From positions 1 through 45,491 of the forward strand of contig CANQUA010000019.1 in assembly GCA_947626915.1 (NCBI GenBank): DNA of 45,491 bases. The letters are read 5' to 3'. This DNA is from an uncultured Lachnospiraceae bacterium. GTDB taxonomy: Bacteria > Bacillota > Clostridia > Lachnospirales > Lachnospiraceae. Shown here one piece after another: positions 1-45,491 of this stretch. The notes beneath the pieces were generated by a model. That model saw only the letters and a program-made list of their open reading frames with translations. It did no database searches and was not told the origin of the DNA. The position numbers were made by a program, and so were the translations under genes. Numbering within the stretch: the stretch's first letter is position 1; each line of letters starts with the position of its first letter.

Positions 1-1845
1 ATGGCGAACGTGATCGAGCGGCTGCAGAAGCCGACTTTGGTACTTGCGCACAATAAAACGCTTGCTGCGCAGCTTTACAGCGAGTTTAAGGAGTTCTTCC
101 CTGAGAACGCGGTGGAGTATTTTGTGTCGTACTACGACTACTACCAGCCGGAGGCCTACGTCCCTTCCACCGACACCTACATCGAGAAGGATTCCGATAT
201 CAACGACGAGATCGACAAACTGCGCCATTCTGCGACGGCGGCGCTGTCGGAGCGGAGCGACGTGATCATCGTGGCGTCGGTGTCGTGCATCTACGGTCTG
301 GGCAGCCCGATTGACTATCAGGAGATGGTGATTTCCCTGCGGCCGGGGATGGAGAAGGATCGGGACGATGTGATCCGCAAATTGATCGATATCCAGTATG
401 AGCGGAACGACATGGATTTCCACCGGGGGACCTTCCGCGTGCACGGCGACGTGTTGGAGGTGTTCCCGGCTTATTCGGACAGCTCGGCCTACCGGATCGA
501 GTTTTTCGGCGATGAGGTGGACCGGATCATGGAGATCGATACGCTGACCGGGGAGGCGAAGCTGCAGCTGAACCACATCGCCATTTTCCCGGCGTCCCAT
601 TATGTGGTGCCGAAGGATAAGATGATGATTGCCACGGAGAATATTCTGGAGGAGCTGAAGGAGCGGGTGGCGTATTTTAAGAGCGAGGACAAGCTTCTGG
701 AGGCGCAGCGGATCGCGGAGCGGACCAATTTCGATGTGGAAATGATGCGGGAGACGGGGTTCTGTTCCGGCATCGAGAATTATTCCCGCCATCTGGTGGG
801 GACTGCGCCGGGAGAGCCGCCTTATACGCTTCTGGATTATTTTCCGCAGGAATTCCTGCTGATTGTCGATGAGTCTCATATGACGCTGCCGCAGGTGCGG
901 GGCATGTATAACGGGGACCGTTCCCGGAAGCAGACGCTGGTGGATTACGGGTTCCGGCTGCCGTCAGCGCTGGACAACCGGCCGCTGAATTTCGGAGAAT
1001 TTGAGAGCAAGATCGATCAGATGATGTTTGTGTCCGCGACGCCGGGGGATTATGAGGCGGAGCATGAGCTTCTGCGGACCGAGCAGATCATCCGGCCGAC
1101 GGGGCTTTTGGATCCGGAGGTAATGGTGCGTCCGGTGGAAGGGCAGATCGACGATCTGGTTTCGGAGGTCAATAAAGAGACGGCGAAGGGCAATAAGGTC
1201 CTGGTGACTACCCTGACGAAGCGGATGGCGGAGGATCTGACGGATTACATGCGGGAGATCGGCATTCGCGTGAAGTATCTTCATTCCGATATTGATACGC
1301 TGGAGCGGGCGGAGATCATTCGCGACATGCGTATGAACGTGTTTGATGTGCTGGTGGGCATCAATCTGCTGCGGGAGGGGCTGGACATCCCGGAGATTTC
1401 CCTGGTGGCGATCCTGGACGCGGACAAGGAGGGATTCCTGCGGTCGGAAACGGCGCTGGTGCAGACCATCGGCCGCGCGGCCAGGAATGTGGACGGTCAC
1501 GTGATCATGTATGCGGATGTGATCACGGACTCCGTGCGCCGCGCCATCGGTGAAACCAACCGCCGCCGGAAGATTCAGCAGCAGTACAATGAGGACCACG
1601 GCATTACTCCCACCAGTATCCGCAAGGCCGTCCGCGATCTGATCGCGATTTCCAAAGCTGCGGAGGAAGATCCGAAAGCTCATGAGAAAGATCTGGAATC
1701 CATGGATGCCGGCGAGCTGAATAAATTGATGAAGGAACTGCAGAAAAAAATGCATAAGGCTGCCGCGGAACTGAATTTCGAAGAGGCCGCCGTGCTTCGC
1801 GACCGGATGCTGGAGGTCAAAAAGGTCCTTCTGGAGCTGGAATAA
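1..1845 (+). CDS. uvrB: UvrABC excinuclease subunit B, 5' end cut by window
   Basis: UvrB is the damage-verifying helicase-like subunit of nucleotide excision repair; it is loaded by UvrA and then recruits UvrC. Visible family marks are the damage-probing beta-hairpin with the tyrosine-rich [12 protein letters not shown] stretch, helicase motif II DESH, motif III SATP, motif [10 protein letters not shown], motif [11 protein letters not shown], and a C-terminal UVR coiled-coil that binds UvrC. The ATG at position 1 is an internal methionine: in the family the Walker A loop lies just before this TxxMANVIE-like stretch, so about 45-50 residues including Walker A lie outside the window. The remaining 614 residues are intact. 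No uvrA follows; the next gene is feoAB. Confidence 0.97.
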
Positions 1846-1875
1846 AAGCATACGCGGTTTAAGAAGCTTTTTTTC
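1846..1875 (+). terminator. Weak terminator-like hairpin after uvrB
   Basis: AAAAGC directly after the uvrB stop can pair with GCTTTT about 16 bases later, followed by a T run. The stem is only six pairs and AT-rich, so termination is uncertain, but the position between uvrB and the next promoter fits. Confidence 0.3.
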
Positions 1876-1887
1876 ATGAAATGGTTA

Positions 1888-1916
1888 TTGACAATAATTC
1901 TCAATAAGAGTATGCT
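1888..1916 (+). promoter_or_regulatory. Sigma-A promoter overlapping a Fur-box-like operator (feoAB promoter)
   Basis: TTGACA at 1888-1893 and TATGCT at 1911-1916 are separated by 17 bases. The palindrome TGACAATAATTCTCA at 1889-1903 matches the 7-1-7 Fur box consensus TGATAATNATTATCA at 13 of 15 positions and overlaps the -35 element and spacer. A bound Fur-family repressor would block polymerase. The downstream ferrous iron transporter makes iron-dependent repression the natural reading. Confidence 0.72.
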
Positions 1917-1922
1917 TCATGG

Positions 1923-2083
1923 AGGAATCATACCTGTTCCGCAGGGAGAAGAGCGCGGCCGGCAGCCGGGAAACGACAAAGCCCGGCCGGTGCGTGTGAG
2001 ACTGCAGGACAAAGGCTGCGGCCGGAGCGCTGTGACCCCCGGGACAGGGAAGTTAGGGTTTGGACAGCGCAGGAGAGGACGAT
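1923..2083 (+). promoter_or_regulatory. GC-rich structured 5' leader of feoAB
   Basis: About 160 bases lie between the predicted start of transcription and the feoAB start codon, and they hold no convincing gene. They can fold into a long hairpin in which CCGGG (1967-1971) pairs with CCCGG (1983-1987) and an outer CCGG/CCGG stem extends it, and a second small hairpin with GCAG/CTGC arms follows near 2005-2022. I do not recognise a known riboswitch family here. Confidence 0.35.
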
Positions 2084-4471
2084 ATGAAGCTGATCGAAGG
2101 AGAAACAGGCAGGACCTATCTGGTGACGGAGGTCCTGATCGAGGAACGCCTGACGAGGCGTCTGGAGGCGTTGGGAGTCAATGAGGAAACGCCGGTCACT
2201 ATCTTAAATAAGAAAGGAAGCGGCAGCCTGATCATCAAGGTCCGCGGCACGAGGCTGGCGCTGGGGAGAAAGATCGCGGAGGGAATTACGGTGGAGGCCC
2301 TGGAGACGGAAAATGCGGCAGGCGCCAAAGCCCGTGAGATCCGGAACCTGCGGACGAATAAAGAGGATCCGGAACCGGATGCAGTCCGGGAGAGAAAGGA
2401 ACCGCTTCCGGCGGCAGCGGAAACGCAGACTGGGAAAGCGGGCAAGCAGGATGCGGCGAAATCCGGTGCGTCCGCGGGCGACAGGACGATCACCGTCGGT
2501 TTTGTCGGCAATCCAAACTGCGGCAAGACGACGCTGTTTAACGCCATCACAGGCGCAAATCTGAAAGTGGCCAACTGGCCCGGCGTGACGGTGGAGCGGG
2601 TGGAGGGCGCGGCCAGCTATAAAGGCCGGCCGATCCGGGTCATCGACACGCCGGGCATATACAGTCTGACTTCTTATACGATCGAAGAGATCGTCACCCG
2701 CAAATGTATCGAGAGCGGAGAGGTGGATGTGATCGTCAATGTGGTGGACGCCTCTTCCCTGGAGCGGAACCTGTATCTGACCATGCAGCTTCTGGAACTG
2801 AAAAAGCCGGTGATCCTGGCCCTGAACATGATGGATATCGTGGAGGAGCGGGGCATGGAGATCGATCTGCACCGCCTGCCGGAGATGCTGGGCGGTATCC
2901 CGGTGGTGCCGGTCTCGGCCAGAAAGCGCAGCGGCCTGGACGTGCTGATGCACGCGGTGGTGCATCATTATGAAGAAGGGCCCCACGGCATCGTGGTTCA
3001 TTATACCGACGGCCTGGAGCGGAAGATTGCCCGGGTGGAGGAGGTGCTCCGCCGGGAATACGGCGAGATGGACAATCTGCGCTGGCACGCGGTGAAGCTG
3101 CTGGAGCGGGATGAGGAGGTGGCGAAAGACCATCCGGTAGAGGTGGATCATATCGTTACCCGCTCTTACGAGAAACAGATCATTAATGAAAAATACGATT
3201 ACATCGAAGAGGTCATTGAAGAGTGCCTGTTTAATAAGGAAGAGAAAGCCGCGATGACCGACGGGGCCGACCATTATCTGGTGCATCCGTTTTTGGGAAT
3301 CCCGATTTTTCTGGGGATCATGGCGCTGGTCTTTTTCCTGACCTTCACGGTCGGAGATTTCCTGAAGGGTTATTTTGAAGTGGCGCTGGAGTATATTTCC
3401 TCCGGACTGTACCGGGGGCTTCAGGCGGCGGGGGCTTCCGACTGGCTGATCTCCCTGCTGGTGGACGGCGTCGTGGCGGGCGTGGGAGGGATCCTGACGT
3501 TTCTGCCGAACATTTTTATTTTGTTTTTGGCCCTGGCTTTTTTGGAGGACAGCGGTTATATGGCCAGGGTGGCCTATGTGATGAATGAGACGATGAGCCA
3601 TGTGGGCCTGTCCGGCAAGGCGTTTTTGCCGATGCTTCTTGGTTTTGGCTGTACGGTGCCTGCGGTCATGGCGACCCGGGCGCTGGCTACGCAGCGGGAC
3701 CGGCGGCGGACCATTCTGATCACGCCGTTTATGTCCTGCTCGGCCAGGCTGCCGATCTATGTGCTGTTCGCCGGGATGTTTTTCGGGGAGCATGCCCTTC
3801 TGGTCGCCTATTCCCTGTATCTGCTGGGACTTTGCGTGGCGATTCTGGTGGCCTTTATCGTGCATAAGACTTCCAGGTCTTCGGACGAAGATACGCTTTT
3901 GATCGAGCTGCCGGAGTATAAGACGCCCAATGCCCACACGGTGGCGATCTATGTCTGGGAGAAGGTAAAGGATTATCTGACCAAGGCCGGAACCACCATC
4001 TTCGTGGCCTCGATCGTGCTGTGGTTCGTGCTGAATCTGGGACCGGGCGGTTTCGTGAACGACGTAGCTTCCAGCTTTGCCGCCATGCTGGGCAGAACGA
4101 TGGTTCCGCTTCTGAAGCCGGCGGGACTGGGAAGCTGGCAGATCGCGGTGGCGCTGCTGTCGGGCCTGTCCGCCAAGGAAGTGGTGGTATCCAGCTTCTC
4201 GGTGCTGTATGGGATCGGCAATATTAATTCCGCGGCAGGCATGACCCAGCTGTCTGCGCTGCTTGCGGAGACGGGCTTCGGCCCCCTCAACGCTTACGCG
4301 CTGATGGTATTCTGCCTCCTGTACTCGCCCTGTATCGCGGCCGTAGGCGTGGTGAGGCGCGAGACGGGTTCTCTTCGGTGGACGTTGGGTATGGTCTTCT
4401 TTCAGCTGCTGGTAGCGTGGGGGATGTCGACCCTGGTTTATCAGATTGGGAGCGTTCTGATCGGAGTTTGA
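2084..4471 (+). CDS. feoB: Ferrous iron transporter, FeoA-FeoB fusion
   Basis: Imports Fe(II) across the cytoplasmic membrane. Residues 1-75 form a FeoA-like SH3 domain (GxxYxVxEVLIEERLxRRLEALG), followed by a charged linker to about 135. The FeoB GTPase domain follows, with G1 GNPNCGKTT at residues 142-150, a WPGVTVE switch, G3 DTPG, G4 NMMD and G5 SAR. The membrane part has the two gate repeats (GYMARVAYVM with LGFGCTVPAVMATR, and LSAKEVVVSSF) and a final LLYSPCIAAVG segment. ATG 2084 is chosen because AGGAGAGG sits five bases upstream; an in-frame TTG at 2060 lacks this. FeoA is normally a separate 75-80 residue protein, and I see no separate feoA or FeoC-like domain. It is the first gene behind the Fur-box promoter. 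Confidence 0.95.
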   Translation: MKLIEGETGRTYLVTEVLIEERLTRRLEALGVNEETPVTILNKKGSGSLIIKVRGTRLALGRKIAEGITVEALETENAAGAKAREIRNLRTNKEDPEPDAVRERKEPLPAAAETQTGKAGKQDAAKSGASAGDRTITVGFVGNPNCGKTTLFNAITGANLKVANWPGVTVERVEGAASYKGRPIRVIDTPGIYSLTSYTIEEIVTRKCIESGEVDVIVNVVDASSLERNLYLTMQLLELKKPVILALNMMDIVEERGMEIDLHRLPEMLGGIPVVPVSARKRSGLDVLMHAVVHHYEEGPHGIVVHYTDGLERKIARVEEVLRREYGEMDNLRWHAVKLLERDEEVAKDHPVEVDHIVTRSYEKQIINEKYDYIEEVIEECLFNKEEKAAMTDGADHYLVHPFLGIPIFLGIMALVFFLTFTVGDFLKGYFEVALEYISSGLYRGLQAAGASDWLISLLVDGVVAGVGGILTFLPNIFILFLALAFLEDSGYMARVAYVMNETMSHVGLSGKAFLPMLLGFGCTVPAVMATRALATQRDRRRTILITPFMSCSARLPIYVLFAGMFFGEHALLVAYSLYLLGLCVAILVAFIVHKTSRSSDEDTLLIELPEYKTPNAHTVAIYVWEKVKDYLTKAGTTIFVASIVLWFVLNLGPGGFVNDVASSFAAMLGRTMVPLLKPAGLGSWQIAVALLSGLSAKEVVVSSFSVLYGIGNINSAAGMTQLSALLAETGFGPLNAYALMVFCLLYSPCIAAVGVVRRETGSLRWTLGMVFFQLLVAWGMSTLVYQIGSVLIGV

Positions 4472-4533
4472 GAAAAGGAAGAATCAGAGAATTCCCAGGT
4501 AGAAGATCAGATGGGGGCGGAAAACCGGCCGGT

Positions 4534-5481
4534 TCAGGATACATATTCCGTGGCCGAATCGTGAGCGATGATCATCTCGTCCGCTTCCCGCGAGTAAAAA
4601 TAGACGTGATCGGACAGGCGGTCTTCCCGTGCGACTTCGAAACGGTTAATGGCGGACACCATGGCGGTCAGATCGCTGAATACGATATCGGCGGTATAGG
4701 GAATCAGCAAAACTTCGTGAATGCTGGAGGGCAGGATCACCAGATCCCGGTCCAGGGTGTTTGCGAAGTTTTTTAATTCCCCGGGATATAAAGCGGCCGC
4801 GGCCCCGCAGGCGCCGGAGGTATTGCTGAGGACGTACATGGGAGGCGCTTCCGGATCCGGGCACAGCTGCTTTGGGAGCTCTTCCTGGCAGGAGCCGCCC
4901 AATTGTTCCAGAAGAAGATCCTGCAGAACATGGTGCATATCGCAGATGAACGGGGGCAGCAGGCGGGGTGTGTTCTTCATGGCCAGTTCGTATAATTCTT
5001 CTGCCGTAACATTCCACATTTTCATATGGCGCGTATGGATCTGCGCGGTCAGCTGTCCCTGGTTCCCCTGGTCCAGGAAGAGGAAAAATACGATCGAAAG
5101 ATCCAGATAAGGGACGGAAGGGACGTCTGACAGGAGCGCCCGGTTGGACCGGGTGTTGATCAGGCGGAAAACGATCCGGTCTTTTATCTCTTTGAAATCC
5201 TTCAGACCGGCGAAATCGACGCGGAGAATATCGGGGTTCTGCGCGCAGAGGTCCCGGATCTCTTCCGCCAGATGTTCCATGGGGACGCCTTCCAGGTACC
5301 GCTCATAGTAATAGTTTAAGTAGACGGTGGGGGCGGCGGGGCGTCCGGGAATGAGGATGGACAGCCCGTCCAGGAGGATCCCGTTGTTTTTGGGGACTTT
5401 CTGCAGGATCAGGCGGCAGTTGTCTCCCAGTTTCTGCTGCAGGATGGATGTGAAACGTTCCTGAAATTCTTTGTATACCAT
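4534..5481 (-). CDS. DUF5688 family protein
   Basis: A 315-residue soluble protein of unknown function. The N-terminal half carries the DUF5688 pattern: a K.NNGILLDGL strand, then APTVYLNYYYERYLEG, then a helix resembling EEIRDLCAQ. The C-terminal half contains PPMYVLSNTSGACGAAA and ends with a DHVYFYSREADEM segment similar to many DUF5688 members. ATG 5481 has AAGGAGGT six bases upstream (5488-5495 on the top strand); an in-frame upstream extension to 5703 has no such site and crosses the promoter. It is monocistronic, convergent with feoAB and behind the larger reverse gene. No signal peptide or membrane segment is seen. Confidence 0.82.
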   Translation of the reverse strand: MVYKEFQERFTSILQQKLGDNCRLILQKVPKNNGILLDGLSILIPGRPAAPTVYLNYYYERYLEGVPMEHLAEEIRDLCAQNPDILRVDFAGLKDFKEIKDRIVFRLINTRSNRALLSDVPSVPYLDLSIVFFLFLDQGNQGQLTAQIHTRHMKMWNVTAEELYELAMKNTPRLLPPFICDMHHVLQDLLLEQLGGSCQEELPKQLCPDPEAPPMYVLSNTSGACGAAAALYPGELKNFANTLDRDLVILPSSIHEVLLIPYTADIVFSDLTAMVSAINRFEVAREDRLSDHVYFYSREADEMIIAHDSATEYVS

Positions 5482-5623
5482 ATGTATACCTCCTTGAGAA
5501 TATTTATGTAAACCGCATAGAGCAGCTACATCCTGTTTGAAAAAACATTTTTGGAATGTCAGGCCGGGTGAGCCTCTGAAAAAGAAACTGTCTGAGTATG
5601 ACGGGAATGAATCCGTGAACATG

Positions 5624-5652
5624 ATTATAGCGGATTTGTCAGGATTTGGCAA
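5624..5652 (-). promoter_or_regulatory. Sigma-A promoter for the DUF5688 gene
   Basis: Read on the reverse strand, TTGCCA (5652-5647) and TATAAT (5629-5624) are separated by 17 bases, about 140 bases upstream of the start codon. The perfect -10 element and spacing make this a good candidate. Confidence 0.6.
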
Positions 5653-5720
5653 GAGGGGAAATGAAGAAAATAATTTGACAGTGAAGCGCCGTTTCATGAG
5701 CAAAGATAGCCGCGCAGCGG

Positions 5721-8621
5721 TCAGTTTTTCAGAACGGCTTCGGTATACAAAATGACGCCGTCACCCGCGTTGGGGTGGATGCTGTCCAGCAGATAGGCGC
5801 GGTCCGGGCGCTTGGTCAGCGCTTCCCGGATATAGGGGTTGGCGTTGATATAGCCGAGGCCGTTTTTCTCACAGTACCGGCGCAGGGCCTCTGAGTATTC
5901 TTCGTTCATGGCCGTCTTTTCCGCGAACGAAAGCCGGCTGACCGTATCGCCGTCCGTCGAATACCAGGGCGCGATGAAAATAAATTCCGCGGGTCCGTAC
6001 TGTTCTGAAAGGGCCGTTTTGAGGCTGTCCAGCTGCTGAATATAGCGTTCCGCGGTCATGGCGCAGGTCCCGGCGTCCCGGTAGCGCACGTCGTTGGTCC
6101 CCAGTGCGATCACATATAATCCGGCAGCGGGAATCTGGCTGACCCGTTCCAGCATGTAGGAAACGGTGCAGCCTCCTTTGGAAACATTCTGGATCGTTTT
6201 ACCGTTCAGATATTCCTCAAGCGGTTCGTACCAGGGACAGCCTCCGTTTTTGGTGCCTTCCGTCACGCTGTCGCCGATGAAGCAGACGGAATCGGTCCGG
6301 CCGAGCGCCTGAAACAGTGTGCCGCTTTTCATTGGATCGTCCAGGGCCAGTCCCGTTGTTTTTGACCGGAGGAATCCGGAACCGTCGAAATAGTACCGCT
6401 CAGTCATGGAGGAAGGGTCCATTTCGTGGCCGAAAACGACTTTGGTCGCGAGTTTGTTTGCGTCTGCGGCGCGGTCGTAGTCGTCTGTGCTGAGCGTGCG
6501 GCGCAGCTCCTGGTCGGAAACGATCTCATAAACGGGCAGCGCGCGGTAGTTTCCGTCTATCTGCGACTGCGTATAAAGAGGGACAATGGCGCCGCCGATC
6601 ACTTCTTTGGAGGTCCGGTCGATATACACGTCGATCAGCATGCTGGTGTCGCCCTGATTATTCCGGTATTTGTTCGCAAAATTCCCCGGACAGTAGGCGG
6701 TGAAGACCGTCCGGCCGTCATATTCTTCCAATTGTGTGGGCTGGACTACGTGCGGGTGGTCCCCGAGAATGATATCCGCTCCCAGCTGCTTAAACAGCCC
6801 GAACCATTTTTTCTGTTCGGCGTCCGGGGCGTTTCGGAATTGCGTGCCCATATGGGGCAGGACGATGATCAGATCCGGCTCGAGGGCTTTGGCGTCCGCG
6901 AAATCCTGTATCACGGAAGCTTTCAGCTGCTCGAACAGTCTGCCGCCGGTGCCCGCCGCCAGGGACGTCACATAGGACAGTTCTCCCTCTGCCAGTTCCT
7001 GCGCCGTATAATAATTGCTTCCGAATGTATACGAAAGGATGGCCATCCGGATCCCGTCTGCTTCCGCCAGTTTTACGCGGGACCTGTTCTTCTCCTCCCG
7101 GTCTCTGTAGGAGCCGGTATGATCAAGGCCGATCTGATCCAGAACGTCCAGTGTGCGTTTCGCGCCGTCCGGTCCCCGGTCCAGAACGTGATTGTTCGCG
7201 GTGGTCACGAGGTCAAAGCCGGCGTTTTTGACGGCGGAGGCGAAGGAATCCGGGAAATTGAGGGCGAGGGTTTTCCCGTCGTCGAAATTTCCGGTCGTGT
7301 AGCCTGCTTCTTCGCCGGCCAGGGGACCTTCCAGAACGCCGATCGCGTAGTCGGCCGAGGATATATAGGGTTCCGCATACTCGAATACGGACGAAAAGTC
7401 GTAGCCGTTTTCCGTATAGGCCCGTTTGACCTGGTCCTCCAGGAGGATCAGATCTCCGGCGAAGGTAATGCGGAAGGCGCGGTCAAAGTTCTGCTTCTGT
7501 GCATCGCTCATGACCGGGTAAAGAATCTCTTCCTCTCTGTTTCCGAGAGATTCCAGGTCCGTACCGAAACCGGAGAACGCCATGGCGGCGGCCGGAAGGA
7601 AATAAACGCCTGCCACGGCGGCCAGAAGAAGGCGGGCAAGATGCACGGAAAGCGCCTTGCTGCGGTGATTGGTGAACACTTCCGTGAGCGCGTCTGCGAA
7701 ACGGTTCAGGACCGGCGCGAGGAAATCGTTTCCGAAAACAAGGCAGATGGCCAGCGTTCCGGCAGCCGCTGCGCAGAGCAGGACCGGAACGCGGTCCGTA
7801 AGTTCCAGCCGGCCGCTGATCAGCAGGGTGACGGGCCGGTGGAAGAGGAAGATCCAGAGGGAATTTTTGCCGAATTTGGTGAGAAGCGGCAGTTTCCGGT
7901 CCGGAACGGCAAGACGGAGGAAGGCGATCATCAGAAATGCCACGGCAAAAAGCAGGATCCTGCCCAGCGCATCCCGGGCACTGCCGTATCCGCTCATCGA
8001 AAACGCCTGATCGTCATACCGGAACCACTGCCTGGCGCTCAGTGCCAGCGCCAGCGCGGCCAGCAGGCAGACGGCGGCCCAAAGCCTCCGCCCGGCGGGA
8101 CGCAGCCGGATCCATTTCTGCGCTTCTTCCTGCGTCAGCAGAAAACCGGTCATATAAAAAGGATAAAAGCAGAGAGTCCTGGCGGCCGCCAGCGTATTGT
8201 CGATGGAGCCGTAAAACCCGGCCAGGACGGCGGCTGCCAGAAGAAACAGCCGGATATGTTTAAACCCGGCGATCTGGCGCGCCGTCAGCCGCCAGACGAT
8301 CAGGGAAAGCAAAAACCAGCAGGAATACATCGGCGTCAGCAAAGCGCCGAGGCCGTAGAAAAAGCAGAACACACTGTTGCAGAGAAAGTACAGCACTCCC
8401 AGGCGGATGAGCGCCGGGGCGGAAGCGGCGTGTTCGCTTTTGCCGAAATATCCGGATACGAAGGCGAAGGCGGGCATGTGGAACATATAGATCAGGTCGT
8501 ACAGGCCATCCGTAACGGCGTGGCTCTGGTGTTCCAGGAGGATATGGGCGAATACGGTCAGCAGGATCAGGACCCCTTTCAGATTGTCCCAGTAAGCACT
8601 CCTGCTTTTTCCCTTCTCCAT
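5721..8621 (-). CDS. Acyltransferase-3 / CapA / SGNH hydrolase three-domain protein
   Basis: A 966-residue membrane protein likely to modify a cell-surface polymer. Residues 1-360 are a multi-span acyltransferase-3 domain (YWDNLKGVLILLTVFAH, IYMFHMPAFAFVSGYFG, FLFHRPVTLLISG). Residues about 380-700 resemble CapA/PgsA, a metallophosphatase-like domain: ITFAGDL at 385, TTANNHVLDRG, LPHMGTQ, GDHPHVVQP. Residues about 775-966 form an SGNH hydrolase with GDS at 783-785 (nucleophile Ser785), GTNDVR, and Asp946 and His949 in DSIH. ATG 8621 has GGGGAGGTGG just upstream. Acyltransferase-3 with SGNH is a known pairing for O-acetylation of glycans; inserting a CapA domain between them is less familiar. 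The substrate cannot be read from the sequence. Confidence 0.88.
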   Translation of the reverse strand: MEKGKSRSAYWDNLKGVLILLTVFAHILLEHQSHAVTDGLYDLIYMFHMPAFAFVSGYFGKSEHAASAPALIRLGVLYFLCNSVFCFFYGLGALLTPMYSCWFLLSLIVWRLTARQIAGFKHIRLFLLAAAVLAGFYGSIDNTLAAARTLCFYPFYMTGFLLTQEEAQKWIRLRPAGRRLWAAVCLLAALALALSARQWFRYDDQAFSMSGYGSARDALGRILLFAVAFLMIAFLRLAVPDRKLPLLTKFGKNSLWIFLFHRPVTLLISGRLELTDRVPVLLCAAAAGTLAICLVFGNDFLAPVLNRFADALTEVFTNHRSKALSVHLARLLLAAVAGVYFLPAAAMAFSGFGTDLESLGNREEEILYPVMSDAQKQNFDRAFRITFAGDLILLEDQVKRAYTENGYDFSSVFEYAEPYISSADYAIGVLEGPLAGEEAGYTTGNFDDGKTLALNFPDSFASAVKNAGFDLVTTANNHVLDRGPDGAKRTLDVLDQIGLDHTGSYRDREEKNRSRVKLAEADGIRMAILSYTFGSNYYTAQELAEGELSYVTSLAAGTGGRLFEQLKASVIQDFADAKALEPDLIIVLPHMGTQFRNAPDAEQKKWFGLFKQLGADIILGDHPHVVQPTQLEEYDGRTVFTAYCPGNFANKYRNNQGDTSMLIDVYIDRTSKEVIGGAIVPLYTQSQIDGNYRALPVYEIVSDQELRRTLSTDDYDRAADANKLATKVVFGHEMDPSSMTERYYFDGSGFLRSKTTGLALDDPMKSGTLFQALGRTDSVCFIGDSVTEGTKNGGCPWYEPLEEYLNGKTIQNVSKGGCTVSYMLERVSQIPAAGLYVIALGTNDVRYRDAGTCAMTAERYIQQLDSLKTALSEQYGPAEFIFIAPWYSTDGDTVSRLSFAEKTAMNEEYSEALRRYCEKNGLGYINANPYIREALTKRPDRAYLLDSIHPNAGDGVILYTEAVLKN

Positions 8622-8658
8622 CTCGTCCACCTCCCCGCGTCCGGCTGCGTTTAGCAAA

Positions 8659-8687
8659 ACTATAACACAGAACCTGCCGCGTGTCCA
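8659..8687 (-). promoter_or_regulatory. Promoter for the three-domain surface enzyme
   Basis: On the reverse strand TGGACA (8687-8682) and TATAGT (8664-8659) are 17 bases apart, about 40 bases from the start codon. It diverges from the Tad operon promoter, with about 130 bases between them. Confidence 0.5.
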
Positions 8688-8815
8688 TTGGAAGATGGAA
8701 GAATCATGAAAGGAAGAACTCCAAACGGCTGATAAGTAAAGTTTAACAATCGGGCCGCCGCGGTGCCATATTTGGGACTTTTTATGAAAATATACATTTT
8801 TTAAAAGATTTTTGC

Positions 8816-8844
8816 TTGTCAGGGATTGGATGATGATGTATAAT
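8816..8844 (+). promoter_or_regulatory. Promoter of the Tad pilus operon
   Basis: TTGTCA at 8816-8821 and a perfect TATAAT at 8839-8844 with a 17-base spacer, ending about 60 bases before the tadZ start. No terminator is apparent before 21944, so this promoter may drive all twelve genes from tadZ to the PP2C gene. Confidence 0.62.
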
Positions 8845-8905
8845 AAGACTGATTTTTGGCAGACCCAAATTGAAAATTCTACGAAGAAAAACCGGGGGAA
8901 TGGAT

Positions 8906-10012
8906 ATGAACATCTCGATTGCAATCGCAGACACAGACAGAGATTACGTGAGCCGTCTTTCCGAAGTGCTCCAGCAGTATGATGAGCTGACGATCCATAT
9001 CTATACGAATGGTCAGAAGCTTCAGCAGGCTATTGACGATAGCCGCTTCGATGTGGTTTTATTTGATCCCGATATCTCGGATACGCGCCTGGCTTTCAGC
9101 AGCAAAGTCAAGCTGCCGGTCTGTCTCTACAGCGACGAGGCCCATAACGCCGGCCTCTATGCCGATCTTACTCAGGTCATAAAATATCAGAGAGTGAGCA
9201 ATATCTATAAAGAGGTTGTCAAAGAATATGCGGAAGTCGCCGGATATTCAGCTGATTTTGATATGTCCCAGAGTACGTTCATGCTGGCGGTGTATTCGCC
9301 GGTCGGCGGCTGCGGCAAGACGACGGTTGCCCTGGCGTTGGCCAGCGCCATTGCGGCCAAGGGCACGTCGGTGCTTTTCCTGAATATTGAGCAGCTGAGC
9401 AGTTCTTTCTGCGTGAATCCCCAGAAAGAGGCCGGCATCGTGTCCCTGGTGGAATTGGCGGAGATGGATCTGAACGGTGGCAGCATGGGGAAGAAAGAGA
9501 AGGGCGGAGATCCGAAAGAGAAGGAGCAGGTCAATTACGGCCTGAAGGTCAAAGGACTCTGGAAGCCGGGTATGGACGGCATGTATTATATTGAAGGCTT
9601 CGACCGGCTGGCCGATTACGATGCGACGACGGCAGAGGATATGTCTACGCTGTTAAGCAAGATCAAGCGCAGCGGCGTCTGCAGCGTGATCATTATCGAT
9701 ATGGGAAGCGGGCTGGACGCGATCGGAAAAGCGGTGCTGGCGGAAGCGGACCGCATTGCCGTCATAGAACGGGCCGGAGAACTGCCGGCGATGAAGATGA
9801 AGCTGTTCGCCCAGCAGGGAATCGTAAACGAGCATAAGAATAAAATGGTGCGGATCTATAATTTCGTGGAAAGCAATTCCAGATATGGGTCCGACCTGGA
9901 TGTGCCGCTGCTGGGAAGCATCCATAATTACGGAAATGCCCAGCTGGCATCCGTGATTCACTCGATCGGCAAGAACGGCGAGATTGCCGTCGATCAGATT
10001 ATGAAACGATAA
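8906..10012 (+). CDS. tadZ: TadZ/CpaE-like MinD-family ATPase of the Tad pilus
   Basis: TadZ proteins place the Tad machine at a cell pole or site. This 368-residue protein has the expected two parts: an N-terminal atypical receiver-like domain (ISIAIADTDRDYVSRL, then VVLFDPDISD) and a C-terminal ParA/MinD ATPase with the P-loop GGCGKTT at residues 134-140 and a VIIIDMGSGLD Walker B region. The lysine before the loop that marks the deviant Walker A is absent, as in many CpaE proteins. ATG 8906 is preferred because GGGGGAA is five bases upstream; ATG 8900, two codons earlier, is possible. The first 60 residues of the ATPase domain are followed by a Lys/Glu-rich loop (GKKEKGGDPKEKEQ). First gene of the operon. 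Confidence 0.85.
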   Translation: MNISIAIADTDRDYVSRLSEVLQQYDELTIHIYTNGQKLQQAIDDSRFDVVLFDPDISDTRLAFSSKVKLPVCLYSDEAHNAGLYADLTQVIKYQRVSNIYKEVVKEYAEVAGYSADFDMSQSTFMLAVYSPVGGCGKTTVALALASAIAAKGTSVLFLNIEQLSSSFCVNPQKEAGIVSLVELAEMDLNGGSMGKKEKGGDPKEKEQVNYGLKVKGLWKPGMDGMYYIEGFDRLADYDATTAEDMSTLLSKIKRSGVCSVIIIDMGSGLDAIGKAVLAEADRIAVIERAGELPAMKMKLFAQQGIVNEHKNKMVRIYNFVESNSRYGSDLDVPLLGSIHNYGNAQLASVIHSIGKNGEIAVDQIMKR

Positions 10013-10035
10013 AGGAAAGATCAGAGGGGACCGCC

Positions 10036-11334
10036 ATGGCAGAGAGCTATTTTATGAAAGAGGTCACGGAACTGAAGAAAGCGGTTCAGGAGGCCAGCCG
10101 GGTTCGGGACTATACCGATGAGGAGATCACGCAGCTGATCGATCAGAAGATCGCGGAGCGGATCGAATGGGCCCGCGTAAATAATACGGATATATACTGG
10201 TTCTACCAGAATATGTCCTTTAAGGATAAGAATACCTTAAAGTATACGGTTACGGAGTCCGTGGAAGGTCTGGGTATCCTGGGCAAGATCATTATGGATC
10301 CGGATATCACGGAGGTCATGATCAACGGATACGACCGGATCTTCGTGGAGAAAGCCGGCAAGCTGATGCGGATGGACGAACATTTCGAAAGTCCGGAGGA
10401 TCTGGTCCGTATCGTGCAGCGCTTTGTCAGCAGCATGGACCGTACCGTAGACGCCAGCAACCCGATCGTCGACGCCCGTCTGGAGGACGGCTCCCGTGTC
10501 CACGTCGTGTTCCCGCCGGTTGCGCTCGACGGCGCGACGGTGACGATCCGGCGCTTCTCGAAGACGCCGATGACCGTGGAAAAGCTGCTGGATTACAAAT
10601 CCATCACTCCTGAGGTGGCGGATTTCCTGGAAAAGGTAGTCCGGTCCCGGCACAACGTGTTCGTCTGCGGAGGTACCGGCAGCGGCAAGACGACTTTCCT
10701 GAATGCGATCTCCAACTTCATCCCGCCGTGGGAGCGCGTAATCACCATTGAGGACTCGGCGGAGCTGCAGATCAAAGGGATCCCCAACCTGGTGCGCATG
10801 GAGACGAAAAAGGCCAACTCGAAAGAGGCGACGGAGATTACGATCCGCGATCTGATCAAGGCGTCCCTGCGTATGAGACCGGACCGCATCGTTGTCGGCG
10901 AGGTCCGCGGCGAGGAGGCGCTGGATATGCTTCAGGCCATGAATACCGGCCATGACGGCAGCCTGTCCACTGGCCACGCCAACTCCGTGGAAGGTATGCT
11001 GAGCCGTCTGGAGACGATGGTCCTGACCGGAAGCGCGGATCTTCCGCTGGAAGCGATCCGGCAGCAGATCGGCGAGGCGGTGGATTACATCATCCATCTT
11101 TCCAGGCTCCGCGATTTCTCCAGGAAATGTATGGAGATCACGGAAGTGGTCGGATATAAAAACGGAAAGATCGAGCTGAACCCGATCTACAAATTCGAGG
11201 AGGACGAAACCTCCACCGTGAAGAAAGTATCGGGGCGGCTGCACCGGACGGAAAACAGGATCATAAACCAGGATAAGTTCATCCTGGCAGGAATCTACGA
11301 TTATCTGGAGGACAAAGATGGCGCAAGGCGGTAA
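10036..11334 (+). CDS. tadA: TadA/CpaF secretion ATPase
   Basis: The hexameric ATPase that powers pilin assembly and probably retraction. At 432 residues it has the CpaF layout: an N-terminal helical region, VMINGYDRIFVEKAGK, RIVQRFVSSMDR, Walker A GGTGSGKTT at residues 212-220, an Asp box around TIEDSAELQ, Walker B MRPDRIVVGEVRGEEALDMLQAMNTG, and the His box STGHANS. It begins 23 bases after tadZ, and its last codons overlap the start of tadB by 17 bases, which points to translational coupling. Confidence 0.95.
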   Translation: MAESYFMKEVTELKKAVQEASRVRDYTDEEITQLIDQKIAERIEWARVNNTDIYWFYQNMSFKDKNTLKYTVTESVEGLGILGKIIMDPDITEVMINGYDRIFVEKAGKLMRMDEHFESPEDLVRIVQRFVSSMDRTVDASNPIVDARLEDGSRVHVVFPPVALDGATVTIRRFSKTPMTVEKLLDYKSITPEVADFLEKVVRSRHNVFVCGGTGSGKTTFLNAISNFIPPWERVITIEDSAELQIKGIPNLVRMETKKANSKEATEITIRDLIKASLRMRPDRIVVGEVRGEEALDMLQAMNTGHDGSLSTGHANSVEGMLSRLETMVLTGSADLPLEAIRQQIGEAVDYIIHLSRLRDFSRKCMEITEVVGYKNGKIELNPIYKFEEDETSTVKKVSGRLHRTENRIINQDKFILAGIYDYLEDKDGARR

Positions 11335-12097
11335 AGAAAAAGTCAGGATCAAGTATTATGAAGACAATATGACGAAAACGCAGCATCTCATGGCCTATCT
11401 GGGGTTTTCGGCGGCGATCGGCGTGATTTTGTATATTTATTATCATCTTTGGATTGTGGCGATTGTCGGAGGTCTGCTGGTCGGGATCTTTCAGGAGAAG
11501 AATTATTCCAAATCCGTGATCCGCAAACGGCAGGCGCGTCTGAAACTGCAGTTTAAGGAGTTCCTTGAGATCGTTTCGATTTCAGTCAGCGGCGGCAGCG
11601 GCCGTTCGCTGGAAAACGCGATCGCGGATTCTCTCCGGGAGCTGAAAATGGTGTTTAACGCGGATGCGGATATCGTGCGGGAAGTGGCGCTGATCGTCAG
11701 CGATTACGAGCAGGCGGGCATTCCGATGGTGAAGGGATTTGAAGAGCTGGGCAAGAGGAGCGAGATCGACGATATCATGAGCTTTGCGACGATCTTCAAG
11801 ACGATCGAAGGCAAGACCAGCGATTTCGGCTACATCATCGCCCAGACCCGGGATATCATCAAGGACAAGGTGGAGATCACGATGGAGATCGAGACCAGTA
11901 TCACGTCCGCCAAGTCGGAGGCATATATGATGCTGGTGCTTCCGCTGGTACTGATCATCGTCATGTCGGCGATGGGAAGCGGTTTCCTGGATTCGCTGTT
12001 TACCACGTTTGTCGGCAGGGTTTCCGCTACGTTCGGCGTGGTCTGTACGTTTGCGTCCTATGTGATCGCAACCAGAGTGACGGAGATCGAAGTCTAA
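11318..12097 (+). CDS. tadB: TadB-like inner membrane platform protein
   Basis: A 259-residue polytopic protein with a T2SSF/GspF domain. Two membrane segments lie near residues 25-55 and a pair lies near the C-terminus (MLVLPLVLIIVMSAMGSG and a final hydrophobic helix). The cytoplasmic core contains LKLQFKEFLEIVSISVSGG, EQAGIPMVKGFEELGKR and FATIFKTIEGKTSDFG, typical of TadB. It forms the membrane platform on which the TadA ATPase acts, together with the next gene product. Confidence 0.9.
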   Translation: MAQGGKEKVRIKYYEDNMTKTQHLMAYLGFSAAIGVILYIYYHLWIVAIVGGLLVGIFQEKNYSKSVIRKRQARLKLQFKEFLEIVSISVSGGSGRSLENAIADSLRELKMVFNADADIVREVALIVSDYEQAGIPMVKGFEELGKRSEIDDIMSFATIFKTIEGKTSDFGYIIAQTRDIIKDKVEITMEIETSITSAKSEAYMMLVLPLVLIIVMSAMGSGFLDSLFTTFVGRVSATFGVVCTFASYVIATRVTEIEV

Positions 12098-12112
12098 AAG
12101 GAGGATGCGGCG

Positions 12113-13204
12113 ATGATTACAATAGTATTGATGGCGTTGATGACGGTTATGGCTGTGTTTTTCCTGGTCGAATCCGGCAAGGCAGGCAAAGGCGCGGCCG
12201 CAGAGGTGGTTATTTCCAGGGCCTGGAGCAATAAGTTCGGGAGGCAGGTGCTGGAAGAGAAGAAGGAAGCCTACATAGAGCAGTACAATAAATATCACAG
12301 GATCAAGGAAAAAAAGGCGCGGAACCAGTTGAAGGAATGGGATAAGCAGATCGCAGCTTACAAGAAGAATGAAGAGACCTACATGTCCGGAAAGAAATTT
12401 TCCGTTCTGGATCAGGTTACGCTTTTCGGCTATCAGCTGCTGGTGGATATCAAGCTGGACGGCGACAACAATCTGCTGCGTGCCCTGACCAACAGCTGCG
12501 AGCGCTCCGGTTATGTGGAACTGGAACGGACCCAGGAGACCAGCGGCAAGAAAAATTCCGCGATCTACGCTTACTATCTGCTGGCGTCTTTGTTCGCTTA
12601 TGTGTATATCGGCATTATGCTGGCCTGTTTTGCGGGCGTTGTCATGATCGCGGCGGACAATGCGGGCATGGGAGCCGTGATGGCGACGCTGGTCGCATTG
12701 GGAGGCCCGGCGCTGTACGGATATGTTCCGTATGATAATCTGCGCGCGAAGGCCGCGAAGCGTCAGGAGGAGATCGACCAGGGATTCCCCAATGCGATCT
12801 CCAAGATCACGCTTCTGAATATGGCGGGCATGAATATTACGAAAGCCATCGAGGAGACGGCCTACAGCGATGATTCTCTGATGTGCCGCGAGCTGCGGCT
12901 GGCGCTTAAGGAGATCGAGCGCGGCGCGACCGTGCAGTCGGCGATGACCCGGATGCAGTACCGCTGCGACAATAAATATCTGGATAAGATGGTCACGGTC
13001 GTGACGAAGAGCTATGTGTCCGGCAATACGAATCTGGACAGCGACCTGAAAGCGATCAACGACGAGTGCTGGCTGGATAAAAAGCACAATGCGAGGCGTA
13101 TGGGCGAAGCGGTGCAGAACAAACTGTTTGTGCCTACGATGCTGATGTTTGTCGGGATCCTGGTAGTGATTATCGTTCCTGCTATGTCCGGTTTTAATTT
13201 TTAA
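12113..13204 (+). CDS. tadC: TadC-like inner membrane platform protein
   Basis: A 363-residue second T2SSF-type platform protein. An N-terminal helix is followed by a charged cytoplasmic stretch (residues 30-110), two membrane helices at about 150-215, and a T2SSF core (FPNAISKITLLNMAGMN, YSDDSLMCRELRLALKEIERG). A final membrane helix is LFVPTMLMFVGILVVIIVPA. AAGGAGGATG lies just upstream of ATG 12113. It follows tadB by 15 bases, the usual tadABC order. Confidence 0.88.
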   Translation: MITIVLMALMTVMAVFFLVESGKAGKGAAAEVVISRAWSNKFGRQVLEEKKEAYIEQYNKYHRIKEKKARNQLKEWDKQIAAYKKNEETYMSGKKFSVLDQVTLFGYQLLVDIKLDGDNNLLRALTNSCERSGYVELERTQETSGKKNSAIYAYYLLASLFAYVYIGIMLACFAGVVMIAADNAGMGAVMATLVALGGPALYGYVPYDNLRAKAAKRQEEIDQGFPNAISKITLLNMAGMNITKAIEETAYSDDSLMCRELRLALKEIERGATVQSAMTRMQYRCDNKYLDKMVTVVTKSYVSGNTNLDSDLKAINDECWLDKKHNARRMGEAVQNKLFVPTMLMFVGILVVIIVPAMSGFNF

Positions 13205-13252
13205 GACTGGGGCAGGTTGGTAATAAAAATCTAAGAAGGAGGAGAAAAAGCG

Positions 13253-13489
13253 ATGGAACTGTTGGAGACCATGTGTATCTATGTGTCGCTCATGGCGATG
13301 AAGACCAGAGAAAGGGCAAAGAATTTTCTTGAATCGCAGTCCGGCGTGTCCAATGTGGTTGCTACGATCATCATCCTTTTGATTGTGGTTCTTCTCATTG
13401 GCGTGTTCTGGAACAGGCTTCAGGAGTGGCTCAAGGGCATTATGGATACCATTTTCGGCACTTCGTTTAATACGAGCGGATTGACGTGA
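13253..13489 (+). CDS. Flp1-type IVb pilin precursor
   Basis: A 78-residue prepilin, likely the main pilus subunit. A long 31-residue basic leader ends in QSG, followed by VSNVVATIIILLIVVLLIGVFW, the hydrophobic assembly helix, and a short tail. AAGGAGGAG upstream of ATG 13253 is the strongest ribosome site in the operon, fitting a highly made structural protein. The usual glutamate five residues after cleavage is missing: position +5 after Gly31 is Val36, while both TadE-like proteins here keep it. Its place after tadC and the TadV peptidase in the same operon support the call. Confidence 0.85.
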   Translation: MELLETMCIYVSLMAMKTRERAKNFLESQSGVSNVVATIIILLIVVLLIGVFWNRLQEWLKGIMDTIFGTSFNTSGLT

Positions 13490-13542
13490 TCCGAAAGCCG
13501 GAGCATTGAACCGTTAGATTTGGAACAGAGAGGGGCAGATAT

Positions 13543-14217
13543 ATGCAAGCAGAGAATAAACAATTCCAAAACCAAAAAGGAAGCGCGGAAGTGGAAGCGA
13601 TCTTTATTATGCCGATCGCTATCCTGAGCGTGCTGCTGCTTTTATATCTGGCCCTCTTTTTATTCCAGAGAGCGAATCTGCAGGCGGGGCTGGAGACGGC
13701 GCTCGTGTATTACAAAAATACGGTCACGGATACCTATGTGAAGCATAACAGCGACGTGACCTATGCGGGAGGGGACGGGAGCAGCATAGGAGCGGGGAAT
13801 TCCTATTCTGCGGGCGGACCGTTGTCTCCCTATCGGGGGATATTTGGGGATGGGAACAATATTGGCGACGCCTCAGCGTTTAAAAAATTTTTCCTGTCCG
13901 TCGCGGGAAATCAGTTGTTTGACGATGATCCGCAGGTAACGGTGGAATTTTCGAATTATGTTTATCTGAGACAGATCCATGTGACAGTGACGCAGAAAGT
14001 GGAAGCGCCGATCGATTTCAGTATTTTGGGAGTTGGAAACGAATATACGATATCCGCCTCGGCCCGCGTGGCCGTGGTCGATCACGATACGGTGATTCGT
14101 GATCTGGATTATGCGATAGATCTGCTGGAGGATACCAAGCTCGGGGAATGGGCGAGGAATTTTGCGGCAAAAGCAGGGGAAATTTACGGGAAAATAAAAG
14201 AAGTTCTTCATATGTAA
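13543..14217 (+). CDS. tadE: TadE-like pseudopilin
   Basis: A 224-residue minor pilin. The N-terminus has a prepilin site QKG/SAEVE (Gly13, Ser14, Glu18) and then the hydrophobic helix AIFIMPIAILSVLLLLYLAL, the TadE signature. The extracellular part contains a Gly/Ser-rich loop (residues 68-105), then beta-strand-like segments. SD GAGAGGGGC lies upstream of ATG 13543. TadE proteins are processed by the Tad peptidase and are needed for pilus assembly. Confidence 0.85.
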   Translation: MQAENKQFQNQKGSAEVEAIFIMPIAILSVLLLLYLALFLFQRANLQAGLETALVYYKNTVTDTYVKHNSDVTYAGGDGSSIGAGNSYSAGGPLSPYRGIFGDGNNIGDASAFKKFFLSVAGNQLFDDDPQVTVEFSNYVYLRQIHVTVTQKVEAPIDFSILGVGNEYTISASARVAVVDHDTVIRDLDYAIDLLEDTKLGEWARNFAAKAGEIYGKIKEVLHM

Positions 14218-14232
14218 AAACGAAAAGGGAGT

Positions 14233-16800
14233 ATGAAGATGAGCAGCTTGCTGAAAAAGAACGGAAAAAATGAAAAGAAGAAAAGAAAGTGGCACGGCAG
14301 CCACGGTATCATTACGGTGTTTGTGACGCTGATCATGGTGCCTGTGGTGGCGATCAACGGGATATTGGTCGACGCGGCCCGTATCAAGCTGTATAGTTCG
14401 CAGGCGGTCATGGCGGCGGACGCTTACGGGGACGCGGTGCTGAGCGAGTTTGATAATCTTCTGAAAGATCTCTACGGGCTTTTTTCGGTTACGCAGAATG
14501 AAGCGGGACTGAGCGCGCTGAAAACGTACGCGGATTACGCGGGGTATGCTTTCAATCCGAACGGAGACGGGAGCGGGAAGTTTTCGGGATTCATGCCGTA
14601 TAAAAACGCGGACGTGGATATCAGCTATACCAAAGTGGAGGGAGCCAGTCTGTCCAATAATAATGTCCTGATGACGCAGATCAGCGATTTCATGAAATAC
14701 CGCGTGATCGGAGAATTCGCGGAGGGCTTCGGACTGCTGGATGCGCTGAGCAGTATGGACCACATGGACGCGGACATGGATGCCATGGACGAGCGCACCG
14801 AGATCACAAAGAACAGTACGAAAGCGCTGGAGAAGATCAACGAGTATTATAAGATCCTGAAATCCATCAACGGATATCCGAGCTATATGCAGGCGAGGAA
14901 AAACGCGATCACTGCTTACGGCAATAAACTGACGGAGGTAGCGAGAAGCGCGGACTATAAAAAATACGTGAATTATCTGCAGCACAAAACGGAAATCGAC
15001 GCCGCGAGAGCGAAGCAGGAGCGCATCCGGAAGGCGGAGGAAGAAGCAAGAAGGAAACAGGAAGAAGCAGAAAAGAACAAGGATAAGGATGGCGGCAGTT
15101 CGACCCCTGCTGCTCCGTCGCCTCCGGCGGAGACGATGACGGAGGAAGAGCTGAGGCTGGTAGAACAGTATGTAGACGTCGAATCCTATAAAGGGCTTCT
15201 GCGGGCGACGTTCAGGAACTGCAAAGACGAAGCGGAGAGGCTGGACTCGGACCCGATCGACTTTGATAACGCAGGAAGTTTAATAGACGCTTTGGCGAGA
15301 AAGGCGGGAGAGCTGGACGGCGTTTTAAGCACGCTCCAGCAGCAGGTAGCGAACCTGAAAGCCAAGCTTCCGGGCTGCTCCGAAGAAGTGAAGAAAGGGC
15401 TTCAGGAAGAGATTGATACCCTGGAACAGCTCACAGAGATTGCCGATGATTTTAAAGACACCTGCGAGAGGATCAATGCCCATGATAATAAGGGCGCGAA
15501 CTCAAGCAACAAAACGGCGGTAAGGAATGCGACCACTCAGCTGAACGATGCGAGAGGAAATCTAATAGACGGCAATCTGGAGCCGCTGTCCTCTGCGGAC
15601 CAGGGATACTGGCCCCATTCGGTGGATCTGAGATGGTATAATTTCCAGGATGATAAAAAGCAGTTTTATGACGACCTGACGAGGCTGTGCGGAAACGGTT
15701 CGAGCGGCGACAAAAACGCCGGCGACGAAGACATTGAAAGCGCGGAAAACGCGCAGAAAGACGCGGAAAGAGAGGCGGGACTGGACCAGGACGAGCAGAC
15801 TTCAGCCAGAGATATTCCGAGCGGCATCGCGTCCCAGCTGCAGTCCAGCGGAAGTTCGGGAGACGTACCCAGCTGGGGCAGTTATTTTTCAAAGGGCCTT
15901 TCCTTTGACACATTGTCCCAGGCAGGAAGCCATATTCTGGATAAGTTCCTGGTGACTACTTACGATTTTGGGATGTTTTCCAGCCGTGTATCGGGGATCG
16001 CGCCGGAGGCGGACATGGACTCCGGTTCGAATACGGAAGAGGAATACGCGGATTACAGCCTTACCAAGATAAAGATGTCGAAGGACGTGAATTATCTTTA
16101 CGGCGCGGAACTGGAATATATCCTGGGGGGACATAACAGTTCAAAGTCGAACCTGAATAATACCAGGAATATCATCTGCGGCATCCGTATGACACTGAAC
16201 TTTGCGTCTTCCTATTCGATTAAAGAAGTAAACGATGCGATCAAGGCGATCGCGGATATTGCCGCGGCGGCCGCGACGGTGGCGGCGCCTGTAGTAAGGA
16301 TCGCGGTGAGCGGCGCTTTGCGCCTGGCCTTTGCGGGGATCGAGATGGCCGCGGACTGGACATCGCTTAAAAAGCGGGAGAACGTGGTGTTCTTCAAGCA
16401 GGAGCTGGATGATCTGGAATCGAAAGACCGAATCGCGAGCCTGCTCAAGGGGAGAGTGAATGCAGGTTCGGGAAAGAGCGACAGCTTCAGCCTCTCCTAT
16501 GAGGATTACCTGTATGTGCTGATCTGCTTGTTTATAAACGACAATACGCTGCTTTCGCGAACGTCGAACCTGATCACGCTCAATGTGAATCAGGCCCAGA
16601 ACAGCGGGGATACGCTGAGTTCGCTGAAGTTCAAGATGTCCGACACGGTAACGGCGGTGAAGAGCACCTGCAAGATCAAGGCGGATTTCGTGATTGTGCC
16701 GGAGAATATAGCGAAGCTGTTTTATGACGCGGATACGAACGCGCAGATCGAAGCGCTGGAAGACAATTACTACGGTTATTCCGTGATACGAGGCTATTAA
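14233..16800 (+). CDS. TadG-like DUF5702 protein with long coiled coil
   Basis: An 855-residue protein with one N-terminal membrane helix (GIITVFVTLIMVPVVAING followed by ILVDAARIKLYSS, the TadG-like start in which a hydrophobic helix runs into VDxxR). The large extracellular part includes helical, charged regions rich in Lys/Glu/Ala around residues 250-300, a Pro/Ser patch (SSTPAAPSPPAE), and an Ala-rich hydrophobic segment (IADIAAAAATVAAPVVRIAV) near 675-695. DUF5702 is the family I recognise. Its role is unproven; in Tad loci TadG-type proteins are thought to anchor or organise the pilus at the membrane. It follows tadE by 15 bases. Confidence 0.75.
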   Translation: MKMSSLLKKNGKNEKKKRKWHGSHGIITVFVTLIMVPVVAINGILVDAARIKLYSSQAVMAADAYGDAVLSEFDNLLKDLYGLFSVTQNEAGLSALKTYADYAGYAFNPNGDGSGKFSGFMPYKNADVDISYTKVEGASLSNNNVLMTQISDFMKYRVIGEFAEGFGLLDALSSMDHMDADMDAMDERTEITKNSTKALEKINEYYKILKSINGYPSYMQARKNAITAYGNKLTEVARSADYKKYVNYLQHKTEIDAARAKQERIRKAEEEARRKQEEAEKNKDKDGGSSTPAAPSPPAETMTEEELRLVEQYVDVESYKGLLRATFRNCKDEAERLDSDPIDFDNAGSLIDALARKAGELDGVLSTLQQQVANLKAKLPGCSEEVKKGLQEEIDTLEQLTEIADDFKDTCERINAHDNKGANSSNKTAVRNATTQLNDARGNLIDGNLEPLSSADQGYWPHSVDLRWYNFQDDKKQFYDDLTRLCGNGSSGDKNAGDEDIESAENAQKDAEREAGLDQDEQTSARDIPSGIASQLQSSGSSGDVPSWGSYFSKGLSFDTLSQAGSHILDKFLVTTYDFGMFSSRVSGIAPEADMDSGSNTEEEYADYSLTKIKMSKDVNYLYGAELEYILGGHNSSKSNLNNTRNIICGIRMTLNFASSYSIKEVNDAIKAIADIAAAAATVAAPVVRIAVSGALRLAFAGIEMAADWTSLKKRENVVFFKQELDDLESKDRIASLLKGRVNAGSGKSDSFSLSYEDYLYVLICLFINDNTLLSRTSNLITLNVNQAQNSGDTLSSLKFKMSDTVTAVKSTCKIKADFVIVPENIAKLFYDADTNAQIEALEDNYYGYSVIRGY

Positions 16801-16815
16801 AAAGGGGATGATGCA

Positions 16816-17619
16816 GTGAAAGCGGGAAAGAACCAGGAAGCAGGTATGCTTACGGTGGAGGCGGTGCTGAGTCTGGTGCCGTTCATCATCGTGATATTGG
16901 GAATCACTTCTTTCATTAATATATTTATGGTGCATAACAAGATCCAGTATGCGCTGTATGAAATGGGAAGCGAGCTGTCCGCCTATACGTACCCTTATCA
17001 GGCGCTGGGGCTGCGTTCTGCGGATCTGGGACTTAAGAAGGATATCGATACCCAGACAGAGCCGGTGGATAAGGCGATCCAGGAAGTGACGGATTTTATG
17101 GGGCAGCTGGAATCGTTCCAGAACAGCGCGGCTGGGATCAAGGCGGATCCGTACAATGGAGTGCAGAAAACCGTAGAAAACGGGCAACAGGTGATCGAGA
17201 AGGGCAAGCAGGTGGCGACTACCGGCCGGGAACTGCTGAGCGATCCGATGTCGATTCTCAGAGGCGTCATCTTTTTGGGAGTTGAGGCCGGAGAGAAGAG
17301 GGGAAAGACCTTTCTGCTGGAACTGATCTCCGGCGGGTTCGCAAATGTCTATCTGGACGCGAGCTTTGAGGAAAACCAGCCGCTGACCGCGGATGCGTAT
17401 CTGAGGCATTACGGTGTGAAGGACGGCGTGAACGGTCTGGATTTCTCGGAGAGCGAGCTGTTCAGCAGCGGCGATTACCGGATCATCGATTTTGTCGTGA
17501 AATATGATGTGGAAGTATATTTGTTTAAACTGTTTTTAAAGGACCCATGTATTCATGTGGTACAGAGATGTACGATACCGGCCTGGCTGGACGGCGACGG
17601 CGTCCATTATTCCAAATAA
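16816..17619 (+). CDS. Second TadE-like pseudopilin
   Basis: A 267-residue minor pilin-like protein with cleavage site EAG/MLTVE (Gly10, Met11, Glu15) and the helix AVLSLVPFIIVILGITSFI. GTG 16816 is used, with AAAGGGGAT seven bases upstream; an out-of-frame ATG pair nearby stops at once. The C-terminal half contains FVVKYDVEVYLFKLF and ends with CTIPAWLDGDG, where a WxGDG-like end resembles other TadE-type proteins. It lies between the DUF5702 gene and tadV. Confidence 0.8.
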   Translation: MKAGKNQEAGMLTVEAVLSLVPFIIVILGITSFINIFMVHNKIQYALYEMGSELSAYTYPYQALGLRSADLGLKKDIDTQTEPVDKAIQEVTDFMGQLESFQNSAAGIKADPYNGVQKTVENGQQVIEKGKQVATTGRELLSDPMSILRGVIFLGVEAGEKRGKTFLLELISGGFANVYLDASFEENQPLTADAYLRHYGVKDGVNGLDFSESELFSSGDYRIIDFVVKYDVEVYLFKLFLKDPCIHVVQRCTIPAWLDGDGVHYSK

Positions 17620-17632
17620 GGAGGATCAAACG

Positions 17633-18265
17633 ATGAGTACGCATTTGCCTCTGATCGTTGCTATGCTTCTATTGCCAGCTATTTACTTTTTCGGTTTGAT
17701 GCGGTTTGGCCCCGTTTTGCCGTTCCGTCATATTGGTGAAGAGATCTTAATAGGAATTGCGGAAGCCGCTTTGGTGAGTGTGTGGCGGAAAGAAGTTGTT
17801 CCGGATGGCAACTATATGATGTTTTGGCTGTTATTTGTGACATTGGCCGGAATGACGGTTCTCTACATGACTGATTCCAAGAATCAGACTGTTCCCAACG
17901 GTATGCTTTTGCTTATGCTGGCTGCTTTTGTGTGGATCGTCGGTTTTCAGGGTGTTCGGGATATGGATACCGTGGTGCGTGCTTTGCCGTCGATCGTGAT
18001 GGGCTTCTTGTTCTGCCTGATTTCTTTTGGCATGGGATATTTTTTCAGTCATGGGGGCATGGGGGCAGGAGATGTGAAGCTGGCGTTGGTCATGGGACTC
18101 ATGTTGACCGGAAAATACGTTGTTGGCACGGTTCTTTACGGTTGTATTATTGCAGCTGTTTACTCGATCATTCAGATGATCAGAAAAGAATTGACGCGAG
18201 AGGATAAGATCCCCTTTGTACCGTTTCTGTATGTAGGGTTGATTATCAAGTATTTCGTGGGATAG
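17633..18265 (+). CDS. tadV: TadV/CpaA-type prepilin peptidase
   Basis: A 210-residue A24-family aspartic membrane peptidase that cleaves Flp and TadE leaders. The two catalytic aspartates are visible: Asp81 in TDSKNQTVPNG and Asp146 in the GxGD motif GAGDVKL. It has about six membrane segments and no Cys-rich methyltransferase domain. ATG 17633 follows AAGGAGG by about eight bases; the longer in-frame form overlaps the previous gene. Note the separate Cys-containing half on the opposite strand at 22013-22483. Confidence 0.9.
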   Translation: MSTHLPLIVAMLLLPAIYFFGLMRFGPVLPFRHIGEEILIGIAEAALVSVWRKEVVPDGNYMMFWLLFVTLAGMTVLYMTDSKNQTVPNGMLLLMLAAFVWIVGFQGVRDMDTVVRALPSIVMGFLFCLISFGMGYFFSHGGMGAGDVKLALVMGLMLTGKYVVGTVLYGCIIAAVYSIIQMIRKELTREDKIPFVPFLYVGLIIKYFVG

Positions 18266-18277
18266 GGGAGTTGAATT

Positions 18278-19615
18278 ATGGCTAAGAGAAAAAATGTGGT
18301 GAAGCAGGCCAGCGGCCTGACAGGGATGATCGTGGTTCTGATGATCGTGGTGGGATGGCTTCTGGCGGCCAGCGTTGTGCTGCTGGACGATACGGCGGCG
18401 AAGCAGGCGCAGGTGATCGAATCCGGCCGGGAATTTTTGAAGGATAAATTGTATGTCCGGGCGGCGGACCGGTTTGTGACGGCGCTGCGGGATTACAAGA
18501 CCGACCAGAACCTGGCTTATGAGACGGAGCTTCTTTCCATCTACAAAGAGGGAAATCTGATGGATCAGTACTACGCGCTGATCGATTCCCGCAGAAGCAG
18601 CGGGACGGCGCAGGTCCAGGAGTATGTGGACCGGGCCCAGGGCTTTTTGGACGACGGCTCTACGAACCGGGCGGTCGATGTGCTCAAGGAAGGGGTCGCC
18701 GCTACCAATTCGGAAGAGCTGATCAATCTGTACGAGTCCCTGCGCTATGAATATCAGCCGACTTCCACGACTTTCACGGAACTGGTGCAGCCCTCGGCGG
18801 ACTGGTACGTGCCGGCGTTTGACGGGGAGCATTGGGGGTATATCGGGAGCAACGGGAGAACGCTGCTGGAATTCCAGTACGAAGAAGCGCTGCCATTCTC
18901 CGGCAACTACGCGGCCGTGAAGCTGAACGGCGTATATACCCTGATCGATAAGGATGGAAACTGGAACGCGATCGACAAAGAAGGACTGGATCAGGTTACG
19001 ATGGTTGCCGGTACCAGGCTGGTCGGCGTAAAAGACGGGCAGTACCGCATTTATACGAACACATTTTTTAAGACATCGGATGAAACCTATGAAAACGTGT
19101 ATCTGAGCGACAATGGGATCGCGGCTGTTCAGAAGGGCGGCAAATGGGCGCTGCTGAACGGCAATCTGGAGCCGGTCACGGATTATATTTTCACGGACGT
19201 GGCGGTCAACAGCCGCGGGCAGGTATTCAGCGGCGATTACGCGGTCGTGGCCGATGAAAGCGGATATTTTCTGATCAACAGCAAGGGCGAACCGTATTTT
19301 GAGGCCCGTTTCGCGAATGCGAAGGGAATGGAAGGCGGCCTTTTCGCGGTGGCGGACGCTTCCGGCAAGTGGGGCTTTGCCAACGAGAAAGCGGAGGTGA
19401 TCGTGCCCTGCGAGTATGAAGACGCCTGCTCGTTTTCCAATTATCTCGGCGCTGTGAAGGTGCTGGATGAGTGGGGTTATGTGAACCGGTATAATATGAT
19501 GATCATAGAGCCGCAGTTCGACCAGGCCTATCCGTTTGTGGAAGGGTGCGCGCTGACGGTGGGCGGAACGGGATATTATGATGTGCTCAAGCTGAAGTTT
19601 TTTGATCAGTTTTAA
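18278..19615 (+). CDS. WG-repeat membrane-anchored protein
   Basis: A 445-residue protein with an N-terminal membrane anchor (LTGMIVVLMIVVGWLLAASVVLL), a helical TPR-like region (residues 45-165), then a beta-rich region of WG repeats: HWGYIGSNGRTLLEF, NGVYTLIDKDGNW, GKWALLNGNLEPVTDY, GKWGFANEKAEVIVPC, EWGYVNRYNMMIIEPQ. WG repeats form propeller-like surfaces. The repeat domain should lie outside the cell (inference from the anchor). It starts 12 bases after tadV, so it is co-transcribed with the pilus genes. Function unknown. Confidence 0.85.
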   Translation: MAKRKNVVKQASGLTGMIVVLMIVVGWLLAASVVLLDDTAAKQAQVIESGREFLKDKLYVRAADRFVTALRDYKTDQNLAYETELLSIYKEGNLMDQYYALIDSRRSSGTAQVQEYVDRAQGFLDDGSTNRAVDVLKEGVAATNSEELINLYESLRYEYQPTSTTFTELVQPSADWYVPAFDGEHWGYIGSNGRTLLEFQYEEALPFSGNYAAVKLNGVYTLIDKDGNWNAIDKEGLDQVTMVAGTRLVGVKDGQYRIYTNTFFKTSDETYENVYLSDNGIAAVQKGGKWALLNGNLEPVTDYIFTDVAVNSRGQVFSGDYAVVADESGYFLINSKGEPYFEARFANAKGMEGGLFAVADASGKWGFANEKAEVIVPCEYEDACSFSNYLGAVKVLDEWGYVNRYNMMIIEPQFDQAYPFVEGCALTVGGTGYYDVLKLKFFDQF

Positions 19616-19642
19616 TTCACGATAAAAGAGAGGGGAAAAAGG

Positions 19643-21193
19643 ATGCTGACGGATGTTGTAATTGCGAATAAAAGCTACACGAAATTCACGGTTGCAGAAG
19701 AGGATGAACTGGATGTCATCGCTTTGAAGGTGATGAAGCAGGACTGCCCCGATTTCCTGCTTCCGATCCGGACGATGGAGATCGACGGCGAGCTGGAGAT
19801 CCGCTACGAGCTGGCCGGCGGAATGCGCCTGGCTTATGAGCCGAGGGAGATGTATAAAAAAGAGTTTTACAATATGCTTATCAACATGCTGATCCCTTTC
19901 AAAAACTGCAACGACTGGTTTTTGGACTATCATTATATTCTGCTGGATGACAATTATATCCTGGTGGACAAAGGCGGTCAGTCGGTGAAATACGTTTATC
20001 TTCCGGTGGCCTCCTGCGCCAATACGGATGAGCAGATCCGGAGATTTTTTATGGATCTGATCCTGCGGACCACGGTGCTGGACGACCGGGGAAGTATGGT
20101 GGAGCCGCTGCGGATCATTAACAGCAGCGACGCGAACCTGATGGTTCTGCTGGATTATTTAATGAGGCAGGGTTCCCAGGGAGGCGGGCAGCCGGCCGCG
20201 AAGCAGGAGCCGCAGCCCCAGCCCAGGCGTCAGGAGCCGCAGCCGCAGCCTCAGCCCAGACGCCAGGAACCGCAGCCCCAGCCGCAGCCGAAGCAGCAGA
20301 CCCTGCAGCCGGCCGCGGAGGAAAACAAGGGAGGTAAGTTCGGCTTCCTGAAAGGAGGCAGCGACCGCGGCGCGGAGAAACAGCAGCAGGGACTGAACCT
20401 GAATTCCGGGCAGGACCAGAAATTGCCGGATGGCTCCAGGCCGGGGCAGATCTCGAAGGAGTTTGGAAAGAACGACGATCAGGGAAGGCTGATCGACAGT
20501 CTTTTCGGCGACGACGAAGATGAGAAAGAGCCGAAAAAGAAGAAAGAAAAGGAACCGAAGAAGGCAAAGGAAAAGCCGGAGAAACAGGAAAAACAGGGCG
20601 GCGGCTTTTTGGGAGGACTGTTTAAAGGCAAATCCAAGGAAGAGCAGGGAGAGATCAATTATTTCCAGCAGCAGAATCCGAATCCGTCTCCGGAGCAGTT
20701 CCAGCGGCAGCCGGTTCAGCAAAGACAGCAGCCGGTTCAGCAGAGACAGCCGGTTCAGCAGCCGCAGCAGTTTAACGGCGGTTATACGCAGCCTGCGACG
20801 GATACCGGCGACGGGGATACGGTGATCGGCGGCGGTGAGGAAGTCCGTGATAACCGTACGCTTCGGCTCCGGCTGAAGGACTGCGAGGGCTGCAACTGTC
20901 CGAAGATGATTGAGCTGAACCTGGAGAAGGGGTTCACTACGGTGGGACGCGTCGGAAAGGACGGACAGCGGAAAGCGGAATTCTGTTTCGATATGTCGGT
21001 CAGTTTTGTGAGCCGGCTGCAGTTCCGGGTGGAGACGGAGGAGGATCACTGGCGCGTGATCGATCTGGGCTCCGCGAACGGCACCTATGTGAATAACCAG
21101 AAGCTGATTGTGAATATGCCGGCACCGCTGCGGGTCAATGACGAGATTATGATTTATTGCAACCAGCGCAGTCTTGTATACCGCGTTTGTTGA
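19643..21193 (+). CDS. DUF6382-FHA domain protein (phosphothreonine reader)
   Basis: A 516-residue cytoplasmic protein. Residues 1-175 match DUF6382 (LPIRTMEIDGELEIRYEL, FLDYHYILLDDNYILVD). The middle is low complexity: Pro/Gln-rich (178-225), a Lys/Glu stretch near 295-320, and Gln/Pro repeats near 350-380. The C-terminus (about 430-516) is an FHA domain, which binds phosphothreonine: TTVGRVGK, SVSFVSRLQFRV and LGSANGTYVNNQ. The usual His in SRxH is Gln here. DGDTVIGGG lies just before the FHA domain, with Thr393 in a [DE]-T-x-[VI] context like the switch threonine of mycobacterial GarA. The PP2C gene follows by 19 bases. Confidence 0.88.
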   Translation: MLTDVVIANKSYTKFTVAEEDELDVIALKVMKQDCPDFLLPIRTMEIDGELEIRYELAGGMRLAYEPREMYKKEFYNMLINMLIPFKNCNDWFLDYHYILLDDNYILVDKGGQSVKYVYLPVASCANTDEQIRRFFMDLILRTTVLDDRGSMVEPLRIINSSDANLMVLLDYLMRQGSQGGGQPAAKQEPQPQPRRQEPQPQPQPRRQEPQPQPQPKQQTLQPAAEENKGGKFGFLKGGSDRGAEKQQQGLNLNSGQDQKLPDGSRPGQISKEFGKNDDQGRLIDSLFGDDEDEKEPKKKKEKEPKKAKEKPEKQEKQGGGFLGGLFKGKSKEEQGEINYFQQQNPNPSPEQFQRQPVQQRQQPVQQRQPVQQPQQFNGGYTQPATDTGDGDTVIGGGEEVRDNRTLRLRLKDCEGCNCPKMIELNLEKGFTTVGRVGKDGQRKAEFCFDMSVSFVSRLQFRVETEEDHWRVIDLGSANGTYVNNQKLIVNMPAPLRVNDEIMIYCNQRSLVYRVC

Positions 21194-21212
21194 GTAAGGA
21201 CGGGGTATCCAT

Positions 21213-21944
21213 ATGGAGGTTTTCACAGGTTGTATAACGGATAAGGGAAGCTGTAAGAAAAAGAATCAGGATCGGGCTGTTTGTCATGTCAGCGGGAGCA
21301 GGAAGGCTCCGTGGGTGGTTGCCTGTGTCTGCGACGGGATCGGAAGCTTCGAGAGGAGCGAGATCGCGGCCGAGATCATGACCAACGGCATTACGAATTG
21401 GTTTTATGGTATGGAGAAGCTCTATCCGGAAAAGATCAACGAGGATACCTTGCTGGAGGATCTGGAGATGACCATCCGGGAGCTGAATGAGCTGGTCTGT
21501 GAATACCGCAGTGAAAACGCGATCGATATTGGCTGTACGATGTCCGTACTGCTTCTGTTGGGACGGAATTACTATATCTTTCATGTGGGCGACAGCCGGA
21601 TCTATCTGGTCCGCGACGGATTGTACCAGATCACCCGGGACGAGGTCAGTATGGTGGAGCAGGAGGGCGGCCGGATGAAGGGACTGCTGATCAACTATAT
21701 CGGCAGGAATCCGGAGCTGTGGATGAGCAAGCTGGGGGACGCGGTGCAGGAGAAGGACCTGCTCCTGATGGGGTCAGACGGTTTGTTCAAGCGGCTGGCC
21801 TATGAGGATGTGGCGGATCACGCGGGCAGCATCAAAAATGATAAAAAGGCCCAGAAAGCCTGCGAAGCTCTTTTGCAGACCGTGATGAGCCGGGGAGAGC
21901 GGGACAATATTTCCTGTATTATGATCTATATCGCGTCGTTTTGA
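21213..21944 (+). CDS. PP2C-family Ser/Thr protein phosphatase
   Basis: A 243-residue metal-dependent phosphatase. Family motifs in order: NQDRA (Asp20), VACVCDGIGSFERSE (Asp41, Gly42), MSVLLLLGRNYYIFHVGDSRIYLV, LLMGSDGLFKRL, and RDNISCIMI near the C-terminus. These supply the metal-binding aspartates. Last gene of the Tad operon; it likely reverses phosphorylation made by the kinase at 23591 (inference from context). ATG 21213 is kept although the ribosome site (GAGTAAGGACGGGG) is less regular than its neighbours. Confidence 0.93.
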   Translation: MEVFTGCITDKGSCKKKNQDRAVCHVSGSRKAPWVVACVCDGIGSFERSEIAAEIMTNGITNWFYGMEKLYPEKINEDTLLEDLEMTIRELNELVCEYRSENAIDIGCTMSVLLLLGRNYYIFHVGDSRIYLVRDGLYQITRDEVSMVEQEGGRMKGLLINYIGRNPELWMSKLGDAVQEKDLLLMGSDGLFKRLAYEDVADHAGSIKNDKKAQKACEALLQTVMSRGERDNISCIMIYIASF

Positions 21945-22012
21945 TCGGCGGCGCGCCCGGACCGTCCGGCGTCCGTATTCCGGCGCGGCGGGCGGCAGAG
22001 CGCAGGTTCGGT

Positions 22013-22483
22013 TCAGCCGGCGCTTAAGGCTGACAGCAGGATGAGCAGCAGCGCGGAAAACAGAAGATGATAGCCTGCGAATATGCTCCATCCTTTCAGG
22101 GCGGAGCGGTAATGTCCCTGGCAGCGGAGCAGCAGAAGCAATGTGAAGAACAGATACCAGGCTGCGGCCAGGACCAGGGGATGACGCCACAGCAGCAGGA
22201 AGCTGACGCCGTAAAACAGCAGGAACCCGCCCTCGATCAGCGGGTAGCGGACGGGGATCGGCTCGCTGCAGAAGCGACACCTGCCCTTCAGAACGATCCA
22301 GCTCAGGATCGGGATCTGATGAAGAAGCGGAAGCCTGTGGCGGCAGGCGGGACAGTAACAGTCGGCGGTGATCAGTGGTTCGTCGTGACGGACGCGGTAA
22401 TCGACGGTGCCGAAATAAGCGCCCATGACGCAGCCGAAAACGGAAGTACATAGAAAAAGAATCAGGTAATAAAATGGTGTCAT
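22013..22483 (-). CDS. Stand-alone prepilin peptidase methyltransferase-type domain
   Basis: A 156-residue membrane protein. It matches the N-terminal part of bifunctional PilD-type peptidases: an initial membrane helix with GxxxGxYFGTVDYRV, zinc-type Cys pairs CPAC (44-47) and CRFC (69-72), and the linker SWIVLKGRCRFC followed by IPVRYPLIEGG. Three more membrane helices follow, but neither catalytic aspartate motif (no GxGD). The C-terminal half is therefore replaced or lost. AGGAGG lies upstream of ATG 22483. It is convergent with the Tad operon and near the complementary TadV. Confidence 0.82.
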   Translation of the reverse strand: MTPFYYLILFLCTSVFGCVMGAYFGTVDYRVRHDEPLITADCYCPACRHRLPLLHQIPILSWIVLKGRCRFCSEPIPVRYPLIEGGFLLFYGVSFLLLWRHPLVLAAAWYLFFTLLLLLRCQGHYRSALKGWSIFAGYHLLFSALLLILLSALSAG

Positions 22484-22512
22484 GACAATTTCCTCCTGCG
22501 GAATTCGTTTCT

Positions 22513-22541
22513 ATCTTAGTCAACGAACCCGGAAAAGTCAA
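22513..22541 (-). promoter_or_regulatory. Promoter for the stand-alone methyltransferase-type gene
   Basis: On the reverse strand TTGACT (22541-22536) and TAAGAT (22518-22513) are 17 bases apart, about 30 bases from the start codon. Confidence 0.52.
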
Positions 22542-22585
22542 GAGGCGGCCGGGACGTGTTTTTTGATAAAAAGCAAAAGAGGGGA

Positions 22586-22614
22586 TTGTCTGCCGGAAAA
22601 GAGTGTTATATAAT
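22586..22614 (+). promoter_or_regulatory. Promoter of the kinase/VWA operon
   Basis: TTGTCT at 22586-22591 and a perfect TATAAT at 22609-22614 with a 17-base spacer. The start of transcription would be about 25 bases before the 22648 start codon. The -35/-10 pair resembles that of the Tad operon (TTGTCA, TATAAT). Confidence 0.62.
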
Positions 22615-22647
22615 AAAATATAAACAAGCTACGAAGGAGGGTAAAAC

Positions 22648-23028
22648 ATGAAGTTTGAACAGGTTTGTCAGTCTTTAAACGCGTACTTTGGACAGCATCC
22701 GCTTTTTAAGGTGCTGCTGCCGCTGGGAACGCCGATCATGCTGGTATGCGTGATCCTGCAGGAAGTAGGACGCTTCATCAGCCTTGGCTCTGCGATGAGC
22801 ACGATCACATTGTTCGGCTTTTTCCTGGGACTTCTGCTGGTGCTTGCTCTGTGCAATTTCAAGATGGCGGCGATCGGCATGGGTGTTTATGCGCTTGGTT
22901 ATCTGTATGCGGTTTTGAGGAGCCTGATCAAGTACCAGTCCATCAGTTACAGCGGCATTCTCTACGTGCTGTTATTTGGTTTTCTGGCGTACGAGGCTTA
23001 CAGGAAATCGCTTCTGATCAATAAATAA
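22648..23028 (+). CDS. Small four-helix membrane protein, unknown
   Basis: A 126-residue hydrophobic protein with about four membrane helices (PLGTPIMLVCVILQEV, ITLFGFFLGLLLVLALC, MAAIGMGVYALGYLYAVL and a final GILYVLLFGFLAYEAY). GAAGGAGGG precedes ATG 22648. I do not recognise the family. It is the first gene behind the second promoter and 14 bases from the zinc-ribbon gene. Confidence 0.75.
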   Translation: MKFEQVCQSLNAYFGQHPLFKVLLPLGTPIMLVCVILQEVGRFISLGSAMSTITLFGFFLGLLLVLALCNFKMAAIGMGVYALGYLYAVLRSLIKYQSISYSGILYVLLFGFLAYEAYRKSLLINK

Positions 23029-23042
23029 GGGGGATAAGCGAT

Positions 23043-23486
23043 ATGGCGAACTGGAAAGATAATTTCAGTAAGATGACGCAGTCGGCGATCACCAAGAGCA
23101 AGGAAATGGCGGAGGTGACCCGGCTGAATATGGAGATCAGCACGCAGACGCAGAAAGTCAAGGAACTGTATGCGCAGGCAGGCGAGCGCGTGCTGGAGGG
23201 CGGTCTGGCGATGGAGGATCCGACGATCGCGGATCTGGCGTCTCAGCTGGCGACGCTGAAACAGAACATTACGGCGAATCAGGAGAAGCTGAACGATGTA
23301 AAGAACATCAACATCTGCCCGAACTGCGGAGCCGAGGTCGCCAGGACCAGCAAGTTCTGCGATAAGTGCGGGACCGAGATGGTGAGGGTATCCCTGGATG
23401 CGCCGACCACCGTCTGTAAGGCCTGCGGCAGGCCGATCGATAAGGGCGCAATGTTCTGCGGGGCCTGCGGAGCCAAACAGGAATAA
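23043..23486 (+). CDS. Double zinc-ribbon protein
   Basis: A 147-residue protein. The N-terminal 90 residues are charged and helical (coiled-coil-like TQTQKVKELYAQAGERV). Two zinc ribbons follow: CPNCGAEVARTSKFCDKCG and CKACGRPIDKGAMFCGACG. The role is unknown, but a related zinc ribbon ends the last protein of the same operon (29975), so zinc ribbons recur here as a likely protein-contact module (inference). Confidence 0.82.
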   Translation: MANWKDNFSKMTQSAITKSKEMAEVTRLNMEISTQTQKVKELYAQAGERVLEGGLAMEDPTIADLASQLATLKQNITANQEKLNDVKNINICPNCGAEVARTSKFCDKCGTEMVRVSLDAPTTVCKACGRPIDKGAMFCGACGAKQE

Positions 23487-23494
23487 GCGATAGA

Positions 23495-23536
23495 GGCTGA
23501 AGAAGATGGGGGAGCCTGGATTCTTTAGCCTTTTAT
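23495..23536 (+). terminator. Intrinsic terminator or attenuator inside the operon
   Basis: GGCTGAAGAA (23495-23504) pairs with TTCTTTAGCC (23521-23530) over ten pairs with one G-U, and is followed by TTTTAT. It stands 100 bases before the kinase gene with no clear promoter in between, so it may only partly stop transcription and lower expression of the downstream genes. Confidence 0.55.
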
Positions 23537-23590
23537 CTTATTCTGCGCCCGGCGCGGACAGAAGAAATATGGATAGCAGGAGAAAAGCAG

Positions 23591-26152
23591 ATGAGCGGAA
23601 ATGAAGAAACTTATCGCAGTAAAAAAGATTTTTTTGACAAGCTGAATGAAAGCTATGACCAGATCCAGCAGATCAGCTCCGGCGGCGGCGGTATTATTTA
23701 CCAGGGCATTCACCGGAGGCTGAAGGAGAAGGTCGTGCTGAAAAAGATCCGGTCGGATAAGGTCAGCATCATCGGCAGTGAACGGGAAATGAAGATCCTG
23801 ATGAGCCTGAAGCATACCTACCTTCCGAGGATCTACGATTTCTGGCATTACGAAGATGAAGTTTACACGGTCATGGAGTTCATTGAGGGGAAATCCTTTC
23901 AGGAGCTTCTGGATGCCGGGAGGACGTTCAGGGAAAAGGACGTGATACGCTGGACCCGTCAGCTGGCGGAGGTGCTGGAATACCTGCATAATTCCGAGCA
24001 GCATATTGTTCACAGCGATATCAAGCCGGCCAATCTGATGCTGACGCCCAAAGGCGATATCTGTCTGATCGATTTCAACGTATCGCTGCTGCAGGGCGGC
24101 GAGGCCGACGCGACCATCGGGTATTCGGAGTATTACGCGCCGGTGGAGCAGCTGATCTGGGTGGAATTGGCGCGTCAGAGAAGCATGGCGCAGCCGGCGG
24201 TGAAGAAAGAGCCGAAAAAGGTCGCGAAAGCGGGATCGGCCGGCAGTCTGACCGGCGGCGGGGACTTCGCCGGAGCCGGATTTTCCAGGCCGGAAATGGT
24301 CAAAAATAACGGAGCGCGCCTGACGCGGCCCGCGGATGACGATACGGATGTGGGCGGGAACCGCTCGGACGACAGCGACACGTATGTGGGCGGCGGCAGT
24401 GCGGACGAAGATACATACGTGGGCGGGAACCGGGCGGACGACGGCGACACGTATGTGGGCGGAGGCCAGACGGACGAAGATACATACGTGGGCGGAAGCC
24501 AGGCGGACGACGGCGATACGTACGTAGGCGGAGGCCGGGCCGGCAGCGGAGAGACGGAAGCCACGGAGGCTTACGGAGGTCCGGCTTACGGGGCTCCGAA
24601 TGGGGCCCGGGGAGCGGCCGGTTATCCGCCGGCGCAGCAGCCGCCTCAGCCCCAGGCAGTCCGGCAGACCCAGACCGGCCGGACGCAGACAGGGCGGACT
24701 TTGTCGGGCCGGACGCAGACGGGGCGGACCCTGTCGGGCCGGACCCAGACGACGCCCCAGCAGACAGGCATGAGCATGCGGGAATTCCGTTCTCAGAAAG
24801 CCCGTGAGATGATGGAGATTTACGGGAAGAAGCTGAAGGTCGATGAGCGGAGCGATATTTACAGCGCCTGCGCCACGATGTACCATATTCTGACCGGCAG
24901 GCGTCCGGCCCCCTGCTATATGGCTCTGGAGCCGGTGGAGACGGTGATGCCGTCGGTCAACGATGCGTTCGCGCAGATCCTGACCCGCGGCCTGCAGCAG
25001 GACCCGAAGAAGCGCTACAAAAACGTGTCGCAGATGCTGAAAGCCCTGCGCAGGCTGGGAAAACTGACCAAGTCCTATAAGCGTCTGCTTCACCGGCAGG
25101 ATTTCGTGCTGATTCTTCTGCTGGTCATCTTCCTCGGCAGCGCGGGAGCCACGTACGTCGGATGGGGGATGAGCACCGAGGGAGCCCTGGAGGAAAAGAT
25201 TGCCGCGGCGCAGGAATATTATGCCGACGGCCAGTACCAGGAAGGGCTGGACTATCTGGAGCAGAATATCCTGGCAAATCCGCTCTATCAGAACAGCGGC
25301 CAGATCAGCGAGGGGCATTATCTGGCGGCCGGATGTTATCTGGAGCTGGGAGAGCTTTCCGAGGCGGTCGGAGAATATCAGCGGGCCATTTTCCTGGACA
25401 ATACCCAGCCGGTGTATTACCGGGATTACGGGATCGCGCTGGCTCGGAGCGGCAATCTGCAGCAGGCCCGTGAGGCGCTTCTGCAGGCCCAGGCGAGAGG
25501 GCTGGAAAGCAGCAGCCTGAAGCTTCTGGAGGGCGAGATTGCCAGCCTGGAGGAGGATTACCGGGGAGCCGCTTCGGCGCTTCGGGAGTGCCTGGAGGAT
25601 ACGGACGATGATTCGATCGTTCTCCGCGCGGCCCTGAAGCTGGACGAAGTGCTGGCGGCGGACGGCGGCGACGAGGCCTATCCGGAGCGGATCCAGGTCC
25701 TGGAGGACGCCAGGAAGCGGCTGCCGAAAGAGCGGCTCCTGATGCTTCTGCAGCGCCTGACGCAGGTATACGGCGACTACGGCCAGCTGTCCGGGGACAC
25801 GTCCTATACGGAAAAGGCGGTGGACGCATTGTCGGAGATCATAGACATGGGCTACGGCACGATGGTGGAGTGGCTGGATAAGGCCGTCTATCTGCAGAGC
25901 CTGGGACGGTACGGGGAGGCGGAGGAGTGCCTGCTGGAGGCCGACGAGACCTATCCGGATAATTACCTGATCTACAAGAGACTGGCGTTTCTGGAGCTGG
26001 AGGTACCGGATTATGAGAAATTCGATACATATTTTAAGAGATGTAAAGAACTCTATGAGAAACTGCCGTCCGGCACAGAGCAGGATATGGAAATGGGATA
26101 TCTCTACCAGATCTATGACGAGGTCGTAGTGAAAGGCTGGTTGGAGGGATAG
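23591..26152 (+). CDS. Membrane-anchored Ser/Thr protein kinase with TPR tail and repeat insert
   Basis: An 853-residue Hanks-type kinase. Lobe one: glycine loop SSGGGGIIYQG (29-39), Lys51 in VVLKKI. Catalytic loop HSDIKPAN (141-148) with Asp143, Lys145, Asn148; metal-binding DFN (161-163). HSD replaces HRD and DFN replaces DFG, but catalytic residues remain. After YYAPVEQL (181-188) about 220 residues of low-complexity sequence are inserted, including six acidic DT-x-VGG repeats (249-317) and QTGRT/LSGRT repeats (357-385). The kinase fold then resumes with DERSDIYSACATMYHILTGRRP. A single membrane helix follows near 500-525, then TPR-like helices to the end, probably outside the cell. It is likely the writer opposing the PP2C phosphatase (inference). 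Confidence 0.9.
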   Translation: MSGNEETYRSKKDFFDKLNESYDQIQQISSGGGGIIYQGIHRRLKEKVVLKKIRSDKVSIIGSEREMKILMSLKHTYLPRIYDFWHYEDEVYTVMEFIEGKSFQELLDAGRTFREKDVIRWTRQLAEVLEYLHNSEQHIVHSDIKPANLMLTPKGDICLIDFNVSLLQGGEADATIGYSEYYAPVEQLIWVELARQRSMAQPAVKKEPKKVAKAGSAGSLTGGGDFAGAGFSRPEMVKNNGARLTRPADDDTDVGGNRSDDSDTYVGGGSADEDTYVGGNRADDGDTYVGGGQTDEDTYVGGSQADDGDTYVGGGRAGSGETEATEAYGGPAYGAPNGARGAAGYPPAQQPPQPQAVRQTQTGRTQTGRTLSGRTQTGRTLSGRTQTTPQQTGMSMREFRSQKAREMMEIYGKKLKVDERSDIYSACATMYHILTGRRPAPCYMALEPVETVMPSVNDAFAQILTRGLQQDPKKRYKNVSQMLKALRRLGKLTKSYKRLLHRQDFVLILLLVIFLGSAGATYVGWGMSTEGALEEKIAAAQEYYADGQYQEGLDYLEQNILANPLYQNSGQISEGHYLAAGCYLELGELSEAVGEYQRAIFLDNTQPVYYRDYGIALARSGNLQQAREALLQAQARGLESSSLKLLEGEIASLEEDYRGAASALRECLEDTDDDSIVLRAALKLDEVLAADGGDEAYPERIQVLEDARKRLPKERLLMLLQRLTQVYGDYGQLSGDTSYTEKAVDALSEIIDMGYGTMVEWLDKAVYLQSLGRYGEAEECLLEADETYPDNYLIYKRLAFLELEVPDYEKFDTYFKRCKELYEKLPSGTEQDMEMGYLYQIYDEVVVKGWLEG
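24335..24541 (+). repeat. Six tandem 33/36-bp repeats encoding DT-x-VGG
   Basis: The 207 bases encode units of 11 and 12 residues in alternation (consensus D-D/E-x-D-T-Y-V-G-G), so a 69-bp pair of units occurs three times. Threonines fall at residues 252, 264, 275, 287, 298 and 310 of the kinase. Reading frame is kept throughout. Confidence 0.9.
24658..24755 (+). repeat. Short repeats encoding QTGRT/LSGRT
   Basis: A run of 15-base units, variously reading CAGACxGGxCGGACx or TTGTCGGGCCGGACG, encodes alternating QTGRT and LSGRT pentapeptides inside the kinase insert. Basic and Thr/Ser-rich, the opposite charge of the acidic DT-x-VGG repeats before it. Confidence 0.7.
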
Positions 26153-26160
26153 GAGCGGAT

Positions 26161-26292
26161 ATGGGCAATTATTTATTCTTGGGCGGATTGGCAGGCATGG
26201 CGGGCAGCTTGTTGCTGACCCTGATCCTGCTTCCGGTGTTCCGCTGGCAGCGGAAGAGAAAGCTTGAAAAGATTGAGCGGGGAGAAGAATAG
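26161..26292 (+). CDS. Small single-span membrane protein (43 residues)
   Basis: An ATG at 26161, with GGAG six bases upstream, begins a 43-residue reading frame: MGNYLFLGGLAGMAGSLLLT, a hydrophobic helix, then a basic tail (FRWQRKRKLEKIERGEE). It fits exactly between the kinase stop (8 bases before) and the LRR gene (3 bases after), so the tight packing supports it as real. Predicted inside-positive tail. Unknown function, possibly a partner of the kinase or LRR protein. Confidence 0.72.
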   Translation: MGNYLFLGGLAGMAGSLLLTLILLPVFRWQRKRKLEKIERGEE

Positions 26293-26295
26293 CGT

Positions 26296-27771
26296 ATGAA
26301 GAGATTATGGAAGAATCATAAGCTTCTGGTGATCGGGATTCCCTGCGTTCTGGCGGCGGCGGTGGCTGCGGGGATTCTGATCTTCCAGTACCGCCGGTCC
26401 GTTCAGGTCAGGGCGTGCATCGAAGAGGCGAACCGGTATCTGTCCGAACTGGATTATGAGCAGGCGATCGCGTCCTACCGGCAGGCCCTGGATATCGACG
26501 ATAAGAACCGGGAGGCGAATCTGGGACTGGCGGAAGCCTACGATGCCAACAATATGTCGGTGTATGCCGAGAACGTTTATAAGAGCATGCTGGAAAATGA
26601 CAGCAGCCAGGCGGACGTGTATGAGAAGCTGGCGGATCTGTATATCCGGGACAACAAACTGGACGAGGCCAGGGAACTTCTGGATACGGCCGTGACCCAG
26701 GTGGAGGACGAGGCGGTCACGAAGCTGTATTATGTGGCCCGTCCGGAGCCGCCCACATCCAGCTACGACGACGGCGCTTACACGGACCGCATCCGCGTGG
26801 AGCTGATCCCGTCGGATGAGAGGCAGACCATCTACTACACGCTGGACGGTACGACGCCGACGGAGGAATCCGCCGTGTATGAGAAGCCGCTTATTTTAAG
26901 AAACGGCAGAACGCAGGTGAAAGCCATGGTCATCAACTCGACCGGCTATCAGAGCGACATAGCGGTGTGGGATTATGATATCCAGATCGTGGATGTGGTG
27001 GTGGAGCTGGAAGAGCCTGTGATCGAGCAGACGGTGCGCCGGCAGCTGCAGATTCCGAACGACGAGCCGGTCTACAACGACGATATCGAGCAGATCACGG
27101 AGCTTTATATCATCGGCACGAACATTTCCAGTTTTGAGGACCAGAACAGCGTGTATCTGAAGGAAAACATGTATACGATCGACGGCTATCCGTACAATGT
27201 GCCCGATTACGGCCAGATCACGACCTTCGCGGATCTGCAGTATATGCCGTTCCTGGAAAAGGTGGTCGTGCTCTACCAGCCGGAGCTGGACATCAGCGCC
27301 CTGTCCCAGTGCACGGGTCTGAAAGAGCTCAGCCTGGTCGGGGACGAGCTGAACAGCCGGGATATCGCGGTGCTGAGCGGCCTGACCGGGCTGGAAAAGC
27401 TGAACCTGGGCTGGAACCAGATCCAGGACATTTCCGCGCTGAGCGGTCTGACCAATCTGAAATCCCTGGGGCTCTGGGGCAATCAGGTCCGGGACCTGCA
27501 GCCGGCGGCGGGGCTTGTCAATCTGGAATACCTGGATTTTTCGGACAACGATGTGCAGGACATTGCGCCGGTGGCGGGACTTACGCAGCTGAAACAGCTG
27601 TGGATGTATTATAACCGGATCAGCGACATCAGCGCCGTTTCCGGGCTCTCCAATCTGGAGGTCCTGATGCTGCGCGACAATCCCATCAGCAATCCGGAGG
27701 CGGTGCGGAGCATTTACCCGCATCTGACCAGGATCGATACGGATATTCTGAATCTGGGAGGTGAGCAGTGA
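26296..27771 (+). CDS. Membrane-anchored TPR / chitobiase-C-like / leucine-rich repeat protein
   Basis: A 491-residue protein: basic N-terminus, membrane helix (LLVIGIPCVLAAAVAAGILIF), TPR region with two or three units (residues 40-145, DYEQAIASYRQALDIDDKN), a CHB_HEX_C-like beta domain (RQTIYYTLDGTTPTEESAVY, residues 165-225), then about seven 22-residue leucine-rich repeats of internalin type (LTGLEKLNLGWNQIQDISAL) from 300 to 480. The LRR part should be extracellular. It overlaps the next gene by one base (TGATG), so translation is coupled. Confidence 0.86.
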   Translation: MKRLWKNHKLLVIGIPCVLAAAVAAGILIFQYRRSVQVRACIEEANRYLSELDYEQAIASYRQALDIDDKNREANLGLAEAYDANNMSVYAENVYKSMLENDSSQADVYEKLADLYIRDNKLDEARELLDTAVTQVEDEAVTKLYYVARPEPPTSSYDDGAYTDRIRVELIPSDERQTIYYTLDGTTPTEESAVYEKPLILRNGRTQVKAMVINSTGYQSDIAVWDYDIQIVDVVVELEEPVIEQTVRRQLQIPNDEPVYNDDIEQITELYIIGTNISSFEDQNSVYLKENMYTIDGYPYNVPDYGQITTFADLQYMPFLEKVVVLYQPELDISALSQCTGLKELSLVGDELNSRDIAVLSGLTGLEKLNLGWNQIQDISALSGLTNLKSLGLWGNQVRDLQPAAGLVNLEYLDFSDNDVQDIAPVAGLTQLKQLWMYYNRISDISAVSGLSNLEVLMLRDNPISNPEAVRSIYPHLTRIDTDILNLGGEQ

Positions 27772-29978
27772 TGCAGGAAGCAAAGAAAAAGAAGATCCGT
27801 CCGGCCATGATCGCGGCGGTCGTGATCGTGGCGGTCATTGCGGCGGTCGGCATTTTCTTCTTTCTCAGGATACGGCGGCTGGAGACGCAGGTAAAGCAGC
27901 AGAATTATGTTTCTTCCCGTCTGATTGAAATGGGGGATTATGAGCAGGCCAGGATCCTGGCGGCCCAGACGGACCAGATCCGGAACAATATCACCTCCCG
28001 GCAGCTTTTGGTGCTGGCGTCCGGATTCCAGGCGGATTATTCCTCCGGCATTCGTTACGCGGAAGGGTATCTGGAGCAGGAAGAGGACGAGGCGATCGAA
28101 CTTGCGAAGGATGCCATGATCCATTTCGTGAACGCGGAGGAAGAGCTGGACGAGAACGACTATTCGTATTACGAGCAGTGCGAGAACCTGAAGGAAGAGG
28201 TCAGAACGATGCTTCTGAGCCTGCTTCTGAGGGTGCAGAATACGATCAAGGTTAATAAATCCAGCGAGAGCATCCTGGCCATGCTGGATATGATGTCGTC
28301 CCAGGGGCAGGGGCTGACTCCCGAGGCGCTGGCAGAGCTGGAGAAGGACAATTCGCCTCTCAGCCGCAAACTGCAGACGGCCTACGCCATCCAGACCGGA
28401 GATTATACGAAGGCGTTTGAGACGGCGAAAAAGACGTTTGAAGAAAACGATTCCTTTGAGAACCGTGCGATGCTGGCCAATCTGGTGGCCAAGAGCGGCA
28501 GCCTGATCGACGGGGACGACGAGAGGACGACAGAGCTGCGGCGGCAGCAGGACGAACTGCGGCAGGAGCTGAATTCGCTGCAGAACCAGTATTATCAGTC
28601 CACCTCGGCGACAGAGCAGTCCAAACTGACAAGGCAGATCGAGAACCTGCAGGCAGAGATCCAGGACTGCGAGGATGAGATCGCGGCCGAGCCGGCGAAG
28701 CGTGCGATCAACTTCATCGAGACGACGACGCCGATCTCGGAGCGGGATACCGTGTCCTACCGGCTGGAGCTGGCGCAGCTTTACTACCAGGCGAAGGACC
28801 GGGAACGCGCCAAGGATCTTCTGGTGGAAGTGATCAAGGGGGACGACCAGAGCCATGATCCCGCTACGATGCTGATGAACGATTTCATTGTCTTCTATCA
28901 GATGATGAACGGCCAGGAGGTGAAGCCGGATTACATGGACGATCAGATCCTGAACGTGGCGGTGATCTGGGACCGCATCGCGCAGCTGCTGAATTTCATC
29001 GAAAGCGGATGGCAGTACGCGGAGGCCGAGTCGTTCTACGGTTACGTGCTGAGCATTCTGGATGAGCTTTACAACGGCATCATCATCCGTGAGATCGACG
29101 CCACCAGGTTCCCGACCGTGCGTGTGACCGTGAACGTGGCGATGGATCTGGATAAGAAGCTGGTAAAGGATAATTTCTCTCTGCTGGAGATGGATGAGCG
29201 CGTCACGAACTTTGAGATCATTTCCAACGAAGAGCAGGAGATGGACGAGGCCATGTCGGTGGTGCTGGTCGTGGACCGAAGCGGAAGTATGGGCGGCGCG
29301 CCGATGGATGACACGAAGAAGGCGGTTTCCAATTTCATCAAGAGCATCAATGACAATGTGAAGGCGTCCCTTGTTACGTTTGACGACAGCGCGTATGTGG
29401 AATGCGAGCTGACCAATAATCAGAATGAGGTCCTGCGCGCGATCCAGGCGGTGAACATCGGAGGAGGCACCAATATCTACTCCGGTCTGGAAAAAGCCGG
29501 CGAGGTGCTGAACAATGTGTCCGGCAGGAAGATCGTGATCCTGCTGTCGGACGGCGCGGACGGCAGCCGCGGCTATATCGACACGGTGCTGGACGACCTA
29601 AACCGCAGAAATATCTACGTTTACAGCGTAGGCTTCGGCGGAGCGGATACCGAATACCTGAGCTATATCGCGACCCGCTGCCGGGGCAAATTCATCCAGG
29701 CGGATTCCAGTGAGATGCTGGGCGAGATCTACTCGGCCATCGGCAATTACATGGTGAACGATTACATCCTGCAGTTTGATGTGGTCATGTCGCCGGAGGA
29801 ATTCACCCGGAACGTGAATGTGTCCGTGGATGTCAACGACGCGTTTGCGGAGAAAGAGTATCATGTGGGCGTTCCGTATGAGAATATCGTGGATGAAGCC
29901 AACCTGGAGCCGGAGGCGGATTACTTTAACCAGATCGGCGGTTCCTGGATGAATCGTCAGCAGGGAGGGCAGGAATGA
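27771..29978 (+). CDS. Membrane-anchored von Willebrand A domain protein
   Basis: A 735-residue protein with a basic start, membrane helix (AMIAAVVIVAVIAAVGIFFFL), a long helical region with TPR-like and coiled-coil stretches (residues 35-330), and a C-terminal VWA domain. The MIDAS metal site is intact: DRSGS (Asp502, Ser504, Ser506), GGGTNIYSG, and LLSDGADGS. VWA domains bind protein ligands through this metal. ATG 27771 is preferred over GTG 27768 because GGGAGG is about seven bases upstream. It overlaps the next gene by four bases. It probably acts outside the cell near the pilus (inference). Confidence 0.88.
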   Translation: MQEAKKKKIRPAMIAAVVIVAVIAAVGIFFFLRIRRLETQVKQQNYVSSRLIEMGDYEQARILAAQTDQIRNNITSRQLLVLASGFQADYSSGIRYAEGYLEQEEDEAIELAKDAMIHFVNAEEELDENDYSYYEQCENLKEEVRTMLLSLLLRVQNTIKVNKSSESILAMLDMMSSQGQGLTPEALAELEKDNSPLSRKLQTAYAIQTGDYTKAFETAKKTFEENDSFENRAMLANLVAKSGSLIDGDDERTTELRRQQDELRQELNSLQNQYYQSTSATEQSKLTRQIENLQAEIQDCEDEIAAEPAKRAINFIETTTPISERDTVSYRLELAQLYYQAKDRERAKDLLVEVIKGDDQSHDPATMLMNDFIVFYQMMNGQEVKPDYMDDQILNVAVIWDRIAQLLNFIESGWQYAEAESFYGYVLSILDELYNGIIIREIDATRFPTVRVTVNVAMDLDKKLVKDNFSLLEMDERVTNFEIISNEEQEMDEAMSVVLVVDRSGSMGGAPMDDTKKAVSNFIKSINDNVKASLVTFDDSAYVECELTNNQNEVLRAIQAVNIGGGTNIYSGLEKAGEVLNNVSGRKIVILLSDGADGSRGYIDTVLDDLNRRNIYVYSVGFGGADTEYLSYIATRCRGKFIQADSSEMLGEIYSAIGNYMVNDYILQFDVVMSPEEFTRNVNVSVDVNDAFAEKEYHVGVPYENIVDEANLEPEADYFNQIGGSWMNRQQGGQE

Positions 29979-30904
29979 TGAAAAAGACGGATTACAAGCG
30001 TAAGCTGACAGGCGTTCTGCTGCTGGTTCTGAGTCTTGTTCTTCTGTGCCTGGCGGTCTGGATGTTCACGAAAACGCTGGGGACGGCGCTGCTGTTTACG
30101 GATTCCAGGATCGGACGGTTTGCCAGATATTACTGGCTTCTGCTGCTGGCGGCTGTGTTGTGCCTGGCCGCGGGCCTGGTGCTGATGAAGTGGAAAGGAA
30201 AGACGGAAACGGCGGAGGCCGGCGCGGAGCCGGGACAGACGGACATCGGGGAGGCGGACGGAAAACCGGCCGCCGCCGCGGAAACGCCGAAGGAGCGGAA
30301 AAAGAGAGAAAAACAGGAGAAAAAGGCGGAGGCGAGGCAGAAAAAGGCGGAAAAGGGTAAGAAGCCGGGCCTCAGACCGACGGCTGTTTCCCCAAAGGAG
30401 ACCATGCCTGCGCAGCCGGATGGCGAGGAGACGGAGATCGCCGGTTTTGCGGACGGGACGGAAGAATTTACGGACGAAACGGAGATCTTCGAGAAAGAAG
30501 CAGAGGCCGTTTCGAAGGGACTCGTGCCGGAGACGGTTCCCGCAAAAGAGACTGCCGGAATTCCGGATGTGAAAGAGGATGCGGCGGACGGGGACGAGAC
30601 GGAGATCGTCGGAGGCAGCGCGGAGGAGACGAGACCCAAACAGGCGGAGGTCGTGACTTTGATGAAGCCGGCGGAGAAGAAGCCGGCCGCTCCCGCGGAA
30701 AAAGCCGAAGCGGAGGTGCCCGCGGATCAGACGAAAGCCAAACCTGCAGGGATCGTATCGTTCAGCAAAGCGGCGGAGAAAAAGGCGGGCGTCAAGCCGG
30801 GCGCGGCGCAGGGAAAAGCCTCGGGATCGGCATTCTGCCCGCAATGCGGCAAGCCGGTTAAGAAGGGAGCCGCGTTCTGCGTCTACTGCGGCAATAAGCT
30901 GTAG
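29975..30904 (+). CDS. Two-helix membrane protein with acidic Thr motifs and C-terminal zinc ribbon
   Basis: A 309-residue protein. Two membrane helices lie near residues 10-30 and 50-70; a long Lys/Glu/Ala-rich cytoplasmic region follows. It contains GEETEIAGF, TDETEIFEKE and GDETEIVGG, with [DE]-T-E-[IV] sites like those of the kinase and FHA proteins. The C-terminus is a zinc ribbon, CPQCGKPVKKGAAFCVYCG. The start overlaps the stop of the VWA gene; a second ATG lies three bases on. It is last in the operon, with a terminator 80 bases downstream. A scaffold role is suggested only by context. Confidence 0.82.
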   Translation: MMKKTDYKRKLTGVLLLVLSLVLLCLAVWMFTKTLGTALLFTDSRIGRFARYYWLLLLAAVLCLAAGLVLMKWKGKTETAEAGAEPGQTDIGEADGKPAAAAETPKERKKREKQEKKAEARQKKAEKGKKPGLRPTAVSPKETMPAQPDGEETEIAGFADGTEEFTDETEIFEKEAEAVSKGLVPETVPAKETAGIPDVKEDAADGDETEIVGGSAEETRPKQAEVVTLMKPAEKKPAAPAEKAEAEVPADQTKAKPAGIVSFSKAAEKKAGVKPGAAQGKASGSAFCPQCGKPVKKGAAFCVYCGNKL

Positions 30905-30984
30905 GTCAGCTGAGGTTGCGGCCGGATATGATGCCGGAATACGGCGGGCGGTACAGCAACAGAAACAGAATAAACGGATAGACG

Positions 30985-31023
30985 AAGGCCTGCGGCGGGA
31001 GGTTTCCCGTTCGCAGGCTTTTT
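30985..31023 (+). terminator. Intrinsic terminator ending the kinase/VWA operon
   Basis: GCCTGCG (30988-30994) pairs with CGCAGGC (31012-31018), with an inner CGGGA/TCCCG stem and GGTT loop, followed by TTTTT. A strong forward terminator 80 bases after the last operon gene. Reverse-strand transcription from the XRE gene would not see a T run. Confidence 0.88.
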
Positions 31024-31040
31024 GCGTCTGGGCGGACGGC

Positions 31041-31283
31041 TCATTCGATCTCAAATTCCATGTTGGCAAATTCTTCCGAATCAAACAGCTCGCTGATGGT
31101 AATATCCAGCCCGTTGCATATTTTTGCTATCGTGAATACGCCCGGATTCTTCGTCGAACAGTGAAGGATGTGCATCAGGGTATTCAGAGGGACGGTGGAA
31201 CGGTAGGATAATGCGTAGTAGCTCATCCGGCGCAGTTTGCAATAGTATATAATGCGGTTTGCCAGTATCTTTTGTTCGTTCAC
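31041..31283 (-). CDS. XRE-family helix-turn-helix regulator
   Basis: An 80-residue DNA-binding protein. The whole protein is a Cro/CI-type HTH: a first helix (KILANRIIYYCKLRRMS), helix-turn-helix YYALSYRSTVPLNTLMHILH and ITISELFD, the common XRE end. GTG 31283 is the start, with AAAGGAT upstream. It faces away from its neighbour operon and has no ligand domain, so it may be controlled only by its own level or a partner. Confidence 0.82.
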   Translation of the reverse strand: MNEQKILANRIIYYCKLRRMSYYALSYRSTVPLNTLMHILHCSTKNPGVFTIAKICNGLDITISELFDSEEFANMEFEIE

Positions 31284-31344
31284 GTATAAACATCCTTTCC
31301 GTAGTATTAGTACGTTAAGGATATTACTTTTTTACTGGCAAGTA

Positions 31345-31360
31345 CTCCCATATATGGGAG
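31345..31360. promoter_or_regulatory. 16-bp perfect palindrome upstream of the XRE gene
   Basis: CTCCCATATATGGGAG is a perfect palindrome between the end of the RR-HK gene and the XRE start. Its form and place suggest an operator for the XRE protein, but no test of this is possible here. It is not followed by a T run and does not look like a terminator. Confidence 0.42.
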
Positions 31361-31377
31361 CATATGGAAAAACATTT

Positions 31378-33546
31378 TCATTTTATGGAGAGACGCAGAG
31401 TGAAACAGCTGCCTCCGCCGGGGGCGTCCGTTACGGAAAGGGTACCGCCGTGGAGCTGGGCCAGTTCGCGGGCGATGCTTAAGCCCAGGCCGAAATGGGA
31501 CTTATCGCTGCGGGAGGCGTCCGCACGGTAAAACCGGTCGAAGATATGGGGCTTGACGCTGTCGGGGATGCCCGGTCCCTGGTCCAGGATGCGCAGGAAA
31601 CACGCGCGGCCGGATTCCGCCTGAATGAGGATCCGGCCGCCCCGGGGAGAATAATCCAGCGCGTTGTCCAGAAGGATGAAAATGATCTGTTTGACCCGTT
31701 CCGCGTCGACGCACAGAGAGGGAAGAGGCTGCTGGGGCAGCTGCAGCCGCAGGGAAACTCCCCTTTGGCGGCAGAGGGGATCGTAGGTTTCGTAGACCTC
31801 GATCAGCAGCGTGTCCATGTCTGTTTCCGCGGGCCGGAGCTCCCAGCTTTTGGCGTCGGCGGAGGCCAGGAGCAGCATGTCGTCGATGAGGCGGGACATG
31901 CGGGCGCATTCGCTGTCGAATGTGTCCAGAATGGAGGCGGAGAGATTCTGCCCGCCGTCAGAAACTGCCTTCCCGGAGGAATCCGCGGTCCGCAGGGCGG
32001 CGGCGCCGGAACGGAGCACGGCCAGGGGCGAACGCAGTTCGTGGGACGCGGCGGCAATAAATTCGGATTGCCGGCGCCTGCTTTCTGCCACAGGCTTCAG
32101 GGACCAGCCGACGAAATGCCAGCTGATGAGAAAGAGCGCCGCGGTGCCCAGAAGCTCCAGCAGGCATAGCTGAAGGAGCGTTGTCCGCAGCAGGCGCAGG
32201 ATGGGGCTGCGGTACATAATCAGGCACAGGCTGCGCACGGTGCGGTCACGGGCCAGAACGAGCATCCTGGCGCAATAGGTCTCTCCGGCGTCCCCTTCCA
32301 GGAGAAACAGGGAGCTGCTGACAGAAGGCGCGGAAATGGGGGCCGAGGCGGAACAGAGCCCCTCGGCCGCGGCCAGGTCTTTGGTCTTCCGGATCAGCTC
32401 CTGCCGCGCGGTGGGGGCGGACCAGGAACCGTTGTAGAGCAGGGCCGTTCCGTTCTCTTCGATATGGATGATCGCCTGGTGGTCGGATTCGGTCTGGGCC
32501 AGGAAGCTCTGGGAGATCATGGTGTCCGACTGGAGGCGGATCGCCAGGGAGCTGAACAGCTGGTGGAAATTGTCTGTCTGGCGCTGTCTGGTTTCCTGCA
32601 CCCGCATGAGAAAGAAGCTGATCATGACCAGGGTGAGGATCAGGGAGGCCGTAACGGTGTAGAGCCGGGTCAGACGGCGGCGCGGCAGGGAGAGGGATGC
32701 GTCTCCCGGAGCGCCGTTTGCATTGTCTTTTTTCATAGAGATACCTCGTTTGGGGGGCGGGAAGGTTTTGGGGGTCAGGAGGTCCGGGGCAGGTCGACCG
32801 GGGGTCGCTTGGACCTTTGGCTGCATGGGGGGGCAGGAAGTCCGGGTGTCAGACCGGGGTTCGCCCGGTTCCCCGGCCGCTTCCAGCTGGTAGCCGATTC
32901 CGTGAATTGTCGTCAGCCTGGCCGGCGCGTGCAGGGAGGCCAGACGGCGGCGCAGAAAATAGATGTAATTGTCCAGGTTCCCGTCCTCCACCTCGGCGGC
33001 GGAGCCCCAGACATAGGAAAGGATCCGGGCGCGGGGCAGGGTCTGGCCGGGACTGCGCAGGAAACATTCCAGAAGGGCGGATTCCCGGCGGGACAGGTTG
33101 AGGGATGTGTCCCCGTAGGTGAGCAGCCGTTTCTCCGGTTCCAGGAGCAGTCCGAACGCCGCCAGCCGCGCCGGGTCCTGCATCCGTCCCGGCCTTCGGG
33201 TGACGGCGCGGATCCGGGCCATCAGTTCTTCTACGGCGAAGGGCTTCACCAGGTAATCGTCGGCTCCCGCGTCCAGGCCGTTTACACGGTCGCCCAGCCC
33301 GTTCAGGGCCGTGGCCAGGATCACGGGGGTCTCGATGCCCTGACGCCGCAGGCTCTGCAGCAGGGTCAGGCCGTCGATCTGCGGGAGCAGCCGGTCCAAG
33401 AGGATCACGTCGTAGGCCTGGCTCCGGGCGGCGAAGAGGCCGTCATCTCCGCTGTAGCAGCATTCTGTTTCATAACCGTTTGCCTGAAGGGTCAGGCAGA
33501 TGTTCCGGCAGAGGTCTTTATCGTCTTCGATCATTAAGATGCGCAT
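31378..33546 (-). CDS. OmpR-type response regulator and histidine kinase in one reading frame
   Basis: A 722-residue reading frame holding both halves of a two-component system. Residues 1-120: receiver domain with acidic pocket EDD and phospho-accepting Asp51 in VILLDRLLP; residues 125-222: winged helix (DGNLDNYIYFLRRRL). A Pro-rich 50-residue stretch follows (SCPPMQPKVQATPGRPAPD) that reads like translated spacer DNA. Met271 begins the kinase part with its own ribosome site (GAGG seven bases upstream). The kinase has two membrane helices, H-box ASHELRSPLAVLR with His502, N-box LLDNALDYSP, DQGPGIP, and GLGLSIA. So it may make a fused protein, two proteins, or both. It is divergent from the ABC importer set. 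Confidence 0.88.
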   Translation of the reverse strand: MRILMIEDDKDLCRNICLTLQANGYETECCYSGDDGLFAARSQAYDVILLDRLLPQIDGLTLLQSLRRQGIETPVILATALNGLGDRVNGLDAGADDYLVKPFAVEELMARIRAVTRRPGRMQDPARLAAFGLLLEPEKRLLTYGDTSLNLSRRESALLECFLRSPGQTLPRARILSYVWGSAAEVEDGNLDNYIYFLRRRLASLHAPARLTTIHGIGYQLEAAGEPGEPRSDTRTSCPPMQPKVQATPGRPAPDLLTPKTFPPPKRGISMKKDNANGAPGDASLSLPRRRLTRLYTVTASLILTLVMISFFLMRVQETRQRQTDNFHQLFSSLAIRLQSDTMISQSFLAQTESDHQAIIHIEENGTALLYNGSWSAPTARQELIRKTKDLAAAEGLCSASAPISAPSVSSSLFLLEGDAGETYCARMLVLARDRTVRSLCLIMYRSPILRLLRTTLLQLCLLELLGTAALFLISWHFVGWSLKPVAESRRRQSEFIAAASHELRSPLAVLRSGAAALRTADSSGKAVSDGGQNLSASILDTFDSECARMSRLIDDMLLLASADAKSWELRPAETDMDTLLIEVYETYDPLCRQRGVSLRLQLPQQPLPSLCVDAERVKQIIFILLDNALDYSPRGGRILIQAESGRACFLRILDQGPGIPDSVKPHIFDRFYRADASRSDKSHFGLGLSIARELAQLHGGTLSVTDAPGGGSCFTLRLSIK

Positions 33547-33573
33547 GGTTTCGTTCCTTTCAGTTCTGAATAC

Positions 33574-33615
33574 GGCGTCCGGGCGGTTATGCCTGTATGA
33601 ATGGGGGCGGACGCC
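33574..33615 (-). other. Leader hairpin upstream of the response regulator
   Basis: GGCGTCCG (33574-33581) and CGGACGCC (33608-33615) form eight perfect pairs around a 26-base loop, in the predicted 5' untranslated leader of the RR-HK transcript. No T run follows. Possible mRNA stabiliser or translation control. Confidence 0.35.
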
Positions 33616-33640
33616 GCGTACTTTTAGTTTAACATAGAAG

Positions 33641-33690
33641 TCTCTAAAAAATCTCTAAAAAGTTTTTTCTCTTTCCAGTATTTTTAGAGA
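33641..33690. promoter_or_regulatory. Direct-repeat operator in the divergent RR / ABC importer promoter
   Basis: TCTCTAAAAA occurs at 33641-33650 and 33652-33661, an 11-base step that is typical of OmpR-family dimer sites, and its inverse TTTTTAGAGA occurs at 33681-33690. The repeats lie between the RR gene and the lipoprotein gene. TAAAAT at 33700-33705 could be the -10 of the importer operon, with no good -35, which fits activation by the regulator (inference). Confidence 0.6.
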
Positions 33691-33734
33691 ATCCCCTGGT
33701 AAAATCGGAGACAGTAAAAACGAGGAGGTAAATT

Positions 33735-36113
33735 ATGAAACATCGGAACGTAATAGCGGCGGTACTGGCGGCAAGCCTGGGGATCGGTCTTCTGGGCGGC
33801 TGCGGCGGAAAAAGCGGCGGTTCGGGTACGAACGGTTCCACGGTCGGAACGGAGACCATGGGAGAAACCGGCGGAGCGGGAAATGTGTCCGGAACCGGAG
33901 GAGACGGCACGAAGGGGGCGGATCCCGCGGGAAGCGGCGGCAGCCCTGGCGGCGCGTCGGAGACCTCCGTGCCCATGGGGCGCTATGTGGAGCAGGAGAT
34001 AGAACTGCCGGAAGGGATCGGCGGGCTGCAGTTCGCGTCCTTTTTCCGCGGAAAGGACGGGAAACTGGAACTGTACGTGAACACATCTTATGATGAAGAT
34101 GTGCCGCAGAACCGGCAGTCCATACGGTGCGTCTACGACGGGACGGCCTGGACGGAAGATACCCGCTGGCGGAGCTGGTACACGGAGAAAATGGGCCTGG
34201 GCGAGGCGGCGTCGGTCCCCTCCCGGATCCTCTGCGGGCAGGACGGAAATTATTACATGACGGTCATGGACGATTCCTACCGGTGCCATCTGTACCGGAT
34301 CGGCGAGGACGGCGGTCTGGAGGAACTTTTGGAGGATGTCTTTAAGCCGGCGGCCGGGCAGAGCTACGGCCTGATCCCCGGGCAGATCGACGTGACCGCG
34401 GACGGCCGGATCCTGGTCCACGATAACAGCCAGGTCGTCTGTTACCGTGCGGACGGCGTAAGGCTCTTCAGCATGGAGAAAGAATCGTCGGCGGCGTCGG
34501 AATACAGCGTCGGCTATATCGAGGGAGAGGAATTCGTCACCTTCGGGAAAGACGGCATCGTCCGGTACAGCCTGGCGGACGGGCAGCCGGCCGGTTCCGT
34601 GGCCTGCGACGAGGCCCTGCGGAACGCCTACGGGGAGAATGAGGTGCTGTTCGGAGACGGGAGCGGGGGCGTTTACCTGGCCAGCATGGCCGGTCTGTCC
34701 CATGTGAGCGCCGGGGGCAGCCTGTGGGAGCTGCTGATCGACGGAAAGCTCAATTCCATGGGCGTGAGGAACCTGTATCTGAACGCCTTTGTCCGGGGCG
34801 AGGGGCAGGAGTATTATGCGGTGTTCCGCAAGAGCGCCGGATTTACGGTGAGCCGGTTCGTCTTTGATTCCAATGTGACCGCGACCCCGCAGATCACGCT
34901 GACCATCTATGGGCTGAAAGACAACAGCACGGTCAGCCAGGCGGCCGCCGTGTTTCAGAGAGCCCATCCGGATGTGCTGGTGGACGTGCGGACGGCGTCG
35001 GATACCTCCTACGGCGACGTGTCGGAGGAGACGATCCGGGCCCTGAACACGGAGATCCTGAACGGGAAAGGGGCGGACGTGCTGATCCTCGACGATCTGG
35101 CGGCCGATTCCTACGAGGCCAAAGGCGTGCTGATGGATCTGCGGGACGTGTTCGCCCGGATCCAGCAGGAGTCCCCGATTCTTGAGAGCGTGCTTTCGGG
35201 CTTTACGAAAGCGGACGGGGCCATCTATCAGATGCCGGTCCGGATCCGCGTACCGGTCGTCGTGGGGACCGCGGAAGCGGTGGAGGCCTGGAGGACGCTG
35301 GAGGGACTTCGGGATTACCGGTCCGGCCAGCCGCTGGTATGGGCGAGTACCTATGAAAACCTGCTGCGGAGCGTGGCGATGTTCCATTATCGGGAACTGT
35401 TCGGGGAGGACGGCTGCAGTCTGGACCATGACACGCTGCTTTTGTACCTGGAGGCGGTGAAAGCCATGAGCGACGCCAGCGGCGCAAAGGAGAGCTTCAG
35501 CGAGGAGGAACTGAGCAAATATCATGTCACGAATAAGGTATCTGCTTACGGAACGGGTAATTCGGGCATCTATTTTGACGCGGGAAAATGCGGCAGCGGC
35601 GTGGAGAGCCTGTCGTCGGTGGACGATTACGGATATCTGGAAGTATTTCAGGAGAATCATCCGGACGCGGCGGTGGAGAACGTGGGCGGCGTGTATTTCC
35701 CGGCTGTGCGGATCGGGGTCAACCAGGCCACGGCCTACCCGGAGCTGGCGCAGGAATTTGTCCGGTGCGTTTTTTCCACCGAGATACAAAAGGAGAGCTT
35801 CGGGGACGGTTTCCCGGTGGGAACGGAGGCGCTGGAACTCTGGCGGCAGAAAGAGAGCCGCAATAATGTCGTCTTCGGGACCGGCTTCCCGGAATGGAAC
35901 TATTCGATCACCGCGGGAGCTCCCAGCGCGGAGGGCAGGGAAGCGCTGTTTGGACTGGTCGGCGGCGTAACGGCGGCGGTCGTCAAGGATGAGACGCTGG
36001 TGCAGATGGTCGTGAACAATTCGCTGGATTATCTGGCGGGCAAGATCTCCGCGGAGCAGGCTGCCTCGGCCATCGAGCAGCAGGTGCGGATCTACCAGGC
36101 GGAAAAAGGATGA
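33735..36113 (+). CDS. Large solute-binding lipoprotein of an ABC importer
   Basis: A 792-residue secreted lipoprotein. Signal peptide with lipobox LLGGC, lipidated Cys23, then a Gly/Ser/Thr-rich spacer. Residues 80-390 read as beta-strand repeats (FFRGKDGKLELYVN, ILCGQDGNYYMTVMDDSYRC, GQIDVTADGRILVHD, YIEGEEFVTFGKDGIVRY) resembling a propeller. Residues about 395-790 resemble a family 1 binding protein (ITLTIYGLKDNSTVSQAAAV, GADVLILDDLAADSYEAKGV, LAQEFVRCVFS). This is about 300 residues longer than usual. GAGGAGG precedes the start. The overlapping permease gene shows the operon. A sugar or oligosaccharide is likely, but unproven. Confidence 0.83.
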   Translation: MKHRNVIAAVLAASLGIGLLGGCGGKSGGSGTNGSTVGTETMGETGGAGNVSGTGGDGTKGADPAGSGGSPGGASETSVPMGRYVEQEIELPEGIGGLQFASFFRGKDGKLELYVNTSYDEDVPQNRQSIRCVYDGTAWTEDTRWRSWYTEKMGLGEAASVPSRILCGQDGNYYMTVMDDSYRCHLYRIGEDGGLEELLEDVFKPAAGQSYGLIPGQIDVTADGRILVHDNSQVVCYRADGVRLFSMEKESSAASEYSVGYIEGEEFVTFGKDGIVRYSLADGQPAGSVACDEALRNAYGENEVLFGDGSGGVYLASMAGLSHVSAGGSLWELLIDGKLNSMGVRNLYLNAFVRGEGQEYYAVFRKSAGFTVSRFVFDSNVTATPQITLTIYGLKDNSTVSQAAAVFQRAHPDVLVDVRTASDTSYGDVSEETIRALNTEILNGKGADVLILDDLAADSYEAKGVLMDLRDVFARIQQESPILESVLSGFTKADGAIYQMPVRIRVPVVVGTAEAVEAWRTLEGLRDYRSGQPLVWASTYENLLRSVAMFHYRELFGEDGCSLDHDTLLLYLEAVKAMSDASGAKESFSEEELSKYHVTNKVSAYGTGNSGIYFDAGKCGSGVESLSSVDDYGYLEVFQENHPDAAVENVGGVYFPAVRIGVNQATAYPELAQEFVRCVFSTEIQKESFGDGFPVGTEALELWRQKESRNNVVFGTGFPEWNYSITAGAPSAEGREALFGLVGGVTAAVVKDETLVQMVVNNSLDYLAGKISAEQAASAIEQQVRIYQAEKG

Positions 36114-37129
36114 GAAAGGCGAAATCTTCGGATATCGCCGGGAGGCAGAGGCGCGCGGCGTGGTTCTTTCTGGCGCCCAGCCTGGCGGGCGTGGCATTGT
36201 TTACCGGGATCCCGTTCGCCGACGTGGTGCGCCGGTCGTTTCTGGACCCGCTGGGGCGGGAACCGGTGGGGCTGGCCAATTACGCGGCGGTCTGGTCCAA
36301 TACGGCGTTCCGTCTGGCGTTCGCCAATACGGCCCGGTTCCTGGCGGTCTGCGTCCCGCTGCTGATGCTGGTTTCCCTGGTCCTGGCGCTGCTGGTTTTT
36401 AACCGGGACGGGAAAGGGAGCTTTTACAAGACCTCCCTGGTGCTGCCGATGGTCATACCGGTGGCCGCCATGGTCCTGGTGTGGAAGATCGTCCTCTGTC
36501 CGGACGGGGTGCTGAACCAGGCGCTGACGATGCTGGACGGCTGGCTGGGCCGGATCGGGGCGGGCGGAGCGTATGGGGCGGCGGGAGCTGCCGCGGCAGG
36601 GATAGAACCTACGGGCAACCTGGCGGCCACGGCGGTCACAGTCGGGAACGCGGCGGCGCAGGTTACCCAAAAATGGGATACAGACTGGGTCAACGGCCCC
36701 ACCGCGTTTCCGGTGCTGGTTGTAACCTATATATGGAAAAATGCAGGTTACGACCTGCTGATCTGGACGGCGGGCCTGGCCTCGATTTCGGAAAGCCTCT
36801 ATGACGCCGCCCGCGTGGACGGGGCCGGGTTCTGGCAGCGGCTCAGGTACATCACGCTGCCGGGGATCGCCGGGACGGGCGGGCTCGTGCTGATTCTGTC
36901 CGTGGTCAATTCGTTCCGGGTCTATCGGGAAGCCTACCTGCTGGCGGGCTCGTATCCCGACACCTCGATCTACATGGCGCCGCACCTGTTCAGCCACTGG
37001 TTCCTGACCCTGGACGTCCAGAATATGTGTACTGCCGCCATGCTGCTGGTAGGAGCGTCGCTGCTGCTGGCTTTGGCTCTGGCCGCCGTCCGCCTGCTGG
37101 CGGCCGGGCTCCGGCGGCTGCGGAGTTAA
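36110..37129 (+). CDS. ABC sugar-type permease (MalF/UgpA-like)
   Basis: A 339-residue membrane permease with the binding-protein-dependent transport signature. The EAA loop reads ISESLYDAARVDGAGFWQRL, followed by RYITLPGIAG. The N-terminus matches QRRAAWFFLAPSLAGVALF, as in MalF/UgpA proteins. An unusual Gly/Ala-rich loop of about 40 residues (RIGAGGAYGAAGAAAAGIEP and following) lies between the third and fourth membrane helices. Start overlaps the lipoprotein stop (ATGA). No ATPase gene is nearby; a shared MsmX-type ATPase elsewhere is likely. Confidence 0.88.
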   Translation: MRKAKSSDIAGRQRRAAWFFLAPSLAGVALFTGIPFADVVRRSFLDPLGREPVGLANYAAVWSNTAFRLAFANTARFLAVCVPLLMLVSLVLALLVFNRDGKGSFYKTSLVLPMVIPVAAMVLVWKIVLCPDGVLNQALTMLDGWLGRIGAGGAYGAAGAAAAGIEPTGNLAATAVTVGNAAAQVTQKWDTDWVNGPTAFPVLVVTYIWKNAGYDLLIWTAGLASISESLYDAARVDGAGFWQRLRYITLPGIAGTGGLVLILSVVNSFRVYREAYLLAGSYPDTSIYMAPHLFSHWFLTLDVQNMCTAAMLLVGASLLLALALAAVRLLAAGLRRLRS

Positions 37130-37179
37130 AGATCGTACCCCGTTAAAATAGGTTTGAGTGAACGAATGGGAGGGAAAGT

Positions 37180-38046
37180 TTGGCCGTGTTCCGATTACGC
37201 CATTTTCGCGCGGCGCACCTGCGCACGCTTTGTCTTGCGGTCCTGAGCCTGCTGGTCTGGCTCCCGATCCTTTTGATGCTGGCCGCCTGCCTGATGCCGG
37301 AGGATGAACTGCTCTGGCGGTACCTGGAGCCTCTGGGGGGAGGCCGGGACCGGGTCCGGGCCGCGCTGCTTCCGGCTTACCCCTCCGCCGAACCGCTGAT
37401 CGAGCTGCTGTTCCGCTCGCCGGGCTTCTTCGTCATGTTCTGGAATTCCTGCATCCAGACGCTGCCGGCCCTGGCGGGGCAGCTGCTGATCGGAGCGCCG
37501 GCGGCCTGGGCGTTCGCGCGGTTCTCGTTTCCGGGAAAGAAAGCGCTGTTTTTCTTTTATATCCTGCTGATGGTGCTGCCGTTCCAGGTGACGCAGGTCT
37601 CCAATTATCTGGTGCTGGACCGGCTGAAGCTTCTGGACACGCACCTGGCGCTGATCCTGCCGGGGATCTGGTCCACATTTCCGGTCTTTATCATGACGAA
37701 ATCGTTTGAGACGATCCCGACGGCGCTTCTGGAGGCGGCCTATCTGGACGGGGCGGGAGAATGGAAGACCTTTTTCTATGTAGGCATGCCGTCCGGGTAC
37801 CCCGGTATTGTAACCGCCATGCTTTTAGGGTTTATCGACCTGTGGAACGCGCTGGAGCAGCCGGTGGCCTACCTGAAAAATGTCGCGCTCTGGCCGCTGT
37901 CGTTGTATCTGCCCAATATCGCCCAGGACAAGGCGTCGGTGGCCTTTGCCGCCTGCCTGGTGATGATGGCGCCGCCGGTATTGTTTTATCTGAACGGACA
38001 GAGCGAGCTGGAGCAGGGGATTGCGGCGTCCGGCGTAAAGGAATGA
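37180..38046 (+). CDS. ABC sugar-type permease (MalG/UgpE-like)
   Basis: A 288-residue second permease. EAA loop: PTALLEAAYLDGAGEWKTFF, then GMPSGYPGIVTAMLLGFIDLW. About six membrane helices. TTG 37180 follows GGGAGGG by four bases; GTG 37186 is another choice. It follows the first permease by 50 bases and forms the heterodimeric channel with it. Confidence 0.87.
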   Translation: MAVFRLRHFRAAHLRTLCLAVLSLLVWLPILLMLAACLMPEDELLWRYLEPLGGGRDRVRAALLPAYPSAEPLIELLFRSPGFFVMFWNSCIQTLPALAGQLLIGAPAAWAFARFSFPGKKALFFFYILLMVLPFQVTQVSNYLVLDRLKLLDTHLALILPGIWSTFPVFIMTKSFETIPTALLEAAYLDGAGEWKTFFYVGMPSGYPGIVTAMLLGFIDLWNALEQPVAYLKNVALWPLSLYLPNIAQDKASVAFAACLVMMAPPVLFYLNGQSELEQGIAASGVKE

Positions 38047-38064
38047 GAGGAGGGAACGAAGATC

Positions 38065-39813
38065 ATGGAACACAGGCGCGGCTGGAGGCGGAGGATCCTG
38101 GCCGGTTTCTTCCTTTTCATGCTGTTTTGTACGCTGGTATCAAGGATTTACGACAGTATCACGATCCCGAAAGTATTGACCGGCTATTCCAAACAGAAAA
38201 GCATCGAGACGCTGATCTCCGGCACGGGAAAAGTAAAGGAAAAAGAGGTCGTCTATTTCGACGTATTCCCGGGGCTGAAAGTGGAGTCGGCGGCGGCGGC
38301 CGGGACCGAGGTGCAGGAGGGGGACGAACTGTTCCGCTTCCGCGTGGACTCCATCCTGGAGAAGAAAGAAGAACTGACGGAGCAGCTGGAGAAACTGAAG
38401 CTGAATCTGGAGCGGTCGGCTGTAGCTTCCGAGGTTTACGAACAGGTTACACAATCGGAACTGGCCCAAAGAGAGCTGCTTCTGGCCCGGAAAGAGCTGG
38501 AAGAGGGGCAGCAGGAGCGGGACGAAGCATGGGCGGAGTATTTTGTGGAAAAAAAGCGCCTGCAGAGCGATTATGAAAAAGAGTTGAAAAAGGCGGAGGA
38601 AGAGCTGCAGCGTTCTCTGGCGCAGGATGAGCAGACGGCCTGTGACGAGCTGGAGGAGGGCGTGAGGGAGCGGGACGCGGCCCTGATACAGTCGGACCGG
38701 CAGATCGAGGATCTGAAGGCGGAGATCGAGGTAGCGAAGCAGGAAGAGGACAGGGCGAAACGGGCGAAAAAAGCCAGTCCTTCCGACGCCGGCGCCGCGA
38801 GTACGCTCCGGCAGTACCGGGCCGAGCTTGAGAAGCTGCAGCTTCAGCTGGACCGGGCCTGGGAAGACCGCTATGCCCTGGAAGCGGAATGGGAGAGAAA
38901 GCTGGGAGAGCTCCGGAACCGTTATATTCAGGCCCAGGAGGAGAGCGGCGGGGACGGAAACGGCGCGGCGGACGAGAAAGAGGAACTGAAAAAAACGTAT
39001 CTGGCCGCCATCGAGCAGACGGAGAACGAGTGGGAAACGGCGCAGGAGAAGCTGGAAGCCCTGGAAAAGGGGGTAGAGGACGCGCAGTGGAATCTGGAGC
39101 TGGCGGCCCGGAGCGACGAGTACGCCGGTTTGACCCGCGCCCAGCAGAGCCGCCTGGCGCAGATCGACCGCCGCCTGCAGGAACTGGAGATCCGGTCGGC
39201 GGAGCGGAAGATCGAAGACCTGGACGCGCTTCTGGCCGAAGAGGGAGTCCGGCGTTCCGACCGGGCCGGAACCGTGGTTCTGCAGGAGCTGACGGAAGGG
39301 AAGACCAGCAGCGGGGAGGAACGGGTTTCCGTGGCTTACGGCAGCCGTGTGTTTGAAGCGGAATTTCAAAAGACGGAACAGGAATTGTCTGTCGGGGACC
39401 TGCTTTCGGTCACGGTTCCGGGCACGAACTGGAGCGTGGAGGCGGTCGTCGGCGAGATGAACCTGATGGGCGAGGAAACGGGGACGTTTCAGGCGGATCT
39501 GGGAGAGCTGGACATCCCAATCGGTTCTGTAACCTCTTATTCCTGCAAAAAAGAGTCTGAGGTTTATCAGAACGTAATCCCGCTGGAGGCGCTGCGCAGG
39601 GATATGTCAGGTTATTATTATTGTCTGGTTCTGCGGACCAGAAACGCGATTCTGGGGGAAGAATTTTTCGTGGAGCGGGTCGATCTGACCGTACTCTACC
39701 AGGGCAGCGCGGAAGCCGCCGTAGAGGGAGCGCTCTTCGATTCCGATCAGATCGTGACCGGCAGCAATCAGTTGATCTCCGCCGGGGACCGGGTGCGGCC
39801 GGCAGAAGGGTAG
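38065..39813 (+). CDS. Membrane-fusion-like coiled-coil protein
   Basis: A 582-residue protein with a basic start and one membrane helix (ILAGFFLFMLFCTLVSRIY). A biotinyl-lipoyl-type half follows (GTGKVKEKEVVYFDVFPG, GTEVQEGDELFRF), a long charged coiled coil (residues 95-390), the returning half, and beta-barrel strands (LSVGDLLSVTVPGTNWSVEAVVG, FFVERVDLTVLYQG). This is the HlyD/MacA layout. It is 19 bases from the permease gene, so the operon continues, but no exporter ATPase or typical partner channel is visible. Confidence 0.8.
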   Translation: MEHRRGWRRRILAGFFLFMLFCTLVSRIYDSITIPKVLTGYSKQKSIETLISGTGKVKEKEVVYFDVFPGLKVESAAAAGTEVQEGDELFRFRVDSILEKKEELTEQLEKLKLNLERSAVASEVYEQVTQSELAQRELLLARKELEEGQQERDEAWAEYFVEKKRLQSDYEKELKKAEEELQRSLAQDEQTACDELEEGVRERDAALIQSDRQIEDLKAEIEVAKQEEDRAKRAKKASPSDAGAASTLRQYRAELEKLQLQLDRAWEDRYALEAEWERKLGELRNRYIQAQEESGGDGNGAADEKEELKKTYLAAIEQTENEWETAQEKLEALEKGVEDAQWNLELAARSDEYAGLTRAQQSRLAQIDRRLQELEIRSAERKIEDLDALLAEEGVRRSDRAGTVVLQELTEGKTSSGEERVSVAYGSRVFEAEFQKTEQELSVGDLLSVTVPGTNWSVEAVVGEMNLMGEETGTFQADLGELDIPIGSVTSYSCKKESEVYQNVIPLEALRRDMSGYYYCLVLRTRNAILGEEFFVERVDLTVLYQGSAEAAVEGALFDSDQIVTGSNQLISAGDRVRPAEG

Positions 39814-39889
39814 TAAAGTGCCGGGATGGTCATTGCGATCCGGGGAGATGGAGAGATGAGAGACATGAGGCGGAAGAAAAATAGGGCCG

Positions 39890-40190
39890 GAGGTGGAGGA
39901 AAATGGAGGGGAATGGTTTGGAGTGAAGAAAAATGGAGAGAAGTAGAGAGAATGGTTTGAGGTGGAGGAAAATGGAGGGAAGCAGAGGGGAATGGTTTGG
40001 AGTGGAGAGAAAGCGGAAAAATAATTTGGCATAAAGAAAACCGGAAAGGATTAGGTTGAGGTAAGGAAATGGGCCGGAAGCGGAGGAAAATGGAGAGGAA
40101 TGGTTTGGCATGAAGAGGAGTGGAGGGGAGTGGAGGAGAATGGTTCGAAGTGAAGAAAAATGGAGAGAAAGTAATGCGGAATGGAGTAGA
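39890..40190. repeat. Degenerate 40-bp purine-rich tandem repeats
   Basis: AATGGTTTGG-like cores occur at 39912, 39951, 39991, 40099 and 40139, so steps are 39-40 bases or multiples, with a decayed copy near 40022. Units follow the pattern GTGGAGGAAAATGGAGGGAA with variation. The top strand is almost only A and G. No gene is apparent in this tract on the top strand; reverse-frame reading is Ser/Phe/Pro-rich and lacks support. Confidence 0.85.
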
Positions 40191-40269
40191 GTAAAAAATG
40201 TACCGGCAGGAAGGAAAACAAGTCGGCAGAAACTCAACGAACCAGCCGGCAGGGAGCAGGAGAGAAGAA

Positions 40270-41148
40270 ATGGATGAGAGAAAATCGTGGGGACTGAACA
40301 GAATAATCAGATTGTTTGGGATTGATGCGGTAAAAAACCAGCCGTCCATATCCTCCACGCGACCGGAGGCCGAAACCGCCCCAGCTGAGGAACGCGATAC
40401 GAACACCTCACAGTCCATATCCCTCACGCGACCGGAGGCTGAGACCGCGCCAACTAAGAAACATACTACGAACACCCCGCCATTTTCAGAATATACGCAC
40501 AGAGAGCCCGCCCCCTCGCCAGGCGGGGAACAGACTCTGCGGAGGCGTTTCCTGTCTGCCCTGCCGGAACTGGCCGCCGTATTGGGAATACTGGCGCTGG
40601 CGGGAGGATGGGCATGGTCTTATTGTTTTATGACGCCGTGCCGGGTAGAGATCGACTGCCGCGGACGCGGGATCCGCGTGGAAGAAGTGATAACCTGGGG
40701 GAATCAGGAATCTGCAGGTTACAATGGGATACAGGATATAGCCGCCTGGAGACTGGAAACCAGCCAGACGGTCACATCGGTCAGCACCGGGCGGAGAGCC
40801 GCGGCTTCGATTGCCGCCGTCTGCGGAAACGCCGGTCTGGCGTATCCGGCGAAGATCCTGTCGGGCAGCTGTTCCCTTGCAGGGGCGTACGATCCCGGAG
40901 GCACGATGCGGCCGGACGGTTTCTGTATCATTACCGCGGAACTGTCGGACGCCCTGTTCGGCAGCAGCGAGACGGCCGGAGAACTGGTCCGGACCGGGGA
41001 AGAGCTGCTGTCGGTGGCCGGGGTCATCGACCGGAAGGGGAAACTATTGCTGCATGCGGCGGCAGAAGGCCAGATCGAATACGCGGCTTTCCGGATGTCT
41101 TCCAGATACCAGGCGGAAAGCAGGGCGCGGCAGCAGGTCGGGGAATAA
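40270..41148 (+). CDS. Single-span membrane protein with MacB-periplasmic-like domain, orphan
   Basis: A 292-residue protein. A hydrophilic N-terminal region contains a 23-residue tandem duplication (TRPEAETAP twice), then one membrane helix (LPELAAVLGILALAGGWAWS) and an extracellular domain. SLAGAYDPGGTMRPDGF, TAELSDALFGSSETAGELV and LLSVAGVIDRKGKL resemble the periplasmic core of MacB/FtsX-like ABC permeases, but the following permease helices are absent. ATG 40270 has AGGAG seven bases upstream; an earlier ATG at 40198 has none. It follows the coiled-coil protein gene beyond the repeat tract and may act with it (inference). Confidence 0.6.
   Translation: MDERKSWGLNRIIRLFGIDAVKNQPSISSTRPEAETAPAEERDTNTSQSISLTRPEAETAPTKKHTTNTPPFSEYTHREPAPSPGGEQTLRRRFLSALPELAAVLGILALAGGWAWSYCFMTPCRVEIDCRGRGIRVEEVITWGNQESAGYNGIQDIAAWRLETSQTVTSVSTGRRAAASIAAVCGNAGLAYPAKILSGSCSLAGAYDPGGTMRPDGFCIITAELSDALFGSSETAGELVRTGEELLSVAGVIDRKGKLLLHAAAEGQIEYAAFRMSSRYQAESRARQQVGE
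40344..40481 (+). repeat. Two tandem copies of a 69-bp in-frame unit
   Basis: GTCCATATCC begins copies at 40344 and 40413. Both encode SI-x-x-TRPEAETAP, with the remaining codons diverged. A duplicated cytoplasmic segment of the orphan membrane protein. Confidence 0.85.
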
Positions 41149-41382
41149 GGCCCCTGTCAATATGATACAAACGGTAAGCTGAAACGTTCAGCCGTGCTGT
41201 TGTTCTGCGGTGATCCGGGTATGGTGCAGGTCGGCAGTTATGTTAAAACCGGTAAATATGGCGAGCACGGAACCGTGGAATCATTTGCTTGCGGAATCAT
41301 CGGCCCTGTGTCTCATGCGCCCGGCGCTCTGGGGATGGGCCGCCGGGCGTACTCCATAGAAAACGCCCGGAGGTGAACGTAT
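41149..41382. other. Convergent intergenic region with inverted repeat
   Basis: No convincing gene. CCGGGCGT (41343-41350) and ACGCCCGG (41363-41370) form an eight-pair hairpin with a 12-base loop; no T run follows on either strand. GCTGAA-ACG-TTCAGC forms another short palindrome near 41177. A 60-residue open frame is present but has no support. Confidence 0.4.
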
Positions 41383-42984
41383 TTAAGGATGGATGTATGT
41401 TCCTTCAACGCTGAATACTCCGTCGGTCAAAGGCTTTTCACTGTCAGGCTTTCGCAGGACGCCGCGGCGAATCAGCTCCTCTGTAACATATCCGATGATC
41501 TGATGCAGGTAATGGTCAACCCACGGATTGATCTGATTGTGAAGACGCTTTGGGACGAAATTCACAAAATTATTCCGCACAGTTACGACCCATTCCGCAA
41601 GGAGCTCATCGAGCTTTTCATCATTCATTTCAAACAGTGAAACAAATTTCCTGAACTGCTCTGCGGTAAAGTGCGGGAAGTTAAGTACATAATGATCTTC
41701 GTTTTTTATAAGCAGATTTGTTTCAACAAGATGTGCGGCGTCTTCTTCGGAAAGAGATTCTTTGGACACAACACCGTTTACACTGTTCTGCGATATGCCG
41801 TTTGCACACATCCAGCGTATTCCTTTGTTATGGTAAATGTTGTAATCAAAATATTTACCGATCCAATAGTAATAGATATGCGTCGGAACTTTGTACTTAC
41901 TGCCGCTGTCGTCTCCTGCAACATTACATCCGGAATCATACTCCGCACAGTTTTCCGATTCATCGGCCGTTTCTTCTACGATAAACCAGCCATAGCCGCC
42001 GTCTTTTCGTGGAGGATACGGGCCGTTTGCCAGCTTTAAGCGGTTATTTTTTACATCGCTGATTTTATGTCTTAACAGATATGGAACGATGATATATCCC
42101 AGCCTGCCTGTGCCGAAATCATTACCGTAAAAGTCTAACGCTCTGATTTTATTTTCCGCATCTTTCAGTGCAGCTTCAAATTTGTCCGCAATCGTACTGA
42201 CGGCCGATGCTGAAACGTCTTCTGTCTGCTTTCTGTCTGTCAGGCGAAAGATAATAAAATTAGTCGCATATTTGTTGCCTGCCTCGCAGACAGCGTCCCC
42301 GTATTCGAGCCGTGGAAGTTCATCCTCGACATACATTGTAGGAATCCCTGTACGAATACTGATCTCCTCTACTGTCAGAGGCTTTTCATAAGCCGCGAGG
42401 CAGATCGCACGGGCCACCTGCGTGTGAAGATATGCGTCGGAATCCATGCTGCCGTTACAAGTTGTGGTATTCCAATTGATTCTCTGATATACTCTATCCA
42501 TTTTATCTTCTCCTATCCTATCTCTGATTTTTTGGCGTCCTGCATTTAGCCGCCATTTGATGGTGGTTTCGGGGAGAGAATATTTTTTTGCAAGACTTCT
42601 GACCGACAAACCGCCGATATAATAGTCTACAAAAATATTTTTGTACTCGGAAGATAACGTATGCAGATACCGAAAAACCGTTTCATATTGCTCTTCGGCG
42701 CTTTCCTCATCAACGTCGGAATAATCGACCGTATCAAGCAGCTCGTCATCGCATGACAGCATGATTTGATTTTTATTCCGATTGTCAATAAACCGGGCGT
42801 AGCGGTTATGAGCAATACGCCAAACCCAGGCGTCAAACGATTCGATCTGATACTTGTTCATTCCTTCCAGAATGTGACAAATGATCTCGCTTGCAAGATC
42901 CTCGGCGTCGCAGCGGTTAGCTAAGTGCTTATAGCAGAAACGAAATATCGGTTCAACGTACGGTATAATTTTGTGCTCATCCAA
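41383..42984 (-). CDS. ECF-type sigma factor with a long C-terminal extension
   Basis: A 533-residue protein. Residues 1-70: sigma-2 region (CDAEDLASEIICHILEG, FDAWVWRIAHNRYARFID). Residues 105-165: sigma-4 region (YKNIFVDYYIGGLSVRSLAK, LPETTIKWRLNAGRQKIRD). About 365 further residues follow, beginning with a winged-helix-like segment (PLTVEEISIRTGIPTMYVED) and then a family I cannot name. No membrane helix or anti-sigma gene is visible, so the extension may hold the control input. TTG 42984 is used, with AGGGGGAAG upstream. The gene is less GC-rich than the operons to its left. Confidence 0.85.
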   Translation of the reverse strand: MDEHKIIPYVEPIFRFCYKHLANRCDAEDLASEIICHILEGMNKYQIESFDAWVWRIAHNRYARFIDNRNKNQIMLSCDDELLDTVDYSDVDEESAEEQYETVFRYLHTLSSEYKNIFVDYYIGGLSVRSLAKKYSLPETTIKWRLNAGRQKIRDRIGEDKMDRVYQRINWNTTTCNGSMDSDAYLHTQVARAICLAAYEKPLTVEEISIRTGIPTMYVEDELPRLEYGDAVCEAGNKYATNFIIFRLTDRKQTEDVSASAVSTIADKFEAALKDAENKIRALDFYGNDFGTGRLGYIIVPYLLRHKISDVKNNRLKLANGPYPPRKDGGYGWFIVEETADESENCAEYDSGCNVAGDDSGSKYKVPTHIYYYWIGKYFDYNIYHNKGIRWMCANGISQNSVNGVVSKESLSEEDAAHLVETNLLIKNEDHYVLNFPHFTAEQFRKFVSLFEMNDEKLDELLAEWVVTVRNNFVNFVPKRLHNQINPWVDHYLHQIIGYVTEELIRRGVLRKPDSEKPLTDGVFSVEGTYIHP

Positions 42985-43374
42985 GCGACTCTTCCCCCTT
43001 TCTTTTGGGATGTAATCATGATTACGCCCTTATAGTGCTCCAAAATCGGTTTGGATAGGTAGTTTTTTTGAAAAGTTATCACTTTTTTGCAGTTTAATTA
43101 TAGTGTGAAAATATGATTTTTTCCATCGCTACTCGCAGAAAAGCGGCGGCAAAGGCCGAAAGCATGATCTTCCGACCGATAAGAAAAGCATAGCATTTTT
43201 GCGGCTGCGTATCATTAAGCAGCGGCTGGAAAGCTGACGACCGAAGGGTGCGGAATTATGTTCTTTTATTTCCTTCCCCTGGTACCCAAGCTGCTCTCAT
43301 TACGGTTTGCGTACTCACCGGCGGGGAAAATACGGGAGGATTCCCAAGGGCGCAGATAGTATCAATTTCAGATG
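42985..43374. other. Intergenic stretch with no supported gene
   Basis: About 390 bases between the divergent sigma and GNAT genes. Two open stretches without a start codon are visible on the top strand (43109-43237, reading KHDLPTDKKSIAFLRL..., and 43194-43397). Both may be remnants of a mobile-element gene, or chance. I see no repeat, tRNA or terminator. Confidence 0.4.
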
Positions 43375-43403
43375 TTGAGAATTCAATAGCGGCATGATAT
43401 AAT
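43375..43403 (+). promoter_or_regulatory. Promoter for the GNAT gene
   Basis: TTGAGA at 43375-43380 and a perfect TATAAT at 43398-43403 are 17 bases apart; the start codon is 36 bases on. Confidence 0.7.
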
Positions 43404-43438
43404 TTTTATGATTTTAAGATTCAAGGAGATGACTAAAC

Positions 43439-43897
43439 ATGGAGTACGAAATAAGATTTGCGGCGGCTGAGGATATTGCTCCGGCACTTGATTTAGCATG
43501 GCGTATGTTTGTGAAATATGATTCGGCCGATTATGGACCTGAGCATACAAAACGTATGCGGGAGGCGATGGAGGACAGGTTAAAAAATTTAAGTATTTAT
43601 ACCCAACGGTTGATGATTGTCGCGTTAGTTGACGGAAAAATTGCAGGAATGCTGGAGACATATGGAACAAATAGAATCTCTTTGCTATTTGTTGACAGTG
43701 AATATCAGCGCAAAGGAATAGCGACGGATCTGATGAGAAAAGCTGCAGGCGAGTTAAAAAAGAGAGGGTATGATAAGATTTTGTTAAATTCATCACCGTA
43801 CGGTTTATCTTTTTATGAATATTTTGGGTTTACGGTTGAAGAGGAAGAAAAAAATGCAGACACCCCATGGAAAACACCTATGTCATATATTCTATGA
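43439..43897 (+). CDS. GNAT-family N-acetyltransferase
   Basis: A 152-residue acetyl-CoA-dependent acetyltransferase. The acetyl-CoA loop reads LLFVDSEYQRKGIATDLMRK, with the Q/R-x-x-G-x-A pattern; LPxYxFYEYFGF-like end residues LSFYEYFGF are also typical. AAGGAGA lies upstream. Noticeably AT-rich (for example AAA and ATA codons), unlike the SDR gene next to it, so it was probably acquired separately. Substrate unknown. Confidence 0.88.
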   Translation: MEYEIRFAAAEDIAPALDLAWRMFVKYDSADYGPEHTKRMREAMEDRLKNLSIYTQRLMIVALVDGKIAGMLETYGTNRISLLFVDSEYQRKGIATDLMRKAAGELKKRGYDKILLNSSPYGLSFYEYFGFTVEEEEKNADTPWKTPMSYIL

Positions 43898-43899
43898 AA

Positions 43900-43926
43900 T
43901 CATTCATATTTGCCGGTGTCGTTCAT
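43900..43926 (-). pseudogene. Cut-off start of a gene (8 codons) with intact promoter and ribosome site
   Basis: Reverse ATG 43926 has AGGAGGG six bases upstream and a promoter (next entry), but the frame ends after MNDTGKYE, two bases beyond the GNAT stop. This looks like the 5' stump of a gene, possibly the regulator of the divergent SDR gene, removed by the event that placed the GNAT gene here. A true 8-residue leader peptide is less likely. Confidence 0.55.
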
Positions 43927-43963
43927 AACGAACCCTCCTGCTATTCAAATTGCACTTGTCTCT

Positions 43964-43992
43964 ATTATAAACCAGCCGTGTGTAAAAATCAA
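43964..43992 (-). promoter_or_regulatory. Promoter of the truncated gene with direct repeats
   Basis: On the reverse strand TTGATT (43992-43987) and TATAAT (43969-43964) have a 17-base spacer. CCGTGTGTA occurs twice on the top strand just around it (near 43976 and 43994), a possible operator pair. Confidence 0.6.
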
Positions 43993-43993
43993 C

Positions 43994-44090
43994 CCGTGTG
44001 TAGTTACGCCACATTTCTGCACAGAGTGTGGCGTGAACCTCTTCCCCCGCGGAATTGTTGTTGTCTGCTCTGGGGGAAAACAATAGAATG
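43994..44090 (+). promoter_or_regulatory. SDR promoter region with inverted repeats
   Basis: TTGTCT at 44061-44066 and TAGAAT at 44084-44089 have a 17-base spacer. Upstream, ACGCCACA and TGTGGCGT form a spaced inverted repeat near 44005-44034, and TTCCCCC (44042-44048) and GGGGGAA (44072-44078) form another across the -35. These could be regulator sites. Confidence 0.5.
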
Positions 44091-44158
44091 GACTTATGAG
44101 TAATAAAAGGCGCAAGTGCAAAAACGCCTTGCCATAAAATCAGTAGGAGGTTTTTGCG

Positions 44159-45013
44159 ATGATTCTCGACAGAAACGAAAACAAAGAAGTGGTTGTCCTT
44201 TTGGGAGCCGGCAGCATGGGATGCGCCATCGTCCGCCGCATTGCCGCAGGAAAAAAGATTTTGCTGGGTGACATCAGCGAAAAGGCGCTGGAGCGGGTTT
44301 CCCGTGAGTTCACCTACGGCGGGTACGACGTGGAGACACAGATTGTTGACGCCTGTGATGAACAGTCCATCCGGGCGTTTGCGGCAAAGGCCGCGTCTCT
44401 TGGCCCGGTCATGTACTATATCCACACGGCGGGCGCGTCTCCCAGTCAGGCAAGCCCCGAACATATCATCAGGCTTGACCTGATCGGCGCCTCCTATGCC
44501 ATTGACGCCTTTGGTGAAGTGATGGCGCGGGGCGGCGCGGGCCTCATTGTTTCCAGCCAGACCGGGTATATGCCCCATACGCTCACCGCTGAGGACGAAG
44601 AGGCCCTTGCCATGACGCCGACCGCCCAGCTTGCCTCGCTTCCCTGCCTTGACGGAAGCAAGACGCCCAATTCCGGCGCGGCCTACATCGTTTCCAAGCG
44701 GGTGAACCAGCTCCGCGTGCGCACGGCTGCGGCCACTACCTGGGCGGATCGGGGCGCCAGGATCAACACCATCAGCCCCGGTATCATCGTGACGCCGCTG
44801 GCCTATGACGAGTTCAACGCACCGGGCAACACCTATCAAAATATGATCGACTGTTCCGCCGTCCGCCGCGCCGGAACATCGGACGAGATCGCGGCGGCGG
44901 GGGCGTTCCTGCTGGGGCCGGATGCCGGATTTATCACGGGAACAGACCTTTTGATCGATGGAGGCGTGATCGCGTCCCTGAAAAGCGGCAGATTTAATCT
45001 TCGCGTAAGATAG
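44159..45013 (+). CDS. Short-chain dehydrogenase/reductase (SDR)
   Basis: A 284-residue NAD(P)-dependent oxidoreductase. Cofactor site GAGSMGCAI near residues 16-24, HTAGAS for the NNAG motif, SSQTG for the catalytic serine region, AAYIVSKRV with the YxxxK pair, ISPGIIVTPL, and the typical end AGFITGTDLLIDGG. AGGAGG lies eight bases upstream of ATG 44159. It precedes the MATE gene by 220 bases and has its own promoter. Substrate unknown. Confidence 0.92.
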   Translation: MILDRNENKEVVVLLGAGSMGCAIVRRIAAGKKILLGDISEKALERVSREFTYGGYDVETQIVDACDEQSIRAFAAKAASLGPVMYYIHTAGASPSQASPEHIIRLDLIGASYAIDAFGEVMARGGAGLIVSSQTGYMPHTLTAEDEEALAMTPTAQLASLPCLDGSKTPNSGAAYIVSKRVNQLRVRTAAATTWADRGARINTISPGIIVTPLAYDEFNAPGNTYQNMIDCSAVRRAGTSDEIAAAGAFLLGPDAGFITGTDLLIDGGVIASLKSGRFNLRVR

Positions 45014-45067
45014 GCTGGAACTTGCCATGCAGCAGTGCCAACAGATCAGTTTTATTGAAATAACGTA

Positions 45068-45117
45068 TTGACACTGTGTCAGAATGGCGTTATATTAACT
45101 ATACCGACACGGTGTTA
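45068..45117 (+). promoter_or_regulatory. MATE promoter with two TetR-like operators
   Basis: TTGACA (45068-45073) and TATATT (45091-45096) have a 17-base spacer. The perfect palindrome TGACACTGTGTCA (45069-45081) covers the -35, and CGACACGGTGTTA (45105-45117) covers the predicted start of transcription with ACAC-G-GTGT at its centre. Two related sites flanking the core are what a TetR-type repressor would use. Confidence 0.7.
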
Positions 45118-45233
45118 ATGTATATTTCCATGCGTGCAGAACACCAGTGACGTTCTGCACGTATTTCCATGCGGGCAGGGCACCAGTGACGCCCTGCCCG
45201 CATTGGTGAGGCAAGTCAGAAAAGGAGCACAGG
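45118..45233 (+). promoter_or_regulatory. Leader with twin hairpins and two short reading frames
   Basis: A 39-base unit is repeated (45123-45161 and 45162-45201). Each begins TATTTCCATGC and folds into a ten- or eleven-pair stem around the same loop ACCAGTGAC. Stem 1 is CGTGCAGAAC/GTTCTGCACG; stem 2 is GCGGGCAGGGC/GCCCTGCCCGC. Changes between stems keep pairing. Frames MYISMRAEHQ (45118-45150) and MRAGHQ (45169-45189) run through them. Likely an attenuator-like control leader, though no T run follows. Confidence 0.55.
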
Positions 45234-45491
45234 ATGATTTCCCTTCTCGAAAAAGCGATTGAACCGAAAAAGAAGTTTTCAGGTGGAACCCGCCCATTCA
45301 GCAACGCTTCCCTGTGGGCCATGATCGTCCCGCTGCTGATCGAGCAGCTTCTGCAGGTGGTGGTGGGACTTGCGGATACCCTGATGGTCAGCTACGCCGG
45401 AGAAGCGACCGTCTCCGGCGTGTCGCTGGACACCATGATCTACACCATTTTTATCTATCTGTTCTCCGCAGTGGCTACCGGAGGCGCGGTT
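45234..45491 (+). CDS. MATE-family efflux transporter, 3' end cut by window
   Basis: The first 86 residues of a multidrug/toxin-extrusion exporter. After a basic N-terminus, NASLWAMIVPLLIEQLLQVV, then VGLADTLMVSYAGEATVSGV and DTMIYTIFIYLFSAVATGGA match the first two membrane helices of MATE proteins. The gene runs off the window, so the frame is open at the end. AAAGGAG lies just upstream of ATG 45234. Confidence 0.9.
   Translation, partial: MISLLEKAIEPKKKFSGGTRPFSNASLWAMIVPLLIEQLLQVVVGLADTLMVSYAGEATVSGVSLDTMIYTIFIYLFSAVATGGAV

Follow-up and report, generated by a model that had tools for sequence, protein, structure and literature searches.

We analysed a window of 45,491 nucleotides from a gut Lachnospiraceae bacterium by calling open reading frames and then scanning the proteins of the window against Pfam profiles, with membrane segments taken from a plain hydropathy scan. 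Positions 8906-30904 hold a Tad pilus operon followed by genes for a WG-repeat protein, a DUF6382-FHA protein and a PP2C phosphatase, and then by genes for a kinase with a TPR domain and for LRR, VWA and zinc-ribbon proteins, all of them on the forward strand. The gene content and order that a preliminary description had given for the two forward runs are borne out by the reading frames and Pfam matches, and both of its promoter-like sites were recovered by a consensus scan. The sigma-70-like site TTGTCA-17-TATAAT before the Tad operon (8816-8844, forward strand) agrees at 11/12, in surroundings with 3 sites in 400 bases against a chance mean of 0.4; that before the second run, TTGTCT-17-TATAAT (22586-22614, forward strand), agrees at 10/12, with 3 sites in 1.8 kb against a chance mean of 1.5. 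Between the two runs, at 22013-22483, a gene on the opposite strand, absent from that description, encodes a lone prepilin-peptidase A24_N domain (PF06750, 79.5 bits) and is found at the same place in genomes G014 and G020.

The pilus genes begin with TadZ (8906-10012), an atypical receiver with a P-loop ATPase (PF21194, 39 bits; AAA_31, 27.5 bits), and continue with the CpaF/TadA ATPase (10036-11334; T2SSE, 196 bits), a TadB-like platform protein (11318-12097), the TadC platform protein (12113-13204; T2SSF, 39.8 bits), a Flp1-like pilin with one membrane segment (13253-13489), a pseudopilin-like protein, TadE1, with one N-terminal membrane segment and no Pfam match (13543-14217), a DUF5702 pilus-locus protein (14233-16800; PF18960, 75.9 bits), a TadE-like pseudopilin (16816-17619; PF07811, 24.4 bits) and an A24 prepilin peptidase (17624-18265; PF01478, 54.3 bits). 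The parts that define a Tad (type IVc) system, CpaF, TadZ, TadC, prepilin peptidase and TadE, all score above their Pfam cut-offs. The candidates for TadB, which was placed by position (T2SSF, 18.3 bits, cut-off 25.2), and for the Flp pilin (PF16982, 28.7 bits, cut-off 33.5) score below theirs and fit in position and size, and TadE1 is tied to the TadE2 family by iterated profiles.

Behind the peptidase lie the genes for the WG-repeat protein with its N-terminal membrane segment (18278-19615; PF14903, 113.7 bits), the DUF6382-FHA protein, our proposed reader (19643-21193; PF19909, 50.6 bits; FHA, 44.2 bits), and the PP2C phosphatase, the proposed eraser (21213-21944; PF13672, 58.5 bits). The second run opens with a small membrane protein, TM126 (22648-23028), which has no Pfam match and is 52% identical to a protein of locus L106, on a contig with EssC, and with a zinc-ribbon protein, ZnR1 (23043-23486; PF13240, 52.7 bits), 45% identical to an L106 protein. 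There follow the kinase, the proposed writer (23591-26152), with a split domain (Pkinase, 117.4 bits, covering only residues 22-184), one membrane segment and a predicted TPR ectodomain; a membrane-anchored TPR/Fn3-associated/LRR protein (26296-27771; LRR_4, 85.3 bits; CHB_HEX_C_1, 55 bits); a membrane-anchored VWA protein with a DxSxS motif, DRSGS (27768-29978; VWA, 88.5 bits); and ZnR2 (29975-30904; PF13240, 30.6 bits), which combines two membrane segments, a tail with threonine motifs and a zinc ribbon. The WG, LRR and VWA proteins are each predicted to cross the membrane once, at the N-terminus, and the kinase once, at about residues 499-517, so their repeat or VWA parts and the TPR part of the kinase probably lie outside the cell, while the two membrane segments of ZnR2 make its zinc ribbon probably cytosolic; the hydropathy scan found no membrane segment in the FHA, PP2C and ZnR1 proteins. 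The ZnR2 tail reads EETEIAG, DETEIF and DETEIVGG in the window; the copy in G020, translated by eye from the DNA, has DETEIAD and DATEIGG. The copies in G009 and L169 showed no such motifs, and we rejected them as a general feature. A role in anti-phage defence was likewise rejected: among the seven window proteins scanned only the kinase gave matches, and these are generic, all lying in the kinase domain among the 25 of 33 listed.

Recurrence beside Tad loci and exchange of the cassette

For comparison across genomes we use two names coined in this analysis, "type 1" and "type 2" Tad loci, and count as neighbours genes within 8 kb, in 28 informative fetched type-2 loci and 21 type-1 loci. A kinase lies within this distance in 20/28 type-2 loci and a PP2C gene in 21/28, against no kinase in the 21 type-1 loci. 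The preliminary description was to fall if the kinase half were rarely found beside Tad loci; because kinase and PP2C occur together in 19 of the 28 type-2 loci (type 1, 0/21), this objection fails for the kinase, FHA and PP2C genes, and type-2 Tad loci have the FHA-PP2C-kinase triad as a conserved neighbour. The other genes of that half, VWA, LRR and zinc ribbons, do not hold up as a general part, a VWA gene being near Tad in only 3/28 type-2 loci (the window, G020 and G055), and in L169, which came up via its kinase and stands outside the count. Seven of the 28 loci have no kinase in the fetched stretch, and in an eighth it lies 9.9 kb away. Within the genus of the window, kinase and PP2C are near Tad in 13 of the 13 loci in the type-2 count, and 12 of these are further instances of Tad-FHA-PP2C-kinase, which makes the arrangement more than chance; L078, a same-genus locus with a weak-class DUF5702 and a TadE and outside the 28, has no DUF6382, PP2C or kinase gene in its stretch. 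Among type-1 loci, 19/21 have DUF6382-FHA with neither kinase nor PP2C in the stretch. The type-1 loci keep the threonine motif of the FHA protein, described below, although no kinase is nearby.

The genes behind PP2C vary. In 10 of the 12 same-genus loci other than the window, a different kinase stands ahead of an adhesin-like protein (IgCW), the Pfam domains of this pair having been examined for one example; the stretch of L046 ends after the different kinase, and G020 is like the window. Compared with the window, the WG, FHA, PP2C and DUF5702 proteins of G006, G013, G014 and G019 score 268-916 bits, the next kinase just 154-184. The kinase-LRR-VWA-zinc-ribbon cassette appears to take the place that a kinase-propeller protein and an adhesin-like protein hold in most congeners. 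In L169, from another genus, kinase, LRR, VWA and ZnR2 again follow Tad, WG, FHA and PP2C, with TM126, ZnR1 and the A24_N gene missing; identity to the window is 59% for LRR and 42% for VWA, against 26-37% for the Tad, WG, FHA and PP2C genes (FHA, 26%). In L079, from a third genus, the combination recurs with another kind of kinase. The cassette is exchangeable, and the "distinct system" of the preliminary description stands as a combination that recurs in the genus of the window, in L169 and in L079, its parts themselves being of known kinds.

One could also suppose that the cassette serves as an envelope sensor in its own right and landed beside Tad by chance, and that only Tad, WG, FHA and PP2C, with the other kinase of the congeners, belong together. 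This would fit L077 (contig C42 of G009), where the cassette adjoins Mrp antiporter genes in the company of neither Tad nor T7SS genes, while the Tad locus of the same genome (L042) carries the other kinase; it would also fit the cassette relatives on EssC contigs or T7SS loci (L105/L106, L096/L144), and the promoter-like site and opposite-strand gene that set the cassette apart from PP2C. The propeller-kinase pair, too, has no Tad genes in the fetched stretch of 6/20 loci. Yet the cassette occupies the very place that the other kinase has in most congeners, it recurs in L169 behind a diverged core and, with another kinase, in L079, and in a 4 x 4 table of the motif matching described below every cassette kinase is best, or tied, with the FHA motif of its own genome, so that we regard a chance landing as unlikely, if worth keeping in mind.

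Threonine motifs in the kinase and the FHA protein

The Hanks-type residues K51, D143, N148, D161, E186 and D422, which we take to be the catalytic Lys, the HxD Asp, the Asn, the metal Asp, the APE Glu and the helix F Asp, are invariant in our kinase alignments A1 and A3, and the window kinase is of a type with HSD in place of HRD and DFN in place of DFG. Its domain is split between APE and helix F by an insert of 231 amino acids, delimited by alignment (24149-24841, forward strand), that holds an array of six threonine motifs, DT(Y/D)VGG (24335-24535). An insert of more than 30 amino acids at this position is present in 51/62 parsed DFN kinases and in 0/11 other kinases; the remaining 11 DFN kinases have just 18-25. 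No PASTA domain is among the Pfam matches of the kinase, which has TPR in its place.

A similar motif, DGDTVIGG (20810-20833, forward strand), lies just before the FHA domain, where its threonine is a putative phosphosite and where the motif is enriched in relatives. Defining the motif as acidic-T-x-[VILM] after the sequences had been inspected, we counted 41 in the kinase inserts against 13.0 +/- 3.3 in shuffled sequences (0/2000 shuffles) and 30 in the 65 amino acids before the FHA domain against 9.8 +/- 3.0 (0/2000), with no enrichment by this test in the distal linker or the FHA domain; if the acidic position is dropped, the FHA domain itself is enriched too (57 vs 28.3). With the rule fixed beforehand, new loci gave 22 vs 9.8 in the inserts (1/2000) and 7 vs 2.3 in the FHA-proximal stretch (10/2000). 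Kinase and FHA motifs also match within loci: 18.45 vs 13.97 (p 0.0002, n=20, including L169 and L172, added after the parsing had been loosened), and p 0.76 for the distal control. Permutation within FHA groups, which partly controls for relatedness, left p at 0.0009 and 0.0074; the five new pairs parsed at first were not significant when tested alone (p 0.22). That a kinase and an FHA reader carry the same short threonine motif suggests that this motif ties the two proteins together, with protein phosphorylation as the switch for the pilus.

The FHA Gly-Arg, Ser and Asn positions are presumably those of the phosphothreonine-binding site, and the window protein has G435, R436, S457, N479, G480 and T481, with Gln for H460. 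The FHA protein could nevertheless be a structural part of the Tad machine, phosphate-independent, with kinase and PP2C acting elsewhere, on the cell wall or an adhesin. Such a role would explain why most type-1 loci have DUF6382-FHA with neither enzyme in the stretch; the window protein lacks a His kept in 38/40 rows of our FHA alignment, and excerpts of work on the B. subtilis T7SSb describe a contact of EssC FHA domains with the EssB pseudokinase, seen in E. coli, that is thought to be phosphate-independent (PMC9600267). Against it, the same alignment keeps Lys/Arg at 436 in 34/40 rows, Ser at 457 in 30/40 and Asn at 479 in 37/40, the motif before the FHA domain is enriched in type-1 loci as well (20 vs 6.2, 0/2000; present in 16/18), and another kinase could serve the type-1 FHA proteins, the window genome having 10 kinase matches in total. 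We consider a purely structural role improbable.

We think it reasonably probable, instead, that the type-2 Tad pilus locus has its own threonine-phosphorylation switch, with docking of the PknG/GarA kind; from the gene content, recurrence, motifs and motif matching above we infer phosphorylation, docking, a direction of effect and the pilus motor as target. The one-TM kinase would sense an outside signal via its TPR domain, together with the membrane-anchored VWA, LRR and WG proteins, and inside the cell would phosphorylate threonines in the insert of its own domain as well as the linker threonine that matches them, immediately ahead of the FHA domain. The phosphorylated insert would dock the FHA domain, which would bind the phosphorylated linker threonine, in cis or in a neighbour, and this binding could alter the hold of the FHA protein on the Tad motor base, until PP2C resets the switch; the LRR-VWA-ZnR part would be a swappable sensor cassette. 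More tentatively, and at somewhat short of an even chance, the DFN/HSD kinase clade may have turned its region from APE to helix F into an array of multivalent phosphothreonines that is co-adapted to the FHA protein of its own locus, in a single module shared and swapped between Tad pili and type VII secretion, two unrelated envelope machines, each with its own sensor cassette.

For work on the triggering and retraction of Tad pili in Gram-positive gut bacteria, this locus supplies a defined set of candidate writer, reader and eraser next to the pilus genes, with candidate threonines named. If the broader proposal is true, a single signalling module serves type VII secretion as well as pili, and the docking arrays of the kinases coevolve with the FHA proteins that they recruit; matching of array motifs could then be used in many genomes to assign kinases to their FHA readers. 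Among titles and abstract beginnings, with most subscription papers and all preprints outside this scope, we recognised no published account of a Tad-linked kinase-FHA-PP2C set or of such a kinase insert.

Relation to known systems

The published systems are compared here through excerpts of the cited papers. Type VII secretion offers the closest set of parts: T7SSe, T7SSj and T7SSc have TsxD (kinase), TsxF (PPM), TseJ (DUF6382-FHA) and TscE (VWA), a TPR domain is predicted for the kinase TsjD, and the authors raise threonine-phosphorylation control of T7SS (PMC11217815). All four kinds, kinase, PPM, DUF6382-FHA and VWA, lie near each other in the window. One might thus see a remnant or cousin of a T7SS with incidental pilus genes, as DUF6382-FHA, PPM, VWA and TPR-kinases are variously parts of T7SSc/e/f/j and T7SSg/h adjoin Tad genes (PMC11217815), but we find this very hard to credit: the machine in the window is a Tad pilus with most core parts above Pfam cut-offs, and the genome, 99.4% complete, has no EssC. 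Its one EssC/EccC match reaches 105 bits, where the cut-off is 778, and resembles the FtsK-range matches of most other genomes, and we reject a T7SS there; no WXG100 was among the Pfam matches of the scanned window proteins. TscE is described as cytosolic, whereas the window VWA has a membrane segment, and a threonine-array insert as in the window kinase is not described for T7SS kinases in the excerpts (PMC11217815).

Profile comparison is no more than suggestive as to DUF6382 being an EssB/YukC-type pseudokinase domain. A two-row EssB profile gave E = 2e-4 (probability 47), and the single EssB sequence L138 gave E 7e-5, ranking first among 60 unannotated proteins drawn at random, which happened to include both EssB; L139 stayed at control level (16.5), as did a three-row profile, one row a fragment (13.9, control 14.4). 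No PDB match to DUF6382 appeared up to E 10, and a YukC search covering 199 genomes from the phylum yielded 2 matches, of which 1 passed the cut-off, too few for an improved profile.

The T6SS kinase-Fha-TssL system likewise places a kinase and an FHA reader on a multi-part envelope machine, but its Fha recognises a phosphothreonine in TssL (PMC3953482), whereas the window motif lies within the FHA protein itself. Among Tad and Tad-like systems, FHA domains are already published for Myxococcus Kil (PMC8460266) and CpaF class III (PMC12019362), where they are fused to the ATPase or, in Kil, occur in several further proteins too; the excerpts mention no kinase for Kil and only pyruvate kinase for CpaF. 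The window, by contrast, has a separate DUF6382-FHA protein together with a kinase and PP2C. The archaellum is akin to type IV pili, and its Arn proteins are cytosolic. Similar kinds of part regulate that filament machine, namely ArnA (zinc finger-FHA), ArnB (vWA) and the kinase ArnC, which modulate archaellum gene expression (PMC12852372; PMC6509490); the likeness is one of analogy only, the window VWA being predicted to lie outside and its FHA and zinc ribbon being separate proteins.

For the docking step the nearest parallel is PknG of Actinobacteria, which recruits OdhI/GarA via autophosphorylated disordered sites (PMC8546545). The PknG sites lie in an N-terminal extension and its target is metabolism (PMC8546545), whereas the window kinase has its sites between APE and helix F, has a membrane segment, and would act on the pilus. 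Alike are a threonine motif before the FHA domain, a kinase with threonine sites and a TPR domain on the kinase (PMC8546545), and a motif close to the FHA domain is found in the window and its relatives.

Gene order and two classes of Tad locus

The genome that carries the window, on its contig C19, is 3.18 Mb in size and 99.4% complete. Pfam searches confirmed the gene list of the preliminary description, and the two promoter-like sites it proposed are present, as consensus matches only. The first forward run holds the Tad set followed by genes for a WG protein, a DUF6382-FHA protein and a PP2C phosphatase, the last three separated by gaps of 12 to 27 bases. The second comprises the small genes TM126 and ZnR1, followed by a cassette encoding a kinase-TPR protein, a TPR/LRR protein, a VWA protein and ZnR2, with overlaps of 4 bases each among the LRR, VWA and ZnR2 genes; protein topology was judged by scanning hydropathy rather than with a trained predictor. 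A lone prepilin peptidase domain, A24_N, is encoded on the reverse strand at 22013-22483; the A24 catalytic gene is a separate one (17624-18265), and the two perhaps constitute a split peptidase. Elsewhere on the reverse strand, a 722-aa frame (31378-33546) joins an OmpR-type response regulator to a histidine kinase through a linker that is rich in proline and contains an internal ATG, and may be either a fused two-component pair or a read-through, and one protein (5721-8924) combines acyltransferase_3, CapA-like PGA_cap and GDSL hydrolase domains.

DUF6382 was matched in 111 and DUF5702 in 106 of 145 genomes, and both match lists show a strong and a weak class, which we call type 1 and type 2, the window belonging to type 2; the counts that follow come from a partial fetch of these hits. 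The stretches of 21 type-1 loci contained no kinase, PP2C or VWA gene; 19 encode DUF6382-FHA and two a DUF6382 without a detected FHA domain. The window's own genome has a second Tad locus, of type 1, on contig C12 (L035), with a DUF6382-FHA protein whose FHA-proximal site reads FHTTLLYT and with neither kinase nor PP2C in the stretch.

Type-2 loci were counted where DUF5702 and DUF6382 both lay within the fetched stretch (n = 29); one, L041, ends at a contig edge, leaving 28 informative loci. PP2C lies within 8 kb in 21 of these, a kinase in 20 and both together in 19, and 3/28 have a VWA gene no more than 12 kb away. Among type-2 loci of the same genus, kinase and PP2C are found in 13/13. 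No kinase was found within 8 kb in L051, L086, L087, L088, L089, L090, L091 and L082 (kinase at 9.9 kb), and in L086, L087 and L089 the FHA domain was also undetected. Outside the 28, the same-genus genome G007 has a locus (L078) with a weak-class DUF5702 and TadE, its stretch lacking DUF6382, PP2C and kinase; since another G007 contig (L116) carries fragments of TadBC, DUF6382 and the propeller kinase, the kinase found beside Tad in most congeners, the two are possibly one broken type-2 locus.

Exchange of the cassette after a constant core

In genomes G006, G013, G014 and G019, the WG, FHA, PP2C and DUF5702 proteins match those of the window at 268-916 bits, and the next kinase scores only 154-184 bits against the window kinase, with a protein of some 1250 aa encoded after it. 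In G014 the kinase matches PQQ_2 weakly, at 25.0 bits (cut-off 27.6), and its partner protein carries choline-binding and He_PIG repeats. The A24_N gene is common to the window, G014 and G020, which places the exchange point after it. Among the genomes compared for VWA, only G020 (87%) and G009 (58%) have close VWA relatives. The G009 cassette (L077; identity to the window 54% for the kinase, 65% for LRR and 59% for VWA) lies on its own contig, with no Tad genes. In another genus, L169 has the kinase, LRR, VWA and ZnR2 genes after Tad-WG-FHA-PP2C, without TM126, ZnR1 or A24_N; identity is 59% for LRR, 42% for VWA and 44% for the C-terminal part of the kinase, and only 26% for FHA. These sequence comparisons suggest a cassette that is more mobile than the Tad genes, or that has diverged less. 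In a further locus (L079, G055), ZnR and VWA genes follow Tad-WG-FHA-PP2C, and the kinase is of the DFG kind and lacks the insert.

The propeller kinase is not tied to Tad: of 20 loci scoring above 1000 bits, the fetched stretch includes Tad genes in 13, only the end of a Tad locus in one (L101) and none in six, two of these six (L098, L104) being on contigs with EssC, the ATPase marking type VII secretion (T7SS). Many of the genomes searched are fragmented, and the relatives' maps derive from our own gene caller and profiles iterated from window proteins, so that weak labels (TPR/WG/LRR, ZnR, TadV, IgCW) are rough.

The kinase insert and its threonine motifs

The Pkinase match in the window kinase ends early (residues 22-184) because the kinase domain is split: all 12 aligned kinases have an insert between YAPVE/YASPE and DxRSDIYS, which in the window spans 231 aa with six DT(Y/D)VGG repeats. 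A tree built from 43 kinase domains places every inserted kinase in one group of 32 rows (support 99/97), which also includes L050 (19 aa) and L111 (misparsed there, insert present). The window kinase lies outside the propeller branch (100/99) and groups with a TPR branch of 12 rows, of which five are T7SS-linked, two Tad and five neither; this support, 91/69, is not strong. Among kinases that our patterns could parse, 51 of 62 with DFN have inserts above 30 aa, the remaining 11 having 18-25 aa, as against 0 of 11 non-DFN kinases.

The rearranged Tad locus of G054 (L082) shows a near-identical Thr motif in its kinase (DLDATV) and FHA protein (LDATVLL, DLDATML), despite there being no parsed insert in that kinase. 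TPR-kinases in the window's own genome (L110, contig C27) and in G020 (L111) have inserts of 182-196 aa full of DETEL/DRTEL-like repeats and adjoin a large TPR protein, neither Tad nor EssC being visible in the stretch. Contig C13 of the own genome (L036) encodes a kinase-LRR protein of 1067 aa, a PP2C and a protein in which two FHA domains are combined with an ABC ATPase domain, with no Tad genes in the stretch.

We compared the motif acidic-T-x-[VILM] with shuffled sequences. In the first set, which was not blind since the motif was defined after the sequences were read, inserts above 35 aa held 41 motifs against 13.0 ± 3.3 (present in 13/21), and the 65 aa before the FHA domain 30 against 9.8 ± 3.0 (21 of 30 proteins, 33 before removal of near-copies); the distal linker gave 13 against 11.8 and the FHA domain 12 against 10.7. 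When the acidic residue was no longer required, enrichment persisted in the FHA-proximal stretch (51 against 26.4) and inserts (52 against 31.6), but this looser motif is not specific, as the FHA domain was also enriched (57 against 28.3). With the rule fixed beforehand, 37 new stretches, selected for kinase similarity in a search across 348 genomes, gave 22 against 9.8 ± 2.9 in inserts (1/2000 shuffles; 11/15), a count that omits L169's kinase and 15 others, all unparsed, some visibly with inserts and some without. Their FHA-proximal stretches gave 7 against 2.3 (10/2000; 7/7) and distal linkers 4 against 2.6. Type-1 FHA proteins, collected once the rule had been set, gave 20 against 6.2 FHA-proximally (0/2000; 16/18), 11 against 11.6 distally and 5 against 9.4 in the FHA domain. 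Shuffling leaves shared ancestry and tandem duplication in place, and these counts thus reflect conservation as much as repeated origin.

We scored matching within each locus by the best T-centred 8-mer pair between insert and FHA-proximal stretch. The first 15 loci gave p = 0.0004 (distal control 0.36), and five new pairs alone p = 0.22. In a pool of 20 loci, 13 from the first set, which excluded the near-copies L043 and L047 and admitted L169 and L172 after patterns were loosened, own pairs scored 18.45 against 13.97 for foreign ones (p = 0.0002; distal linker 0.76; 0.00035 with the window removed). Permutation only within FHA similarity groups gave p = 0.0009 (19 loci) and 0.0074 (16 loci). 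Matched kinase/FHA pairs include DGDTYVGG/DGDTVIGG in the window, DSDTDIAS/DEGTDIGG in L169 and EEDTELME/NNDTELGA in G009, the last from different contigs.

Likeness to type VII secretion and to PknG

EssC exceeds the cut-off in 25 of 145 genomes; none was found in the window genome or in G009 (80% complete). TPR-kinases occur on EssC contigs in G028, G038, G016, G005, G023, G083 and G133, and the G028 contig with EssC over cut-off (L106) also carries relatives of TM126 (52% identity) and ZnR1 (45%). Eight VWA-FHA fusion proteins of about 500 aa, all confirmed by Pfam, support a working link of VWA and FHA proteins; all six whose source genomes were searched for EssC (L107, L108, L109, L112, L144, L154) sit on contigs where it scores over cut-off, the other two being L168 and L175. 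PMC11217815 describes new T7SS types whose parts include kinases and PPM phosphatases as well as DUF6382-FHA and VWA proteins, Tad genes adjoining T7SSg/h, and a predicted TPR domain in TsjD. In profile comparison, DUF6382 (window 19643-20122; alignment A4) may weakly resemble the EssB/YukC pseudokinase region.

Against PDB, the FHA profile has EmbR, GarA and OdhI among its best sequence matches; the window domain retains the Gly-Arg, Ser and Asn positions, with Gln in place of a His that 38 of 40 rows conserve. Judging from gene neighbourhood alone, the target would be the Tad base (CpaF, TadZ, TadB or TadC). The parts fit a proposed docking switch resembling PknG and GarA/OdhI, where, according to PMC8546545, autophosphorylated disordered sites of PknG draw in the FHA protein, which then becomes phosphorylated on a threonine of its own.
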